A stretch of DNA of 64,000 nucleotides, from positions 310,001 to 374,000 of the forward strand of contig NZ_FZPH01000007.1 in NCBI RefSeq assembly GCF_900188485.1, given 5' to 3'. The notes beneath the pieces are model-generated. The model saw nothing but the letters and a program-made list of their open reading frames with translations, was not told where the DNA came from and made no database searches. Every line of letters begins with the position of its first letter. Position 1 is the stretch's first letter. The DNA comes from Asanoa hainanensis. Lineage in GTDB: Bacteria > Actinomycetota > Actinomycetes > Mycobacteriales > Micromonosporaceae. Below, piece by piece: positions 1 through 64,000 of this stretch. Both the position numbers and the translations under genes were made by a program.

Positions 1-2072
1 CTGCCCCGCCGCACCCCGCGCAGCAGCAGGCGGGCGCCGCCGGCCGCGATCGCGAGCCGGCCCGGGGGACTGATGAACAGCAGCCAGCCCGCCAGCACCC
101 ACCACCACGACACGGTCGGTGCCCACGGGTACGAGCCGAACATCGCGAGGACGTTGCTGAGCGCGGCCAGCGTCACGACCCAGCGCAGCCCGACCACGCC
201 GAGCAGCGGGACCATCAGCGCGGTCTGGGCGACCCCGGTGCGCCTCGGCGTCGGCGCCACGGTGCGGGTGGCCGCCTGCGCGGCGGTGAAGTCGTCGAGC
301 CGGCGGGCCAGCGCGCGCAGGGTCGGGTGCTGGTAGACGTCGCTGACCGACGCGCCGGGGAAGCGGCCGCGCAGCAGCGTGACGAGCTGGGCGGCGCCCA
401 GGCTGGAGCCGCCGGAGGCGAAGAAGTCGTCGTCCGCACCGCCGGGCGCGACGCCGAGGACCTCGCTCCAGCACTCGGCCAGCCATGCCTCGGTGCCCTC
501 CAGCCGCAGGGCGGTATCGGCGGCCTCCAGCTCCGGCAGCGGCCACGGCAGGGCGGCCCGGTCGACCTTGCCCGAGGTGCGGGTCGGCAGGCCGTCGACG
601 ACGGCGATCAGGGGCACCAGCGCGGCCGGCAGCGCGGCCCGCAGCCGCTCGACCGCGGCGGCCTTGTCGAAGTCGGACGGGGAGGCCGGCACGACGTACC
701 CGACCAGGAGCTGGTTGCCGTGCCTGGTCGTGCGGACCGCGGCGGCCGCGGCGGACACGTCCGGCAGGGCCTGCAGCGCCGCGTCGACCTCGCCGAGCTC
801 GATCCGGCGCCCGCCGAGCTTGACCTGCTCGTCGGACCGGCCGAGGAAGACCAGCCCCTCGGGCTCTGCCCGGACCAGGTCGCCGCTGCGGTACGCGCGC
901 GTCCAGCCCAGCGACGGCATCGGCGCGAACTTCTCCGCGTCCTTGTCGGCGTCCAGGTAGCGGGCCAGCCCGACACCGCCGATCACCAGCTCGCCGATCT
1001 CGCCCATCGCGGCCGGATGCCCCCAGGGGCCTATCACCGCGAGCTCCCAGCCGTCGAGCGGCAGCCCGATGCGCACCGGACCCTCACCGGTCAGCTGCGC
1101 GGCGCAGGCGACGACCGTCGCCTCGGTCGGCCCGTACGTGTTCCACACCTCGCGGCCCTCGACGGCCAGCCGCTCGGCGAGCTCGGGCGGGCAGGCCTCG
1201 CCGCCGAAGATGAGCAGCCGCACGTCGTCGAGCGCCTCGGCCGGCCACAGCGAGGCCAGCGTCGGCACCGTGGACACCACGGTGATGCCCTGCTCGACCA
1301 GCCACGGGCCGAGGTCCATGCCGGTGCGTACCAGCGAGCGCGGGGCGGGCACCAGGCAGGCGCCGTGCCGCCACGCGAGCCACATCTCCTCGCAGGACGC
1401 GTCGAACGCGACTGACAGGCCGGCGAGCACCCGGTCGTCCGGCCCGAGCGGCTCGTCCCGCAGGAAGAGCCGCGCCTCGGCGTCGACGAACGCGGCGGCG
1501 GAGCGGTGGGTGACCGCGACGCCCTTCGGCTTGCCGGTCGAGCCCGAGGTAAAGATGATCCACGCGTCGTCGTCGGGACCGGGGCGGCGGGCCTTGCCGG
1601 TGGGCTCGCGGCGCGGGGTCAGCGAGCGGTCCGGCCCGAGGACGGCGACCACGTCCGCCTCGGCGAACACGAGCTCGGCGCGCTCGTCCGGGTCGTCTGC
1701 GTCCACCGGCACGTACGCGGCGCCGGCGGCCAGCACGGCGAGGATCGAGACGTACAGGTCGACGGTGCCGGACGGGACCCGGATGCCGACGCGGTCGCCG
1801 ACGCCGACGCCGGTGGCGACCAGGCGCTGCCGGAGCTCGCCGATCTCGGCTTCGAGGGCGCGATAGCTGAGCTGGGTCGTGCCGTCGTCGAGGGCGTTCG
1901 CGTACGGGTGGCGCTGGGTGGTTTGGGCGAGAATGTCGAGAAGTGTGCGGGCCGGTGGGGCGTTCTCCGCGTTGTACAGGGCCCACGGCTCGCTGGGCGC
2001 GGCGGGCGGGTCGACGACGAGTGGCTCGACGGGTGCTTCGACCAGGTCGACCTCGGCCACGTACCCGCGCAT
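1..2072 (-). CDS. Pls/PosA-type NRPS: adenylation-PCP-membrane protein (3' part beyond window)
   Basis: The visible part is about 690 residues and the frame stays open through base 1, so the gene is cut by the window. An adenylation domain fills residues 40-510 (TSGSTGKPKG P-loop near 175, NTYGPTEAT, YRSGDL). It is followed by a carrier domain whose GGSSL motif places the phosphopantetheine serine at 557. Hydrophobic segments start around 610. There is no condensation domain. A-PCP followed by a membrane region is the layout of the Pls/PosA family (epsilon-poly-lysine synthetase and relatives), where the membrane part links amino acids. The substrate cannot be told from what is visible. The ATG start at 2072 has a good GGAGGGTGG site. 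No partner gene is visible in the window. Confidence 0.85.
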   Translation of the reverse strand, partial: MRGYVAEVDLVEAPVEPLVVDPPAAPSEPWALYNAENAPPARTLLDILAQTTQRHPYANALDDGTTQLSYRALEAEIGELRQRLVATGVGVGDRVGIRVPSGTVDLYVSILAVLAAGAAYVPVDADDPDERAELVFAEADVVAVLGPDRSLTPRREPTGKARRPGPDDDAWIIFTSGSTGKPKGVAVTHRSAAAFVDAEARLFLRDEPLGPDDRVLAGLSVAFDASCEEMWLAWRHGACLVPAPRSLVRTGMDLGPWLVEQGITVVSTVPTLASLWPAEALDDVRLLIFGGEACPPELAERLAVEGREVWNTYGPTEATVVACAAQLTGEGPVRIGLPLDGWELAVIGPWGHPAAMGEIGELVIGGVGLARYLDADKDAEKFAPMPSLGWTRAYRSGDLVRAEPEGLVFLGRSDEQVKLGGRRIELGEVDAALQALPDVSAAAAAVRTTRHGNQLLVGYVVPASPSDFDKAAAVERLRAALPAALVPLIAVVDGLPTRTSGKVDRAALPWPLPELEAADTALRLEGTEAWLAECWSEVLGVAPGGADDDFFASGGSSLGAAQLVTLLRGRFPGASVSDVYQHPTLRALARRLDDFTAAQAATRTVAPTPRRTGVAQTALMVPLLGVVGLRWVVTLAALSNVLAMFGSYPWAPTVSWWWVLAGWLLFISPPGRLAIAAGGARLLLRGVRRG

Positions 2073-2173
2073 GCTCCACCCTCCGCTGAACCGACCGAGA
2101 AGCTTAACGCGGGAGTGAACGCTTCCTGTCCCGTTGTAGCCGATCCGGTGGTTGGTATCACAGAGGTGGAATT

Positions 2174-2205
2174 GTCCCGGGACGATCGAACGACCGCCCC
2201 GGGAC
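2174..2205 (-). terminator. Hairpin downstream of chitinase
   Basis: An 8-bp perfect stem (GTCCCGGG / CCCGGGAC) with a 16-nt loop lies just after the chitinase stop. There is no U-tract, as is usual in actinobacteria. Confidence 0.45.
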
Positions 2206-2222
2206 GCTTCCTGGCAGGGGTC

Positions 2223-3302
2223 TCAGCAGTAGAGGTTGTTACCGGCGGCGACACCGAGGATGCCGACGAACTGCTGGTAGCGGGTGACGCGGCTCTGCAC
2301 CTGGGCGGGGTTGCCGCCGTTGCACTCGATCGAGCCGTTGATGCTGCGGATCGTCTGGCCGAAGCCGGCGCCGTTGACCATGGCGTTGTGCGCGGTCATC
2401 GTGCCGGGGCCGTTCTGGGTCATCCAGTACCAGATGCCGGTCTTCCAGGCGACCGCCGCGTCGTTCTGCACCAGCCAGGGGTTGGTCAGCAGCGGCAGCC
2501 CGAGGGCGTTGCCGGCGGCGTTGTAGTTGAAGTTCCAGCTGAGCTGGATCGGCCCGCGGCCGTAGTAGGCGGCCTGTCCGGCGGGGCAGCCGTACGACTG
2601 GCTCGGGTCGCAGTAGTGCGGGTAGTTCGCGGTGTTCTGCTCGACGATGTAGACGAGCCCGCCGGTCTCGTGGTGCACGTTGGCGAGGAAGGCCGCGGCC
2701 TCCTGGCGCTGGACGGTGGTGCTGCCGGTCCTGGCGAACGCGGGGTACGCGCTGAGCGCGGCGACCAGCCCGGAGTACGTGTAGAACGAGTTCCGGCCCG
2801 GGAACATCTGGTTGAACTGCGCCTCGCTGACCACGAATCCGCCCGTCGGTGGTGGGTTGGTCGGGCCGCCACCGCCGCACGTGTAGGGCTCCCAGTACCA
2901 GGTGCTGATGATCGGGTCGTAGCCCGGGTTGTCGTGCTCGGCGATGTAGTAGAGACCGTTGGTGTAGCGGACGATCGCGCCGGTGGCGTAGAAGGTGCCG
3001 GCGGCCCAGTTCGGGTAGTTGCAGCTGCCGCCGGGGTTGCCCGGGTTGCCGCCACCGCCGTCACAGGCGCCGAGGTCCTGCCACACGCCGGTGGTGCCGG
3101 GCGGGGCCTCGCCCTGCGTCCACCACTTCGCCTGGTAGTTGCGACCGTTGCGAGAGGCCTGGTTGCCGCCCCAGTAGACGGTCGAGGCCTGCCACGCGGC
3201 CGAGCAGGCGGCGGCCGACGCCGCGGTCGCGGGGATGATCGCGACCACTCCGCCGGCGACGACCATGGCCAGAGCCATGAGAACGGCACGCAGTCTCGAC
3301 AT
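2223..3302 (-). CDS. Secreted GH19 chitinase with two CBM5/12 chitin-binding domains
   Basis: 359 residues. It has a signal peptide (about 1-31), two short Trp-rich CBM5/12 modules (about 32-75 and 90-130) separated by Gly/Asn/Pro linkers, and a GH19 catalytic domain from about 145 to the end. The catalytic glutamate is in HHETGG (E212), and the conserved GRGPIQLSWNFNY block follows. It should hydrolyse beta-1,4-GlcNAc links in chitin outside the cell. The ATG at 3302 is preceded by AAAGGAG at good spacing; longer upstream frames have no support. It is monocistronic: a hairpin follows, and an inverted-repeat motif lies 80 bases upstream of the start. Confidence 0.95.
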   Translation of the reverse strand: MSRLRAVLMALAMVVAGGVVAIIPATAASAAACSAAWQASTVYWGGNQASRNGRNYQAKWWTQGEAPPGTTGVWQDLGACDGGGGNPGNPGGSCNYPNWAAGTFYATGAIVRYTNGLYYIAEHDNPGYDPIISTWYWEPYTCGGGGPTNPPPTGGFVVSEAQFNQMFPGRNSFYTYSGLVAALSAYPAFARTGSTTVQRQEAAAFLANVHHETGGLVYIVEQNTANYPHYCDPSQSYGCPAGQAAYYGRGPIQLSWNFNYNAAGNALGLPLLTNPWLVQNDAAVAWKTGIWYWMTQNGPGTMTAHNAMVNGAGFGQTIRSINGSIECNGGNPAQVQSRVTRYQQFVGILGVAAGNNLYC

Positions 3303-3382
3303 GCGATCACTCCTTTCTGGAGGATGCCCCTGCATGCGGAACAGGAGCCACGGATCGATGTCCGTGACTGTAGCACTGTTCG

Positions 3383-3395
3383 TAAAGTTTCCTAA
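3383..3395. promoter_or_regulatory. Imperfect inverted repeat upstream of chitinase
   Basis: On the minus strand it reads TTAGGAAACTTTA. The core GGAAA-N-TTT recurs at 49605-49614, upstream of the xylan operon. It may be a shared site for secreted polysaccharide hydrolases. It overlaps the stop codon of the upstream STAS-GAF gene. Confidence 0.35.
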
Positions 3396-4348
3396 TAGTT
3401 GACGACGACCCGCATTGCTGCCGACGCCGCGAGGGCCACGTCCGACCGGCTCGCGCGCTCTGCCGACGGGCGCGCGTAGTGGAACGAGAGCACCCCGATC
3501 GGAGCACCGGACGGACCGGCCAGCGGGTACGAGTACACGGACCTCGTGCCGGCGTCCCGCAGCGCGGCCAGGCTCCCGCGTCCGGCGAAGATCGGATGGC
3601 GGGTGACGTCGTCGATCTCGATCGGGCGGTTGAGCCTCAGGGCTGCCGCGCACGCCGTCGGGTCGTCGACGTCGACCTGGGCGAAGAAGTCGAGGAAGGC
3701 GCGGCCGAACCCGTGGTGCCCGACGATGTGCAGGCTGCCGTCGCCGGGCTCGACCCGCTGCACGTCCACCGCGGTGGCACCGGTGCTCGTCAGCGCCGCC
3801 TCCAGCACGGCCCCGATGAGCAGGGGGCGATCCGCGGTCGCGAGGAAGTCGACATCCGTCAGCGCGCTGACGCCGGGGTCGAGGCCCAGGCTCAGCGCGC
3901 GGCGGTCGTCCGGCGGCTCGACCCGGCGACGCGTGCCCGCCGGTGCCCGCAGCGTCGGGAGGTGTGGGCCGGCCCGGCGTATCCCGGGCAGCGGCACGAC
4001 CGCGTCGCCGGTCAGCAACGCCAACGTGCCGGTCGCGTCGAGGACCCGTCCGATGACCCCGTGCACACCCGTCAACCGCAGCTGGCGTCCCTCGTGGGCC
4101 GCCACCCAGAATCCGCCGACCAGCACGCTGACGGCGCGAGCGTCCAGGAAGGTGGCCGCCGTGAGGTCGACCACGACGACCGGGGTGGGCTTCGCCAGCG
4201 CGGTCCGGATGGCCGCGAGCAGGGCCGTCTCCGCCGCGATGTCCGCGTCGCCGACGACCGTGACGACACCGTCGTCAGTGCAGGTGATCTCGACGGTCGC
4301 GGTCCGCCAGACGTGCGGACGCGGTGCACCCTCGCGCGGCGAAGCCAT
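3392..4348 (-). CDS. STAS-GAF regulator lacking the phosphorylatable serine
   Basis: 318 residues. An N-terminal STAS domain (about 15-125) resembles RsbV/SpoIIAA anti-anti-sigma proteins, and a C-terminal GAF-like sensor domain spans about 150-318. In the STAS phosphorylation loop the usual D-S-x-G is FLDARAV, with alanine at residue 70 where serine is phosphorylated in active antagonists. It may therefore bind an anti-sigma kinase without being switched off by it, or be purely structural. It is followed by the chitinase gene and preceded by two more partner-switching genes on the same strand, which suggests a shared signalling pathway. The ATG at 4348 is accepted without a strong ribosome site. 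Confidence 0.8.
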   Translation of the reverse strand: MASPREGAPRPHVWRTATVEITCTDDGVVTVVGDADIAAETALLAAIRTALAKPTPVVVVDLTAATFLDARAVSVLVGGFWVAAHEGRQLRLTGVHGVIGRVLDATGTLALLTGDAVVPLPGIRRAGPHLPTLRAPAGTRRRVEPPDDRRALSLGLDPGVSALTDVDFLATADRPLLIGAVLEAALTSTGATAVDVQRVEPGDGSLHIVGHHGFGRAFLDFFAQVDVDDPTACAAALRLNRPIEIDDVTRHPIFAGRGSLAALRDAGTRSVYSYPLAGPSGAPIGVLSFHYARPSAERASRSDVALAASAAMRVVVNY

Positions 4349-4413
4349 GGGCGACTCCCAATGTCAGGACCGCGACCATCCTAACTAGCCGCCACGCCGA
4401 GCGGCTTCGCCCT

Positions 4414-6360
4414 TCACTCGTCAGGGTCGGCGGTCAGGTGGGGGAGCCGCACGGTTTCCATGATCAGGTGGGCGGTGCTGCCGGGCGGCGCGTAGAGGCG
4501 CAGGTTCGCCCGGTTCGCGGCGCTGAGGGCGGCGACCCGATGGAGCGCGGCCACACCGATGCTGGCCAGGAGCGTCACGCCGGTCAGGTCCACGGTGAGG
4601 CTCCGCGTGCCGGAGGCGGTCGCGGTGACGAGCTGGACCTCGAACGCGGGTGCGGACTCGGCGTCGACGGCCCCGTCGACCCGGATGCGGGGTCCGTCGG
4701 CCCAGGGCTGTTCGAGCATCAACAGGGGGTCGGCGTCCGGGCGCGGGATCAGCTGGTAGTCGGTCACCATGCGCGCCGGCCTGGAGAGCCGATGGCGTAC
4801 GGTCGCCCGCGTTCCGTGCTCGTCGTGGTCGATCACCACGGTGTCGGCCAGGTTCGTGGCCAGCGTCAGGCCGAGCCCGCGCCCCGGCGACGGCTCGTGG
4901 TCACGCCACCGGCCGTGGTCGCGGACCTTGGCGGTGACCCGACCGTCGCGGTGCAGGGTGGCGTTGATCGTTACCTGTGGCGGCCCGGTGCTGTCGACAT
5001 AGGCGTGCTCGAGGGCGTTCGCGGCCAGCTCGTTGACGGCGTGCAGCAGCACCGAGACGTCGTCGTCGGACGCTCCGGCCGCGCCGAGCCACGCCGCGAG
5101 CTCGTGCCGGACGGTGGCCAGCACCCCCGAGGTGAGGCCGGTCGTCAGCGCGAAGTCCGGTGGTGGCTCGACCAGCTGCGCGACCAGCAGCGTGATGTCG
5201 TCCGCGTGTCCGGTCGCGCGGGTCAGCAGTTCCAGGCTCTGGGTGCAGACCCGCTCGGCGGCCGTGCCGGCGTCACCGCGCAGCGCCCGGTCGGCGGCCA
5301 CGTTGGTGGCGACCTGGGCGAGCTCGACGGTCGACTGGGCCACCGTCCGGCCTGGACGTTCGAGGATCCCGTCGGTGTAGAGCACGACCATGTCACCGGG
5401 TGCGAGGCGGTCGCGGCGGATCGCCACGGGCTCCTGGTCCGGGTCGATGCCCAACGGCCCGGCCCCGGAGGCCGGCAGGTAGCGCCCGTCGCCGTCGCGG
5501 GGCAGGACCAGCGGTGGTGGGTGCCCGGCCGTGCAGTAGCCGAGCTCGCCGCTGGCCGGGTCGAGGACGGCGACGCACATCGTGGCGGCGAGCGCGCCGG
5601 GCACCCGGGCCGCCATGCGGTCGGTGGCCGCGACGGCCGCGGCGATGTCACCGGTGGCGGCGAGCCGTTCCTGGATGAGGATGCGCAGCTGCCCCATCAC
5701 GGCCGACGCCGTCACGCCGTGCCCGACCACGTCGCCGGCGACGAGCCCGAGCCGACCGTCGGGCAGTGCGATGGCGTCGAACCAGTCGCCGCCGGCGGCC
5801 GTGTCGACGTCGGCGAGCAGGTAGCTCGCGGCCACCTGCACCCGTGGCAACACGGGCACGCCGGAGGGCAGCAGCTCGACCTGCAACGCGTGGATGACGT
5901 CGCGGGCCTGCGCGTACCGCTGCTCCGCCTCGACCGCGCGTTGCTGTGCCGCCCGCCGCGCGCGCACCTGCTCCGTCTGGTCGACCATCTCGACGATCAG
6001 CATCGCCACCTCGCCGTCGGGGGAGCGGTGCGGCCGCACGCTCACGTCGAGGAAGATCTCCACCCGGTCGGGTCGGTCGATCTGCACCCGCAGGTCTTTC
6101 AGGAACGCCGGCTCCGCGGTGGCGCGTACGTCGTCGAGAATGTCGAACACGTGCTGTCCGAGGGCTTCGGGAAACACCTGCCGGATCGGCATGCCGATCA
6201 TCTCGGAACGCCCGGTGTACGCGCGGTAGGCGGCCGTGGCGGCGACGACCGTCAGCTCCGGGCCGGCCAACGCGACCACCATCGGCTGCTGGGCGTCGAA
6301 GACGGTCCGCACAGCCTCCGCGTCGCCGACCGTTCGCGACACCGGGTCACCATCGGGCAT
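4414..6360 (-). CDS. PAS-PP2C(SpoIIE)-HATPase-STAS partner-switching fusion
   Basis: 648 residues. The order is a PAS domain (about 15-125), a short linker helix, a SpoIIE/RsbU-type PP2C phosphatase (about 165-390, with GDWFD and GDVVGHG metal motifs), an RsbW-like histidine-kinase ATPase (about 400-530, N-box NELAANALEHAY) and a C-terminal STAS domain (about 550-640). The last has LLASIG, keeping the serine but not the preceding aspartate. All three roles of a partner switch (phosphatase, kinase, antagonist) sit in one chain. It presumably converts a signal at the PAS domain into release of a sigma factor encoded elsewhere; none is next to it. It lies 43 bases downstream of the single STAS gene, likely in one transcript. 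Confidence 0.9.
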   Translation of the reverse strand: MPDGDPVSRTVGDAEAVRTVFDAQQPMVVALAGPELTVVAATAAYRAYTGRSEMIGMPIRQVFPEALGQHVFDILDDVRATAEPAFLKDLRVQIDRPDRVEIFLDVSVRPHRSPDGEVAMLIVEMVDQTEQVRARRAAQQRAVEAEQRYAQARDVIHALQVELLPSGVPVLPRVQVAASYLLADVDTAAGGDWFDAIALPDGRLGLVAGDVVGHGVTASAVMGQLRILIQERLAATGDIAAAVAATDRMAARVPGALAATMCVAVLDPASGELGYCTAGHPPPLVLPRDGDGRYLPASGAGPLGIDPDQEPVAIRRDRLAPGDMVVLYTDGILERPGRTVAQSTVELAQVATNVAADRALRGDAGTAAERVCTQSLELLTRATGHADDITLLVAQLVEPPPDFALTTGLTSGVLATVRHELAAWLGAAGASDDDVSVLLHAVNELAANALEHAYVDSTGPPQVTINATLHRDGRVTAKVRDHGRWRDHEPSPGRGLGLTLATNLADTVVIDHDEHGTRATVRHRLSRPARMVTDYQLIPRPDADPLLMLEQPWADGPRIRVDGAVDAESAPAFEVQLVTATASGTRSLTVDLTGVTLLASIGVAALHRVAALSAANRANLRLYAPPGSTAHLIMETVRLPHLTADPDE

Positions 6361-6403
6361 GTATTCGGCCTCCGCGACGAACCTACCCGCATCGCGGGGC
6401 GGG

Positions 6404-6799
6404 CTACCCCGCTTTCTGCGGCCGGTCGTCGCGCGACACCCGTCCGTGCTCCGTCGTCAGCAGCGTGAACACGGCCATGACCTCGAGCACCCGGCGTACG
6501 ACCGGCTGGACGTTCGTGACGACCAACGAGGTGCCGCATTCCTCGGCGCGATGGTGGCCGGCGAGCAACACCCTGATCCCGGTCGAGTCGAGGAACGGCA
6601 CCCCGGCCAGGTCCGCGACGACGACGGACACCCCGGGCCGCGCGACCCCGTCCTGGAGCGCGCCGTCGAGCTGCCAGGCGCTGTCGATGTCGACCTCACC
6701 GGCGACGGCCACGGTCAAGGTGTCCTGGTCCAGATACCGCTCGATGAAAAGCTCGAGCACCTCGTGCGATCCGCTGGTCATGACAAAACTGCCGATCAT
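6404..6799 (-). CDS. STAS-domain anti-sigma factor antagonist
   Basis: 131 residues, a single RsbV-like STAS domain. It keeps the canonical phosphorylation motif FLDSTG with serine at about residue 72, so it should be switched by a kinase/phosphatase pair such as the fusion protein 43 bases downstream. The ATG at 6799 gives the full-length domain plus a short N-terminal tail; an internal ATG at 6781 is also possible because neither has a strong ribosome site. Upstream, a hairpin separates it from the exporter gene. Confidence 0.88.
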   Translation of the reverse strand: MIGSFVMTSGSHEVLELFIERYLDQDTLTVAVAGEVDIDSAWQLDGALQDGVARPGVSVVVADLAGVPFLDSTGIRVLLAGHHRAEECGTSLVVTNVQPVVRRVLEVMAVFTLLTTEHGRVSRDDRPQKAG

Positions 6800-6849
6800 G
6801 GGACGTTCACCCGATTGATAGCGCTGGAGTGTGCCCCACGCACGCGGCC

Positions 6850-6886
6850 GTGGACATCCACCGGTACGACACCGGTGGATGTCCAC
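6850..6886 (-). terminator. Strong hairpin after the MFS exporter gene
   Basis: A 16-bp perfect stem with a 5-nt loop (ACGAC) lies directly after the stop of the exporter gene. No U-tract follows. Confidence 0.7.
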
Positions 6887-6894
6887 ACAGCCGC

Positions 6895-8352
6895 TTACTT
6901 GTTGTGGATCAGGTGTAGCTCCGCGGGCTCCGGCGGGAGGTCCTCGACCCCGGCGGCGACGGCCTGGTCGTGGCGGCGGCGCGCCGACGGCAGGGCCAGC
7001 GAGGCCAGGACCGCGACGAAGCCGGCGCCGGCGCAGACCCAGAAGCCGTAGGTGAACGCGTCGTCGGTGGGCAGGCCCTGCGGAGTGCTGTGCGACGTGA
7101 TGACCGCCGCGACGACGGCCGTGCCGATGCTGCTGCCGATGGTCCGCGCGATCGTGTTGACGCTGGTCGCCTCGCCGGTCTGGGTGGCGGGAACGCTCTC
7201 GATGATGGCGTTGGACATCGCCGCGAACGCCAGGCCGATGCCGGCGCCGGTGAGGATGCCCGAGGCCAGCATCTGCCAGATGGCGCCGTGGCCGACGGCC
7301 GGCAGCGCGAACGAGACGACGACCAGGACGACGCCGAGGAACATCGGGACCTTCGGGCCGAAGCGGCGGTCCAGCAGGCCGGCGATGGGGCCGAAGACCA
7401 CCATCGTGGCCACGGTGGGCAGCAGGAACAGGCCCGACTGGGTGACGGACTTGCCGAAGCCGTAGCCGGTGGCCGCTGGAAGCTGCAGCAGCGTGGGGAT
7501 GAGCAGGAACGTTCCGAACATCGCGAAGCCGAGGCCCAGGGCCACCACGTCGGTCGCCCAGACGCCGCGCAACTTCATCAGGCGCATGTCGACGAGGGGC
7601 TCGCGTACCTTCCGCTCGACGAGGACGAACGCGACCAGGGCGACCAGGCCCACGACGAAGAGGACGACGGTCGAGGCCGCACCCCAGCCCCAGCTCTGGC
7701 CCTTGCTGATCGCCAGCAGCAGCGCCACGAGGGCCACGGAGAGGATCCCGGCGCCGAGGACGTCGAGGCGCCCGGGTGTGCGTACCCGCGACTCCTGGAT
7801 GCCGAAGATCGCGCCGGCCAGGGCGACCGCCACGACGACCAGCGGCAGCCAGAACAGCCAGTGCCAGGAGAGGTGCTGGACGATCGGCCCGGCGGCGACG
7901 ATGCCGACGCCGGCGCCCACGCCGAAGATCGCCGACAGCAGCCCGACGGTCACGCCGACCTTCTCGCGCGGAAGCTCGTCGCGGACGATGCCGATCGACA
8001 GGGGCAGGATCGCACCGGCCGCGCCCTGCAGCGCCCGGGCCACGATCAGCACCATCAGGTTCGGGGCGATCGCGGCGAGCAGGGTGCCGACCAGCAGGGT
8101 CGCGAGGACGCCGATGAGCACCCGGCGCTTGCCGACCATGTCGCCGAGCCGGCCGAGGATGGGCGTGAGGACCGAGGCGGAGAGCAGGTACGCGGTCAGG
8201 ATCCAGCTCACGTCCGCGGTGGAGGCGCCCAGGTCGCGCCCGATGGTCGACAGCGCGGGCGCGACGAGCGACTGCAGCACGGCGAACGCCAGCCCGCCCA
8301 GCGACAGGTACAACACGAGCAGGGTGGAGTTGGCGCGGCGAGGCTCGGACAT
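6895..8352 (-). CDS. DHA2-family (14 TM) MFS drug exporter
   Basis: 485 residues, highly hydrophobic, with about 14 membrane segments and the MFS motif LGDMVGKRR between TM2 and TM3. TM5 carries a glycine-rich antiporter motif near FGVGAGVGIV. It resembles the EmrB/QacA proton-driven multidrug exporters of the cytoplasmic membrane. It is divergent from a TetR gene, and a long symmetric operator lies between the two starts, so it is very likely repressed by that TetR and induced by its substrate. The ATG at 8352 sits after an AGGGGAGCCC ribosome site. The substrate is unknown. Confidence 0.93.
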   Translation of the reverse strand: MSEPRRANSTLLVLYLSLGGLAFAVLQSLVAPALSTIGRDLGASTADVSWILTAYLLSASVLTPILGRLGDMVGKRRVLIGVLATLLVGTLLAAIAPNLMVLIVARALQGAAGAILPLSIGIVRDELPREKVGVTVGLLSAIFGVGAGVGIVAAGPIVQHLSWHWLFWLPLVVVAVALAGAIFGIQESRVRTPGRLDVLGAGILSVALVALLLAISKGQSWGWGAASTVVLFVVGLVALVAFVLVERKVREPLVDMRLMKLRGVWATDVVALGLGFAMFGTFLLIPTLLQLPAATGYGFGKSVTQSGLFLLPTVATMVVFGPIAGLLDRRFGPKVPMFLGVVLVVVSFALPAVGHGAIWQMLASGILTGAGIGLAFAAMSNAIIESVPATQTGEATSVNTIARTIGSSIGTAVVAAVITSHSTPQGLPTDDAFTYGFWVCAGAGFVAVLASLALPSARRRHDQAVAAGVEDLPPEPAELHLIHNK

Positions 8353-8362
8353 GGGCTCCCCT

Positions 8363-8424
8363 TGTAAACAACTGCTGACTTACCAGTATGTGCACGTCAG
8401 ACCGCAAGTCAACGATGGTTTACA
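8363..8424. promoter_or_regulatory. 62-bp two-part dyad, likely TetR operator
   Basis: TGTAAAC-N6-TGACTT is mirrored by AAGTCA-N6-GTTTACA with identical internal spacing around a centre at 8393/8394. The left half is itself a GTAA-N12-TTAC palindrome. It covers the divergent promoter space of the TetR and exporter genes. Confidence 0.75.
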
Positions 8425-8454
8425 TCACATCGGCGCGGTCGCTAGGCTGATCGG

Positions 8455-9027
8455 ATGACCGCCGTACCGCGCCGCCGTGACGCGGCCGCCACCCGGCGGC
8501 TGCTGCTCGAAGCCGCCCGCCGCCGCTTCGCCCGCAACGGCTACGCGGCCACGACGGTCCGCGACATCGCCGACGAGGCGGGCGTGAACGTGGCCTTGAT
8601 CAACCGCTATTTCGCGTCGAAGGAGGGCTTGTTCGAGGCCTGCCTGCGCGGCGTGGGCACCGAGCTCGGGGACGCGGTCGAGGGCGTCGACCAGGTGCCG
8701 CGGATCATCGCCCGGCAGCTTTCGGGCCAGCACACGCGCGAACACCCCAACCAGTTGTTGCTGCTGTTGCGGTCGTCGGGCGACACCCGGGCGGAGGAGA
8801 TCAGGCTCGGCATCCTGCGCACGTTCGCCGAACGCCTGGCGGCCGCGGGCGGCTGCCCGGATGCCGACGACGCGTGCGTGCTGCGCGCCCAGGTCCTGCT
8901 GTCGGCCGCGCTGGGCCTGGCCCTGCTGCGCTCGACGACCACGATGGAGCCCCTGGGCTCCGCGGACGAGAACGCCCTGCTGCCTCCACTGCAGGACCTC
9001 TTCGACGCCCTACTACCGGGCCGCTGA
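8455..9027 (+). CDS. TetR-family repressor of the adjacent exporter
   Basis: 190 residues. An N-terminal TetR helix-turn-helix occupies about residues 10-58 (RRFARNGYAATTVRDIADEA, then VNVALINRYFASKEGLF), followed by an all-helical ligand domain. It is divergent from the DHA2 exporter with a large dyad between them, which is the usual local repressor/exporter arrangement. The ATG at 8455 begins ten residues before the DNA-binding fold. The inducer is unknown. Confidence 0.93.
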   Translation: MTAVPRRRDAAATRRLLLEAARRRFARNGYAATTVRDIADEAGVNVALINRYFASKEGLFEACLRGVGTELGDAVEGVDQVPRIIARQLSGQHTREHPNQLLLLLRSSGDTRAEEIRLGILRTFAERLAAAGGCPDADDACVLRAQVLLSAALGLALLRSTTTMEPLGSADENALLPPLQDLFDALLPGR

Positions 9028-9084
9028 TTTAGCGCCACCGCGTTCTGGGTATGTCCACCATCGCCGGAAAGGTGGTGGTCCGTG

Positions 9085-9261
9085 ATGAGAACGCCGAGCT
9101 GGAAGATCTACCCGTTCGTCGCCGCGGCGACCGCGGTGCTGCTCGCGATGGCCATCGGAGACAAGGTAGGCCGCGACGCGGCGTGGATGTTCGTGGTCGT
9201 CCCGCTGCTCGCGGTGGTCGCGGTCGCGTTGACCGTCCGCCGCGTGGGCCGAGGCACCTGA
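9085..9261 (+). CDS. Small two-TM membrane protein
   Basis: 58 residues from ATG 9085, or 59 from the overlapping GTG at 9082. An AAAGGTGG ribosome site lies about 10 bases upstream. Two hydrophobic stretches (about residues 7-26 and 34-52) are separated by a short charged turn (GDKVGRDA). The C-terminal RRVGRG is basic and probably cytoplasmic. I do not recognise a family. It lies between the TetR gene and pfaD on the same strand, 88 bases before the TTG of pfaD, so it could share the lipid-synthase transcript or be independent. Confidence 0.55.
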   Translation: MRTPSWKIYPFVAAATAVLLAMAIGDKVGRDAAWMFVVVPLLAVVAVALTVRRVGRGT

Positions 9262-9349
9262 GAAATCGAGGCGTTCCGTTAGACAGCCGACACCATGACA
9301 TTCATCGTGACGGTTACGCTCGAAGCTGGCCCGCTACGGAGGGGACGCT

Positions 9350-10927
9350 TTGACGGCCGCACCGCGTTGGTTGCCCGGTGAGCGTCAGACGGACTTCTCG
9401 CCCGAGGGCATCGTCGAGTGTGTACGGCGCTTTCGTGAGCCCGTTCACCTCGTGCGCGCCGAGGCCGGCTACGAGCCTGGGCTCGGGATCGGCGGACACG
9501 TCGGTGCGGACGGCCCGTTCGAGCTGCTCGGCACTCTGCCGCCGCTCTACCCCGAATGGCTCGGTGACCGGTCCTTCAATCGCACCCACGGCGTTCGGTT
9601 TCCGTACGTCGCGGGGGAGATGGCCAACGGCATCGCCACCGTCGACTCGGTCGTCGCGATGGCCGAAGCGCGGATGCTCGGCTTCTTCGGCGCCGCCGGG
9701 CTCGCGCTGCCCGTCGTCGAGCGCGCCGTCGGCGAGCTCGGCCGCCGGCTGAAGGGCCGCGACAACTGGGGCGTCAACCTGATCCACACGCCGGCCGCGC
9801 CCGAGATCGAAGACCGGCTGGTCGAGCTGCTGCTCAAAGCCGCCGTGCCCAAGGTCTCCGTGTCCGCCTACATGGACCTCACCCCCGCTGTCGTCCGATG
9901 CGCGGTCGCCGGGATGAGGCCGGAAGGGCGCGCCCGGCACCTGTTCGCGAAGGTGTCACGGCCCGAGGTCGCCGCCAAGTTTCTGTCGCCCGCGCCGCCC
10001 GAGATCCTGCGTGCGCTGGTCCAACGCGGGCAGATCACGCAGGCCGAGGCTGACCTGGCAGCGCGGGTTCCGCTTGCCGACGACATCACCGTCGAGGCTG
10101 ACAGCGGAGGGCACACCGACAACCGGCCCCTCGCGGTGGTCCTCCCCGCCATCCGGGCACTGCGGGACGAGCTGGTCCGCCGCCACGGCTACACCAGCCC
10201 CGTGCGGGTCGGTGCCGCGGGCGGGCTCGGTGACCCCGCCGGTGTCGCGGCCGCCTTCGCCGCCGGCGCCGCCTACGTCGTGACCGGCACCATCAATCAG
10301 CTCTCCCGCGAGGCGGGGCTCTCCGACGCCGCCAAGGCCCTGCTCGCCGAGGCGGACCTCGCCGACGTTGCCATGGCTCCGGCCGCCGACATGTTCGAGT
10401 ACGGCATCAAGGTCCAGGTGCTCAAGCGCGGCACCCTGTTCGCCTCCCGCGCCGGGCAGCTCTACGAGACCTACCTGGCGCACCAGTCCCTCGACGACAT
10501 CCCCGACGCGATCCGCGAGCGCATCGAGAAGGACATCCTGCGCGGCACCTTCGACGACTGCTGGGAGCAGACCCGGCAGTTCTGGCTCGACCGGGACCCC
10601 AGCGAGGCCGAGCGCGCCGAACGCGACCCGCGGCACCGCATGGCGTTGGTCTTCCGGTCCTATCTCGGCCTGTCGAGTCGGTGGGCCATCACCGGCGAGC
10701 CGACCCGGCAGAGCGACTACCAGATCTGGTGCGGTCCCGCGATCGGCGCCTTCAACCGTTGGGCGGCGGGCAGCCCGCTCGCCGACAAGACCCATCGCAC
10801 CGTCGTGCAGATCGCGCTCAACCTGCTCGAAGGTGCCGCCGCGGTGACGCGTGCGCATCAGCTTCGTTCCTACGGCGTCCCTGTGCCCGACGACGCCTTC
10901 GCACCGCGTCCGCGGCTGTTGTCCTGA
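9350..10927 (+). CDS. pfaD: PfaD-type FMN enoyl reductase of a PUFA-like synthase
   Basis: 525 residues. It is a TIM-barrel flavoprotein of the nitronate monooxygenase superfamily, PfaD subfamily. The barrel carries NWGVNLIHTP, the substrate-site EADSGGHTDNRPL and the phosphate-binding VRVGAAGGLGDP and YVVTGTINQL segments. The PfaD-specific C-terminal half follows (KRGTLFASRAGQLYETY, FRSYLGLSSRWAI). In PUFA and related secondary-lipid synthases this trans-acting enzyme reduces the enoyl-thioester on the synthase ACP. It starts with TTG at 9350 after a GGAGGGG site and ends 9 bases before the PfaA-like gene, so the two are co-translated. Confidence 0.95.
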   Translation: MTAAPRWLPGERQTDFSPEGIVECVRRFREPVHLVRAEAGYEPGLGIGGHVGADGPFELLGTLPPLYPEWLGDRSFNRTHGVRFPYVAGEMANGIATVDSVVAMAEARMLGFFGAAGLALPVVERAVGELGRRLKGRDNWGVNLIHTPAAPEIEDRLVELLLKAAVPKVSVSAYMDLTPAVVRCAVAGMRPEGRARHLFAKVSRPEVAAKFLSPAPPEILRALVQRGQITQAEADLAARVPLADDITVEADSGGHTDNRPLAVVLPAIRALRDELVRRHGYTSPVRVGAAGGLGDPAGVAAAFAAGAAYVVTGTINQLSREAGLSDAAKALLAEADLADVAMAPAADMFEYGIKVQVLKRGTLFASRAGQLYETYLAHQSLDDIPDAIRERIEKDILRGTFDDCWEQTRQFWLDRDPSEAERAERDPRHRMALVFRSYLGLSSRWAITGEPTRQSDYQIWCGPAIGAFNRWAAGSPLADKTHRTVVQIALNLLEGAAAVTRAHQLRSYGVPVPDDAFAPRPRLLS

Positions 10928-10936
10928 GGAGGACCG

Positions 10937-13900
10937 ATGGTGCCGATCGCCGTCGTCGGGATCGCCGCGCTGATGCCCGGCGCCCGGGACACGGCCGAGT
11001 TCTGGGACAACATCGTCACCGGCAAGGATCTGATCACCGATGTGCCACAAGGCCGCTGGGCCTCCGAGGACTTCTACGACCCCGATCCGGCGACGCCCGA
11101 CACGACGTACAGCCGCCGGGGTGCGTTCCTTCCCGAGATCGAGTTCGATCCGCTCGCCCACGGGCTGCCGCCGGCCACGCTCGAGGCCATCGACCCCGCG
11201 CAGCTGCTGGGCCTGACCGTCGCGGACGCCCTCCTCGGCGATCTCGACCGGAACCTGGCCGGCCCGCTCGACGGCGAACGCGTCAGCGTCATCCTCGGCA
11301 GCTCCACCCTCAGTCGCGTCGGCACGATGGACGCCCGCATCCAGCGTCCACTGTGGCTCAACGCGCTCCGGGAGCAGGGCATCGAGGAGAGCCAGGCGCA
11401 ACAGATCTGCGACCGGATCGCCGACCAGTACGTGCCCTGGCAGGAGGACTCGTTCCCCGGCCTACTCTCCAATGTGGTGGCTGGCCGGATCGCGAACCGC
11501 CTCGACCTGCACGGCACGAGCTGCACCGTCGACGCCGCCTGCGCGAGCTCCCTCGCGGCGGTCTCGGCCGCCGTGAACGAGCTCGCGCTGGGCACCGCCG
11601 ACCTGGTCGTCACCGGCGGCGTCGACGCGACCAACAACCCGCTGATGTACGTGTGCTTCAGCAAGACCCCGGCCCTCTCGCCGACCGGCGACGCGCGCCC
11701 GTTCTCCGCCGACGCCGACGGCACGCTACTCGGCGAGGGACTGGCGATGCTGGCGCTCAAGCGGCTGGACACCGCCGAACACGCCGGCGACAAGATCTAC
11801 GCCGTCATCCGCGGGCTGGGCACCTCGTCGGACGGGCGCGGTGGCGCCATCTACGCGCCGATGCCCGAAGGGCAGGTGCGGGCGCTGCGCCGCGCGTACG
11901 ACGCCGCCGGCTACGGCCCCGACACGGTCGAGCTCGTGGAGGCGCACGGCACCGCCACCCGCGCCGGCGACGCCGCCGAGTTCGAGGCGCTCCGGCACGT
12001 CTTCGCCGAGACCGGACGGCCCGACACCGGCTGGTGCGCCCTGGGCAGCGTCAAGTCCCAGATCGGGCACACCAAGGCCGCCGCCGGAGCCGCCGGGCTG
12101 ATCAAAGCCGTCCTCGCCCTGCACCGCCGCGTCCTCCCGCCGACCATCAAGGTGCGCGCGCCCAGCCCCGGCCTCGGCATCGAGGACAGCCCCTTCTACC
12201 TGAACATCGCCGCGCGTCCGTGGACCCGAGACCCGGAGCACCCGCGCCGGGCGTCCGTCTCGAGCTTCGGCTTCGGCGGCGCCAACTACCACGTCACCCT
12301 CGAAGAGCACCCCCGCTCCGAAGCCCGGGCCACCGTGGGCGTCGTCAGCGCGACCCAGGCAGGCGACCCGGGCCGGATCGCGTTCGTCTTCCCCGGGCAG
12401 GGATCGCAGTACGTCGGCATGGGCGCCGACATCACCATGGCCTTCCCCCAGGCGCGGGAGGTGTGGGACCGCGCGGCCGGCTTCCGGTTGCACGACGTCG
12501 TCTTCCCCCCACCCGTCTTCACCGACGACCAGCGCGCGGCCCAGCAACGGCGGCTCACCGACACGCGCTGGGCGCAGCCGGCCCTGGCCGCCCACAGCCT
12601 TTCGCTGCTCGCGCTGCTGCACGAGGCCGGCATCCGGCCCGACTGCGTGGCCGGCCACAGCCTCGGCGAACTCGTGGCCCTGCACGCCGCCGGCGCCATG
12701 GACGCCGAGAGCCTGCTGCGACTCGCCCAGCACCGGGGCGAGCTGCTGGCGGGGATCGACGCCGAGCCCGGCGCGATGCTGGCCGTGAGCGCCGACGCCG
12801 ACACCGTGCGGGCGGCCATCGTCGAGGACACCTGGATCGCGAACCTCAACGCACCACGCCAGACCGTCGTGTCGGGGACCGTCGCCGCCATCGAGGCACT
12901 GCACCAGCGGCTGAGCGCCGGCGGTGTCAGCGCGGTCCGCCTCAACGTGTCGGCCGCGTTCCACAGCCCCATGGCCCGCGCCGTCGAAGCACCGCTGCGC
13001 GCGTTCCTCGACAAGCTCGATCTGACCGTGCCGCAGATCGACGTCTACGGGAACACCGACGCGGCGATCTACGGCGACGACCTGAGGGGCACGCTCGCCC
13101 GACAGGTCGGCGCGCCGGTCAGGTTCCTCAACCAGATCGAGACGATGTACGCCGATGGCGTGCGCACGTTCATCGAGGTCGGCGCCGGATCCGCGCTGAC
13201 CGGCCTCATCGGACAGATCCTCGGCGACTGCCCGCACCTGGCCGTCAGCCTGGACCGGCGCGGCCGCGACGGTGTCTCCACCTGGCAGGAGGCCCTCGGC
13301 CGGCTCGCGGCGCACGGCGTGCCGATGCACCACGAGCGCACCGACGAGCCCGCCCAGCCGCCCGCGCCGGCCCGGATGACGGTGCGGGTCAACGGATCCG
13401 GCTACGTCCCACCCACCCCTGCCCGCCGGCCGCCGGCGCCCAACCTCGTGGAGGCCCCCGCCCTGATGACCGAGCCCCAACCGAGCGCCGAGTGGCTGGC
13501 CGCGGTGCAGGAGGTGCAGCGCCAGACCGCCGAGGCGCACATGCACTTCCAGCGCGTACTCGCCGAGTCACACCAGGCCTTCCTGCAACTGGCCGAGAAC
13601 ACCTTCGCCACGTTCGCCGGCCAACAACCACCACCGCAACCCGTGCCACGGCAGGCCCCGGCGCCGGCTCTCCTGCCACCGGCACCCGAACCCCAGCCGC
13701 TGCCGCCTCCGCCGGTCGTGCGACAGCCCGAGCCCCCGCCCGCGACCACTGAGCCGGTGAGCCTCGCCCTGCTGCTCTCCGTCGTCGCCGACAAGACCGG
13801 CTATCCGGTCGACATGCTCGACGGCGGCATGGACCTGGCCGCCGACCTCGGCATCGACTCGATCAAGAAGGTCGAGATCTTCGCCGCGGTACGCGAGCGC

Positions 13901-16087
13901 ACCCACGGCCTGCCACCGACCGACTCGCCGCAGATGGCCGACCTCTTCCAGGCCCGCACGCTCGACGAGGTCATCCGCCTGGCGACCGCTGCGGACCCCG
14001 CGACCCCGTCGGTTGTGGTCCGCCGATTACAGGTCCAGCCGGTCCCCGCACCGGCTTCCGGACAGGAGATGGCGGGCGTACGCCAGGGACCGATCGCGGT
14101 CGTCGACGACGGCAGCGGACTGGCCGCCGCCGTCGTCGCCCGCCTGACGACGCACGCGATCACCGCCACCGTCGAGCACGCGCCACCGCCCGACGCGTGG
14201 GGCGTGATCCTGCTCGGCGGAGACCACCACGCCGCCTTCCGCGCGGCCCGCACGGTGGCGGCCGCCATGGGCCAGCGCGGCGGCGTCTTCGTGACCGTCC
14301 AGGACACCGGCGGCACCTTCGGCCTGTCGGATCCCGACCCCCGTCGCGGCGGCCTCGCGGCGTTGGCGCGGACGGCCGCGCAGGAGTGGCCGTCGGCCGC
14401 GGTCAAGGCGATCGACTGCCAGCGCGGCGACCGGCCCGCAGACGCCGTGGCCGCGGCGCTCGTCGACGAGCTGCTGACCGGCGGCCCGACGCTCGACGTC
14501 GGCCTGCGCGCCGACGGCACCCGCTGGACGCTCGCCGAGCGCGACGCGCCAGCCGAGGAGCAGCTGACCATCACCCCGGAGTCGGTCCTCGTCGTCTCCG
14601 GGGGCGCCCGTGGCATCACCGCCGCAGGGCTGCGGGCGCTGGTAACAGTGGCCAAGCCACGCCTGCTCCTGCTCGGCCGCACCGCGCTCGCCGCCGAACC
14701 CGGCTACCTGGCCGGCGCCCGCGACGAGCCGTCGGTGACCCGCCTGCTGGCCGAGCGTGAGCCCGGCAGGCCGGCAGAGCTGGCAGCCAGGGCCCGCACG
14801 ATCCTGGCCCGCCGCGAGGTGCGCGCGACCCTGGGCGACCTCGAACGGGCCGGAGCGACGGTGCGCTACGTGGCGCTCGACATCACGGACCGCACGGCGC
14901 TGAGCCGTGAGCTCGACCGTGTTCGACGCGAGTGGGGACCGATCACCGGAATCGTCCACGGTGCCGGCGTGCTCGCCGACAAGCGCATCGTCGACAAGAC
15001 CGACAACGACTTCGACCGCGTCTACGCGACGAAGGTGAACGGGCTCGAAGCCCTGCTCGCGGCCACGGTGGACGACCCGCTCGACGTGCTCGTCCTCTTC
15101 TCCTCCGTGGCCGCCCGCTACGGCAACGCCGGGCAGAGCGACTACGCGATGGCCAACGAGGTCCTCAACCACATCGCCGGTGTCGAACAGCGGCGGCGAC
15201 CGTCCTGCCGGGTCCGCGCCATCGGCTGGGGACCGTGGGACGCGGGCATGGTCACCACCGCCCACGCCGCGCACTTCACGAGCCTCGGCATACCGCTGAT
15301 TCCGCTCGACCAGGGTGCGAAGGCCTTCGTCACCGAGTTGGGCACCACCGACGGCACCGCAACCGTACTGATCACGGCCGGCCCGCACACCGAGGCGGTC
15401 AACGCGACGACCCACCGCTTCCTGGCCGACCACGCTCCCGCGGGCACCCCCGTACTCCCGCTCGCGATGGCCGTCGAATGGCTCTCGACCGGATCCCTGG
15501 CCGACGTGCGCGTGCTGCACCGCGTCGATCTCCCCGACCTCAACGGGCGGTTCACCATCGACGGGACCGATGACCTACGGCTCACCTCGACCGCGGGCCG
15601 CATCCATTACTCGGCACGCCGGATCCCGGGCGCGCCGGCCGGACGGTGGGCCACCCCCGACGGCCTCGGCGACCCGATCACCGAGCCCTACGCCTCACCC
15701 GCGTTGTTCCACGGCCCCGGGTTCCAGGTCCTGCGGCGGGTGCGCCTGTCCCCGCACGGCGCCGAGGCGGAGGTTGTCGGCGCGCGGGTGATGGGTTGGC
15801 CCGGCCGCTGGCGCACGGACCCGGCCGCGATCGACGGCGCACTGCAGGCGGCGGTCCTGTGGGCCGCGCACACGACCGGCGACGCCACCTTGCCGATGGG
15901 CCTCGACCAGGTTCACGTCCACCGCGCGGGAGCCGCCCCGGGAACGCTGCGCTGCATCGTGCGCGCGGGCTCCCGGACCACCGACCAGGCCCGCTGCGAC
16001 GTCGCCCTGCTCGACGAGGACGGCAGGGTCCGCACCGAACTGCTCGGCGTGCGCCTCGTCCGCCGGCCCGACCTGGCACCGGCGTGA
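10937..16087 (+). CDS. pfaA: PfaA-like iterative type I synthase: KS-AT-ACP-KR-DH
   Basis: 1716 residues. Domains in order: KS (about 1-440; C202 in DAACASS, H337 in EAHGTAT, H378 in IGHTKAA); AT (about 480-790; FPGQGSQ, S575 in GHSLGEL); a Pro-rich linker (about 800-935); one ACP (about 945-1025, S975 in IDSIKK, the PfaA-type motif); KR (about 1090-1490; SGGARGIT, catalytic Y1403); and a polyketide-type double-hotdog DH (about 1495-1715; H1499 in HxxxGxxxxP and DGALQ). It should extend a malonyl-derived chain repeatedly. PUFA-making PfaA proteins usually carry several tandem ACPs; this one has only one, as in glycolipid-type (HglE-like) secondary lipid synthases. The stop overlaps the GTG of the next gene. 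No phosphopantetheinyl transferase lies in the window. Confidence 0.93.
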
Positions 16088-19000
16088 GCACCTTCGCACC
16101 GGTCGCGATCGTCGGCCGCGGCTGCGTGCTGCCCGGAGCACACAACCCCGACCAGTTCTGGGCCAACATCGTCTCGGCGCGCGTCAGCATGGGTCTCGTC
16201 CGAGGTTTCGAGACCGGCGACAGCGCGTACGACCCGGCCCTGCGATGGGTGCTGCACGCGGGCCGGGCCGCTCTGCGCGAGGCCGGCGACCGCGCCCGCC
16301 CGGAACGCAGCGGCCTCGTCCTCGGCAACCTCGGCTACCCGAGCCGGAGCCTGGTCGCGTACGCCGAGCGCGTGTGGCGGGCCGACCACCCTGGCGACCC
16401 ACACGGCCGGTTCTCGTCGGGCCTCTGGGCCCACCAGGCCGCCAGCGCGCTGAACCTCAAAGGCGGCTCGCTCGCCCTCGACGCCGCCTGCGCCTCCGCC
16501 CTCTACGCCATCAAGATCGCCTGCGATCGGCTGCACGACGGCACCGCCGACCTCATGCTCGCCGGTGCGGTCAGCGGCTGCGACGGGCAGATCATCAACT
16601 CGGGGTTCGCGGCCCTCGGCGCGCTGAGCCCGTCCGGCCGCAGCCGGCCCTTCCATCGCGGCGCCGACGGACTCGTCCCCGCCGAAGGAACGGCCATCGT
16701 GGCGCTGATGCGCCTAGGCGATGCGGTGGCCCAGCGCGTCCCTGTCCTCGGCGTCATCCGCGGCATCGGCCTCTCGAACGACGGCCGCACCGGCGGCTTC
16801 CTCGCACCGGCCGAAGAAGGCCAGATCCGGGCCATGCGCGCCGCGTACGCGCAAGCCGGCTTCGGTCCGGAAACCGTGGAGCTGCTGGAGTGCCACGCCA
16901 CGGGCACACCGCTGGGCGACGCAGTCGAAGCCCGCTCGACGGCCCGTGTCTTCCAAGCCCGACCAGAGCCGTTGCCCGTAGGCTCGGCCAAGTCCAATGT
17001 GGGCCATCTGCTGACCGCATCGGGCGCGGCCGGTCTGCTCAAGCTCCTCGCCGCCATCCACGACGGGACGCTCCCCGCGACGGCCGGCGCCGACGACCCG
17101 ATCGACGAGCTCCGCGACGGCCCGCTGCGACTGCTGGCGGCAAAAGAGACCTGGGCAGGACCGCGCCGGTGCGCGGCGATCAGCGCGTTCGGCTTCGGCG
17201 GCAACAACGCCCACCTGATCGTCGAGGCGTACGACGGCGCGCCGAAGAGCTTCAGCGCTGCCGCCCCGCCAGCCGAGATCGCCATCGTCGCCGTCAGCGG
17301 CCGCGTCGGCGACGACCCGCTCGAGGACGCTGTCCTGCGCGGCTGGATCCCACGCCCGACCACGAACGACATCGAGGTCGGGCTCGACGGCCTGCGCTAC
17401 CCACCGCGCGACCTGCGCGAGACGCTGGGCCAGCAGCTACTCGTCCTGGAGGTCGCCCGGGACGCCGTCGAAGGGATCGACCTCCCGCCGGAGCGCACGT
17501 CCGTCCTGGTCGGGATGGGCTGCGACCCCGAGACGGCCCGGGTGCGCAGTTTCGGTCCACCGCTGACCGCCTCCCGCGTCCTGGGCGCCATGGCCAACAT
17601 CGCGGCCAACCGCATCGGCGGGCAGCTCGGCCTGTCCGGACCGGGCTTCGCGGTCTTCGCCGAGGAGGCGTCCGGCGTCGTAGGGCTGGAGTTGGCCGCC
17701 CGCGCGCTGCGGGCCGGCGAGATCGACGCGGCCCTCGTCGGCGCCGTCGACCTCTCCGACGAACCGGTGCACCGCGCTGCCATCGCGGAGCTGGACCCGC
17801 TCGCCGAACCCGCCGACGCGGCCGTGGTCCTCGTGCTCAAACGCCTCGACGACGCCCGCCGCGACGGCGACCGGGTCCTCGCGGTCCTCGATCGCACCGA
17901 CCGGCCGGCCGACGCCTTTCCCACGGGCCTGTTCGGTGCGCCACACGCCGCCCGCGGCCTGCTCGACGTCGCAGCGGCGGCCATCGCCCTCCACCACCGC
18001 GCCTGGCCCGTCGCCCGACAGCGCGCGCAGCCCCGCCTGGGCGGGACCACGGCCGACGTCAGCACGCCCGTGCTGGGTGCTGCACCTGTCCGCGTCGGCC
18101 TCCGCGCCGCGGATGCCGCCGCCTGGGCCACCGAGCCGATCACCGCGCTGCACGTCTACTCGGGCGCGAACCGTGCCGAGGCATTGGCGGCGGCCGCCGA
18201 TGGACGAGAGAGCGACACCGGCCCGGCCCGCCTTGCCGTCGCGGCCCGCGACCCCGCGCACCTCGCCGAGCAACTGATGGCGGCGCGTGGCTGGCTCGAC
18301 GGCACCGCCCTGCGGCCGCCCGGGGTCGCCTTCCGCGAGCGGCCGATCGGCGGCGAGACGGCGTTCGTCTACACCAAGGGCTCGGCCTTCTACCCGGGCA
18401 TGGGTGCCGACGTCGCGCTCGCGTTCGCGCCGCTGGTCGCCGGCATGGACGAGCACGCACAGGTCTCGTGGCTCTACGAGGGGCGCGACGTACCCGACGA
18501 CTCCCTGGACCAGATCCTCGCCGTCGGATTCGTCGCCCGCCTGCACACCAGGATCACCCGCGAGGTGCTGGGCGTCGCACCGCACGCCGCGATCGGCTAC
18601 TCCTCCGGCGAGTCGGCGGCCCTCGTCTCGCTCGGCGTCTGGAACGACGTGACCGCGATGTCCGCCGACGCCCGAGCCAGCGGCCTGTTCACCCACGACC
18701 TGGGCGGCGACCTGCGCGCCGTGCGCCGCTTCTGGGAGCGGCACGGCATCGCGGGGGAGCGCTGGGCGGGCTATCTCCTGTCGGCCGATCCCGAGCAGGT
18801 CCGGGCGATGCTCGCCGACCAACCAGCGGTGCACCTGACAGCGGTCTGCGCCCCCGGCACCTGTGTGGTCGCCGGCGAGGAGCGGGCGTGCGCGGCCTTC
18901 GTCGAGCGCTTCGACCCGGCGTCCCGCATCCGGATCCACTACGACCTGGCGGCGCACGCCCCGGAGCTGGCCGAGGTCCGCGACCGCTGGCACGCGCTGC

Positions 19001-21966
19001 ACCGCCGCCCCACGACCAAAGTGCCAGGCATCCGGTTCTACCGTGGCGCGACCGGCCAGTCGTACCACCCGACCGAGCAGTCCGCCGCCGACGCGATCAC
19101 CGAGCAGATGCTCTCGCCCGTCGACTTCCCCAACGTCATCCAACAAGCCTGGGACGACGGCGTACGCGTGTTCGTCGAACACGGACCCGCCGCCCAGTGC
19201 ACCGGCTGGATCCGCCGCATCCTGGGCGAACGCGAGCACGTGGCGGTGGCCCTGGACTCCGTGCGGGACCGCGGCCTGTGGTCGCTGTCGGCAGCGGCCG
19301 TGGAGCTCGCCGCCGCCGGCGTCCCGTTCCGCCACGACGCCCTCGCGACCTACCTCGAGAGCCCCCGCCCCGCGCGCGGCGAGACGATCAGCGTGCCGAA
19401 ACGCCTCGCGGCCCCCGTCGCGTACGCCGTGATGGAACCGGCCCCGGAATTGGCACCGATGCCGACCCGCCACCGTCCGCGAACCAGCGCCCCGGCGCAC
19501 GACTGGCGCGCGTCCATCACCGAGGCACACCACCAGTTCCTCGACCTGCAAGCCACAGCCCACACGCGGTTCCTGGCCGGACGCGCCGAGGCCCTCCGCG
19601 CCCTCACACCCGTGGGCAACCGCGAGCACCCCGGCCCCCGATTCGACCGGGCCCAGCTCGAACACCTAGCCAAAGGCCAGATCTCGGACCTGTTCGGCCC
19701 CATGTTCGCGGTCCAGGACCTCGACGTGCGGCAGACCCGCATGCCCGGCCCGCCCCTGCTGCTCGCCGACCGGGTCACCGGGATCGACGCCGCACCCGGC
19801 TCGCTCGGCAAGGGCACCATCTGGACCGAGACCGATGTGGACACCGGTGCCTGGTACCTCGACGCCACCGGTCGCATGCCGCCCGGCCTGGTCGTCGAGG
19901 CGGGCCAAGCCGATCTGCTCCTGATCAGCTGGCTCGGCGCCGACCTGCACAACCGGGGCGAGCGCGTCTACCGCCTGCTCGGCAGCGACGTGACGTTCCA
20001 CGCCCCGCCACCCGCTCCCGGCGCGACCCTCACCTTCGAGATCCGCGTGGTCGGGCACGTCGTCCACGGCCCGGTCCGCCTGTTCTTCTTCGAGTACGAC
20101 TGCCACGTCGGCGACACGCTCCTGCTGACCGTCCGAGAGGGACAGGCGGGGTTCTTCGACGACGACGAGCTCGCCAACACCGGCGGCGTCATCTGGGACG
20201 CGGCCGCCACCCGCCCGGGCGACGCCCCGTACGACCCGCCCGCGGTCACGTGCACGCGCACCGGGTTCGACAGGTCCGCGGTCGACGCCTTCGCGGAGGG
20301 CCGCGCCGCCGCCTGCTTCGGCCCCGGCTGGGAGCCGACGCTCGCCCACGTTCGCACGCCACGGATCGGAGCCGGCCGGCTGCGCCTGCTCGACGAGGTC
20401 CCCGTCTTCGACCCGACCGGCGGTCCCAACGGCCGCGGTTACCTGCGCGCCGAGACAGCGGTCAGCCCCGACGACTGGTTCTTCGACGGCCACTTCCACA
20501 ACGACCCGTGCATGCCCGGCACGCTGATGTCCGACGGCTGCCTCCAGGCGGTCGCCTTCTACCTGGCCGCCTGCGGCCACACGATCACCCGCGACGGCTG
20601 GCGGTTCGAACCGGTGCCCGGCCGCACCGCCCGCATGCGCTGCCGGGGCCAGGTCACCCCCGACAGCAAGCAGCTCACGTACGAGGTCTTCGTCTCGGAG
20701 GTGTCCGCCGGCCCGTTCCCGACCGTCGTCGCGGACGTGCTGGTCACGGTCGACGGCGTCAAGGCCCTGCACGTCGCCGACTGCGCCGTGCGCCTGGTGC
20801 CGGACTGGCCCCTCGACCAGTGGCGGCACCTCGGCCCGCCCACCACGGTGCTCGCGCCACTCGCCCGGCTGGGTGGCCTCGTCGGGCACCGCGACGCCGG
20901 CCCCGTCGCCGAGGTCGAGGGGCTACCGCTCGGCTACGCCTCCCTGCTCGCCTGCGCCTGGGGCAGACCCACGGACGGGCTCGGGCCGATGGCCGAGGCG
21001 TTCCTCGGCACCCGCCGCCCGCCCCGGCTGCCCGGGCCGCCGTACCACTTCATGAGCCGGATCGCCGCCGTCGAAGGCCCGTACCAGGGTATGGCGGTCG
21101 GCAGTGCGGTCACCGCGGAGTACGAGGTGCCCGCCGAGGCCTGGTACTTCGCCCACAACGCCGCACCCACGATGCCGGCCGCGGTCCTGATGGAGGTGGC
21201 GCTCCAGCCGTGCGGCTGGCTCGGCTGCTACGTCGGCAGCCCCACCCAGATCGACGCCGAGCTGCTCTTCCGCAACCTGGACGGCGACGTGCGGCTGCTG
21301 CGCGAGGTGCGACCGGGCACCCGCCGCATCCGCACCCGCGCCGAGCTCACCGACGTGTCCCGCGCCGCCGGCATGATCATCGAATCGTTCCGGATCGAGT
21401 GCCACGCCGACGGTGAGCCCTTGCTCCGCGGCACCGCCGTGTTCGGCTACTTCCTCACCACGGCCTTCGCCGAGCAGCCCGGCCTGCCCCCGACACCTGC
21501 CGAGCTCGACCGCCTGAGCGAGCCGTGCGAGAACGTCCCCGCGCTGTCCGCACGGCGCGGGAGCATGCTGATGATGCTCGACCGGATCACCGGCTACTGG
21601 CCCGAGGGCGGGGCCGCCGGCCTCGGCCGCCTGCGCGCCGAGAAGGACGTCGACCCCGACGAGTGGTTCTTCAAGGCCCACTTCTTCCAGGACCCCGTCA
21701 TGCCCGGCTCCCTCGGCGTCGAGGCGGCCCACCAGCTGCTCCAGTGGTACGTAGCCGAGCGGGGCGGCCGCTGCGAATCCGTCGCCGTCGACGAGCCGCT
21801 GACGTGGACCTACCGCGGCCAGGTCGTGCCGACCGACCGCCTGGTCACCGTCGAGCTGGAGATCCTCGAGATCCGCGACCGGACCGTGTTCGCCACCGCC
21901 TGGCTCTGGATCGACGGCCGTCGCATCTATCGCATCGACCGGCTCGGCGCGAGGATGGTCGCATGA
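16084..21966 (+). CDS. pfaC: PfaC/PfaB-like synthase: KS-CLF-AT-DH-DH
   Basis: 1960 residues from GTG 16084, which overlaps the previous stop. Domains: KS (about 1-395; C136 in DAACASA, H271, H308); a KS-like chain length factor (about 400-700), where the active cysteine is replaced by glutamate (FAEEASG, E527/E528); a PfaB-type AT (about 750-1080, S840 in GYSSGES); and two FabA-like dehydratase didomains made of four hotdog folds (about 1215-1960). The second and fourth hotdogs keep catalytic histidines H1470 (GHFHNDPCMPG) and H1866 (AHFFQDPVMPG). The first KS is short at its N-terminus: Cys at 136 instead of about 200. FabA-like DHs can set or isomerise double bonds, so the product may be unsaturated. 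A longer upstream frame to 15646 lies inside the previous gene and is not used. Confidence 0.92.
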   Translation: MSTFAPVAIVGRGCVLPGAHNPDQFWANIVSARVSMGLVRGFETGDSAYDPALRWVLHAGRAALREAGDRARPERSGLVLGNLGYPSRSLVAYAERVWRADHPGDPHGRFSSGLWAHQAASALNLKGGSLALDAACASALYAIKIACDRLHDGTADLMLAGAVSGCDGQIINSGFAALGALSPSGRSRPFHRGADGLVPAEGTAIVALMRLGDAVAQRVPVLGVIRGIGLSNDGRTGGFLAPAEEGQIRAMRAAYAQAGFGPETVELLECHATGTPLGDAVEARSTARVFQARPEPLPVGSAKSNVGHLLTASGAAGLLKLLAAIHDGTLPATAGADDPIDELRDGPLRLLAAKETWAGPRRCAAISAFGFGGNNAHLIVEAYDGAPKSFSAAAPPAEIAIVAVSGRVGDDPLEDAVLRGWIPRPTTNDIEVGLDGLRYPPRDLRETLGQQLLVLEVARDAVEGIDLPPERTSVLVGMGCDPETARVRSFGPPLTASRVLGAMANIAANRIGGQLGLSGPGFAVFAEEASGVVGLELAARALRAGEIDAALVGAVDLSDEPVHRAAIAELDPLAEPADAAVVLVLKRLDDARRDGDRVLAVLDRTDRPADAFPTGLFGAPHAARGLLDVAAAAIALHHRAWPVARQRAQPRLGGTTADVSTPVLGAAPVRVGLRAADAAAWATEPITALHVYSGANRAEALAAAADGRESDTGPARLAVAARDPAHLAEQLMAARGWLDGTALRPPGVAFRERPIGGETAFVYTKGSAFYPGMGADVALAFAPLVAGMDEHAQVSWLYEGRDVPDDSLDQILAVGFVARLHTRITREVLGVAPHAAIGYSSGESAALVSLGVWNDVTAMSADARASGLFTHDLGGDLRAVRRFWERHGIAGERWAGYLLSADPEQVRAMLADQPAVHLTAVCAPGTCVVAGEERACAAFVERFDPASRIRIHYDLAAHAPELAEVRDRWHALHRRPTTKVPGIRFYRGATGQSYHPTEQSAADAITEQMLSPVDFPNVIQQAWDDGVRVFVEHGPAAQCTGWIRRILGEREHVAVALDSVRDRGLWSLSAAAVELAAAGVPFRHDALATYLESPRPARGETISVPKRLAAPVAYAVMEPAPELAPMPTRHRPRTSAPAHDWRASITEAHHQFLDLQATAHTRFLAGRAEALRALTPVGNREHPGPRFDRAQLEHLAKGQISDLFGPMFAVQDLDVRQTRMPGPPLLLADRVTGIDAAPGSLGKGTIWTETDVDTGAWYLDATGRMPPGLVVEAGQADLLLISWLGADLHNRGERVYRLLGSDVTFHAPPPAPGATLTFEIRVVGHVVHGPVRLFFFEYDCHVGDTLLLTVREGQAGFFDDDELANTGGVIWDAAATRPGDAPYDPPAVTCTRTGFDRSAVDAFAEGRAAACFGPGWEPTLAHVRTPRIGAGRLRLLDEVPVFDPTGGPNGRGYLRAETAVSPDDWFFDGHFHNDPCMPGTLMSDGCLQAVAFYLAACGHTITRDGWRFEPVPGRTARMRCRGQVTPDSKQLTYEVFVSEVSAGPFPTVVADVLVTVDGVKALHVADCAVRLVPDWPLDQWRHLGPPTTVLAPLARLGGLVGHRDAGPVAEVEGLPLGYASLLACAWGRPTDGLGPMAEAFLGTRRPPRLPGPPYHFMSRIAAVEGPYQGMAVGSAVTAEYEVPAEAWYFAHNAAPTMPAAVLMEVALQPCGWLGCYVGSPTQIDAELLFRNLDGDVRLLREVRPGTRRIRTRAELTDVSRAAGMIIESFRIECHADGEPLLRGTAVFGYFLTTAFAEQPGLPPTPAELDRLSEPCENVPALSARRGSMLMMLDRITGYWPEGGAAGLGRLRAEKDVDPDEWFFKAHFFQDPVMPGSLGVEAAHQLLQWYVAERGGRCESVAVDEPLTWTYRGQVVPTDRLVTVELEILEIRDRTVFATAWLWIDGRRIYRIDRLGARMVA

Positions 21967-23678
21967 AGCCCGGGGTCGGAACCGTCGAAGAGGCACACGC
22001 TGGCCACCTCGAGACCATGCTGGCGTACGTGGACGGGCAGGCCCTGGACCGCCAGGAGACCTTCCACGAGTGGGAGGCGGAGCTTCCGCCGGACGCCCGC
22101 GCGGCGTTCGCCGGCCTCAAGGACTCGGCCGCGATCCGGGCGAGCATCCTGGAGGCGTTCCCCGGCAACACTGTCCACAATGTCAGCGGCATGAACGAGG
22201 TCTACGTCTCGAACATGGGCGCCAAGGGCTCCGACCGCGCCTTTCTCCAGCAGCACATCGACGGCCCGTTCGGCCTGCTGCCGTTCGTGACGCTCCTGCG
22301 CTGCCTGGTCGTCGTGCGGGGGAACGACCGCGTCACGACGGTCTTCGCGGTCCAGAAGGCCCGCAACACCCTGCGGACGGGCGAGTTCTGCTGGCTCGAC
22401 TACAACCGCGACATCCACCACATCGTCAAGAGCGGCGACCCGGACGACCTCCTCGCCGACAGCCGCATCTGCCTCAAGGTGCACTACGCGGTCGTACCCC
22501 GCTGGCTCGCCCCGGTCCGTGCGCTGTTCGCGGGGTGGAACGAGACCTACAACCGGCGGGCGCGCGAGCTGTTCGTCGCGAGCAAGAACCCGCAGTCGGC
22601 GATCGGCAAGCTCCTCGGCGCCGTCGTCAACGCCGGCACGTTCCTCTATCCGCTGTTCTTCCAGTACGTCGGGGTCCTGAACCTGCTCGTCCTGCTGCTG
22701 TTCTGGGGCGTGACCGCCGGGCACCCGACCGAGCGGGTCTACCTCTTCAGCTTCGTCCACTACGCCCTCTACGCCGTCGCCCACCTGTTCCGCACGGTCG
22801 AGCCCGGCCGGTTCGCCCGCGACGCGACCCTGTTCCAACTCGTGGCGCTAGGGACCCTGTTCTGGCAGTACGGGCAGGCGGGGTTCGACGCACCGTCGCT
22901 GGCGGTCGCGGCCCTCGGTTTCGGGCTCTCCGGGCTCGCGTTCCTGCGGCTGGGCTCCGACCGCACCTACTTCGGCGCGGAGCTCGGCGTCGTACCACCC
23001 GGCAAGGTCTCGGGCTTCCCGTACGGCGTCATCCCGCACCCCATGATCGTCGGAAAGCTGGTCGGCTTCGCCGGGCTGGCGCTGCACGCCCCCTTCCGCG
23101 CGGCGTGGTGGCCGCTGCTGCTGGCCCACGTGGCGTGCTACGTGGTCGTCCTGTGCCAGGAGGTGGCGGGCCGGCACCTCGGAGACACCTACCGGTTCGA
23201 GGAGACGTACCGCGACTTCGCCCGCTTCCACCAGAAGACCGGCAACGTCGTCGTGCACCTGTTCTCGACGGGCATCGGCCTGCTCGGTGTCTTCGGCCTC
23301 GTCGGCGCCGCGGCCCTCGCCCTCGGCGCGACACCCGCCGTGGTCGTGGCGTTCGTCGCGGTCCTCTACGCGTACTTCTGCGCCTACACGGCACCGGACC
23401 AGACCGCCCTGGCATCGATCCTGTACGTGGCCGTCGTGCTCGCCGCCTACCTCGCCCTCCCGACGACGCTCGGCTGGCTCGTCGCCGCCGGCCTGCTCGT
23501 GCTCGGCACGGTGGCCCAGGACGTGTCCCACATCGTGTTCAGGGAGCGGACGTATATGAGCTCGTACCAACGCGGGCGCGGCGCTGTCGGGCTGTTCGTG
23601 CTGCACACCGTGCTGCTCGTGCCCCTGCTCTGCCGGGCGGCCTTCTTCCGGACGGCCGTCACAGCCCGAGCCGCTTGA
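21963..23678 (+). CDS. Membrane protein with PEMT-like methyltransferase segment
   Basis: 571 residues from ATG 21963, overlapping the previous stop (ATGA), so it is translationally coupled to the synthase. The first 210 residues are soluble. They hold an HxD (H98, D100), later histidines (H152/H153, H174) and R168, loosely like a 2-oxoglutarate/Fe oxygenase, but this is tentative. From about 220 the protein is largely membrane-embedded. Residues about 337-375 (TYFGAELGV, then GFPYGVIPHPMIVGK) match the phosphatidylethanolamine N-methyltransferase (PEMT) pattern of YFG, FPF and NPMY-G, and a nearby EE could complete a SAM site. A later FHQKTGNVVVHLF patch resembles the DUF962/Mpo1 family. I read it as a head-group or acyl-chain modifying enzyme, exact reaction unknown. 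Its 3' end overlaps the convergent hydrolase gene by 20 bases. Confidence 0.75.
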   Translation: MKPGVGTVEEAHAGHLETMLAYVDGQALDRQETFHEWEAELPPDARAAFAGLKDSAAIRASILEAFPGNTVHNVSGMNEVYVSNMGAKGSDRAFLQQHIDGPFGLLPFVTLLRCLVVVRGNDRVTTVFAVQKARNTLRTGEFCWLDYNRDIHHIVKSGDPDDLLADSRICLKVHYAVVPRWLAPVRALFAGWNETYNRRARELFVASKNPQSAIGKLLGAVVNAGTFLYPLFFQYVGVLNLLVLLLFWGVTAGHPTERVYLFSFVHYALYAVAHLFRTVEPGRFARDATLFQLVALGTLFWQYGQAGFDAPSLAVAALGFGLSGLAFLRLGSDRTYFGAELGVVPPGKVSGFPYGVIPHPMIVGKLVGFAGLALHAPFRAAWWPLLLAHVACYVVVLCQEVAGRHLGDTYRFEETYRDFARFHQKTGNVVVHLFSTGIGLLGVFGLVGAAALALGATPAVVVAFVAVLYAYFCAYTAPDQTALASILYVAVVLAAYLALPTTLGWLVAAGLLVLGTVAQDVSHIVFRERTYMSSYQRGRGAVGLFVLHTVLLVPLLCRAAFFRTAVTARAA

Positions 23679-24462
23679 CCGCGTCCACGATCTCCATCGG
23701 TCGCTCGTAGGCGATCGCGTGACCGGTGTCCGCCAGCACCGTCAGCCGCGCCTGCGGGAGGCGGGCGGCCAGCACGCGCGAGTTGCGCGGCGCCAGCATC
23801 CGGTCCTCGGCGCCGACGATCACCTCGACCGGCACGCGGACGGCCCCGAGCCGGCGATCGGTCCGGTGGAACGACATCGCCAACGCCTGCAGAAGCGAGT
23901 TGAACCGCGAGTACGGCTCGGTCCGCTGGATCTGCCGGAGCGGGGCCAGCAGGCCGTGCGCGCGGTCGCCGTCGTGCACGAGCAGCCGGTCGCACATCGT
24001 CCACACCCGGACGTCGTTCGAGATCGTGGCCGCGGCGGTCAGCGGCAGCGAGCGTAGAAAGGCCGGCGACACGTCGCCGCGCGCCGCGCTGGCGGACAGC
24101 ACGAGCCCGGCGACCCGGCGCGGGTGCCGGAGCGCGAGATGCTGGGCGACCATCCCGCCCATCGACTCGCCGACCACGACCGCGGGCGCGTCCCCGGCGC
24201 CGTCCCGGATGACGACCGCCGCGTCGTCGGCCAGCGTCGCCAACGTGTACGGCCGACGCGGACGCCCCGACTCGCCCGTGCCCCGGTGGTCGACGAGCAC
24301 GACGCGGTAGGGGAGGGGACCGACACGGCCGAGCCAGGGGAGCCAGCTGCTGCCGGACCGGCCGTACCCGGCCAACAGCACCAGCGTGGGGTCGCCGCGC
24401 TCCCCGGCGACCTGGTACGACAGCCGCACCCCGGCGCGCTCCACCCAGTGCCGGGAGGTCAT
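23659..24462 (-). CDS. Alpha/beta hydrolase
   Basis: 267 residues, one alpha/beta-hydrolase fold. The nucleophile serine is in GESMGGM (about residue 97), the acid in GAEDRM and the histidine in DTGHAI. The oxyanion-loop region is LLAGYGRSG. It could act as an external thioesterase, esterase or lipase releasing or editing the lipid made by the neighbouring synthase; the sequence alone cannot say which. It is the last gene of a leftward run with ATGA-type coupling: its ATG at 24462 overlaps the stop of the methyltransferase gene. Confidence 0.9.
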   Translation of the reverse strand: MTSRHWVERAGVRLSYQVAGERGDPTLVLLAGYGRSGSSWLPWLGRVGPLPYRVVLVDHRGTGESGRPRRPYTLATLADDAAVVIRDGAGDAPAVVVGESMGGMVAQHLALRHPRRVAGLVLSASAARGDVSPAFLRSLPLTAAATISNDVRVWTMCDRLLVHDGDRAHGLLAPLRQIQRTEPYSRFNSLLQALAMSFHRTDRRLGAVRVPVEVIVGAEDRMLAPRNSRVLAARLPQARLTVLADTGHAIAYERPMEIVDAVKRLGL

Positions 24463-25049
24463 GCCGGGAACCGCGCGACGACGTAGTAGCGCAGCGGGCC
24501 GTGTTCGACGTGGGTCGCGCCGTGGCGGTGCAGCAGGTCGTCCGGCACGGCCTCGACATGGAAGGCGGACAGGAACGGGCGCATCGCCCGGGCCGCGAGG
24601 TCCGAGAAGTCGACCACCCACAGCTCGCCGCCGGGCGCGAGGTGCCGGCGCGCGTTGTCGATCGCCCGGTCCTTGTCCACGAACATCGACAGGCAGTACG
24701 ACATGAGGATGCGCTGCGGTGGCACACCAAGGACGGCACCGATGTCACCGTCCTCGGCGAAACCAGGGGAGATCCGGGCCCAGGGGCACCGGCGTGCGGC
24801 GTGCGCGCGCATGACGTCGCTCGCCTCCAGCCCGCCGAGCGCCGCGTCCGGCCGTCGGCGGTGCAGCCGGGCCAGGTTGCGCCCGGTGCCTGGGCCGATC
24901 TCCACGAGCGTGGCCCAGTCCCCGGCCAGCAGGCGGTCGAGCACGCCGTCGCGGCCGAACAGGAAGTACTTCCGGGACACGTCGTAGACGCGATGGGTGG
25001 CCCGGTAGTACCGGTCGAGGAACGCGCGGTGGTCCGCCTCCCAGGTCAT
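24459..25049 (-). CDS. btaB: BtaB-like SAM-dependent N-methyltransferase
   Basis: 196 residues, class I methyltransferase fold, with motif I VEIGPGTGRNL (about 42-52), motif II LGGLEASDVM and a post-I SYCLSMFVD segment. The N-terminal DRYYRATHRVYDVSRKYFL stretch is like BtaB, which methylates the amine of diacylglyceryl-homoserine three times to make the betaine lipid DGTS. The gene directly follows a BtaA-type gene and overlaps it by 4 bases, as in bacterial btaAB pairs, which supports the assignment. Whether the acceptor here is DGTS precursor or a product of the adjacent lipid synthase is open. It is soluble, with no signal or TM segment. Confidence 0.8.
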   Translation of the reverse strand: MTWEADHRAFLDRYYRATHRVYDVSRKYFLFGRDGVLDRLLAGDWATLVEIGPGTGRNLARLHRRRPDAALGGLEASDVMRAHAARRCPWARISPGFAEDGDIGAVLGVPPQRILMSYCLSMFVDKDRAIDNARRHLAPGGELWVVDFSDLAARAMRPFLSAFHVEAVPDDLLHRHGATHVEHGPLRYYVVARFPA

Positions 25050-26182
25050 GCGGCGCCGACGACCCGGTAGACGTCGACGCGTCCGTACAGCCGCGTCCGC
25101 TCCTGCTCGCTCGCGAGGGTCGACGCCGGCTCGACGCGCTCGTAGAGCCCCGACAACCCGACGCGGTCGACGACGCACGCGTCCTCCACACTGCGCGTCA
25201 GGACGACCGCGCCCTCCCCGCCCACGCGGGCGATCCGGTGCAGCAGCTCCCGCTGGGCGGAGGCGGGCAGCCAGTCCAGCACGTCGCACAGGGAGAAGTG
25301 CGACCACTGTCCCGGCGTCGCACCGGCGAGCATCCGCTGCAGCGAGGCGTGATGAAAACCGACCCGCGTCGGTGCCACGAGCGACTGCTTGTGGCTCTGC
25401 TCCCGCAGATAGGGCGGCACCGCGTCGGGATGGTCGTGGTTGAACTCGCCGGTCAGGCACGACCAGACGAACCAGTTCGTCTCCAGGTCCGTCCGCACCA
25501 ATCGTTCGAAGTGCGCGGTGACGACGTCCATCATGGACGCTGCCCGGTTCGCCCGCAGGTTGCGCCGCCGTTGCGCGAAGTTGACGCCCACGCCGAGCTG
25601 GAACAGCGGCGTGTTGACCAGGACGCGCATCGGCCACCATCGCCGCAGCGACGCGAAGATCGGGTCGAAGCGCGCCAGCCGCTCGGCGGGCGGGAGCGCC
25701 TGCACGGTCCGCAGGAAGTCCGCGTCGACACCCACCTTCTGGCGCAGCAACCGTTGGAAGGTGCCGACCAGACCCTCCGCGTACAGGTTGTGCCGGAACC
25801 GGTGGTGGTTCGTGCTCCAGTAACGCCCGACCCAGGACGGGAGGGCCGCCATGAGCGGCCGGAGCACCCCCGCGGGATCGTCGTGTCGTCCCCGGCCGAG
25901 CAGCTGGTAGAACTCGGCGTGGGAGGTCATCCGGCGGGCAGCGGCGACCTTTAGGGCGGCCAGGGCGAGGTGGTGCCGGTTGGTGTCGACGGCGTCGATC
26001 CGGGCGGGATGGGCGGCCAGCAGACCGGCCACGCCGCAGCCGGCGCCGCTGACCGCCAGCACGCGCGCACGGGAGTCGAGGTCCAGGACGCGGTTGTCCA
26101 CCTCCGAGTCCTCGTAGAGCAACGAGAAGGTGAAGACGTGATGGAAGGTCGCGGCGAACGCGCGATCGGCTAGGTCCGGCAC
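25046..26182 (-). CDS. btaA: BtaA-like (DUF3419) 3-amino-3-carboxypropyl transferase
   Basis: 378 residues from GTG 26182, which overlaps the end of the upstream FAAL gene by 13 bases. Early residues FSLLYEDSEVDNRVL match the WEDPEVD block of DUF3419/BtaA. A SAM-site AVSGAGCGVAGLL is followed by the family's AVDTNRHHLALAALK. Known BtaA transfers the 3-amino-3-carboxypropyl group of SAM to the free hydroxyl of diacylglycerol, the first step of betaine lipid synthesis. The gene sits between a FAAL-ACP-C protein and a BtaB-like methyltransferase, so the four leftward genes look like one operon. The true acceptor is not shown by sequence. Confidence 0.83.
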   Translation of the reverse strand: MPDLADRAFAATFHHVFTFSLLYEDSEVDNRVLDLDSRARVLAVSGAGCGVAGLLAAHPARIDAVDTNRHHLALAALKVAAARRMTSHAEFYQLLGRGRHDDPAGVLRPLMAALPSWVGRYWSTNHHRFRHNLYAEGLVGTFQRLLRQKVGVDADFLRTVQALPPAERLARFDPIFASLRRWWPMRVLVNTPLFQLGVGVNFAQRRRNLRANRAASMMDVVTAHFERLVRTDLETNWFVWSCLTGEFNHDHPDAVPPYLREQSHKQSLVAPTRVGFHHASLQRMLAGATPGQWSHFSLCDVLDWLPASAQRELLHRIARVGGEGAVVLTRSVEDACVVDRVGLSGLYERVEPASTLASEQERTRLYGRVDVYRVVGAA

Positions 26183-29100
26183 TGGCGCAGCTCGTCGCCG
26201 AACCGGGCCATCCACTCGTCGATCTCCCCGCCGGACCACCCCAGATGCCGCGGGGAGTAGTACCAGTCGACGCGCGTCGTGCCCTCGACGACGGAGCACT
26301 CGACGTACAGCGGCGGCTGTTTGACACCGCCCTCGGGGTCCCACATGTCGCCGAGGTCGTCCGCGCGCAGCGAGAAGAGGCCACTCCGGCTCCGCGTCGG
26401 CACCTCGCCCTGGAAGTTGAACCAGAGCATCGGGGCCGCGGCGCTGACGTCCGCGTAGCCCAGGTACCTGAGCGGGTCGAACGACATGCCCGCCGAGGGG
26501 ACCTCCGCGAGTCGTCGGCTGACCGCGGTCAGCGTCTCCGCCGGGCTTTGCGTCGAGCTGTCGTCGAAGGCGAGCGGGAAGGTGCAGTGCAGGTCGCCGA
26601 CGGTCCGCGAGACGTCGAGACCGTGCACCGCCGACTGCCGGCCGGAGCTGGAGAGCTTGACGGCGAGCCGGTCGCCGTCCCATTGGCGCTGGGCGGTCCG
26701 CACCAACGCGGCGAGCAGGGTCGTCGCGACCGGTGCGCGGCGGCCGTTCGTGGTGATGCCGCGGAGTGCGCGCGTCTCGTCGGGGCCGAGGTGCTGGTGG
26801 GCGCTGGTCAGGTCCTTCATCGTGACGGCCTCATGCGTGCCGGCGGCGTCGAGCTGCCGATGCCAGAAGTCCAGGTCGGCGATGGCGGCGCCGCGCGCGA
26901 AGTCGTTCATCCAGCGCGTGAACGCCGCGAAGGGCGCCGAGGTCCGCGCGATGTGGAGGCGTTCACCGCGCTCGTCCTGCTGGCAGAGCCGGTCCAGGTC
27001 GTCGACCAGGATGCCCAGGGTGGCGGCGTCCATGACGAGGTGGTTCACGGTGATGAAGAGCTTTTGCCGGTCGCCGGTCTCGATCAGCAGGAGGCGCAGC
27101 ACCGGGCCGTGCTCGACGCTGAGCCGGCGATGCTGGTCGTCGAGCGACGGCTCGGTGGTGGTCTCGACGGCGAAGCTGCCTTCGACGTCGCCGTAGCGCT
27201 GGGTGAAGCGTCCCTCGTCCCTGCGGAACCGCAGACGCAGCGCGTCGTGCCGGGCGACCAGTGCGTAGGCGGCGCGGTGCAGCCGCTCCGGGGTGAGCCG
27301 GCGGTGCACGTCGAGCATGACCGCGCGGTTCCACCAGTTCCATTGCCCGAGCTGGAGGGCCTGGGTCTGGGCGGCGCTGAAGGGGATCTCGCCCGGATCC
27401 GGCGCGGCCGGCCTCTCGCTCGGCTCGGCTGGGGACTGCGCGAACTGCCGCACGACGAGCGTCGCCAAGTCCCGCAGGGTGGCGCCGTCGGTGACCTCGG
27501 ACGGGGGTACGACCGCCCCGGTCCGGTCCTCGACACGTGCGGCGAGGTCCATCGTCCCGAGCGAGTCGAGGCCGAGGTCGCGGAGGGAGACATCGACGGG
27601 CACCTCGCCGGGGTACTGGAGGAGCGCCGCGAGGTCCGCCTGGAGCAGCCGGATGACGTATTCGGCGCCGCTGCCCTGGACCTCCGCTCTCGGCTTCTCC
27701 TTTTCCGCGAGCGGCTGGAGCGACCCGCTGGTCCAGAGCTCCTTGCACTCACCGCGTCGCAGCTTGCCGCTGGTCGTCTTCGGGAGGGAGTCGGCCCGCA
27801 GGAGCAGGACCTCGTGGCACTGCACGCCGCAGTGGGCGGCCACCGCGGCCCGGATCGCCGCCGCCGCGCGGTCCACCGGCACGGGCTCCGTGCCGGCGAG
27901 GGCCTTCTTCCGTAGCTCGGCCGCCACCACGACCCGCTCGACGCCGTCGACCTGGACGCCGAACGCGACCGCGTTGCCCGGCCGCAGGATCGGGTCGGCG
28001 GCGACCACCGCCGCCTCCAGGTCCTGCGGATGGATGTTGCGGCCGCCGACGATGATGAGGTCCTTGAGGCGGCCGCAGACGAACACCTCGCCGTCGTCGC
28101 CGACGACCCCGAGGTCACCGGTGCGCAGGAACCGCCGCTCGTCGCCGGTCGCCAGGCGGGCCGCGAAGACGGCCGCGTTCTCCTCGTCGGTCCGTCCCCA
28201 GTAGCCGGTCGACACACTGGGGCTGGAGACCCAGAGCTCGCCGACGACGTGGGGTGGCTGCGCCAGGTGGGTGGCCGGGTCGACGGCGACCACCGTCACG
28301 CCGAGCTCGGCGTCGGGGACGCCACTGCCGACGAGCGTCACCGCGGGAGCGTCGGCCGCCGGCGGGACGATGACGCCGTCGCGGTCGAGCACGGCCCGGT
28401 CGCCCCGCAAGAGCGTCGGCCGCTTGCCGACCTGCGCGCTGACGAAGAGCACGGCTTCGGCCATGCCGTACACGTTGCAGAACGATGCCGGGTCGAAGCG
28501 CATCGGCGCGAGCGCGGCCTCGACGCGGTCCATCGTGGACGCCAGCATGGGTTCGCCGCCCTGGAGCGTGGCCCGTAGCGACGAGAGGTCGAACGCGTCG
28601 CCGTCGCTCAGCCCGCGCAGCACGTACTCGTAGCCGAAGTTCGGTCCGGCGATGTGGGTGCCGCGATAGCGGTCGATCGCCTCCAGCCAGAGCCGCGGCG
28701 CGGCCAGGAACGTGAGGGGGGAGAACGCGACGCAGCGGGCACCGGTGTACATGGCGTTGAGGATGCCGCCGGCCAGCCCCATGTCGTGGAAGAGCGGCAC
28801 CCACCCGACGAGCACGGACGCGCTGTCGACCCGGGTGTTGCGGGCGATGAGCTCGAGGTTGTGCACGAGGTTCCGGTGCCGCAGCACGACACCCTTGGGC
28901 GCGGACGTCGAGCCGGACGTGTACTGCAGGTAGACGATGTCGTCGGGGCCGAACCGCTCTGCCGCGCGGGCGAGCGTTTCCGCGGCCGTCGCCGGGTCGG
29001 CCCGTTTGGCGCGGTTCGACACCAGCCAGGTCAGCTTGGGCCAGCCCGCGCGACCGCGCAGGCGGTTGGTCACCGACGTGACCGTGGCGAGCGCGCGGTA

Positions 29101-29469
29101 TTTCGCGTGCGTGAGCGCGAATCGGGCGCCACTGTCCCGGGCGACGTGCCGGAGCTTCGGCAGCTCCCGGTCGAGGTGCCGCGGGTCGGGGCTCGCGACC
29201 GGCACCGCGATCGCGCCGAGCAGCACGCACCCGAAGAATCCGGCGACGAAGTCCAGCCCGTCGTCCGGCGGGAAGATCAGCAGGACGCGATCGCCACGCG
29301 AGACCCCGGCCGCCTGGAGAAGGTCGGCGGTCCCGGCCGCGCGCCGCACGACGTCTTCGTAGTCGGCGGAGTCCGCCTCCGCACCGCGCCGGTCGAGGAA
29401 GGTGTAGAGCGGCGCCCGAGGAGTGACGCGCAGGCGTTCGACCATCGTCGTGAGGAGGCTCGCGGTCAT
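26170..29469 (-). CDS. FAAL-ACP-condensation domain protein
   Basis: 1099 residues. A fatty acyl-AMP ligase domain (about 1-580) has YTSGSTSAPKG near 185, GWVPLFHDMGLAGG, YGMAEA and the FAAL-typical GGRNIHPQDLE. An ACP follows (about 605-680, S636 in LGLDSLG), then an NRPS-type condensation domain (about 695-1099). Its HHxxxDG motif reads NHLVMDA, keeping the catalytic histidine H810 with asparagine at 809. FAALs activate free fatty acids as acyl-adenylates and load them onto ACP without CoA; a following C domain normally transfers the acyl group to an amine or hydroxyl. It is the first gene of the leftward operon. A TATGAT box 8 bases before the ATG may give a nearly leaderless message. Confidence 0.93.
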   Translation of the reverse strand: MTASLLTTMVERLRVTPRAPLYTFLDRRGAEADSADYEDVVRRAAGTADLLQAAGVSRGDRVLLIFPPDDGLDFVAGFFGCVLLGAIAVPVASPDPRHLDRELPKLRHVARDSGARFALTHAKYRALATVTSVTNRLRGRAGWPKLTWLVSNRAKRADPATAAETLARAAERFGPDDIVYLQYTSGSTSAPKGVVLRHRNLVHNLELIARNTRVDSASVLVGWVPLFHDMGLAGGILNAMYTGARCVAFSPLTFLAAPRLWLEAIDRYRGTHIAGPNFGYEYVLRGLSDGDAFDLSSLRATLQGGEPMLASTMDRVEAALAPMRFDPASFCNVYGMAEAVLFVSAQVGKRPTLLRGDRAVLDRDGVIVPPAADAPAVTLVGSGVPDAELGVTVVAVDPATHLAQPPHVVGELWVSSPSVSTGYWGRTDEENAAVFAARLATGDERRFLRTGDLGVVGDDGEVFVCGRLKDLIIVGGRNIHPQDLEAAVVAADPILRPGNAVAFGVQVDGVERVVVAAELRKKALAGTEPVPVDRAAAAIRAAVAAHCGVQCHEVLLLRADSLPKTTSGKLRRGECKELWTSGSLQPLAEKEKPRAEVQGSGAEYVIRLLQADLAALLQYPGEVPVDVSLRDLGLDSLGTMDLAARVEDRTGAVVPPSEVTDGATLRDLATLVVRQFAQSPAEPSERPAAPDPGEIPFSAAQTQALQLGQWNWWNRAVMLDVHRRLTPERLHRAAYALVARHDALRLRFRRDEGRFTQRYGDVEGSFAVETTTEPSLDDQHRRLSVEHGPVLRLLLIETGDRQKLFITVNHLVMDAATLGILVDDLDRLCQQDERGERLHIARTSAPFAAFTRWMNDFARGAAIADLDFWHRQLDAAGTHEAVTMKDLTSAHQHLGPDETRALRGITTNGRRAPVATTLLAALVRTAQRQWDGDRLAVKLSSSGRQSAVHGLDVSRTVGDLHCTFPLAFDDSSTQSPAETLTAVSRRLAEVPSAGMSFDPLRYLGYADVSAAAPMLWFNFQGEVPTRSRSGLFSLRADDLGDMWDPEGGVKQPPLYVECSVVEGTTRVDWYYSPRHLGWSGGEIDEWMARFGDELRQCRT

Positions 29470-29589
29470 CGACCATCATCATAGATGGATGCCGACAGCC
29501 CTCGGGTTCAGCCGATCGAGCGACGGCGGCGTGAGCTCTTGGCTGTTGAAATGGCTCCGTGAGACTGGCTGAGTGGACCCGGGGGTGCG
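29470..29589. promoter_or_regulatory. Divergent promoter space with TATGAT -10 candidate
   Basis: These 120 bases separate the FAAL gene and the STAND NTPase gene. On the minus strand TATGAT (29483-29478) lies 8 bases before the FAAL start; no clear -35 was found. Nothing else was recognised here. Confidence 0.35.
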
Positions 29590-32500
29590 ATGGCGGCCAG
29601 GAGGCGTGCGACCGGAGCCTTCGACTATCTCGCGTTCGTGCTGGGCGCCGGCGTGGGACTGTTCACGAACCTCGCCACGGCGCGGGCCGATCGGTGGCCG
29701 GGCTGGTTACAGCCGTTGTCCACGTACTCCGCCGTGCTGGGTGGCCTGCTGGTCTTCGGTGTGACGGCTTCGTGGTGGTGGCAGCGGCGTGGCCCACTCC
29801 GACCCGCGCCGCGCTGGACCGATCTGGGCGGCAACCCGTATCCAGGTCTCACGCCGTACACGAGAGATCGTGAGGCGGTCTTCGCGGGACGCGGGCAGGA
29901 GATCCGCGATCTGACCGATCGCGTTCTGAGCGCGGACGCCCCGGGTCTGCGGTTCGTGCCGATCGTCGGTCCGTCGGGGTCGGGGAAGTCGTCTCTGGTC
30001 CTCGCCGGTCTGCTGCCGCGGTTGGACCGTCGGTGGAAGGTCCTGCCCGACTTCGCACCCCAGGGCGATGCGCTCGCCCAGCTGGAATCGATCGTCGGCG
30101 GAGTCGACCTGGCCGACGTGGCGAAGCGAGTCGCGGTGGAGCCGAGCCTGGCCGCGGACAGCCCACTGATGCGGCCGCTGCTGCGGCGCCTCAGCGACCT
30201 GCGCCGGCCGGCCGACCGCCTGCTGATCGTCGTCGACCAGTTGGAGGAGCTCGTCAGCCTGCAGACGCGGGAGGAGCTCGACCGTTTCATGGGCCTGATG
30301 TCGAGGCTGGTCGACCTCGACCGCCGGCTGCACGTCGTCGCCACGTTGCGCTCCGAATACATAGGGGCGTTCCAGCAGGGGGCAGGTTCAGAGCTGTTCA
30401 CCGCACCGTTCATGGTCAATGCCATGACCGTCCGGCAGCTGCGCCAGGTCGTCACCGAGCCGGCCGACGAGACCGACACCACCTTCGAGGACGGCCTCGT
30501 CGAGGACCTCCTTACGGAGGTCGGCGCGGGCGACGCATTGCCGCTGCTGAGCTATTTCCTCAGCGACCTGTACGACCGGCGCGGGCCTGACCAGCACATC
30601 ACTCGCGCGGACTACGAGGCGGCCGGAACGGTCGGCGGCATCATCACGCGGCGCGCGGAAACCGCCGTCGCCAACTCCGGGCATCCGTTGCGGCGGTGTC
30701 TCGAAGTGTTGGCCGGCTTCGTCTCGTACGCCGGGCCTGAACCCACGCGCCACAGCGTCCGCGCGGCCGATCTGGACGACGCCGGTGCGCAGGTCGTCCA
30801 GGCGTTCCTGGCGCAGCGGCTGATCACCAGCGACAGCCGAGACGGCGAGGTCGTCTTCGCCCTCGGCCATGAAGCGCTGCTGCGGCGTTGGCCGGACCTG
30901 CGTGACCATATCGAGGCGCACGCCGAGCAACTGCGCAAGGCGACCGAGCTCGCCGCGCTGGCCGCCGCGTGGGACGCCGCCGGCAAGGATCCGGAGTACC
31001 TGATCGACGGCCGTCGCCTCGACGACACGACCCGGTCGATCCAACTCACAGCCTTGCTTCCCCCGGCTCGGGAGTATCTGTCCGCGGCCGTGGAGCACGC
31101 GGCCGCCGGCCGGGAACGCCGGGCAAACGTGATCGCACGCCAAGCCCTGGCCACCATCGCCATTGACCAGCCACGGGCGCTGGCGATGGCGCGCGCCGCG
31201 TACACCGAGCTCAAGCCGACACCCCTCGCCGCGTACGCGCTCCAGGCCGCCCTCCCCGCGACCGAAATCCCCATCTGGGACGACCTGGACGCTGTTCTCT
31301 CCGTGGCGTTCGTGTCGGACCTGCGCATCGCGACCGGTTCCCGCAACACGGTCAGGATCTGGGATGCCAACGGCCGGCTGCTTCATCGCTTCGCCGGCCG
31401 TAGCGTGTCCGCGATCGCCGTCGCGCCTGACGGAAGCCTCGCCACCGGGTCGTTCGACAAGACCGTCAGGATCTGGGACTCCGAAGGACGTTTGCTGGAC
31501 ACCCTGACCGGCCACGCGGACGAGGTCCACGCGGTGGCATTCGCGCCCGACGGTCGCCTGGCAACGGGGTCCGTCGACCACACCGTCAAGATTTGGCACC
31601 GCGATCGTTCGCCGCAATACACGTTCGGCGGTCAAGCCGGCCCCGTCAGGTCGGTCGCGTTCGCTCCCGACGGGCGCCTGGCGTCCGGGTCCGCCGACTG
31701 CACGGTGTGGATCTGGGGTCTCCATGGCGAGCTGCTCCGCGTGCTTGCCGACCACACCGACGAGGTGTCATCCGTGGCGTTCGCCCCCGACGGGCGGCTG
31801 GCGGCCGGGTCCGCCGACGGCACCGTGCGGGTCTGGGATCTCGACGGCGAACCGCTCCACACGCTGTCGGGCCACGCCGATGACGTCGGATCCGTGGCGT
31901 TCGCGCCCGACGGGCGTCTCGCCACCGGATCTGACGACCACACGGTCAAGCTATGGGATCGCGACGGCCGCCTGCTCGACACGATCAGCGGCCACCAGGG
32001 CGCTGTCACCTCGGTCGCTTTCGCGTCCGACGGTCGTCTCGCCACCGGATCCTACGATCACACCCTCAGGATCTGGGCGCCGGACGGTCGCGAACTGCGG
32101 GTCTTCACCGGGCACCCACCAGCCGAGGGGGAGGTCGCCACCAGGACCAGGCGACCGCCTCGAGCCGGACAGATCGCCGTGATCAAGAGCTCCAGCTTCG
32201 TCGTGGCGGTCGCGTTCGCCGCCGACGGCCGTCTGGCGATCAGCGATCGGGACACCGTCAGAATCTGGGACGTCGACGGGTCGCTGCTCCATACGCTCAC
32301 CGGCCAGAGCGCCACTGTTCGGTCCATGGCGTTCGCGCCGGGCGGGCGCCTGGCCACTGGTTCCGCGAACCGCACCGTCGAGATCTGGGGTCTCGACGGT
32401 CGTCTGGTGCGCAGGATCACCGGCCACCGTGGGGTGATCTCGTCGGTGGCGTTCGCTCCCGACGGGCGCCTGGCCACTGGTTCCGAGGATCGCACCGTCA

Positions 32501-33189
32501 AGGTCTGGGATGTCGACGGTCGTCCGGTTCGCACCATCACCAGTCATGGCGAGGCGATCTCCTCGGTGGCGTTCGCGCCCGACGGGCGCCTGGCCACCGG
32601 GTCCGTCGACCACGCGGTCAAGATTTGGGAACCCGACGGTCGTCTGCTCCGCACCATCGCCGCGCACCCGCCCGCCGACGGCCGCCGTCGTCTCTTTGCC
32701 GGCTTCTCAGTGGCGTTCGCGCCCGACGGGTGCCTCGCCACCGCATCCCACGACGGCAAGGTCGAAATCTGGAATCGTGACGGCAGCCTGGCCCATACTC
32801 TCGCCGGCCATGACGAGATCGTTACCGGCGTGGCATTCGCGTCCGACGGGCGCGTCGCCACCTGCTCCGACGAGAGCACGGTCAAGATCTGGCACCGCGA
32901 CGGTCAACTTCTCCACACCATTGCTGGCCCCGAGCTGGACGTCACCTCGTTGGCGTTCGCGTCCGACGGCCGTCTCGCCACCGGTTCCAACGACGCGCGG
33001 ACCAGGATCCATTTCTGGCCAGTCGACGGAAGCGCCTTGGCGGACCTGGCATCGGCACAGGACGTGACGCTGACGCCGCGACAACGCGCCGAGTTGGGCT
33101 TGCCCGCCGAGGCGCCACGCGCGCACCACATCCCAGCGGACACGGTGGTCAACTCGGAGCTCAGACGGAGAAGGGCCCCCGCACCGTGA
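29590..33189 (+). CDS. nSTAND1 NTPase with two TM segments and 14 WD40 blades
   Basis: 1199 residues. Two hydrophobic segments lie at about 13-28 and 44-62. The nSTAND1-type NPYPGLTPYTRDREAVFAGR entry follows, then Walker A GPSGSGKSS (about 125-133), Walker B LLIVVDQLEEL (about 209-219) and a helical region to about 560. Fourteen WD40 repeats of about 40 residues run from about 565 to 1150, each with a VAFAPDGRLATGS-type core and an IW ending. Fourteen fits two seven-bladed propellers. Blades 8 and 12 carry insertions. STAND ATPases oligomerise when their sensor binds a signal; here the propellers are the likely sensor. No effector domain or toxin gene is adjacent. The 3' end overlaps the convergent SDR gene by 29 bases. 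Confidence 0.9.
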   Translation: MAARRRATGAFDYLAFVLGAGVGLFTNLATARADRWPGWLQPLSTYSAVLGGLLVFGVTASWWWQRRGPLRPAPRWTDLGGNPYPGLTPYTRDREAVFAGRGQEIRDLTDRVLSADAPGLRFVPIVGPSGSGKSSLVLAGLLPRLDRRWKVLPDFAPQGDALAQLESIVGGVDLADVAKRVAVEPSLAADSPLMRPLLRRLSDLRRPADRLLIVVDQLEELVSLQTREELDRFMGLMSRLVDLDRRLHVVATLRSEYIGAFQQGAGSELFTAPFMVNAMTVRQLRQVVTEPADETDTTFEDGLVEDLLTEVGAGDALPLLSYFLSDLYDRRGPDQHITRADYEAAGTVGGIITRRAETAVANSGHPLRRCLEVLAGFVSYAGPEPTRHSVRAADLDDAGAQVVQAFLAQRLITSDSRDGEVVFALGHEALLRRWPDLRDHIEAHAEQLRKATELAALAAAWDAAGKDPEYLIDGRRLDDTTRSIQLTALLPPAREYLSAAVEHAAAGRERRANVIARQALATIAIDQPRALAMARAAYTELKPTPLAAYALQAALPATEIPIWDDLDAVLSVAFVSDLRIATGSRNTVRIWDANGRLLHRFAGRSVSAIAVAPDGSLATGSFDKTVRIWDSEGRLLDTLTGHADEVHAVAFAPDGRLATGSVDHTVKIWHRDRSPQYTFGGQAGPVRSVAFAPDGRLASGSADCTVWIWGLHGELLRVLADHTDEVSSVAFAPDGRLAAGSADGTVRVWDLDGEPLHTLSGHADDVGSVAFAPDGRLATGSDDHTVKLWDRDGRLLDTISGHQGAVTSVAFASDGRLATGSYDHTLRIWAPDGRELRVFTGHPPAEGEVATRTRRPPRAGQIAVIKSSSFVVAVAFAADGRLAISDRDTVRIWDVDGSLLHTLTGQSATVRSMAFAPGGRLATGSANRTVEIWGLDGRLVRRITGHRGVISSVAFAPDGRLATGSEDRTVKVWDVDGRPVRTITSHGEAISSVAFAPDGRLATGSVDHAVKIWEPDGRLLRTIAAHPPADGRRRLFAGFSVAFAPDGCLATASHDGKVEIWNRDGSLAHTLAGHDEIVTGVAFASDGRVATCSDESTVKIWHRDGQLLHTIAGPELDVTSLAFASDGRLATGSNDARTRIHFWPVDGSALADLASAQDVTLTPRQRAELGLPAEAPRAHHIPADTVVNSELRRRRAPAP
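31264..33048 (+). repeat. Fourteen WD40-coding repeats
   Basis: Repeats of about 120 bases are highly alike at DNA level, especially around the GTGGCGTTCGCGCCCGACGG block, inside the STAND gene. The similarity suggests recent expansion or gene conversion among blades. Confidence 0.85.
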
Positions 33190-33934
33190 CGCCTCCGTCG
33201 ACGACCAGGCTCTGCCCGGTCACATAGGACGAGAGCGGCGAGGCCAGGTAGACGGCGGCCGCGGCGGCATCGTCGGGCACGCCGAGGCGCCGCAGCGGGA
33301 TCTCTGGCACGTCGTCGGCGGCCTGGCCGGTGTTGGCCACCGCCGTCGCGATGGCGCCGCACGTCACGACGTTCATCCGAATCCGGTCGGCGGCGTACTC
33401 CGCGGCGACGGTCTTCGCGAGACTGACCAGGCCGGCCTTGGCGGCCCCGTAGGCGGCCTGCATCGGTGCGGCCATGACGCCGCTGACCGAGCCGACGCTC
33501 ACGATGGACCCGCCACCGCCCTGGGCCAGGAAGGCCCGGAGAGCCGCCCGGACCGCGCGGGCCACATAGCCCAGGTTCATCTCGTACGCGAGGTCCCAGT
33601 CGTCGTCGCTCATCTCGTGCAGCCGCACGGCCGGCACGAAGGCGACCTGTCCGCCCACCACGGTGACGAGCGTGTCGAGCCGGCCGAACGCGGCGACGGT
33701 CGCACCGACGAAGTCGTCAGCGGCCGACGTGGACCGGACATCACCGGCGAGGGCGAGCGTCTGGCCGGTCAACTCCTCGACGGCCTCGCGTGCGCGACCG
33801 AGGTCGATGTCAGCTACGGCCACGTTCGCACCGGCGGCGGCGAACGCCCGCGAGATCGCCCGGCCGATGCCGTGGCCGCCACCTCCGACAACGAGTGCGT
33901 TCATCCCGTCGAGCGGCCGAGTCCAGCTGTTCAT
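33161..33934 (-). CDS. SDR-family oxidoreductase
   Basis: 257 residues, classical short-chain dehydrogenase. The nucleotide motif is VVGGGGHGIGRA (about 14-25), an ADID patch suggests NAD preference, the catalytic serine is in SVGSVSG, and YGAAK carries Tyr-Lys. It ends in the usual SDR C-terminal block (SSYVTGQSLVVDGG). ATG 33934 is chosen because GGAAGATTGG lies just upstream; an in-frame ATG at 33949 would add five residues. It is divergent from a GNAT gene by 36 bases. Substrate unknown. Confidence 0.88.
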   Translation of the reverse strand: MNSWTRPLDGMNALVVGGGGHGIGRAISRAFAAAGANVAVADIDLGRAREAVEELTGQTLALAGDVRSTSAADDFVGATVAAFGRLDTLVTVVGGQVAFVPAVRLHEMSDDDWDLAYEMNLGYVARAVRAALRAFLAQGGGGSIVSVGSVSGVMAAPMQAAYGAAKAGLVSLAKTVAAEYAADRIRMNVVTCGAIATAVANTGQAADDVPEIPLRRLGVPDDAAAAAVYLASPLSSYVTGQSLVVDGGVTVRGPFSV

Positions 33935-33970
33935 GATCCAATCTTCCATCACCCCGAGTAAGATCAACTC

Positions 33971-34705
33971 GTGGACCTGCTCGAAACGGTGCTCGCCGCG
34001 CACCGCGCGTACCTGCTCGGCTGGAACATCGGCACCACCGGTGGAGATGATCTGGTCACGTACCGCAGCGGCGTGCGGCACGCGCCGCTCAATGGAGTCC
34101 TACGCGCCTCCGGACGCCCTCCCCAGGACGCGCTCGCCGAGGCCCGTGTGCGACTGGACGGCGTGCCGCGAATCTGGTGGGCCGGGCCTGACAGCGACGC
34201 GGGCCTGGCCGACAGCCTGGTTCCGCTCGGCGCCGTTCCGCTGGCCAGCCTGCCGATCATGACGGCGGAGACCGGCAGCGTCGTCCCCGTCGCTACCCCT
34301 GCGGGATTGCGCATCGCCGAGACCACCGACCTGGCCGAGTTCGTCGCGGCCTACGGCCGGGTCTCGGGCATCCCCGCCGACGCGACCGCGACGGCCATCG
34401 CCCGCGAGCAGGCCTTCGCCGGCGACGGCACGGTGATCCGGCTGGCCGGCCGCTTCGACGACGGCCCGATCGCGGGCACGGCCGTAGCCTGGCTGAGCCA
34501 CGGCGTGCTCACCCTCTATTTCGTCGGCACCCAGCCCGAGCACCGCCGCCGCGGCGTCGGCGCCGCGATGACCGCCGCCGCGGTCGACCTGGCCCGCCGG
34601 CACGGCATCAGCACGGTCGCGCTCACGTCGAGCGAGGCCGGCAAGGCGCTGTACGACCGCCTCGGCTTCCGTACGGTCGGCGTGTTCCAGCTCCTGTCGT
34701 TCTGA
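33971..34705 (+). CDS. GNAT-family N-acetyltransferase
   Basis: 244 residues from GTG 33971. The N-terminal half (about 1-110) is a divergent GNAT-like lobe; the C-terminal half has the acetyl-CoA pyrophosphate loop in QPEHRRRGVGAAM (about 182-194) and the terminal YDRLGFRTVGVFQL strand. It should transfer an acetyl group to an amine; the substrate is not indicated. The ribosome site is weak. It is convergent with the pnkp gene, and the two share a small hairpin across their stops. Confidence 0.82.
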   Translation: MDLLETVLAAHRAYLLGWNIGTTGGDDLVTYRSGVRHAPLNGVLRASGRPPQDALAEARVRLDGVPRIWWAGPDSDAGLADSLVPLGAVPLASLPIMTAETGSVVPVATPAGLRIAETTDLAEFVAAYGRVSGIPADATATAIAREQAFAGDGTVIRLAGRFDDGPIAGTAVAWLSHGVLTLYFVGTQPEHRRRGVGAAMTAAAVDLARRHGISTVALTSSEAGKALYDRLGFRTVGVFQLLSF

Positions 34706-34720
34706 CCACCGTCGGTCAGA
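34701..34720. terminator. Short bidirectional hairpin between convergent stops
   Basis: TCTGACC / GGTCAGA form a 7-bp stem with a 6-nt loop spanning the stops of the GNAT and pnkp genes. Confidence 0.4.
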
Positions 34721-37265
34721 GTCGCGGGTCCACCGGCTCGGACTCCAGGGCGAGGATCCCGAAGACCAGCTCGTGTACGCGCCACAGGGGCTCGCCGGCA
34801 GCGAGGCGGTCGAGTGCGCCCAGGCCGAGCATGTGCTCCCGCAACGCCAGGCTCCGCTTGCGGCCCAGGTTGCGGTCGCGCAGGCCCGCGAGGGTGTCCG
34901 GCGCCGTGTAGTCGGGGCCGTAGATGATCCGCAGGTACTCGCGGCCCCGGCACTTCAGCCCCGGCTGGACCAGCCCGCCCCGGGCGGTGCGGACCAGGCC
35001 GTCGGCGGGCTTGACCACCATGCCCTCGCCACCCGCGCCCGTCAGCTCCGACCACCACGCCTCGGCGGCCTCGGCGGTCGCCGGGTCGTCGAGGTCGACG
35101 TGCCTGCGGGCCGTCGCCGTGAACAGCGTGCCGTCCGCGGCGACCAGCCGGTCGGCGACCGCCAGGTGCCAGCCGTTGTCCCTGGTGGCCAGGTTCGCGC
35201 CCTCGGCGGCCAGGACCGCGAACGGCGCGACCGTCACCCCGGCCAGGTCGCTGGTCGGGCGCACGTAGCGCTGGTAGGCGGCGGTGAACAGGGCCGCGTT
35301 GGCGGCGCGGACCTGGGTGCGGTCGCGCAGCGCGGTGAGGTCCAAGCCGCGGTCGATCGCCGCCGACAGGACGTCCAGCGTCGCCGGCAACGCGGCACCG
35401 GCGGCGGCTCCCACGCTGGCGTACTGGCCGCGGATCAGCTCGCCGGCCTTGGCCGACCAGGGCAGGATCTCGCAGTCCAGGAGCAGCCAGTCGGTGTCGA
35501 GGTCGGCCCACAGGCCGGCATCGGAGATCGCGGACCGGACGCGGGCGAGCAGGTCGGCGGTGAGCGGCGGGCTGAAGAACGGCCGGCCGGTGCGGGTGTA
35601 GACGGCGCCGGTCTCGCCGTCGGTGACGCCGAATCGGCGCGCGGCCGCCGCCTCGTCGCGGCACACGAGCACGAGCGCGCGCGACCCCATGTGCTTCTCT
35701 TCGCAGATCAGCCGGGTCACGCCGGTGGCCCGGTAGCCCTCGAACGCCTCCCGCGGGTGCTCCAGGTAGCCGTCCGCCTTCGAGGTCGGCGCGGGTGCCA
35801 TCGTCGGCGGCAGGTAGACCAGCCAGCGCGGGTCGATGGCGAACCGGCCCAGGACCTCCAGCGCGGCGGCCGCCTGGGGCGCCTCGATCGGGATGTGCCC
35901 GTACGGCGTCTCGAGCTGGCGGCGGCCCGAGCCGGGCAGCACGTCGGCGACGTCGAGCAGGTCGCCGGGGCGTTCCCGCACCGCTGTCGGCAGCGGCCGG
36001 GCCGGCGCGTAGTGCTCGCGTTCGGCCGGCACGGCGACCAGCGTGCGTTCCGGGTAGCGCAGCGCGGTCAGCGCGCCACCGAACACGCAGCCGGTGTCGA
36101 TGCAGATGGTGTTGTTGACCCACTGCGGGTCGACGGTCGGCGTGTGTCCATAGACGACGGTGGCGGGGCCGCGGTAGTCGTCGGCCCACGGGTAGCGCAC
36201 CGGGAGGCCGTACTCGTCGGTCTCGCCGGTCGTGTCGCCGTAGAGGCAGAACGCCCGTACGCGGCCGGATGCCCGACCCTGGTATTCCTCCTTGATGCCC
36301 GCGTGCGCGACCGCGAGCTTGCCGCCGTCGAGGATGTAGTGGCTGACCAGTCCGTCGACGAACCGGGTGGCGTCGGCGACGAACTCGCCGTCCTCACCGT
36401 CGAGCTGCTCGAGGGTCTCGGCCAGGCCGTGGGAGACGGTGACCTGCTTGCCCCGGAGCTTGCGCAGCAGCTTGGCCTCGTGGTTGCCGTTCACGCACAG
36501 GGCAGTGCCGGCCCGCACCATGCCCATGACGAGGCGCAGCACGCCGGGGGAGTCAGGTCCGCGGTCGACGAGGTCGCCGACGAAGACGGCTGTGCGCCCT
36601 TCGGGGTGCTCGGCGCCGACCGGCCGACCGGCCTCGTCGCGGCGGAGAGTCCAGCCGAGGCGGGTCAGCAGCGTTTCGAGCTCGGACCGGCAACCGTGCA
36701 CGTCGCCGATCACGTCGAACGGCCCGGTCAGCTCGCGGCGGTCGGTGTAGAGCGGCTGCAGCCGGATCGTGGCGGCCTCGATCTCCTCGCGGCCGCGCAG
36801 CACGTGCACGGTGCGGAAGCCCTCCCGGTTGAGCCGTTTGAGGGTCCGGCGCAGGTCGCGGGACTGGCGGGCGAGGACCGCACGGCCGAAGGACCGGTCC
36901 GGGCGGGCTTCGGTGCGGGCCCAGGCCTCGTCCTCGGGCAGGTCGAGCACGATGGCCGCGGGCAGCACGTCGTGGGCGCGGGCCAACGCGACGAGCGAGG
37001 AGCGGGCGTGCTCCTGGACGTGGGTGGCGTCGACCACCGTGAGCCGGCCGGCCGCGAGCCGCTTGCCGGCCACGTAGTAGAGCGCGTCGAAGGCCGCCGC
37101 CGATGCGGACTGGTCGGTCTCGTCGTCGGCGACCATCGCACGGAACGCGTCGGACGAGAGCACCTGGCTCGGCGCGAAGTGGCGCCCGGCGAAGGTGGAC
37201 TTCCCGGCACCGGAGATTCCGACCAGGGCCACGAGGCTCAGGGCGGGTACGGGCAATTCGGTCAT
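34716..37265 (-). CDS. pnkp: Polynucleotide kinase-phosphatase-ligase Pnkp (RNA repair)
   Basis: 849 residues. A 5'-OH kinase domain (about 1-165, P-loop GISGAGKST) precedes a calcineurin-like 2',3'-phosphatase (about 175-440; GDVHGC, GDLVDRGPD, GNHEAK). The C-terminal adenylyltransferase/ligase-like domain has its nucleotidyl lysine K524 in EEKHMGSR and ends at about 849. Bacterial Pnkp heals both ends of RNA cut by ribotoxins and, activated by Hen1, seals them. The Hen1 gene lies immediately upstream with a 4-base ATGA overlap, the normal bacterial pairing. Length matches the family (about 850). Confidence 0.97.
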   Translation of the reverse strand: MTELPVPALSLVALVGISGAGKSTFAGRHFAPSQVLSSDAFRAMVADDETDQSASAAAFDALYYVAGKRLAAGRLTVVDATHVQEHARSSLVALARAHDVLPAAIVLDLPEDEAWARTEARPDRSFGRAVLARQSRDLRRTLKRLNREGFRTVHVLRGREEIEAATIRLQPLYTDRRELTGPFDVIGDVHGCRSELETLLTRLGWTLRRDEAGRPVGAEHPEGRTAVFVGDLVDRGPDSPGVLRLVMGMVRAGTALCVNGNHEAKLLRKLRGKQVTVSHGLAETLEQLDGEDGEFVADATRFVDGLVSHYILDGGKLAVAHAGIKEEYQGRASGRVRAFCLYGDTTGETDEYGLPVRYPWADDYRGPATVVYGHTPTVDPQWVNNTICIDTGCVFGGALTALRYPERTLVAVPAEREHYAPARPLPTAVRERPGDLLDVADVLPGSGRRQLETPYGHIPIEAPQAAAALEVLGRFAIDPRWLVYLPPTMAPAPTSKADGYLEHPREAFEGYRATGVTRLICEEKHMGSRALVLVCRDEAAAARRFGVTDGETGAVYTRTGRPFFSPPLTADLLARVRSAISDAGLWADLDTDWLLLDCEILPWSAKAGELIRGQYASVGAAAGAALPATLDVLSAAIDRGLDLTALRDRTQVRAANAALFTAAYQRYVRPTSDLAGVTVAPFAVLAAEGANLATRDNGWHLAVADRLVAADGTLFTATARRHVDLDDPATAEAAEAWWSELTGAGGEGMVVKPADGLVRTARGGLVQPGLKCRGREYLRIIYGPDYTAPDTLAGLRDRNLGRKRSLALREHMLGLGALDRLAAGEPLWRVHELVFGILALESEPVDPRL

Positions 37266-38665
37266 GCGACGCCTCCGGCGGCGGTGAAGACGGCCAGCTG
37301 GGTCGGTGCGCCCAGGTCGGCATCGGCCGGACCGACACCCTCGATCGAGACGGTGTAGCCGTGGGCCGCCGCCACCCCCGCCGCCCAGTCGGCGAACTGG
37401 GCCCGGGTCCATTCGAACCGGTGGTCGGTGTGGCGCATCGCTCCGGCCAGTCCCGCGTACAGGGAGTTGTATTCGGCGTTGGGCGTCGTGATGATCACCG
37501 TGCCGGGTCGGGCGGCGCCGAAGACGGAGCGCGCGAGGGCCGGCAGGCGGGACTCGTCGACGTGCTCGATCACCTCCATCAGCACGGCCGCGTCGTATCC
37601 GCCGAGCCGGGCATCGCGGTAGGTCAGCGCTGACTGCACCAGCTTGATCCGCTGCGTGTCCCGTTCGGCGATGGCACCGGGTCGGTCGAGCCGGAGCCGC
37701 CGGGCCGCCACGGCCAACGCCCGTGGCGCGATGTCGACGCCGACGATCTCGGTGAAGCGTCGGTCAGCCATCAGGTCGGCGAGCAGCGCTCCGGGACCAC
37801 AGCCGAGGTCGAGCACCCGCTGCGCGCCCGAGTCACGCAGGGCCCGCAGCACCGCGGTGCGACGGACTTCGGCGAGCGCCGGGGCGTCCTCGTCGGCGTC
37901 CTCGCGCGGTGCGTCCTCGACGCTGTCCGCGACCACCAGGTCGTCGGACTCCGCGAGCCGTTCGAGCGTGGGCTCGGACAGCGCGCGGCTGTGCGCGAGG
38001 TAGCGCCGCACGATGAGCTCGCGCTCCGGGTGGGCGGCCAGCCAGCCCTCACCGGCCCGGACGAGCTTGTCCATCTCGTCGGTCGACACCCAGTAGTGCT
38101 TGGCGTCGTCGAGCACGGGCAGCAGGACGTACAGGTGGTGGAGCGTGTCCGCGAGCCGCAGCGTGCCGTCGAGGCGAAGGTCGACGTAGGGGCTCGCGCC
38201 CCATTCCGGATGTCCGGCGTCCAGCGGGATGGCGGTTGCGGTGACGTCGTAGCCGAGCGGCGCGAACAGGCGGTCGGCCAGGTCGGCACCGCCCCGGCAC
38301 CGCAGCACCGGGATCCGGATCTCCAACGGGATCGCGGTCGCGGCCAACTCGGGGCGCTCCTTCGACCGGCCCGTCATCGCGGTGCGGAACGCCTTGTTGA
38401 GGGCGGCCGACAACAGGCTCGACGCCGCGTACGGCCGGTCGTTGACGAAGCGCCCCAGCGTGAAGCCGTCCGGCGCGGCACGCCGGTCCGGGGCCGCCAC
38501 CTCGAGCACCAGCGCGGCCGTGCAGCGCTCCTCGCCGGCCTCGGGGAAGCACACGAACGCGCGCCCGGTCGGCAGGTCGAGCTCGTGCACCCGGTCGGGG
38601 TGCTTCATGAGCAGATAGCCGAGGTCGGTCGCGGGCCGGTGGGTGGTCCCGATGGTCAGCAGCAC
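37262..38665 (-). CDS. hen1: 3'-terminal RNA ribose 2'-O-methyltransferase Hen1
   Basis: 467 residues from GTG 38665. The N-terminal half (about 1-245) is the bacterial Hen1 domain that binds and activates Pnkp. After an acidic linker, the methyltransferase domain (about 265-467) has SAM motif DLGCGPGAL and the metal-binding EVIEH plus a later HTDH/RFEWT segment that identifies Hen1. It adds a 2'-O-methyl at the repair junction so that the same ribotoxin cannot cut again. It is coupled to pnkp by an ATGA overlap. The CrtU-like gene ends 33 bases upstream on the same strand, so read-through is possible. Confidence 0.96.
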   Translation of the reverse strand: MLLTIGTTHRPATDLGYLLMKHPDRVHELDLPTGRAFVCFPEAGEERCTAALVLEVAAPDRRAAPDGFTLGRFVNDRPYAASSLLSAALNKAFRTAMTGRSKERPELAATAIPLEIRIPVLRCRGGADLADRLFAPLGYDVTATAIPLDAGHPEWGASPYVDLRLDGTLRLADTLHHLYVLLPVLDDAKHYWVSTDEMDKLVRAGEGWLAAHPERELIVRRYLAHSRALSEPTLERLAESDDLVVADSVEDAPREDADEDAPALAEVRRTAVLRALRDSGAQRVLDLGCGPGALLADLMADRRFTEIVGVDIAPRALAVAARRLRLDRPGAIAERDTQRIKLVQSALTYRDARLGGYDAAVLMEVIEHVDESRLPALARSVFGAARPGTVIITTPNAEYNSLYAGLAGAMRHTDHRFEWTRAQFADWAAGVAAAHGYTVSIEGVGPADADLGAPTQLAVFTAAGGVA

Positions 38666-38698
38666 GCCGCCATCCTGCCAGCGCCCCCGAGATGATCT

Positions 38699-40219
38699 CT
38701 ACGATTTTTGTCTGGCCAGCAGCCCGCTCGGTGCGACCGACAGCACGGGTGCCGGGCGGGCGGCGTGCCTCTCGAGGATCGCGTTCGCGGCGAGCAGGGC
38801 CGAGGAGGCGGCGCGTTCCATCAATGCGCACGGGAAGGGCATGCGAACCCAGTCGCCGGCGAGGTAGAGGCCGCCGAGGTCCGTGCGCACAGCTGGGCGG
38901 GTCGCGTCGCTTCCGAGGTCGAACGCGGGAGCGTCGTGCCCGACCCGGTGGTCGCTGTCGACGATCGCTAGGTCGCGCACCTCCGGCCAGATCGTGGTGA
39001 GCTCCGTGCGCATCCGATCAGCGATCTCCGAGGCGTCGACCCCGGCGGGGGCCGCGTACGCGTGCAGCTCCAGAACGCTTCCGCCCGTCCGGGCCGCCCA
39101 CTGACCCGATTCCCGCTCGGCCCGGTGGTACAGCGTGACGGAGTCGAGCGTTGCCTCCCCGGAGATGCTGGTGAACGGCGCGCGGTCGGCTGCCACGTCG
39201 CCGTCCAGCCAGATCCGGTCGACCGCGTACGGCGCGGCGGTGCGCAGCGCGGCGACGCGCGCGGCGAACAGCGGGCTGGTGCGCACGACGTCGGGCGACG
39301 CGGCGACGATCTCGCGCGCCGCTGCGGGGTCGACCGCGAGCACGACGTGCTCGGCCGCGATCCGTGCGCCGCCGACGAGGCAGACCTTCCAACCGGGTTC
39401 GAGGTGGTCGACCGGTGCGGCGGTGCGCACGTCGGCGCCGAGGGCGGTCAGCCGGGCCGCCAGCGGTGCCCAGATCGCGGCCTCGTAGTCGCTGTCGGGA
39501 GCGTCCATGTCCAGTCCTTCGGGGTTGCGAAGGAAGTAGAAATGGAACTGCATGATCATTTCTGCGGCCGACATCTCCGCCTGATGGTTGAAGAACGAGT
39601 GGGCGAAGACGTCGAACAGCATCGCGCGGGCCCGCTCCGGCAGGCCGAGGCTGTCGAGGAAGGCCGCCGCCGACATCGCGTCGAAGCGGCGGTACGTCTC
39701 GCCGCGGGCGAACGCGAGCAGCGGCAGGGCGGCCCGGCTGTCCATCCGGCGCAGCTCCCGCCACTTCAGGCTCGGCGACCGGACGAGCAGCGACAGCAGG
39801 TTGACCGGCGGGATGCCGAACAGCCCGGTGAAGTCCTCCTCGGGCCACTGCCGGGAGACGACGGGATAGCGGCCGAGCGGTCGCAGGAACGCCAACTCCG
39901 GGTCGATGCGGCGCAGCACGTTCCGCCAGTTGTAGTACTGCCGGAAGAAGCCGTGAAAGCCGTGCTCGACCACCTGCGTCTCACCGTCGCGGAGCTTCTT
40001 CGGCCAGGTGGTGAGGCGACCACCGAGTCGGGGGCCGCGTTCGAGCAGCGTCACCGCCAGGCCACGCTCGGCCAGCGTCAGCGCCGCGGTGACGCCGGCT
40101 ATCCCGCCTCCGATGACCACCACGCTGGCGCGGCGGTCGACGGAATGCCCCAGCCGGGTGTGGTTGGCGTCGAAGCGCCGGGGAGCGTTGCCGGTGATCC
40201 GGCGTAACAGTGTTGCCAT
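38699..40219 (-). CDS. CrtU-like FAD-dependent desaturase/oxidoreductase
   Basis: 506 residues. An N-terminal FAD-binding motif VIGGGIAGVTAAL (about 34-46) is followed by ERGPRLGGR and GFHGFFRQYYNWRNVL, and it ends with LYLAGDWVRMPFPCALMERA. It resembles phytoene-desaturase-like flavoproteins, especially CrtU, which aromatises carotenoid rings, by the FFRQYYN and FAHSFFNHQAEMSA segments. No other carotenoid gene is present, so the substrate is open. ATG 40219 follows AGGGGAGTC and is preferred to an upstream start at 40324. The gene lies directly before hen1-pnkp. Confidence 0.8.
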   Translation of the reverse strand: MATLLRRITGNAPRRFDANHTRLGHSVDRRASVVVIGGGIAGVTAALTLAERGLAVTLLERGPRLGGRLTTWPKKLRDGETQVVEHGFHGFFRQYYNWRNVLRRIDPELAFLRPLGRYPVVSRQWPEEDFTGLFGIPPVNLLSLLVRSPSLKWRELRRMDSRAALPLLAFARGETYRRFDAMSAAAFLDSLGLPERARAMLFDVFAHSFFNHQAEMSAAEMIMQFHFYFLRNPEGLDMDAPDSDYEAAIWAPLAARLTALGADVRTAAPVDHLEPGWKVCLVGGARIAAEHVVLAVDPAAAREIVAASPDVVRTSPLFAARVAALRTAAPYAVDRIWLDGDVAADRAPFTSISGEATLDSVTLYHRAERESGQWAARTGGSVLELHAYAAPAGVDASEIADRMRTELTTIWPEVRDLAIVDSDHRVGHDAPAFDLGSDATRPAVRTDLGGLYLAGDWVRMPFPCALMERAASSALLAANAILERHAARPAPVLSVAPSGLLARQKS

Positions 40220-40325
40220 GCGGCTGACTCCCCTGGTCGCGGGTCCCGTCACCGAGACTGCCACGTTGCCGGCCGCCGTGCAGCGGATGTCAGCCCCGGA
40301 GGGCCTCCGGATTAAGTGCGACAAA

Positions 40326-40934
40326 TCAACCAGAAATTGTCCGGCGATCGAAGTGCCGCTGTGCCGCCGGCACGGTGACGAGTACCACGACCACGAACAC
40401 GGCCAGCGTCGCGATGATCGTGCCCGCGATCTGCGAGGCGAGCAGGATGTCGTGAGCCGTCGTGCTCTCGAGATAGAGGGCCTCGTCGAACGGCGAGTCG
40501 GTCCAGAAGTGCGCCTGGGGAGACTCGGATCCGGAGAGTGCCAGGACCAGCGCGCCGGAGGCCATGCCGCTCGCGCACGACTCGACGCCGATCAGGAGAT
40601 GCATCCCGGCGACCACGAAGACGAGCGTCCGGGCCCGGCTGCTGCCGCGGCGGATCGGCCACGCGGTGGCGGCGAGGCAGATCGCGGCGGCGACGAGCAG
40701 GCCGGCCACGATGGCGGCCGTGCCGACGTTCACGGTCCGTTCGGCGCGGACCTCGTCCGGGTCGCTGGGCAGCACGTCCGCCACGTACGTGATCCGCTCG
40801 TCGAACTCGACCGCCAACGCCACGGCCACCGCCGCGAGGGCAAGCAGCAGGACCACGGCGGTGAGCTGCAACCAGAACGCGACAGTCACCGGCTTCGGCC
40901 GAGCCGGCCGGTGCTGAGCGGCTAGGTTCCGCAT
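40326..40934 (-). CDS. Four-TM membrane protein, unknown function
   Basis: 202 residues with about four hydrophobic segments (about 18-42, 70-90, 103-122 and 165-190). Between the first two is a soluble stretch rich in acidic residues (DERITYVADVLPSDPDEVRAE). I do not recognise a family. The ATG at 40934 lies inside the end of the FtsX-like gene (13-base overlap), so the two are translationally coupled and probably work together at the membrane. About 106 bases separate it from the CrtU-like gene; a GC-rich palindrome (40296-40310) lies there. Confidence 0.7.
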   Translation of the reverse strand: MRNLAAQHRPARPKPVTVAFWLQLTAVVLLLALAAVAVALAVEFDERITYVADVLPSDPDEVRAERTVNVGTAAIVAGLLVAAAICLAATAWPIRRGSSRARTLVFVVAGMHLLIGVESCASGMASGALVLALSGSESPQAHFWTDSPFDEALYLESTTAHDILLASQIAGTIIATLAVFVVVVLVTVPAAQRHFDRRTISG

Positions 40935-41446
40935 TCGATTTTCGCGGCGGGTCGGTCGCCGCTCTCCGGCATCGGTCGGCCCACGAAGAAGGTCTCGACG
41001 CCAGCGAGTGCGGGGATCGGGCGGATTTCGGCGCAGGTCAGGTTACGGCGGGTGATGGTCGTGTTGAACGACTCCGGGAGGTTCTCCGCGGTCATCTGCT
41101 CAAGGGTCTCCGGGTAGTCGCGAAACATCTCCTGCGCATCGGCGGCCGCTTCTTCCTTGGTCTTGAAGGTGACCGCTTCGATCGGAGCAAGAGCTTCCAG
41201 CGCGGCGCGTACGGCGTCCTTCTCTGCCTGGGTCGCGTCCTTCTTCATATAGACAGAGATCTTGTACTCCTCCTTGCCCGGGCGGCCGACGAGATAGCCC
41301 GCCCCGAACGCCGAGCCGGTCACCAGGCCGAGGGCGACCGCGGCGGCCAGGATCCACAGGATGGTGCGGCCGCGCCGCGACTTCACGGCCGGCGCCGTGT
41401 CGGTGTCGGTCGCGGTCGGCGGCGGCGCCGGCTCTGGGTTGGTCAC
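40922..41446 (-). CDS. FtsX extracellular-domain-like single-pass protein
   Basis: 174 residues from GTG 41446; a longer GTG at 41488 is possible. A Thr/Pro-rich cytoplasmic tail, one TM (about 27-54), then an extracellular domain like that of FtsX (YMKKDATQAEKDAVRAALE, FKTKEEAAADAQEMF, EN-LPESFNTTI). Real FtsX carries four TM segments and pairs with FtsE; here only the extracellular domain is present with a single anchor and no FtsE. It could be a decoy or partner for the peptidoglycan hydrolases that FtsX regulates (inference). A TATAAC box 7 bases before the GTG suggests a leaderless transcript. Confidence 0.78.
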   Translation of the reverse strand: MTNPEPAPPPTATDTDTAPAVKSRRGRTILWILAAAVALGLVTGSAFGAGYLVGRPGKEEYKISVYMKKDATQAEKDAVRAALEALAPIEAVTFKTKEEAAADAQEMFRDYPETLEQMTAENLPESFNTTITRRNLTCAEIRPIPALAGVETFFVGRPMPESGDRPAAKIECGT

Positions 41447-41453
41447 GCCGGAA

Positions 41454-41459
41454 GTTATA
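41454..41459 (-). promoter_or_regulatory. TATAAC -10 candidate for leaderless mRNA
   Basis: TATAAC on the minus strand ends 7 bases before the GTG of the FtsX-like gene. No Shine-Dalgarno sequence exists there, and no good -35 was found. Confidence 0.4.
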
Positions 41460-41571
41460 CGCGAACGCTCATGTTTCCGCTGACCCACGAACGGTGGCGT
41501 TCGACGAGGTCGGTATCTGGCGCCACTGCGGCCCGCTCCGCAGGGGCAAACCCACCACCGAGGAGAGTCAG

Positions 41572-42159
41572 ATGGGCATCAAGCGACAACTCGCGATCGG
41601 CGCCGGAGTGCTGGCGTCCCTGCTGCTGGCGCCGACCGCCGCGCACGCGGCGCCGGCCGGCAAGCACTGCGTGGTCAGCGCCTCTACCGGGGCGGCGATG
41701 GTCTGCTACTCGTCGTTCCGGACGGCGATCTCGAACGCGAGTGGCGGCCGGGTCACCGACGCACCCGCCGACGCGAAGGTGGCGCTCAACGACCAGAAGT
41801 TCGCCAAGAAGCTCGACGATCTCCCGTCGGCCCGGTCGAACGCGCCGACGGCCGCCGCAGCGAGCAACATCATCATCAGCATCGAGTACACGGGCGAGGA
41901 CTTCGGTGGTAGCTCCCTGACCGTCACCGGCACGCACGCCTGCGACAACGCCCTCAGCCCGGTCGAGTTCACGCTGGCCAGCATGCCGTCCGGGTGGAAC
42001 GACGACATCGAGTCGTTCCGCGCCTTCGCCAACTGCGCCGCCAAACACTTCCTGCACATCGGCGCGACCGGGCCGTTCAACGACAACGCCTTCTTCTTCT
42101 CGCGTACCGAGTTCGAGAGCTGGCTCGACGACGAGGTCAGCTCCATCGCCTGGACCTGA
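41572..42159 (+). CDS. Secreted beta/gamma-crystallin-like protein
   Basis: 195 residues. A signal peptide (about 1-27, ending AAHAA) leads a mature protein with four cysteines, probably two disulfides. The C-terminal part has the beta/gamma-crystallin-type pattern FGGSSLTVTG then GWNDDIESFRAFANC, seen in secreted actinobacterial proteins including small protease inhibitors. Function unknown. ATG 41572 follows GAGGAGAGTC, a strong ribosome site. A 16-bp hairpin terminator follows the stop, so it is a single-gene unit divergent from the FtsX-like gene. Confidence 0.75.
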   Translation: MGIKRQLAIGAGVLASLLLAPTAAHAAPAGKHCVVSASTGAAMVCYSSFRTAISNASGGRVTDAPADAKVALNDQKFAKKLDDLPSARSNAPTAAAASNIIISIEYTGEDFGGSSLTVTGTHACDNALSPVEFTLASMPSGWNDDIESFRAFANCAAKHFLHIGATGPFNDNAFFFSRTEFESWLDDEVSSIAWT

Positions 42160-42168
42160 CGACCGCCA

Positions 42169-42203
42169 CGGTGCGGACCCCGCGAGCCGCGGGGTCCGCA
42201 CCG
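42169..42203 (+). terminator. Perfect 16-bp hairpin
   Basis: A 16-bp perfect stem with a 3-nt loop (AGC) begins 10 bases after the stop of the secreted protein gene. Confidence 0.75.
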
Positions 42204-42264
42204 TGCGCTGACCTCGGCAAACCTCGCACAGAACACCGCCCGGCCGTGGCATGCTGAGGTGATC

Positions 42265-42567
42265 ATGGCTGAGACGAGTCCGCGAGATGCCTGCTGCGGC
42301 GAAGGCGGGTCCTGGTCCCCGAGACCCGGCAGCCCCGTCGCCGCCTCCTGCATGCTGTGCCGGCGCTCTCCCACCTACTGGCGAGGCGCGTCCGTCGACA
42401 CCGACCGGCTCACGGCCCGGCTGTCCGGGATCGCCCGCGACCCCGACTGGCCCGATGCCCTGCGCGCCGAGGCCCGGGCCGCCGCGGCCGAGGGCCTGGC
42501 CGTCGACGACCTCACCGACAGCGCCATCATCACGGCCCTCAACGCGCGGATCGTCGCGCGCGGCTGA
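42265..42567 (+). CDS. Small hypothetical protein with Cys-rich N-terminus
   Basis: 100 residues. Cysteines occur as CC (about 10-11) and CMLC (about 29-32), a spacing that could bind a metal. The rest is an Ala-rich helical region with charged residues (ALRAEARAAAAEGLAVDD). I do not recognise it. ATG 42265 has GAGG just upstream; the in-frame GTG at 42259 is an alternative start. Its stop is 5 bases from the convergent GH43 stop. Confidence 0.55.
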   Translation: MAETSPRDACCGEGGSWSPRPGSPVAASCMLCRRSPTYWRGASVDTDRLTARLSGIARDPDWPDALRAEARAAAAEGLAVDDLTDSAIITALNARIVARG

Positions 42568-42572
42568 CGCCC

Positions 42573-44372
42573 CTACAGCAGGGTGACGTCGTCCAGGAGG
42601 AAGCCCTCCGTTCCCGAGGTCGTCTCGACGTAGAACGTTGCGGCGGTCAGCGTGCCGCTCCACGCGACGGTCGCGGTGCCGGTCAGCAACGTCCAGCCGG
42701 ACGAGGTGACCGTCGTCGCCGGGGTCAGTGACACGTAGCTCGTCGTGCCGCCCGCGGTCAGCACCAACGTGGCCTTGGCGGCCGGCGTGCCGCTCTGGGC
42801 CCGCACCCACCCGGTCGTCGTGTAGGTGCGCCCGTTGGACAGCCCACCGGTCACCGACTGGCTCGGACCCTGCCAGGACGCCGTGCGGCCCGTGACCGCC
42901 AACGAGCTCGCACCGCTGTGCACGACGCTCGACGTCGACAGCGTGCCACCGCCGAACGGTGCCCATCCGCTGGTCCCGCTCTCCATCGTGCCGTTGGCCA
43001 AAAGGCTGCTGCCGCCACCGCTGAACTGCCACCAGTTCAGGTTGAAGAGCGCTCCCGACCCGCCGGTGAAGCGCAGGTAGAGGTCCCGCGTCCCGGTCGC
43101 GCCGCTCACCCCGCACGACACCGTCGTCCAGGTCTGCCAACCCCCGGTGCCCGGCACCGTGCACCGGCCGGCCACCGTGCCGCTCGTGCCGTCGAGGCGC
43201 ACCTCGATCTGGCCGCCGGTGGCGGCGGAGGCCACCCGCGCGCTGAACGACGCGGCGCCGGCGCCGAAGGCGACCCCCTTGACCTTGATCCAGTCGCCGT
43301 TGTCGATCCAGCCGACGTTCATGCCGCCCTCACTGGACCGTTCGGTCTCGACTCCCGACGTCCAGGCGATCGTCTCGGCCTCCTGGCGCGTGTACGGGTT
43401 GAGCGTGCCAACCTGCGGCGCGCCGGAGGTGGTCATCGTGATGGTCGGAATCGTGCCGTCGGCGTTGTAGGCGAACCGTTCCACCGCCACCGAGCGGGTG
43501 AAGCCGCCGCCACCGGGCAGCGCCCCGTTGTGGTAGAAGAAGTACGAGCCACCGTTGAAGTCGACGATCCCCGGATGGTTCGTGAAACTGTTGCCCTGCG
43601 TGGGCATCACCGTCCCGCGATAGGTCCACGGGCCGGTGGGTCCGGTGGCCGTCGAGTAGGCGATGAACTCGGAGCAGCAGCGGGCCGCGAAGACGTTGTA
43701 GTACAAGCCGTTGCGCTTGTAGACCCACGGCGCTTCCTCGTAGAGGGTCGGGCGGCTGGCGTTGCCGGTGCGGGTGCCGAAGCCCGCCGTGGTCAGCGCG
43801 ATCTGCGTCGGGCCGCCCGAGAACGAGGTCATGTCGGTGTTGAGCCGCACGTACCACAGCCGGGGATTTCCCCAGTAGAGGTAGGCCTGGCCGTTGTCGT
43901 CGACGAACGCCGCCGGGTCGATCTCGCCGTTCTCCACCAGCGGGCGGCCGAGGGCGTCGCTGAACGGCCCGGTGGGGCTGTCCCCGACGGCGACGCCGAT
44001 AGCCATCCCGCCGGTCGCCCGGTTGCGGACGGGCACGTACCAGTAGAAGCGGCCGTTGCGGGCGATCACGTGGCCGGCCCAGGCGTTGGCGTCGGCCCAC
44101 GCGAAGCTGGCCAGGTTGAGCGGAGAGCCGTGGTCGGTCCAGTTCACCATGTCGGCCGAGGAGTAGACGCGCCACTCGTTCATGGTGAAGTTGGTGGAGC
44201 CGTCCTCGTCGTGACCGGTGTACAGGTAAACGCGTCCGTTGTGGACCAGCGGTGCGGGGTCGGCGGTGTAGATGGTCTGCACGATGGGGTTGTCCGCGTA
44301 CGCCGGCGCCACCGTCAACGCGCACAGCACGCCCAGCGCGGCGGCCAACACCCGCCGGATGGCTCTCCTCAT
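42573..44372 (-). CDS. Secreted GH43 glycosidase with CBM6 and a second carbohydrate-binding module
   Basis: 599 residues. A signal peptide (about 1-26, ending PAYA), then a GH43 five-bladed propeller (about 27-325) with catalytic base in YTADPAPLV, the pKa-tuning DPAAFVD and the acid in YEEAPWVYK. A CBM6 (about 330-455, starting RQEAETIAW) and a C-terminal CBM4/9- or CBM22-like beta-sandwich (about 460-599) follow. GH43 enzymes of this form are usually arabinofuranosidases or xylosidases on arabinoxylan. It is the last of four hydrolase genes on this strand. ATG 44372 has GGAGGACATC upstream and overlaps the stop of a small relic frame. Confidence 0.92.
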   Translation of the reverse strand: MRRAIRRVLAAALGVLCALTVAPAYADNPIVQTIYTADPAPLVHNGRVYLYTGHDEDGSTNFTMNEWRVYSSADMVNWTDHGSPLNLASFAWADANAWAGHVIARNGRFYWYVPVRNRATGGMAIGVAVGDSPTGPFSDALGRPLVENGEIDPAAFVDDNGQAYLYWGNPRLWYVRLNTDMTSFSGGPTQIALTTAGFGTRTGNASRPTLYEEAPWVYKRNGLYYNVFAARCCSEFIAYSTATGPTGPWTYRGTVMPTQGNSFTNHPGIVDFNGGSYFFYHNGALPGGGGFTRSVAVERFAYNADGTIPTITMTTSGAPQVGTLNPYTRQEAETIAWTSGVETERSSEGGMNVGWIDNGDWIKVKGVAFGAGAASFSARVASAATGGQIEVRLDGTSGTVAGRCTVPGTGGWQTWTTVSCGVSGATGTRDLYLRFTGGSGALFNLNWWQFSGGGSSLLANGTMESGTSGWAPFGGGTLSTSSVVHSGASSLAVTGRTASWQGPSQSVTGGLSNGRTYTTTGWVRAQSGTPAAKATLVLTAGGTTSYVSLTPATTVTSSGWTLLTGTATVAWSGTLTAATFYVETTSGTEGFLLDDVTLL

Positions 44373-44533
44373 GATGTCCTCCGGGTCAGGCGTTGGCGAC
44401 CAGCCGCCAGCTGTTGTCGGAGTCCTGCACGGCCGGGGCGCCCGTCGACCGCCGCCGGCGGCGCGGTCAGAACCGCGCCGCCGGTGGCCGAGAGGACCGT
44501 CGCCTGGAGCAGGCCGCGACGGGTGATGGGCAT
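44369..44533 (-). pseudogene. Relic of a secreted hydrolase: Tat signal joined to an out-of-frame C-terminal tail
   Basis: From ATG 44533 the frame codes MPITRRGLLQATVLSATGG, a clear Tat-type signal with RR, and then runs into unrelated sequence. In the +1 frame the same DNA codes VQDSDNSWRLVANA followed by a stop at 44386, which reads like the end of a secreted lectin/glycosidase. A large internal deletion of an older operon member would produce exactly this. The 54-codon frame itself could still be translated and is coupled (ATGA) to the GH43 gene. Confidence 0.5.
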
Positions 44534-44548
44534 AGGAGCGAGCGCCGT

Positions 44549-46021
44549 TCAGCGCTGCAGGGTCAGCAGACCCGGCCGGTAGGGAAGCAGGCCGTAGTCG
44601 CCGCCGGAGTTCGGGGAGCGGCCCTGGTAGAGCAGCTGCAGGTTGCAGGTGTCGACGGTCATGGTCTGGTCGGCGTTGCTGCGGATCAGCTCGCCGTGGC
44701 TGATGTCGTTGGTCCACGTGGCGCCGCTGTTGACCTTGCCGGCGAATGGGTTGCTCTCCGACGCCGCCTGTGGCGTCCACGAACCGCCGAGGCTGGTGGC
44801 CGTGAACGAGCGGAAGTACCGGCCCTGCGAGCCGATCGCCTCGACGATCATCAGGTAGCGGTTCTCGTTGGCCAGCTTGTAGACCTGCACCGCCTCGAAC
44901 AGGTTGTTCGTCGAGTCGGTCATGATCGTCGTGTACGAGGAGCCGAAGCTGCCCGGGAAGTTCCCGATCGGCATGCTCGCGCGGTAGATCCGGCCGTTGT
45001 CGCCGGCGAAGAACAGGTACATGTTCGAGCTGTCACCGATCAGGGCCTGGTCGATCGGCCCGGTGCTGGAGTTGGAGATGCTGCCGGTGAACAGCGTCTG
45101 CTGCGCAGACCAGCCATTGGCGTTGGTCGGGTCGCTGGACGTCCGGTAGGAGAAGGCGGTGCCGCCCCACTGATACGCCAACACCCAGATGTTCCGGGGC
45201 GCGAAGTAGAACAACGACGGCGCCACCGTGGCGTTGGACATCGTGTTCTGGGTCGCCGAGCCCATGTCGGACCAGTTCGAGAAGAGGCTGAAGTTCATCG
45301 AGCCCCACGCCGTCCCGGTGTTGTGCGTCGTGGCATAGACCAGGTGCCGGCCGTTGTACGGGGCGTAGGTGAAGTCCTTGAGCGACACCCAACCCGACTT
45401 CGGCTGCGCCAGAGCGCCGGTCGACGACCAGCGGTACGTGGACGGAAGCCCACAGGAGCCGCTAGGGGGAGGCGTGCTGCCTCCGTCGACGCGTACGAGC
45501 TGCCACTGCTGGTTGGCGCCGTTCCAGTCGTCGTACTGGACGATGCTGCCGCCGTCGGCGGTCGAGGCGCCCTGGACCTCCACGACCTTGTTGCTGTGCC
45601 GGCTGACCAGCCGGACGTAGCCGCTGTCGGAGTCGGCGAGCCGGAACTGCTGGTTGGTCCCGTTGCCGTCGGTCCACTGCACGATGGCGCCGCCGTTGGC
45701 CGTCGACCAGTTGTAGACGTCGAGCACCTTCCCCGACAGCCGCGACTTCAGCCGGTAGTAGCCGCCGCCCGAGTCCACGAACTGCCACTGCTGCTGATTT
45801 CCGTTGTTGCGGGCCCACTGCACGATCCGGGCGCCGTCGTTCGTGGCCAGGTTGTAGACGTCCAAAGCCTTACCGCTGTTGCGGTTGACCAGCACGTACC
45901 AGGCGCTCGTGTCGACCGTCGCCGCGGCGGCAGGCGCCGCCACCACCGTCGCGCCGATCGCACCGACCAGCAGTGCCGCCAGGCCCGCGGCGAGCCAGTG
46001 CATTCGCTTGTGGACTTTCAT
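44549..46021 (-). CDS. Secreted GH62 alpha-L-arabinofuranosidase with N-terminal ricin-type module
   Basis: 490 residues. A signal peptide (about 1-34) precedes a ricin-B-type (CBM13-like) module (about 36-178), a Gly/Pro linker and a GH62 catalytic domain (about 190-490). The latter has [55 protein letters not shown] and [11 protein letters not shown], which carry the GH62 aspartates and glutamate, and ends [13 protein letters not shown]. It should remove arabinose side chains from arabinoxylan, preparing the backbone for the GH10 xylanase encoded 10 bases upstream. ATG 46021 has a GAGGAGG ribosome site. Confidence 0.96.
45489..45919 (-). repeat. Ricin-type module copy 1 (N-terminal in GH62)
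   Basis: About 430 bases, closely similar at DNA level to 46035-46466 and 48990-49420, coding the [20 protein letters not shown]-type module. Confidence 0.9.
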
Positions 46022-46031
46022 GACGTCCTCC

Positions 46032-49503
<3,472 letters not shown>

Positions 49504-49504
<1 letters not shown>

Positions 49505-49517
49505 GTTAGCGCTCACA
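49504..49517. promoter_or_regulatory. LacI-type operator at the xylan operon start
   Basis: TGTTAGCGCTCACA, a near-perfect palindrome around AGCGCT, the core typical of LacI-family sugar repressors. It directly abuts the GH43 start codon. Confidence 0.6.
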
Positions 49518-49604
49518 TTCGACGTCAGGCAGCGTGAAGGTCGCTTTTCGGTGCGGTGGATAGACCGTTCACATCGAGTGACACCGATGTTGCCAGATGG
49601 TTTC

Positions 49605-49614
49605 GGAAAGTTTC
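49605..49614. promoter_or_regulatory. GGAAAGTTTC inverted repeat
   Basis: GAAA-G-TTTC palindrome about 100 bases upstream of the xylan operon. The core is shared with the chitinase upstream site at 3383-3395. Confidence 0.35.
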
Positions 49615-49649
49615 AAGAGGTGTATCGGAGGCTGGGCCGGGACTATTTT

Positions 49650-49661
49650 GGGAGCGCTACC
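49650..49661. promoter_or_regulatory. Second AGCGCT operator candidate
   Basis: GGGAGCGCTACC, with the AGCGCT core of CebR-like repressor sites, lies between the sensor sigma gene and the xylan operon. Confidence 0.5.
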
Positions 49662-49689
49662 GTAACGAAAAGTCGTGGCTCTTTTTCTG

Positions 49690-51087
49690 TTACGGCGCCC
49701 ATGGCGGACGCACGAAGAACGAGCTGTCCGCGCCGAAGGTTTGCGTTCCGTCGTCGCGGTCCACCCACAGCTGGCCGCCGCGATGCCGCAGGAACCAACC
49801 GGGATAGTTCGACGACTCCAACGAGACAGAGCCAGGGATCGCACCCGGTCGTACGCAGAAGGTGGCGTCACCCCGGAAGAGGGCGGTGTCCTCGTCGAGG
49901 CTGGCGCGCAGCCGCCACGACATGTGCCGCAGGTAGCCGCCGTCCTGCGTCCGCAGCGTGGAGCACTGAGAGTCCGCGATGCCGGCCGTGACCTCGAACG
50001 TGGCCCGCCGCCGGACGGATTCGGCGCTGCTCGCGTCGACCTTGGCCAGGACGCCGAGGGTACGGCTCGTCGTCGCGTACTGCCCGGGCTGGTTGGCCAC
50101 CTCCAGCGCGGCGGGGCCGAGGGGGAGCGCGGTCCCGGTCTCGGCCTTGGGCGGCGGTGCCGCCTCCGTCTCAGCCGACCAGGGAACGGCGAACGCGACG
50201 ACCACAGCCAGCAGCCCGGCGGTCGCGGACGTAGCGACGGCGGGGTGCGCGCCGAGCGCCGACATGACCTTGGCCAACAACGACGCCCTAGCCGGACCCA
50301 CGGGCCGCCCGTCCCCGATCACCGCGGCCGCCACGGCCACCGGCACGGGCAGCAGCGCGAAGTCCAGCAGCCGCTCGATGGGAACCTGCCCACCGCCGGC
50401 CTGCTGGCAGGCCGGACAGGACCGCACGTGCCGAGCGAGCCGCTTGCGCCACAGCGGGCTGGGCGTCCCGTTCCACCTGGCGCGCTCGGAGTCGAGACCG
50501 CCGCACCGCGGCGCCGCCGCCAGGGCGGCGACCACGGACCGACTGAGCTCGAGCTGCTCCCGCATACGCTGGAGCCGCACCCGCACATGCGCCCCGCGCG
50601 CCCCGATTGCCTCCGCCAACTCGGCCCGGGTGAGATGACCGACCTGCTCGAGCCACCAGAGCGACAGCAACATCCGATCGGCAGGATCAAGCCACCGCGA
50701 GGCCCGCGCAACCTGCCGGCGCTGCTCGGACAACACGGCGTGCAGCATGGTCGGATCCTCGACCGGAAGATCGTCGGCGTCGTCCAACGGCGCGGAGCGG
50801 GCGTCGGCCACCCGCCGCCGATGCAGGTGGGTGCCGACCTGCCGCACCACGATCGCCATGAGCCAGGCCCGGAACTGCCCAGGCTCACGCAGGGCCGGCA
50901 GCTCCCGCACGGCCCGCACCATCGCGTCCTGCACAACGTCGTCCAGGTCCGGATCACCGGGAAGCGCGCGAGCGACAACGGTGTAAACGAGCGGCAACAC
51001 CCGCCCGGCAAGCTCGTCGAGCGCCGCCTGATCACCGGTGCGTGCCAGGGTGGCCAAACTGGTCAGGTCCGTGTCGACGACCGCCAT
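49690..51087 (-). CDS. ECF sigma factor fused to anti-sigma zinc motif, TM and AbfB sugar-binding domain
   Basis: 465 residues. Sigma region 2 (about 20-92, DLDDVVQDAMVRAV) and region 4 (about 120-185) form an ECF sigma factor. Then comes a zinc-type HVRSCPAC (Hx3Cx2C, near 220), as in anti-sigma factors, one TM (about 284-304) and an extracellular AbfB/CBM42 domain (about 325-465; SLESSNYPGWFLRHR, DGTQTF, DSSFFVR). AbfB domains bind arabinofuranose side chains. The layout suggests that one protein senses arabinoxylan outside and controls transcription inside, perhaps after cleavage. It lies on the same strand, 185 bases before the arabinoxylan hydrolase operon. ATG 51087 has GGGAGG 5 bases away. 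Confidence 0.9.
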   Translation of the reverse strand: MAVVDTDLTSLATLARTGDQAALDELAGRVLPLVYTVVARALPGDPDLDDVVQDAMVRAVRELPALREPGQFRAWLMAIVVRQVGTHLHRRRVADARSAPLDDADDLPVEDPTMLHAVLSEQRRQVARASRWLDPADRMLLSLWWLEQVGHLTRAELAEAIGARGAHVRVRLQRMREQLELSRSVVAALAAAPRCGGLDSERARWNGTPSPLWRKRLARHVRSCPACQQAGGGQVPIERLLDFALLPVPVAVAAAVIGDGRPVGPARASLLAKVMSALGAHPAVATSATAGLLAVVVAFAVPWSAETEAAPPPKAETGTALPLGPAALEVANQPGQYATTSRTLGVLAKVDASSAESVRRRATFEVTAGIADSQCSTLRTQDGGYLRHMSWRLRASLDEDTALFRGDATFCVRPGAIPGSVSLESSNYPGWFLRHRGGQLWVDRDDGTQTFGADSSFFVRPPWAP

Positions 51088-51185
51088 CCGCACCTCCCGA
51101 TCGGCGCTCGCCACTGTGAACGAGTCGCGCCTCTGCGTCAACAGCCACCGACCGTGTCACGGAAGGGGGACATCGGATCTGGTAC

Positions 51186-51212
51186 CCATCCGGGCCTACG
51201 TTGGCTCCGAAT
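51186..51212 (+). promoter_or_regulatory. SigK-type promoter before the fasciclin gene
   Basis: CCATCC (-35) and CCGAAT (-10) with a 15-base spacer. The hexamers match those I recall for mycobacterial SigK promoters. The same arrangement occurs before sigK at 53514-53540. Confidence 0.7.
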
Positions 51213-51249
51213 CCCTAGCGCAAACCAGCACCTTCGAAGGGATTTATCG

Positions 51250-51876
51250 ATGCGTCTCCCCAGGTTCGTCGCCGTTGCCGCCGTGGCGGTGTTCGCTTTC
51301 AGCGTTGCCGCGTGTGGCAGTGGCGACGACGCGCAGACCGCGAGTCCGCCGGCGGCACCGTCGGCCGCGATGTCGTCGGCTCCGGCTATGGCTGACGGCG
51401 AGTTCGGTGCCGGTTGCGCCGCGGTGCCGACGGACCCGGCCAACGCGGGCAGCTTCGAGGCGATGGCGCAGGTGCCGGCCGCGACCGCCGCGTCCGGCAA
51501 CCCGCTGCTATCCACGCTGGTCAGCGCGGTCAAGCAGGCCGGACTGGTCGACTCGCTCAACGGCGCCGACAACGTCACCGTTTTCGCGCCGACCAACGAC
51601 GCGTTCGCGAAGATTCCGAAGGCTGACCTCGAAGCGGTCCTCGCGGACAAGGAGAAGCTGACTCAGATTCTGACCTATCACGTGGTCCCGGGCGGTCAGC
51701 TCGCGCCGGAGAAGCTGTCCGGAATGCACGCGACGCTCGAAGGTCAGCAGGTCGACGTGAAGGGCAGCGGCACCGACTTCAGCGTCAACGGGACCTCGAA
51801 GGTGGTCTGCGGCAACGTCAAGACCGCGAACGCGACGGTGTACATCGTGGACAGCGTGTTGATGCCGCCCGCCTGA
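51250..51876 (+). CDS. Fasciclin-domain lipoprotein (MPT83/MPT70-like)
   Basis: 208 residues. A lipoprotein signal with lipobox VAAC (cysteine at about 22) is followed by an Ala/Ser/Pro-rich linker and a FAS1 domain (about 70-208) with NVTVFAPTNDAFAKIP and ILTYHVVPG. It is like MPT70/MPT83, surface proteins of mycobacteria controlled by SigK. A SigK-type promoter lies 38 bases upstream and the sigK-rskA pair is 2 kb downstream. ATG 51250 follows GAAGGGA. Probably anchored on the outer face of the membrane; ligand unknown. Confidence 0.92.
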   Translation: MRLPRFVAVAAVAVFAFSVAACGSGDDAQTASPPAAPSAAMSSAPAMADGEFGAGCAAVPTDPANAGSFEAMAQVPAATAASGNPLLSTLVSAVKQAGLVDSLNGADNVTVFAPTNDAFAKIPKADLEAVLADKEKLTQILTYHVVPGGQLAPEKLSGMHATLEGQQVDVKGSGTDFSVNGTSKVVCGNVKTANATVYIVDSVLMPPA

Positions 51877-51901
51877 CGCTGGCCAGCACCGGCCGTTCGC
51901 C

Positions 51902-51934
51902 GCGCCCGGCCGTCGAGCCACGACGGCCGGGCGC
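51902..51934 (+). terminator. 14-bp hairpin after the fasciclin gene
   Basis: A perfect 14-bp stem with a 5-nt loop (AGCCA) lies 25 bases after the fasciclin stop and before the molybdopterin gene, so that gene may depend on partial read-through. Confidence 0.65.
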
Positions 51935-51956
51935 TCCCTCGACCGAGGAGGACTCC

Positions 51957-53477
51957 GTGCGACCCGCACTGTGGCCGTGCTATGTCGGTGTGGTCTCCGC
52001 CGCGATCGGCGTGTCGACCGGTCAGGTGATCGCCGCCATCAGCAACCCCGAGTCCGGACCCGTGTACGCGGTGGGTGCCATGACCATCGACGCCACACCG
52101 GCGCGGGTCAAGGAGTTCGCCGTCCGCACCGCCGGCACCTTTGACAAGCCGCTGCTGCTCGCCGGAGTCGTGGTCGTGCTCGCCGCCGTCGCCGCGTTCG
52201 TCGGCCTCGCCGCAGCCCGGCAGCGGTGGCCGGGTTTTGTGGGCATGGCGGTGCTCGGCGGCATCGCTGTCGTCGCAGCGGTGACACGGCCTTCGGCCTC
52301 GCTCGTGGACGCCGTCCCGGCCCTGGTCAGCGCCGCCGTTGCCAGCGCCGCGCTGCTGGTCATGCTGAGGCGACCGGGTGCGCCGCCCGAAGCTGCGCAG
52401 CGGCCAAGGCTCCTCGACCGGCGGGCCTTCGTCGGTGGCGTCGCGCTGGCCGTCGCGGGCGTCGCCGCGGCCGGCGCCGCTGGAACGTCGCGGGTCGCGT
52501 GGCGGGCGGCCGCCCGTAGCCGCGACGACGTGCGCCTGCCGCCACCGACGCGACTGGCCCCGCCGCTGCCGGAGGGCGTCGAGCCGGGATTCGTCACCTC
52601 GAACGCCGACTTCTACCGGGTGGACACGGCGCTGACGGTTCCGCGCGTCGACGTCGACCGGTGGACGTTGACCGTACGTGGCATGGTCGATCGCCCTTTC
52701 GAGATCTCGTTCGACGAGTTGCTCGAAGAGCCGATGATCGAGCAGTACGTCACGCTCAACTGCGTCTCGAACGAGGTCGGCGGCCCGTACATCGGCACTG
52801 CCAAGTGGCTCGGCGTGCGCCTCGCCGACCTGCTGCGCCGCGCCGGCGTCCAGGCCGGCGCGGACCAGATCGTCGCCCGCTCGGTCGACGGCATGACCAT
52901 CGGGACACCCACCGCCACCGTGCTGCACTCGGGGACCACCCGCGGCACCCAACCCGCCCTGATCTGCGTCGGCATGAACGACGAGCCGCTGCCCCTCGAA
53001 CACGGCTTCCCGGCCCGGATGCTGACCCCCGGTGTGTACGGCTACGCCGGCTCCTGCAAATGGCTCACCGATATCGAGCTGTCCACCTTTGGCGACTTCG
53101 ACGCCTACTGGGTACGCCGCGGCTACGCCGCGCAGGCGCCCGTCAAGACCAGCTCCCGCATCGACCGGCCACGCCCGTTCGCCCGCGTCAGCGCGGGGCG
53201 CGTCGTCGTCGCCGGTGTGGGGTGGGCACAGGGCAACGGGATCTCGACGGTCGAGGTCCAGGTCGACGACGACGCCTGGCAGCCGGCGACGTTGCGCCCA
53301 GAACCGAACCTCGACACCTGGGTGCAGTGGACCCACGAGTGGCAGGCGGCACCTGGATCCCACACACTGCGCGTCCGCGCCGTCGACCGCACCGGAACCG
53401 TGCAGACCGGCGACCGGGCCGAACCCTTCCCGAACGGCGCCACCGGCTGGCACACCGTCGCAGTCACGGTCACCTAG
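51957..53477 (+). CDS. Membrane-anchored molybdopterin oxidoreductase (sulfite-oxidase family)
   Basis: 506 residues from GTG 51957 (GAGGAGG ribosome site). The first 185 residues form about five TM segments. The rest is a sulfite-oxidase-type molybdopterin domain (about 205-395) with the Mo-ligand cysteine C269 in TLNCVSNEVGG, GTAKWLGVRLADLL and MLTPGVYGYAGSCKWL, then a dimerisation beta-sandwich (about 400-506). It probably reduces or oxidises a small sulfur or methionine-sulfoxide-type substrate outside the membrane, like YedY (MsrP); substrate not shown. It lies between the fasciclin and sigK genes. Confidence 0.9.
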   Translation: MRPALWPCYVGVVSAAIGVSTGQVIAAISNPESGPVYAVGAMTIDATPARVKEFAVRTAGTFDKPLLLAGVVVVLAAVAAFVGLAAARQRWPGFVGMAVLGGIAVVAAVTRPSASLVDAVPALVSAAVASAALLVMLRRPGAPPEAAQRPRLLDRRAFVGGVALAVAGVAAAGAAGTSRVAWRAAARSRDDVRLPPPTRLAPPLPEGVEPGFVTSNADFYRVDTALTVPRVDVDRWTLTVRGMVDRPFEISFDELLEEPMIEQYVTLNCVSNEVGGPYIGTAKWLGVRLADLLRRAGVQAGADQIVARSVDGMTIGTPTATVLHSGTTRGTQPALICVGMNDEPLPLEHGFPARMLTPGVYGYAGSCKWLTDIELSTFGDFDAYWVRRGYAAQAPVKTSSRIDRPRPFARVSAGRVVVAGVGWAQGNGISTVEVQVDDDAWQPATLRPEPNLDTWVQWTHEWQAAPGSHTLRVRAVDRTGTVQTGDRAEPFPNGATGWHTVAVTVT

Positions 53478-53513
53478 CCGCCGCCGGCTGCACGGATGCG
53501 TGCCAACCGGGAT

Positions 53514-53540
53514 CCATCCGTTGCCGTTCCGGCTCCGAAT
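53514..53540 (+). promoter_or_regulatory. SigK-type promoter before sigK (autoregulation)
   Basis: CCATCC and CCGAAT with a 15-base spacer, identical in hexamers and spacing to 51186-51212. It lies 32 bases before the sigK ATG. Confidence 0.7.
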
Positions 53541-53572
53541 CACCCGGTGGAACACGATCGCGAGGGAACCAC

Positions 53573-54196
53573 ATGCAACGACATCGACGCGACCAGGCGT
53601 CACGGGCCGAGCGGCTCTCGGTCGTCCCGCCGACCCCCGACCGGCCGGCCAACGCCGACGTGCTGCTCACCGCCGTCGGTCGCGGCGACGAGGCCGCGTT
53701 CGTCCAGCTTTACAACCTGGTCGCCCCTCGCGTGTACGGCCTGGTCAAGCGGGTGTTGCGGGACCCGGCGCAGGCCGAGGAGGTCGCCCAGGAGACCCTG
53801 GTCGAGATTTGGCGCACCGCCGCCCGCTTCCGCGCGGGGCGGGGCTCCGCCACCGCGTGGGTGTTCACCATCGCCCACCGACGAGCGGTGGACCGGGTCC
53901 GGTCCGAGCAGTCCGCCACCCGCCGCGAAGAACAGGCCGCCACCTGGGCCGAACATCGGCCGTACGACCAGGTCGCCGACGAGGTCCACGACCGGCTGGA
54001 ACGCCAGCAGGTCCGGCGCTGCCTCGACGGCCTCACCGACCTGCAACGCGAGTCGATCACCCTGGCCTACTACCAGGGCTGCACCTACCCCGAGGTCGCC
54101 CGCATGCTCGACGTCAGCCTCCCCACCATCAAGAGCCGGATGCGAGACGGCCTCATCAGATTGCGTGACTGCCTCGGCGTGGAGGTGCGGCCATGA
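53573..54196 (+). CDS. sigK: ECF sigma factor SigK
   Basis: 207 residues. Region 2 (about 32-98; DEAAFVQLYNLVAPRVYGLV and WVFTIAHRRAVDRVR) and region 4 (about 140-200; LTDLQRESITLAYYQGCTYPEVA, LPTIKSRMRDGL). It is of the SigK group, which in mycobacteria is held by the membrane anti-sigma RskA and drives fasciclin surface proteins. The rskA gene follows with a 4-base ATGA overlap, and a fasciclin gene with a matching promoter is nearby. ATG 53573 has GAGGGAA upstream. Confidence 0.95.
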   Translation: MQRHRRDQASRAERLSVVPPTPDRPANADVLLTAVGRGDEAAFVQLYNLVAPRVYGLVKRVLRDPAQAEEVAQETLVEIWRTAARFRAGRGSATAWVFTIAHRRAVDRVRSEQSATRREEQAATWAEHRPYDQVADEVHDRLERQQVRRCLDGLTDLQRESITLAYYQGCTYPEVARMLDVSLPTIKSRMRDGLIRLRDCLGVEVRP

Positions 54197-54930
54197 CGAC
54201 CAGTGACGTCCACGCACTGTCCGGCGCGTACGCCCTGGACGCGCTCTCCGACACCGAACGGGCCTCCTTCACCCGACACCTCGACGACTGCGCCACCTGC
54301 GCGCTCGAGGTCGCGGAACTGCGCGAGGCGGCGGCCAGGCTCGCCGACCAATCCTGGGCTGTGCCACCGCCGGGCCTGCGGACCCGGGTACTGGCCGAGA
54401 TTGCCAACACCCGCCAGGAACATCCGGGATCCAAACCCCGGCCCGGCTGGTCCCGCAGCCGTGTGTCCCGACACCTGCTCACCGCAGCCGCCGCCGTCCT
54501 CGTGGCCGCCGGCGCCGCCACCGGCACGTACGCCATCCAGGAACATCGGGTCGACGAGCAGCGCGCCGAGACCGTGGCCGCCCGAGCCGAGAACGACGGC
54601 GTCAACACGATCCTGTCCGCGCCCGACGCCACGGTCCGCTCCGGCCCCGTCGACGGAGGTGGGCGGGTCACCGTGGTCGCCTCGGCCAGCCACGACGCCG
54701 CCGTGGTGACGCTGACCGCGGACCACGCCCCGGCCGCTGACCACGCCTACCAGCTATGGCTGACCGGCGACGGCGGACCGGTGCCAGCCGGGATGCTGCC
54801 TGTCGGAGCCACCTCCGTCACCCGGGTTCTGTCCGGCACCGCCGCGGCACAGGGCATCGCGGTGACCATCGAGCCCGCGTCCGGATCGCGTACGCCGACG
54901 TTCCCGCTCGTGGCCAGCGTGCGCCTTTGA
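54193..54930 (+). CDS. rskA: Membrane anti-sigma factor RskA
   Basis: 245 residues. The cytoplasmic N-terminal anti-sigma part (about 1-90) has HLDDCATC (Hx3Cx2C). One TM (about 97-116) leads to an extracellular RskA C-terminal domain (about 130-245, with YQLWLTGDGGPVPAG). It holds SigK inactive and is expected to be cut by a site-1/site-2 protease pathway in response to a surface signal (family knowledge). It overlaps sigK by 4 bases. The stop is 3 bases from the convergent lacI-type stop. Confidence 0.95.
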   Translation: MTTSDVHALSGAYALDALSDTERASFTRHLDDCATCALEVAELREAAARLADQSWAVPPPGLRTRVLAEIANTRQEHPGSKPRPGWSRSRVSRHLLTAAAAVLVAAGAATGTYAIQEHRVDEQRAETVAARAENDGVNTILSAPDATVRSGPVDGGGRVTVVASASHDAAVVTLTADHAPAADHAYQLWLTGDGGPVPAGMLPVGATSVTRVLSGTAAAQGIAVTIEPASGSRTPTFPLVASVRL

Positions 54931-54933
54931 TCA

Positions 54934-55959
54934 CTAGAGCGGTGCCGTCGACTCCCGCTGGACCAGGGTGAAGTCGTCCGCCAGCAACAGCTCCACCTGG
55001 GCGTCCGGTGGGGTGTCCAGGAGGCTGCGGACCGCTCGCGCGCCCAGTTCGCGCAGTGGCATCCGGACCGTGGTCAGGGCCGGCATCACGTGCGACGCCA
55101 GCTCCGTGTCGTGGGTGGTCACCACCGACACGTCGCCCGGCACCGACAACCCCAACGCCGACAGCTGGTGCAGCACGCCGACCGCCGCCGCGACGTTCGC
55201 CACGTAGATGGCTGTCGGGCGGCGGCGCGACGACATCAGCTTTGCCGCCGCCTCGGCGCCACCATCCATCGTGTACTCGCCGACGACGATCCGGGACGCC
55301 GGCGTACGCAGGCCGTGTTCTGACATGGCCTCCGTGAAACCGGTGAGTCGCCGCTGGGCCGTGTCCGTCGTCTTCGGGCCCGCGATGTGCGCGATCTCGG
55401 TGTGGCCGAGCTCGACGAGATGCTCGACGGCCATGCGCGCCGACTTCGCGTCGTCGAGGATGACGTAGCGGCGGCTCTTGCGGTCGCGGCGGTTGACCAG
55501 CAGCCATGGGATGTCGAGGCTGTCGAGGATCCGCTGCTCCTGCGTGGACGGTGCCCCGCCGGCGATCAGCAACCCGTCGACCCGCCCGTTGCCGAGCAGG
55601 TCGAGGTAGGCCGCCGGCGAGGCCGCGCCGGTCGCCGAGCCCGTCACCAGGACGTTGCCGCTCGACACGGCCGCCGTCTCGGCGCCCGCGATGATCTGGG
55701 CGTAGACCGGGTTGCTGAAGTCGGGGATGACCAGGCCCAGGATCCCCGTCTTGGCGGTACGCAGGGAGCGGGCGCTCAGGTTCGGCCGGTAGCCGAGCTC
55801 GGCGATCGCCGCCTCGACCCGTACCCGGGTCTCCGGACGGATCAACAGGGTCGGGTCGCGGTTGACCACCCGCGAGACGATCGCCTTGTCGACACCGGCG
55901 GCGGCGGCCACGTCGACCAGCGTCACGCGCTTCGTGCCGGCGCGGGGGCCTCGCGTCAC
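54934..55959 (-). CDS. LacI-family repressor of the local sugar regulon
   Basis: 341 residues from GTG 55959 (AAGGAG upstream). An N-terminal LacI helix-turn-helix (VTLVDVAAAAGVDKAIVSRV, about 12-31) and hinge (RSLRTAKTGILG, about 60-71) are followed by a periplasmic-binding-like ligand domain (about 75-341). It is the last gene of an operon with SDR, E1 alpha, E1 beta and VOC genes. Three operators of TCAAwCGTTTGA type lie before that operon, the GH95-like gene and the muconolactone-isomerase-like gene, so it is the best candidate for their regulator and controls itself. Inducer unknown. Confidence 0.9.
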   Translation of the reverse strand: MTRGPRAGTKRVTLVDVAAAAGVDKAIVSRVVNRDPTLLIRPETRVRVEAAIAELGYRPNLSARSLRTAKTGILGLVIPDFSNPVYAQIIAGAETAAVSSGNVLVTGSATGAASPAAYLDLLGNGRVDGLLIAGGAPSTQEQRILDSLDIPWLLVNRRDRKSRRYVILDDAKSARMAVEHLVELGHTEIAHIAGPKTTDTAQRRLTGFTEAMSEHGLRTPASRIVVGEYTMDGGAEAAAKLMSSRRRPTAIYVANVAAAVGVLHQLSALGLSVPGDVSVVTTHDTELASHVMPALTTVRMPLRELGARAVRSLLDTPPDAQVELLLADDFTLVQRESTAPL

Positions 55960-55977
55960 GGGTGCTTCTCCTTCAGG

Positions 55978-56436
55978 TCAACGGGCCGGGGGCTGGACGA
56001 GCTCGAGCGTAATGTCGTCCGGGTCCAGGAAATAGCATGTGAACCCGCCGCGGTTCACCCCGGCGGTTATTTCCTGTGGTGGACTGACGAACTTTACGCC
56101 CAGCCCGGTCAGCCGGCGGTGCTCGGCCAGCGCGTCACCCACGCAGAACGCGAGATGCGCCGCACCCGGCCGGTGCCGCGCGGCGCCGAACGGCTCGCCC
56201 CGGGGCACGACGTACTCCACGAGCTCCAGGTCGTGCGTCGAGTGCGTGCGGTCCTGGCCGGGAATCGCGAGCTGCGCGACCCGCAGCTCCGCGTCCGGAT
56301 AGCCGACCAGGCGGCGGGTGTACTCATTGGACTGCGCCTGCTGGTGCACGAGCGTCAGCCCCAGCACGTCGCGGTAGAACGCGACGCTGCGGTCGACGTC
56401 CGCGACCGTGAAGCTGAAGTGCCACATGCCGTTCAT
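55978..56436 (-). CDS. VOC-family (glyoxalase/epimerase-like) protein
   Basis: 152 residues, two paired beta-alpha-beta-beta-beta units (FSFTVADVDRSVAFYRDVLG, HLAFCVGD, CYFLDPDDITLELVQ). Metal ligands are likely H6, E73 or a neighbour, H93 and E146, as in methylmalonyl-CoA epimerase and glyoxalase relatives. It may isomerise or cleave an intermediate of the catabolic operon; the reaction is not identified. ATG 56436 overlaps the E1 beta stop by 4 bases, and the LacI gene starts 18 bases downstream. Confidence 0.85.
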   Translation of the reverse strand: MNGMWHFSFTVADVDRSVAFYRDVLGLTLVHQQAQSNEYTRRLVGYPDAELRVAQLAIPGQDRTHSTHDLELVEYVVPRGEPFGAARHRPGAAHLAFCVGDALAEHRRLTGLGVKFVSPPQEITAGVNRGGFTCYFLDPDDITLELVQPPAR

Positions 56437-57416
56437 CGGCCCACCGCCGCGCGTAGGCCGCCGACGATGTCGTCCTCCTGCGGCAGCACCGCGGCCGCGA
56501 GGCCCACCGCCGCCGGGATCCGGCTGTCGCGGGCACCGATCCGGCGCGGCGGGCTCTTCAGGGACGCGCCGCTCTCGACGACCCGGGCCACGATCTCGGC
56601 ACCGAACCCGCCCGTCGTGTTGGCCTCGTGCACGACGACCAGGCGCCCGGTGCGGGCCACGCTCGCGGCAACGGCCGCGTGGTCGAACGGGTTGAGCCAG
56701 ACCGCCTCGATGACCTCGGCGTCGATGCCCTCGGCGGCGAGCCGGTCCGCACCGGCCAGCACCCGGCTCGTGATGGAACCCCAGGTCACCACCGTGACGT
56801 CCGCACCAGGGCGGCGCAGCCGGTGCCCACCGATCGGCATAGGGTCACCACCGATCTCGATCTCCGCCTTCGGGCCCGCGTACAGGGAGCGGTTCTCGAT
56901 GACCACCACCGGGTCGTCGCAGGCGACGGCGGAGCGCAGCACGTCGTACGCGTCCTGCGGTGTCGAGGTCATCGCCACCCGGATGCCGGGCACGTGCAGG
57001 AGCAGCGCCTCCATGTTCTGCGAGTGCTGCGCGCAGGCGCCGGGCGCGTTGCCCTGCTGGGTGCGGATCGTCAGCGGCGCGGTCAGCCGGCCCTCGGACA
57101 CGTAACGGACGTTGGACGCCTGGTTCACGATCTGGTCGAACGCGACGAACATGAAGTCCATCCACATGATCTCCACGATCGGCCGGCGGCCCATCATCGC
57201 CGAGCCGATCGCGGCGCCGAGCATCGCGGTCTCGGAGATCGGGGTGTCGAAGACCCGCGCGCCGAAGGCCTTGCGCAGGCCGCGGGTAACCCCGAAGACG
57301 CCGCCGGGCAGGGCCACGTCCTCGCCGAAGAGGATCGCCTCCGGGTAGTCCTCGAGCGAGCGGGCCAGGGCGGCGTTGACCGCGCCGCCGTAGTTGAGCT
57401 TGACGGTCTCACGCAT
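56433..57416 (-). CDS. 2-oxo acid dehydrogenase E1 beta subunit
   Basis: 327 residues, of the pyruvate/acetoin/branched-chain E1 beta family: an N-terminal pyrimidine-binding domain (GEDVALPGGVFGVTRGL, DTPISETAMLGAAIGSAM) and a C-terminal transketolase domain (VTVVTWGSI, EVIEAVWLNPFD, VVVHEANTTGGFGAEI). It pairs with the alpha subunit encoded just upstream (8-base overlap) to decarboxylate a 2-oxo acid with thiamine diphosphate. No E2 or E3 gene follows, so it must borrow them or work as a stand-alone ThDP enzyme. Confidence 0.93.
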   Translation of the reverse strand: MRETVKLNYGGAVNAALARSLEDYPEAILFGEDVALPGGVFGVTRGLRKAFGARVFDTPISETAMLGAAIGSAMMGRRPIVEIMWMDFMFVAFDQIVNQASNVRYVSEGRLTAPLTIRTQQGNAPGACAQHSQNMEALLLHVPGIRVAMTSTPQDAYDVLRSAVACDDPVVVIENRSLYAGPKAEIEIGGDPMPIGGHRLRRPGADVTVVTWGSITSRVLAGADRLAAEGIDAEVIEAVWLNPFDHAAVAASVARTGRLVVVHEANTTGGFGAEIVARVVESGASLKSPPRRIGARDSRIPAAVGLAAAVLPQEDDIVGGLRAAVGR

Positions 57417-58359
57417 AGAGGTGCTCCAGGGCGGTGGCGGGGTCGGCCGCGGTGGCGGCCAGGGCACGGCGGGCGGCTTCCTCGATCTCGGCGACGGCGC
57501 GGCGGTGGGTGGCCTCGACGGTGTCCGCTGCGACGCCGGACGCGATGAGCTGCTGGGACAGCCGGACGATGGGCTCGGCGGCGAGGTCGGCCTCGATCTC
57601 GCCCTCGGGCCGGTACTGCTGCGCGTCGCCGATGTAGTGGCCGACGATCCGGCGCGTGTGCGCCTCGATGAAGGTCGGTCCGAGGCCGTGGCGGGCGGTC
57701 TGGATCGCGAGGGCGGTCGCAGCGGCGACCTCGGCCGCATCGTTGCCGTCGACCCGGGTGGCGGGGATGCCCAGCGCGGTCGCCCGCGCCGACAGGTCGG
57801 GGTTGCGGACCATGTCGTTGATCGGCGTCAGCTCCGAGTACTTGTTGTTCTCGCAGACGAAGATCACGGGAAGGTCCATCGCGGCGGCGAAGTTCATCGC
57901 CTCGGGCACGGCGCCCTGGTTCATCGCGCCGTCGCCGAAGACGGTCACGACGACCCGGCCGCTCTTGTCGAACGTGCTCGCCAGGGCGGCCCCGGTGGCG
58001 ATCGGGGCACCGGCGCCGACGATGGAGTTCTCGCCGTAGAAGCCGTACTCGGGAGCCGAGAAGTGGGCCGATCCGCCCCGGCCGCCGTTGACGCCGGCCG
58101 TGCGGGCCAGCACTTCGGCGAGGATGGGGTACGCCGGGACGCCGCGGGCCATCGCCCACCCGTGCCCGCGGTAGGTGGCGAAGACGGCGTCCTGCTTGCG
58201 CAGCTGGCCGCAGACGCCGACCGCCACCGCCTCCTGGCCGTTGCTGAGGTGTACGGAGCCGACGACGTCGCCGGCGAGGCGCAGCTCGAGGATCTTCTCC
58301 TCCAGCACGCGGATCCGCCACATGGCGTGCAGGTCGGCCAGGTGGTCGTCGGTTGTCAT
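57409..58359 (-). CDS. 2-oxo acid dehydrogenase E1 alpha subunit
   Basis: 316 residues. The thiamine-diphosphate motif starts GDGAMNQGAVPEAMNFAA and ends with ENNKYSE; other conserved parts are FATYRGHGWAMARG, GGRGGSAHFS and GFYGENSIVGAG. It is closest in form to acetoin- or pyruvate-type E1 alpha. It forms the active site with the beta subunit encoded by the next gene. ATG 58359 follows AGGGAGCACGG. It lies 13 bases after the SDR gene in one operon under a LacI-type operator. Confidence 0.93.
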   Translation of the reverse strand: MTTDDHLADLHAMWRIRVLEEKILELRLAGDVVGSVHLSNGQEAVAVGVCGQLRKQDAVFATYRGHGWAMARGVPAYPILAEVLARTAGVNGGRGGSAHFSAPEYGFYGENSIVGAGAPIATGAALASTFDKSGRVVVTVFGDGAMNQGAVPEAMNFAAAMDLPVIFVCENNKYSELTPINDMVRNPDLSARATALGIPATRVDGNDAAEVAAATALAIQTARHGLGPTFIEAHTRRIVGHYIGDAQQYRPEGEIEADLAAEPIVRLSQQLIASGVAADTVEATHRRAVAEIEEAARRALAATAADPATALEHLYA

Positions 58360-58372
58360 CCGTGCTCCCTGT

Positions 58373-59353
58373 TCAGTCCATCTCGAGGCCGCCGTCGACG
58401 TTGACGGCCTGTCCGGTGATGTAGGCGGCGAGGTCGCTGGCGAGGAAGGCCACGACGTCGGCGAGCTCCTCGACCTTGCCGAGCCGTTTGAGCGGCGTCT
58501 TGGCGGTGACCTCGTCGAGGTAGCGCTGGCCGGCACCGGGCCCGTACTCGCGGTCCCGGTCCTCGACGATCCCGCGCCACATGTCGGTGAAGAAGACCCC
58601 GGGGCAAACGGCATTGACCCGGACCATCGGCGCGTACGCGAGAGCGGCGGACTTGGTCAGCGACAGCAGCGCGGTCTTGCTGGCGGCGTACGCGGGCGCC
58701 GCCGGGCGGCCCGAGCGGGCGGCGACGGAAGCGATGCTGACGACGGAGCCGCCGTGCTCGGTCATCAGGCCGCAGGCCGCCTGCACGGTGTGGAAGACGC
58801 CGGTCAGGTTGATGTCGATCACCCGCTGCCACTCGTCGGCGGTGACCTCGGCCATGGGCTTGGTCTGCATGATCCCGGTGGCGTTGACCAGGGTGTCCAG
58901 CCGGCCACCGAACGCGTGCGCCCGATGCGGCAGCTCCCGGCAGGTCGCCACGTCGGCAAGATCGACCCCGATGGCCTCGACCCGGCCGCCGGCGGAAGCG
59001 AGGACCTCGGCTGCGCCGCTCGGCTGGTCGGCGGTGGCGCCAAGCTCCGCGGCCGCGCGCGGCTGGTCGGCGGTGGCGCCAAGCTCCGCGGCCGCGCCCG
59101 GCAGGTCGGCGGCGGCGTCCAGCTCCGCGCCCGGCGCGCCGCCCAGGAAGCTCAGCTCGCCGTCGGCTTCAGCGGCGAACGCGCGCAGCTCGGCGGCGAC
59201 CCGCTCCAGGCGGTCGCCCGGGAGATCGGCCAGGACGACGTTGCCACCGGCCGCGAGATAGGCGCGGGCACAGGCCGAGCCGAGACCGCCGGCTCCACCG
59301 GTGATCAGCGCCCACCGGCCCGCGAAGTCGATGCGCGGCGCGCGCTCGGTCAT
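58373..59353 (-). CDS. SDR oxidoreductase with an internal 13-residue repeat insertion
   Basis: 326 residues, against the usual about 250. The Rossmann motif ITGGAGGLGSA (about 17-27), NATG, serine in SIASVAARSG, Tyr-Lys in YAASK and the C-terminal AAYITGQAVNVDGG show an active classical SDR. Between the third strand and the next (about 70-115) sits an Ala-rich insertion made of three 13-residue repeats (ELGATADQPRAAA-like), which standard SDRs lack. It is first in the LacI-controlled operon; a palindromic operator lies 14 bases before the ATG. It probably oxidises a sugar-derived alcohol. Confidence 0.9.
   Translation of the reverse strand: MTERAPRIDFAGRWALITGGAGGLGSACARAYLAAGGNVVLADLPGDRLERVAAELRAFAAEADGELSFLGGAPGAELDAAADLPGAAAELGATADQPRAAAELGATADQPSGAAEVLASAGGRVEAIGVDLADVATCRELPHRAHAFGGRLDTLVNATGIMQTKPMAEVTADEWQRVIDINLTGVFHTVQAACGLMTEHGGSVVSIASVAARSGRPAAPAYAASKTALLSLTKSAALAYAPMVRVNAVCPGVFFTDMWRGIVEDRDREYGPGAGQRYLDEVTAKTPLKRLGKVEELADVVAFLASDLAAYITGQAVNVDGGLEMD
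59022..59138 (-). repeat. Three 39-bp tandem repeats inside the SDR gene
   Basis: Two nearly identical units start at 59022 and 59061, and a diverged third at 59100. They keep frame and code three 13-residue repeats. Confidence 0.85.
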
Positions 59354-59366
59354 GTGCCGTACCCCG

Positions 59367-59380
59367 TTCAATCGTTTGAA
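59367..59380. promoter_or_regulatory. LacI operator before the SDR-E1 operon
   Basis: TTCAATCGTTTGAA, palindromic arms TTCAA/TTGAA, 13 bases before the SDR start. It matches sites at 62784 and 62828. Confidence 0.75.
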
Positions 59381-59421
59381 TCTGAGGCTAGAGGGCGGTC
59401 GCGCCCACGTCAAACCCCTGG

Positions 59422-59455
59422 CGGGGCCGGCCGGCGTCGCCGCCGGCCGGCCCCG
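59422..59455 (-). terminator. 15-bp GC hairpin after the GH95-like gene
   Basis: A perfect stem (GGGGCCGGCCGGCG and its complement, plus one flanking C-G pair) with a 4-nt loop TCGC, directly after the stop of the GH95-like gene. Confidence 0.7.
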
Positions 59456-59459
59456 GTCG

Positions 59460-62400
59460 CTACTTGGCCGGTTTGCCGATAAAGGTCAGGTAGCTGGAGT
59501 CGCCGCGGCCCGAGATGCCCGTGTTGGGTCCCAGGAGCAGCCTGCCTGCCGGTGCGTCCTTCTTGAAGACGACCAGCGGCACGTCCTGGCGGGTCGCGGG
59601 GATGTCCCACTGCGCCAGGTCACCCGTGAACTCGTCCTGGAACAGCGGTGCGCCGTCCGGGGACGTGACGGTGATGCGGTCGTACTCGCCGACGTCGCTG
59701 CCCCCGAGGTTGACCCCGACGCGGCCGCCGGCGAACGTGGTGTCGATCCGGTCGTCCACCAGCTTGCCGTCGATAAAGGTGCGCAGGTGGTTGCCGATGG
59801 CCTCGATCCGCAGCGTGTACTCGTTGCCGGCGCCCGGCCCGATCGGGATGACCGAGCCGATCAGCGTCGACTTGCCGTTGACCACGGTGCTCATCCGGAG
59901 CTGGCCGAGACCACCGGCGCTGCCGAGTGGGCCGCCGATGTTCCACACGTACCCGTTGCTGGCGTCCGTGGCCCGGAACATGACGCTCGCGCCCACCTGG
60001 ATCTGGCGGACCTTCGCCTCGATGACCTGGTCACCCCAGCCGGCGCCGGCCTTGGAGAGGGTCGCGCCGCCGCCCGAGGCACGCAGCCGGTCGCCGTCGA
60101 CGATCTCCAGGCGCCGGGCGAACTCGCGCTTGCCGACGGTCAGGTCGGTGCGGGTGAAGCCCTGCTCCTGGAGCCAGGACGGCCACCAGGTGCCCTCGCC
60201 GCGCTGGTCGAACGCCACGTACACGGGTGCGGGCTTGGCCAGGTCGACGGTCAGGTAGGGGTTCGGGGTGTTGCGGGACGCGTCGCCGTTGGCACCGCGC
60301 ACCATGGTCGTCCCGGTCAGCTCCTGCGGCAGCGAGGCGACCTGGTCACTGCGGTCGACGTACGCCGCCACGCCCGGCCGGGCCGTCACCAGCGCGTGCA
60401 GCTTGTCGGGCGCGGCAACGGCCACGTTCGGGTCCTGGATCTGCGGTGCGGTCGCCGCGACGCCGAGCGTCTGGGTGCCCAGTCGCTTGACGGCGGTGGC
60501 GGGCTTGCCCTCGACCCGCTCGAACCGGAAATCACGATCGGCCCGCTGCAAGGTGTACGCCTTGCCGGCGTCGACGCGGACGTCGACGGTGCCGGCCTTG
60601 GTGCTGCGGACGACGCTCTTGCCGCGGCCGTCGACGACCTCGATCGCCTTGCCGGGCCAGGGGTTCGCGATCCGGATCGTGTCGGTCGAGCCGGCCTCGA
60701 TGCCGACCTCGTTGGCCTCGCCGCCGCTGACCTGGGTGCTGATCCGGTGCCCGCCGGCGATCACCACGGTGCCGTCGACGGTCCAGCCGGCCGGGATGGC
60801 CGAGCCGACCCGCACGGTGCCGCCGTTGGTCTGCACCAGCGCGTCCTGGAGGGCGTTGGCGACGACGGCGTTCCACGAGCTGTACATGTTGTGGATCGAC
60901 GCGGGGTCGTCGTTGCGGCCGTGCCCGGAGAAGCCGTTGGGGTACTTCTGGAGGTCCGCGGTGCCCTGCACGATCAGGCGCCGCATGTCGTCGGCCCGGC
61001 CCAGGTCGGCCGCCCAGACCGGCGACTCGTCCCACTCGCGGGTCAACGGGAAGCCGCGCTGGACGAAGGTGTCCTGCATGACCGCGTCGTCGGGGCCGGT
61101 GATGCCCCAGGGCGCGAGCGGCTCCAGGTCGGTGTTCTGGGTGTTCTTGGCGGGCTCGTTGCTCGCCGACCAGGCGTACACCTGCTTGCCGTTGCGGGTC
61201 GTGGTCGGCAGGCCCGGCAGTTTGGTGAGCGCGGCGCGCAGCTTGCCGGCGAGGTCGGCGTCACCGCGTTTCGCGGCGAGGTCGGCGATGACCGGGAACA
61301 TCACCGACATGCCGGCGAGGTCCGGCGTCGGGTCGGTGGCGTCCCACTGGGTCTCGAACGAGTTGACGTGCTCGAGGTGGAGCTTGCCGTCCGTGCCTTC
61401 CTTGAGCTGGGAGAGGTAGAACCGGGCGACCTCGCTCATCAGGGGGTAGCCCTGGTCGAGCACGGCTGTGTCCTGAGTAAACTCGTACTGGCGCCACAGG
61501 TCGTGCGAGACTTCCAGGCCGCCGGTGAGGATGGCGTTCGTCCATGTTGGAGCCTGGCCGCTGACGCAGCCGTCCGGGGTGCCGTCGTACTTGATCAGTT
61601 CCGGCACGCAGGTGCCGTCGGCGCCCGTCCAGTGGCTCTGGGTCCAGGCCTTCATCTGTGCGAGGTGTGACGTGTAGAGGTTCAGGTAGGGGGCGTTGAA
61701 GCTCGCGGTGCCGGCGCCGTAGTTGGCGTTGACCTGCTGGCGCAGGTTGAAGTGGAACCAGGTCGACGGCGAGACCGGCACGTCCTGCCACGGGTAGAGC
61801 ATGTTGGCCGCACCCGCCTGCCCGGTCGGCAGGGTGTTCCGCTGGGTCGCGGCGGTCGTGTAGAGCTGCTGGGCGCGCAACGCCTCCGCGTACTCGCCGG
61901 TGCCGTCCTTCGACGTGATCTTCATTGGCGCGGCCTGGCGCCAGAAATCGTGCCACCAGTCGAGGTGGGCCCGGTCGACCCGGTTGTCCGTGGCGCCTTC
62001 AACGGCGCTGGTGCTGGCCGCCGCGAGGTCGCCGCCGGTGTAGGACGGGACACCGACGACGATGCGGAACGTGCCGTTGGCGTTGGGCTTGAAGGTCAGC
62101 CGGACGGTGTCGGCGTCGACGACGGTGGCGCGCACGTCGCGGGCGTCCGCGGTCAGTGCGGCTACCGCGCCGCCGGCGGCGAAGGTCTCGGCCAGGGCAC
62201 CGACCTTGCCGTCCGCGTACGTGGTGGGCTTGCGCCCGTCCCACAGGTTGAGGTCGGCGGTCTGCTCCTTGCCGGGCTTGGCGCCGGAAACCTCGAGGAC
62301 GAACTGGTCACGGTCGGCGCGCACGAAGGTACGCGCGGACATGCCGCGGCCGCTCTGCTCCAGGACGGCGTCGCCGATGTTCAGCCGGCCTTTGTAGTTG

Positions 62401-62753
62401 GGGGCGCTGGCGAGGTCGAACAACCCGGGCACGACGAGCCGCCCGGCGGACTTGAGGTCGGGAAAGGTGTCGTTGCGGTTGAGCTGCGCGGTGAACCCGT
62501 CCTGAGCCCAGACGGCCGCACCGAGGCGGCCGTTGCCTAACGGCATGCTCTGGTAGTCACGCCAGGCTGGTGCCTCGAGCACGAGATCGGACCGGGAAAC
62601 AACACCGGCGGTGTCGACCTGCAACGCCCCGTCCCGCCAGGCCGAGGTCGCGTGCGTGTCGTGCCCGGGAGCGGCCCGCGCCGCCGGAGCGACAGCACCG
62701 AGCGCCGCCGTCACAACGACCGTGATTGCCATCGTGGTGAACGCCTTACCCAT
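59460..62753 (-). CDS. Secreted GH95-like glycosidase with C-terminal beta-sandwich
   Basis: 1097 residues from ATG 62753 (GGTGG upstream). Signal peptide (about 1-27, ending ARA). The N-terminal block with YQSMPLGNGRLGAAVWAQDG and LNRNDTF is the hallmark of GH95 (alpha-L-fucosidase/galactosidase). The (alpha/alpha)6 barrel runs about 260-640 (WFHFNLRQQVNANYG, EHVNSFETQWDATDP, NMYSSWNAVVANALQD). Beta domains follow, and a LamG-like concanavalin fold (about 880-1060) may bind carbohydrate. It should release a terminal sugar outside the cell. A perfect palindromic LacI operator lies 30 bases upstream. Its exact specificity cannot be told. Confidence 0.82.
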   Translation of the reverse strand: MGKAFTTMAITVVVTAALGAVAPAARAAPGHDTHATSAWRDGALQVDTAGVVSRSDLVLEAPAWRDYQSMPLGNGRLGAAVWAQDGFTAQLNRNDTFPDLKSAGRLVVPGLFDLASAPNYKGRLNIGDAVLEQSGRGMSARTFVRADRDQFVLEVSGAKPGKEQTADLNLWDGRKPTTYADGKVGALAETFAAGGAVAALTADARDVRATVVDADTVRLTFKPNANGTFRIVVGVPSYTGGDLAAASTSAVEGATDNRVDRAHLDWWHDFWRQAAPMKITSKDGTGEYAEALRAQQLYTTAATQRNTLPTGQAGAANMLYPWQDVPVSPSTWFHFNLRQQVNANYGAGTASFNAPYLNLYTSHLAQMKAWTQSHWTGADGTCVPELIKYDGTPDGCVSGQAPTWTNAILTGGLEVSHDLWRQYEFTQDTAVLDQGYPLMSEVARFYLSQLKEGTDGKLHLEHVNSFETQWDATDPTPDLAGMSVMFPVIADLAAKRGDADLAGKLRAALTKLPGLPTTTRNGKQVYAWSASNEPAKNTQNTDLEPLAPWGITGPDDAVMQDTFVQRGFPLTREWDESPVWAADLGRADDMRRLIVQGTADLQKYPNGFSGHGRNDDPASIHNMYSSWNAVVANALQDALVQTNGGTVRVGSAIPAGWTVDGTVVIAGGHRISTQVSGGEANEVGIEAGSTDTIRIANPWPGKAIEVVDGRGKSVVRSTKAGTVDVRVDAGKAYTLQRADRDFRFERVEGKPATAVKRLGTQTLGVAATAPQIQDPNVAVAAPDKLHALVTARPGVAAYVDRSDQVASLPQELTGTTMVRGANGDASRNTPNPYLTVDLAKPAPVYVAFDQRGEGTWWPSWLQEQGFTRTDLTVGKREFARRLEIVDGDRLRASGGGATLSKAGAGWGDQVIEAKVRQIQVGASVMFRATDASNGYVWNIGGPLGSAGGLGQLRMSTVVNGKSTLIGSVIPIGPGAGNEYTLRIEAIGNHLRTFIDGKLVDDRIDTTFAGGRVGVNLGGSDVGEYDRITVTSPDGAPLFQDEFTGDLAQWDIPATRQDVPLVVFKKDAPAGRLLLGPNTGISGRGDSSYLTFIGKPAK

Positions 62754-62783
62754 CGGACCACCATTCTGTTTGGTCAACCTCTG

Positions 62784-62797
62784 GTCAAACGTTTGAC
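62784..62797. promoter_or_regulatory. LacI operator before the GH95-like gene
   Basis: GTCAAACGTTTGAC, a perfect 14-bp palindrome in the divergent promoter space. Confidence 0.8.
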
Positions 62798-62827
62798 TGG
62801 ATCATGCTAATCTTCGGATCGTCACGG

Positions 62828-62841
62828 GTCAATCGTTTGAC
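62828..62841. promoter_or_regulatory. LacI operator before the muconolactone-isomerase-like gene
   Basis: GTCAATCGTTTGAC, same arms as the site at 62784, 15 bases before the ATG at 62857. Confidence 0.8.
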
Positions 62842-62856
62842 TGAACGGAGGCCACC

Positions 62857-63162
62857 ATGATCGAGTTCCTGACCCAGGCGACGGTGTCCCCACCAGCGGG
62901 AATCCCCGCGGACGAGCTCGCGGATCTCCGCCAACGGGAGGCGGCCCGGGCGGCAGAGCTCGCGGCCGAGGGCCGACTCGTCCGGGCCTGGCGCCCGCAC
63001 GGAGTCGCGGGCTGGGCAAACGTGTGCCTATGGCGGGCGACCGACGAGCAGGACCTGAGGCAGCTGCTGGCCACGCTGCCGTTCTTCCCGCACATGACCA
63101 TCGAGGTGCGCCAACTAGACCCACACCCGAACGACCCGCACCCAGCAGTCGATCACCCCTAA
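62857..63162 (+). CDS. Muconolactone delta-isomerase-like protein
   Basis: 101 residues, a dimeric alpha-beta barrel of the muconolactone isomerase family (MIEFLTQATVSPPAGIPADE, GWANVCLWRATDEQDLRQLL, LPFFPHMTIEVRQLDPHPND). The ring-cleavage pathway that such enzymes normally serve is absent. Here it is controlled by the same operator as a sugar operon, so it may isomerise a lactone made by the SDR from a sugar (inference). ATG 62857 follows GGAGGCCACC. Divergent from the GH95-like gene. Confidence 0.88.
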   Translation: MIEFLTQATVSPPAGIPADELADLRQREAARAAELAAEGRLVRAWRPHGVAGWANVCLWRATDEQDLRQLLATLPFFPHMTIEVRQLDPHPNDPHPAVDHP

Positions 63163-63236
63163 CGGCCGCGGCTCAGGCTGGCCCCGGCGGCGCAAGTCTT
63201 GGTCGGCGGCGAGGCTCATGGTGCGACGATCTGCGG

Positions 63237-63980
63237 GTGAACCACGAGGAGGAGGCGGAGCAGGCGACTGCCGGGGCGCGGCCGACCGCGGGGAGTGACG
63301 AGGCGCCGGCCGACATTCGCACCGAAAGTCGTCGGCTGGCTGCCGCGATGGTTCGCCGCAATACGTCGGTCAGCCGGCCGACGCCGGAGCTCCAGCGGGG
63401 ACTGGTCACGGACCTGGCGGCGGCCGGTGTCGTCGTCCGCGATGTCGCGGACCTCGTCAACACCGGACAGCGGTACGTGGCCGCGATCCCGATCCTCATG
63501 GCCTGGCTCGAACGCCTTGATGCGCTGGCCGCGAGCGAGGAGTTGGAGCGGTTCCGCGAGGGGCTCATCCGGGCGCTGAGCGTCCGCGACGCCCGACCCG
63601 CCGCCGGATCTCTCATGGTCAGCCAGTTCCGCACGGTGCCGACCGATTCGATCCGCTGGGTAGCCGGCAACGCGATCAGTGCGGTGGCCGGCCCTGACGT
63701 CTTCGACGACGTCGTGGGCATCGTGCGGAACCGTTCGTTCGGTGTGGTCCGACAAATGCCGGTCGACGCGTTGCCCCGGATCGGCGGAAAGCCGCATCGC
63801 GGCGCCGTCATCGACCTTCTCGTCGAGCTCCTCTCCGACGATGACGTGACGCTGCACGCGATCTCGGCGGTGCGCCGGATCCGCGCCGCCCAAGCGCGCC
63901 CGGCCCTGCGACACCTCCTCGACCGCCAGAACCCGACGATCCGTCGGCGGGCGCACGAGGCCTTGAACCGGCTCGGCTGA
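63237..63980 (+). CDS. HEAT-repeat-like protein
   Basis: 247 residues from GTG 63237; an upstream in-frame ATG at 63024 overlaps the previous gene and is not used. After an acidic, disordered start (about 1-40) the protein is all-helical. Paired helices repeat about every 30-35 residues, and the last two (VELLSDDDVTLHAISAVRRI and LRHLLDRQNPTIRRRAHEAL) are HEAT-like. Such proteins bind other proteins; no enzyme motif is seen. The ribosome site is weak, so the start is uncertain. It is the last gene of the window; 20 bases follow it. Confidence 0.7.
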   Translation: MNHEEEAEQATAGARPTAGSDEAPADIRTESRRLAAAMVRRNTSVSRPTPELQRGLVTDLAAAGVVVRDVADLVNTGQRYVAAIPILMAWLERLDALAASEELERFREGLIRALSVRDARPAAGSLMVSQFRTVPTDSIRWVAGNAISAVAGPDVFDDVVGIVRNRSFGVVRQMPVDALPRIGGKPHRGAVIDLLVELLSDDDVTLHAISAVRRIRAAQARPALRHLLDRQNPTIRRRAHEALNRLG

Positions 63981-64000
63981 CGCGCGCCGATGCGGATCGC

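Follow-up and report, generated by a model that had tools for sequence, protein, structure and literature searches.

Polyunsaturated fatty acid (PUFA) synthases of the Pfa1/Pfa2/Pfa3 kind are described for the myxobacteria Aetherobacter and Minicystis, in the part of PMC8436480 available, with the enoyl reductase (ER) gene first, a Pfa2 of KS-MAT-ACP-KR-PS-DH order and a Pfa3 of KS-CLF-AT-DH-DH' order followed by an AGPAT domain. The nearest of the secondary lipid synthase types is type L of Shulse and Allen 2011, represented by S. coelicolor (PMC3098273, in part). BtaA is given as the aminocarboxypropyl-group transferase of betaine lipid in an excerpt of PMC10491745. A cluster of eight genes in the window, a stretch of 64,000 nucleotides from Asanoa hainanensis, was compared with these systems, and its gene and domain order was the same as that of the myxobacterial genes as far as the accessible text of PMC8436480 gives it. 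In contrast to those loci, no AGPAT was found, one ACP was found, and FAAL-ACP-C and BtaA/BtaB-like genes were linked to the synthase. The locus had in common with type L a fused pfaB/pfaC and a pfaD at the 5' end, but the AT of type L follows the dehydratases whereas here it precedes them, and the terms betaine and AMP- were absent from the text of PMC3098273. As in BtaA/BtaB of diacylglyceryl trimethylhomoserine (DGTS) formation, a DUF3419 protein and a small SAM methyltransferase were encoded by adjacent, overlapping genes. In contrast to the DGTS enzymes, the cluster pair formed a distinct branch with many conserved positions changed and had different neighbours. Hybrid PKS-NRPS-PUFA synthase clusters were compared as well, zeamine presumably being one of them. 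The chitinimine type (PMC13291983, partial text) likewise has a PUFA-type synthase for a specialised lipid, but the cluster studied here contained neither PKS nor peptide modules, and the words betaine, FAAL, Asanoa, Actinoplanes, homoserine and DUF3419 were absent from the text of that paper. No cluster combining a PUFA synthase with BtaA-type genes was present among the open-literature matches listed, as titles and abstract openings, a set that mostly excludes subscription papers and leaves absence unproven; a soil lipidome study (PMC9969633, seen in part) was among these matches.

The eight genes were as follows, with unit 1 denoting pfaD, pfaA and pfaC/B, and unit 2 denoting the FAAL-ACP-C, btaA-like, btaB-like, hydrolase and mem genes.

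9350..10927, + strand: pfaD, PfaD-family enoyl reductase, 525 aa, TTG start (TIGR02814, PF21607, PF03060)
10937..16087, + strand: pfaA, KS-MAT-ACP(one)-KR-PS-DH, 1716 aa (TIGR02813, Pfam domains)
16084..21966, + strand: pfaC/B, KS-CLF-AT-DH-DH, 1960 aa, GTG start (PF00109, PF02801, PF00698, four FabA stretches)
21963..23678, + strand: mem, membrane protein, 571 aa (PF04191 PEMT part, weak PF06127 (Mpo1) likeness at the C-terminus)
23659..24462, - strand: alpha/beta hydrolase, 267 aa (PF00561, 97.4 bits)
24459..25049, - strand: btaB-like SAM methyltransferase, 196 aa (PF13489/PF08242)
25046..26182, - strand: btaA-like DUF3419 protein, putative aminocarboxypropyl transferase, 378 aa, GTG start (PF11899)
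26170..29469, - strand: FAAL-ACP-C protein, 1099 aa (PF00501, PF00550, PF00668)

The frames of the cluster (9350-29469) were all open, intact and tightly packed, with a third-position G+C content (GC3) of 0.89-0.96. On the + strand, which carries pfaD, pfaA, pfaC/B and the PEMT-type membrane gene mem, the pfaA stop and pfaC start overlapped as GTGA and pfaC and mem as ATGA. On the - strand, which carries the FAAL-ACP-C, btaA-like, btaB-like and hydrolase genes, the FAAL stop and btaA start overlapped by 13 bases, and btaA/btaB and btaB/hydrolase by 4 bases each. The 3' ends of mem and the hydrolase gene met tail to tail with a 20-base overlap. A sequence-only reading of this DNA had set out this gene set with its strands, the ATGA and 13-base couplings and the tail-to-tail meeting; all eight genes were found intact by Pfam/NCBIfam matches and open frames, and the borders confirmed the couplings. 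The btaB frame was absent from the first mechanical gene pick and is open nonetheless. A scan of the window against Rfam at gathering scores gave no match.

When the synthase proteins were compared with curated NCBIfam families, PfaD scored 617.5 bits against TIGR02814 (cut-off 449.25) and PfaA scored 1125.6 bits against TIGR02813 (cut-off 1010.1), so that both passed. A single PP-binding stretch was found by Pfam in PfaA of the window, and the ACP pattern matched once in each pfaA of the four clusters, the same four genes carrying the MAT motif GHSLG. PfaC contained a KS, FabA-type dehydratases and a CLF assigned by its position between KS and AT, together with the AT motif GYSSG and two HFxxDPxMPG dehydratase sites. 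The KS, MAT, AT and two FabA-type dehydratase sites were conserved where read (four clusters for pfaA and three for pfaC). No AGPAT-type family was detected in pfaC/B by domain search at E up to 0.1. The PfaB family model TIGR02816 reached 79.6 bits, under its cut-off of 144.3, and the AT carried GYSSG, which is a PfaB-like Tyr motif; in the portion of PMC12895367 available, the Tyr form of the AT motif is given for PfaB, and PfaB is called a terminal acyltransferase. Judged by its domains, unit 1 is a PUFA-type iterative synthase, with a long, probably polyunsaturated acyl chain as its predicted product.

The FAAL-ACP-C protein matched PF00501, PF00668 and PF00550 with 206.9, 98.7 and 44.6 bits, respectively. 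Among the first 15 solved chains listed for the FAAL part, six were named AMP or adenylate ligases (5hm3, 8hd4, 3pbk, 5ey9, 8hcz and 3t5a) and the remaining ones carried depositor names of polyketide synthase or acyl-CoA synthase. The NCBIfam fatty acyl-AMP ligase models gave strong matches to this part, yet below their cut-offs. The ACP serine site GLDSLG and the C motif NHLVxD(A/G) were present in all five aligned rows, including the window and the pfa-less genome G397. Compared with HHxxxDG, the catalytic motif of condensation domains, the second His and the Asp were kept and the first His was replaced by Asn in all five rows. FAAL-ACP-C is a layout of lipopeptide initiation, here without the following A-PCP. 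The hydrolase was 74.8-78.0% identical to its five orthologues and is a possible thioesterase or acyltransferase.

In the membrane protein, PF04191 (PEMT) scored 34.4 bits (cut-off 25). The C-terminal part scored 12.7 and 15.4 bits against PF06127 (Mpo1; cut-off 24) in single scans, and the genome scan gave 25.3 bits with neighbouring hits for G397, 17.9 for A. ishikariensis, and no match at E <= 0.05 in the window's genome or A. iriomotensis. With E values up to 10 allowed, the N-terminal part had no match in Pfam and a profile search gave no PDB relatives; no NCBIfam family matched the whole protein. An AlphaFold model based on three close sequences was discarded (mean pLDDT 36.6). Residues invariant in six rows, window included, were H98, D100 and H174 in the N-terminal part, and H423, H432, H523 and E528; judged from the pattern alone, an Fe(II) site may be formed by H98-x-D100...H174. 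Across 396 genomes of the phylum, mem was detected at E <= 1e-10 in the window's own genome only (1/396). The sequence-only reading had described a PEMT-like protein coupled to the pfa synthase. The coupling exists as the pfaC/mem ATGA overlap, but the protein is more than a PEMT and belongs with unit 2, which it accompanied in six of six genomes, and not with the pfa operon.

Among the genomes searched, unit 2 was present in six: those of the window, A. ishikariensis (G399), A. iriomotensis (G398), Paractinoplanes rishiriensis (G836), G397 and G851. Both Asanoa species belong to the genus of the window, and in a scan of 84,980 species the near relatives of the window's genome were A. ishikariensis and A. 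iriomotensis, followed by P. rishiriensis. The pfa genes and unit 2 were linked in all four genomes found to contain both, in two arrangements, one in the three Asanoa-type genomes and the other in P. rishiriensis. The sequence-only reading had raised the case of the pfa and BtaA sets lying in unrelated places in related genomes; this was not so. The gene order of A. ishikariensis was identical to that of the window. In A. iriomotensis contigs broke within or beside cluster genes, and one contig joined the pfaC end, mem, the hydrolase gene and btaB. In P. rishiriensis the pfa operon was found on the FAAL side, head to head with the FAAL gene, and mem and the hydrolase gene were still tail to tail. 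Because the same gene set recurs in other genomes, the cluster is not a chance neighbourhood. In the relatives examined, none of the flanking tetR, MFS, WD40 and Pnkp/Hen1 genes had a close homologue next to the cluster. Weak matches to large families were left out, namely an MFS-type gene (30%) adjacent to the FAAL gene of G397, SDR genes (31-33%) near the cluster in G397 and P. rishiriensis, and, in G851, part of an MFS gene (38% over 79 residues) at a distance of 16 kb from FAAL.

No pfaD was found in the whole genomes of G397 and G851 at E <= 1e-20, and no pfa match in the 60 kb around unit 2 of G851. In G397, a 65-base 3' relic of pfaC stood directly before mem and had 92% identity with the A. 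ishikariensis sequence. Because this relic still abuts mem, the synthase was deleted in G397, and ancestral absence of pfa from this genome is ruled out. No pfaC relic was seen directly upstream of mem in G851, where loss and prior absence are both possible. Since two of the six genomes keep unit 2 without pfaD, unit 2 is a unit of its own, for which the synthase is non-essential. The dN/dS of mem, btaA and btaB, estimated by a simple counting method on high G+C sequences, was 0.135-0.365 in all pairs of five genomes, G397 included; this range fits function in all five and leaves the deletion undated. The deposited strains DSM 44718 of A. ishikariensis and NBRC 108556 of P. rishiriensis carry this small, defined gene set, which occurs in nature both with and without the synthase and includes a divergent BtaA/BtaB branch and a membrane protein whose N-terminal part matched no Pfam family.

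The BtaA-like gene was rare. Within the order, 5 of 397 genomes gave a match at E <= 0.001: the window's own, which alone was close, one 28% identical and three that were both partial and weak. It was present in four of six genomes of the genus, and in 7 of 354 family genomes at E <= 1e-10, with identities of 77-100% in six of these and 25% in the seventh. PfaD was commoner: at E <= 1e-20 it occurred in 53 of the 397 genomes of the order, its closest match beyond the group being 66% identical, and in the genus three of six had it. When the loci of the best 80 of 181 BtaA relatives were read, over stretches of up to 10 kb on each side with some loci short, pfa genes were near BtaA in two (L069 and L072) and in none of the 76 others; the stretch of L070 ended at a contig edge, and L071 had no pfa genes.

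Observed in these genomes were the gene set, its domains and active-site motifs, its linkage, and the persistence of unit 2 without unit 1. Because the linkage outlasts rearrangement and the synthase comes without its usual transfer domain, a joint specialised-lipid pathway of two units is tentatively preferred as the best explanation. In this pathway, of which the substrates, step order and product are all predictions, unit 1 would build a long, probably polyunsaturated acyl chain, to be released as free acid through the hydrolase, the PfaB-type AT or some other route. The FAAL would adenylate the free acid and load it onto the attached ACP, and the C domain would hand the acyl chain to an acceptor, either a small molecule or a lipid, at a hydroxyl or amine group. 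To this acceptor the BtaA-like enzyme would transfer 3-amino-3-carboxypropyl from SAM, the BtaB-like enzyme would N-methylate the product to a homoserine-betaine-like head, and mem would methylate and perhaps oxidise or alpha-shorten the lipid. Because the Pfa1/2/3 layout occurs here without an AGPAT, FAAL-ACP-C may replace the AGPAT transfer, standing in for the domain at the end of the similar myxobacterial Pfa3. The PUFA-type synthase most likely supplies a special acyl chain to unit 2, but it may merely alter chain choice, or both units may be separate. That both units make a single molecule, in which a PUFA-type chain is joined by FAAL-ACP-C, in place of AGPAT, to a new aminocarboxypropyl or betaine head from the divergent BtaA/BtaB branch and modified by mem as a fused methyltransferase/oxygenase, is possible though doubtful. 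If the joint pathway is true, it would yield the first specialised lipid to recruit betaine-lipid-type enzymes to a PUFA synthase, as far as the literature searched goes, and would connect the building of PUFA-type chains with SAM-derived betaine heads, two kinds of lipid chemistry that are known separately.

The strongest point against the joint pathway is the occurrence of unit 2 by itself in two of six genomes, where a PUFA-type chain is dispensable. Moreover, if BtaB trimethylates the nitrogen, acylation of the same nitrogen by the C domain is impossible. The PfaB and NCBIfam FAAL models stay under their cut-offs, conserved residues of BtaA/BtaB are lost, and the Sandaracinus metagenome-assembled genome (MAG) that holds the nearest other BtaA has no mem gene. 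Two independent lipid loci, with the unit 2 lipid made from ordinary fatty acids, the pfa product a free or membrane PUFA, and the two held together by a common regulator or co-travel, would agree with the intact unit 2 of G397 and G851 and with the separate, divergent strands of the units in P. rishiriensis. Such independence is nevertheless unlikely in view of the linkage in four of four genomes in two arrangements, of the pfaC/mem ATGA overlap in all three Asanoa-type genomes with both genes, and of the search of pfaC/B, which found no AGPAT domain that would place the product on a glycerolipid. Of the new acylated betaine-like lipid that the sequence-only reading had proposed, a conserved lipid cluster joining the synthase, FAAL-ACP-C and BtaA/BtaB-like enzymes stood. 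The two genomes with unit 2 but no pfaD speak against an essential role of the synthase, and the divergence of BtaA/BtaB leaves a DGTS-like product conditional.

This divergence was seen in the BtaA-like protein, which matched PF11899 (DUF3419) with 177.7 bits (cut-off 28.2) and was 22-27% identical to 49 other BtaA rows of one alignment. All four cluster rows kept 51 of the 159 columns that at least 92% of 75 other rows have in common, these other rows themselves not being assay-proven enzymes. For BtaB, compared with 71 other BtaB-like rows, 29 of 63 columns were kept in all three cluster rows. The locus L116 was dropped from the BtaA count (too short) and L071 was set aside from both counts. 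The motifs ED..VD..L, GC, DxN, LxDxxDW, RS and R...Y were kept in the cluster rows and NTCW, N.LDY and others were lost; the BtaB-like protein kept E-x-GxGTG. In a BtaA tree of 46 rows, sampled from half of the other relatives, the cluster rows and one Sandaracinus sequence formed a separate branch with 100/100 support. The G851 row was a 179-aa fragment whose placement was not used, and the btaA frame of this genome was open to residue 369. The predicted structure of the BtaA-like protein (54 sequences) had a pLDDT of 90.6, and its best matches among solved folds were SAM-dependent methyltransferases with weak scores, none at E <= 0.001; no PDB relatives were found by sequence at E up to 1. 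Judged by the modelled fold, the enzyme likely uses SAM. Because BtaA/BtaB form a divergent branch with many conserved residues lost, a DGTS-type product is conjectural. It is plausible from the sequences that the pair makes a homoserine-betaine-like head group, and its transferred group and acceptor may differ from those of the usual relatives.

The nearest other BtaA, that of the Sandaracinus MAG, was 44% identical, shared many of the changed residues with the cluster and had a long branch. Its locus, L071, was not counted as a second version of the cluster, as no FAAL, pfa or mem match was found in 14 kb. Its BtaA and BtaB genes adjoined as a pair, and pieces of pfaA/pfaC lay on other contigs, the long pieces being 43-52% identical. 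Pairing of this kind bears on a lipoamino acid route, in which FAAL-ACP-C would N-acylate an aminocarboxypropylated acceptor or a free amino acid and the BtaB- and PEMT-like enzymes would methylate O or another atom, giving no quaternary betaine. The FAAL-ACP-C layout without A-PCP, the second His and Asp of the C domain kept in all five rows, and the 29 of 63 columns kept by BtaB speak for this route. It is quite unlikely all the same, as the BtaA-BtaB pairing persists, both in the Sandaracinus MAG and in 71 of 76 other loci from the best 80 of 181, consistent with the two enzymes acting in turn on the same head group.

Ordinary DGTS with PUFA chains and FAAL-ACP-C as lyso-lipid acyltransferase would explain the adjacent BtaA and BtaB homologues and the AGPAT not found in pfaC/B, but is improbable given the separate BtaA branch with its 51 of 159 columns and given that other BtaA genes in the order, as in G004 and G911, have neither pfa nor mem beside them. 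In G004, btaA is adjoined by btaB and an AMP-ligase-like gene that is 26% identical to the FAAL.

To the right of the FAAL gene, which closes the cluster, the window carries the following genes:

29590-33189, an nSTAND1 and WD40-repeat protein of 1199 aa, adjoining the FAAL gene
34716-38665, a Pnkp-type kinase/phosphatase/ligase and a Hen1-type protein (PF16542, PF12623)
38699-40324, an amine-oxidase-type gene

In A. ishikariensis (L040), a homologue of the amine-oxidase-type gene (91%) was found approximately 0.5 kb from the FAAL gene. Because of this spacing, approximately 9 kb containing the WD40, Pnkp and Hen1 genes may have been inserted in the window or lost in A. ishikariensis. The Pnkp-type protein and the adjoining Hen1-type protein are, as judged from their sequences, a bacterial RNA repair pair. 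A mads_2 defence model was matched by the methyltransferase part of the Hen1-type protein (E 5.5e-13), and one HEAT-ARM defence model was matched in part by the WD40 protein (E 2e-34), with the best stretch at model positions 86-241 of 1972.

G397 is a genome of the window's genus; in the BtaA tree its btaA (L042:18887-19999) fell, within the Asanoa rows, together with P. rishiriensis (support 94/89, branch not starred), hinting at transfer between the genera. Outside these genomes, the BtaA and BtaB pair that came nearest (44% and 52%, respectively) was found in an uncultured Sandaracinus MAG (L071), where pfaA/pfaC pieces were present separately from the pair. In G004 (L057, 7084-10352), from another family of the same order, an ordinary-type btaA (27%) and btaB (31%) were followed by an AMP-ligase-like gene with 26% to FAAL. 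In G163, a FAAL-like gene (L047, 2984-4687; 37% over residues 1-584) was found approximately 1 kb from another actinobacterial pfaC.

One further gene lies at the left edge of the window:

3-2072, an AMP-binding and PP-binding protein (A-PCP type)

This protein is perhaps part of another cluster.
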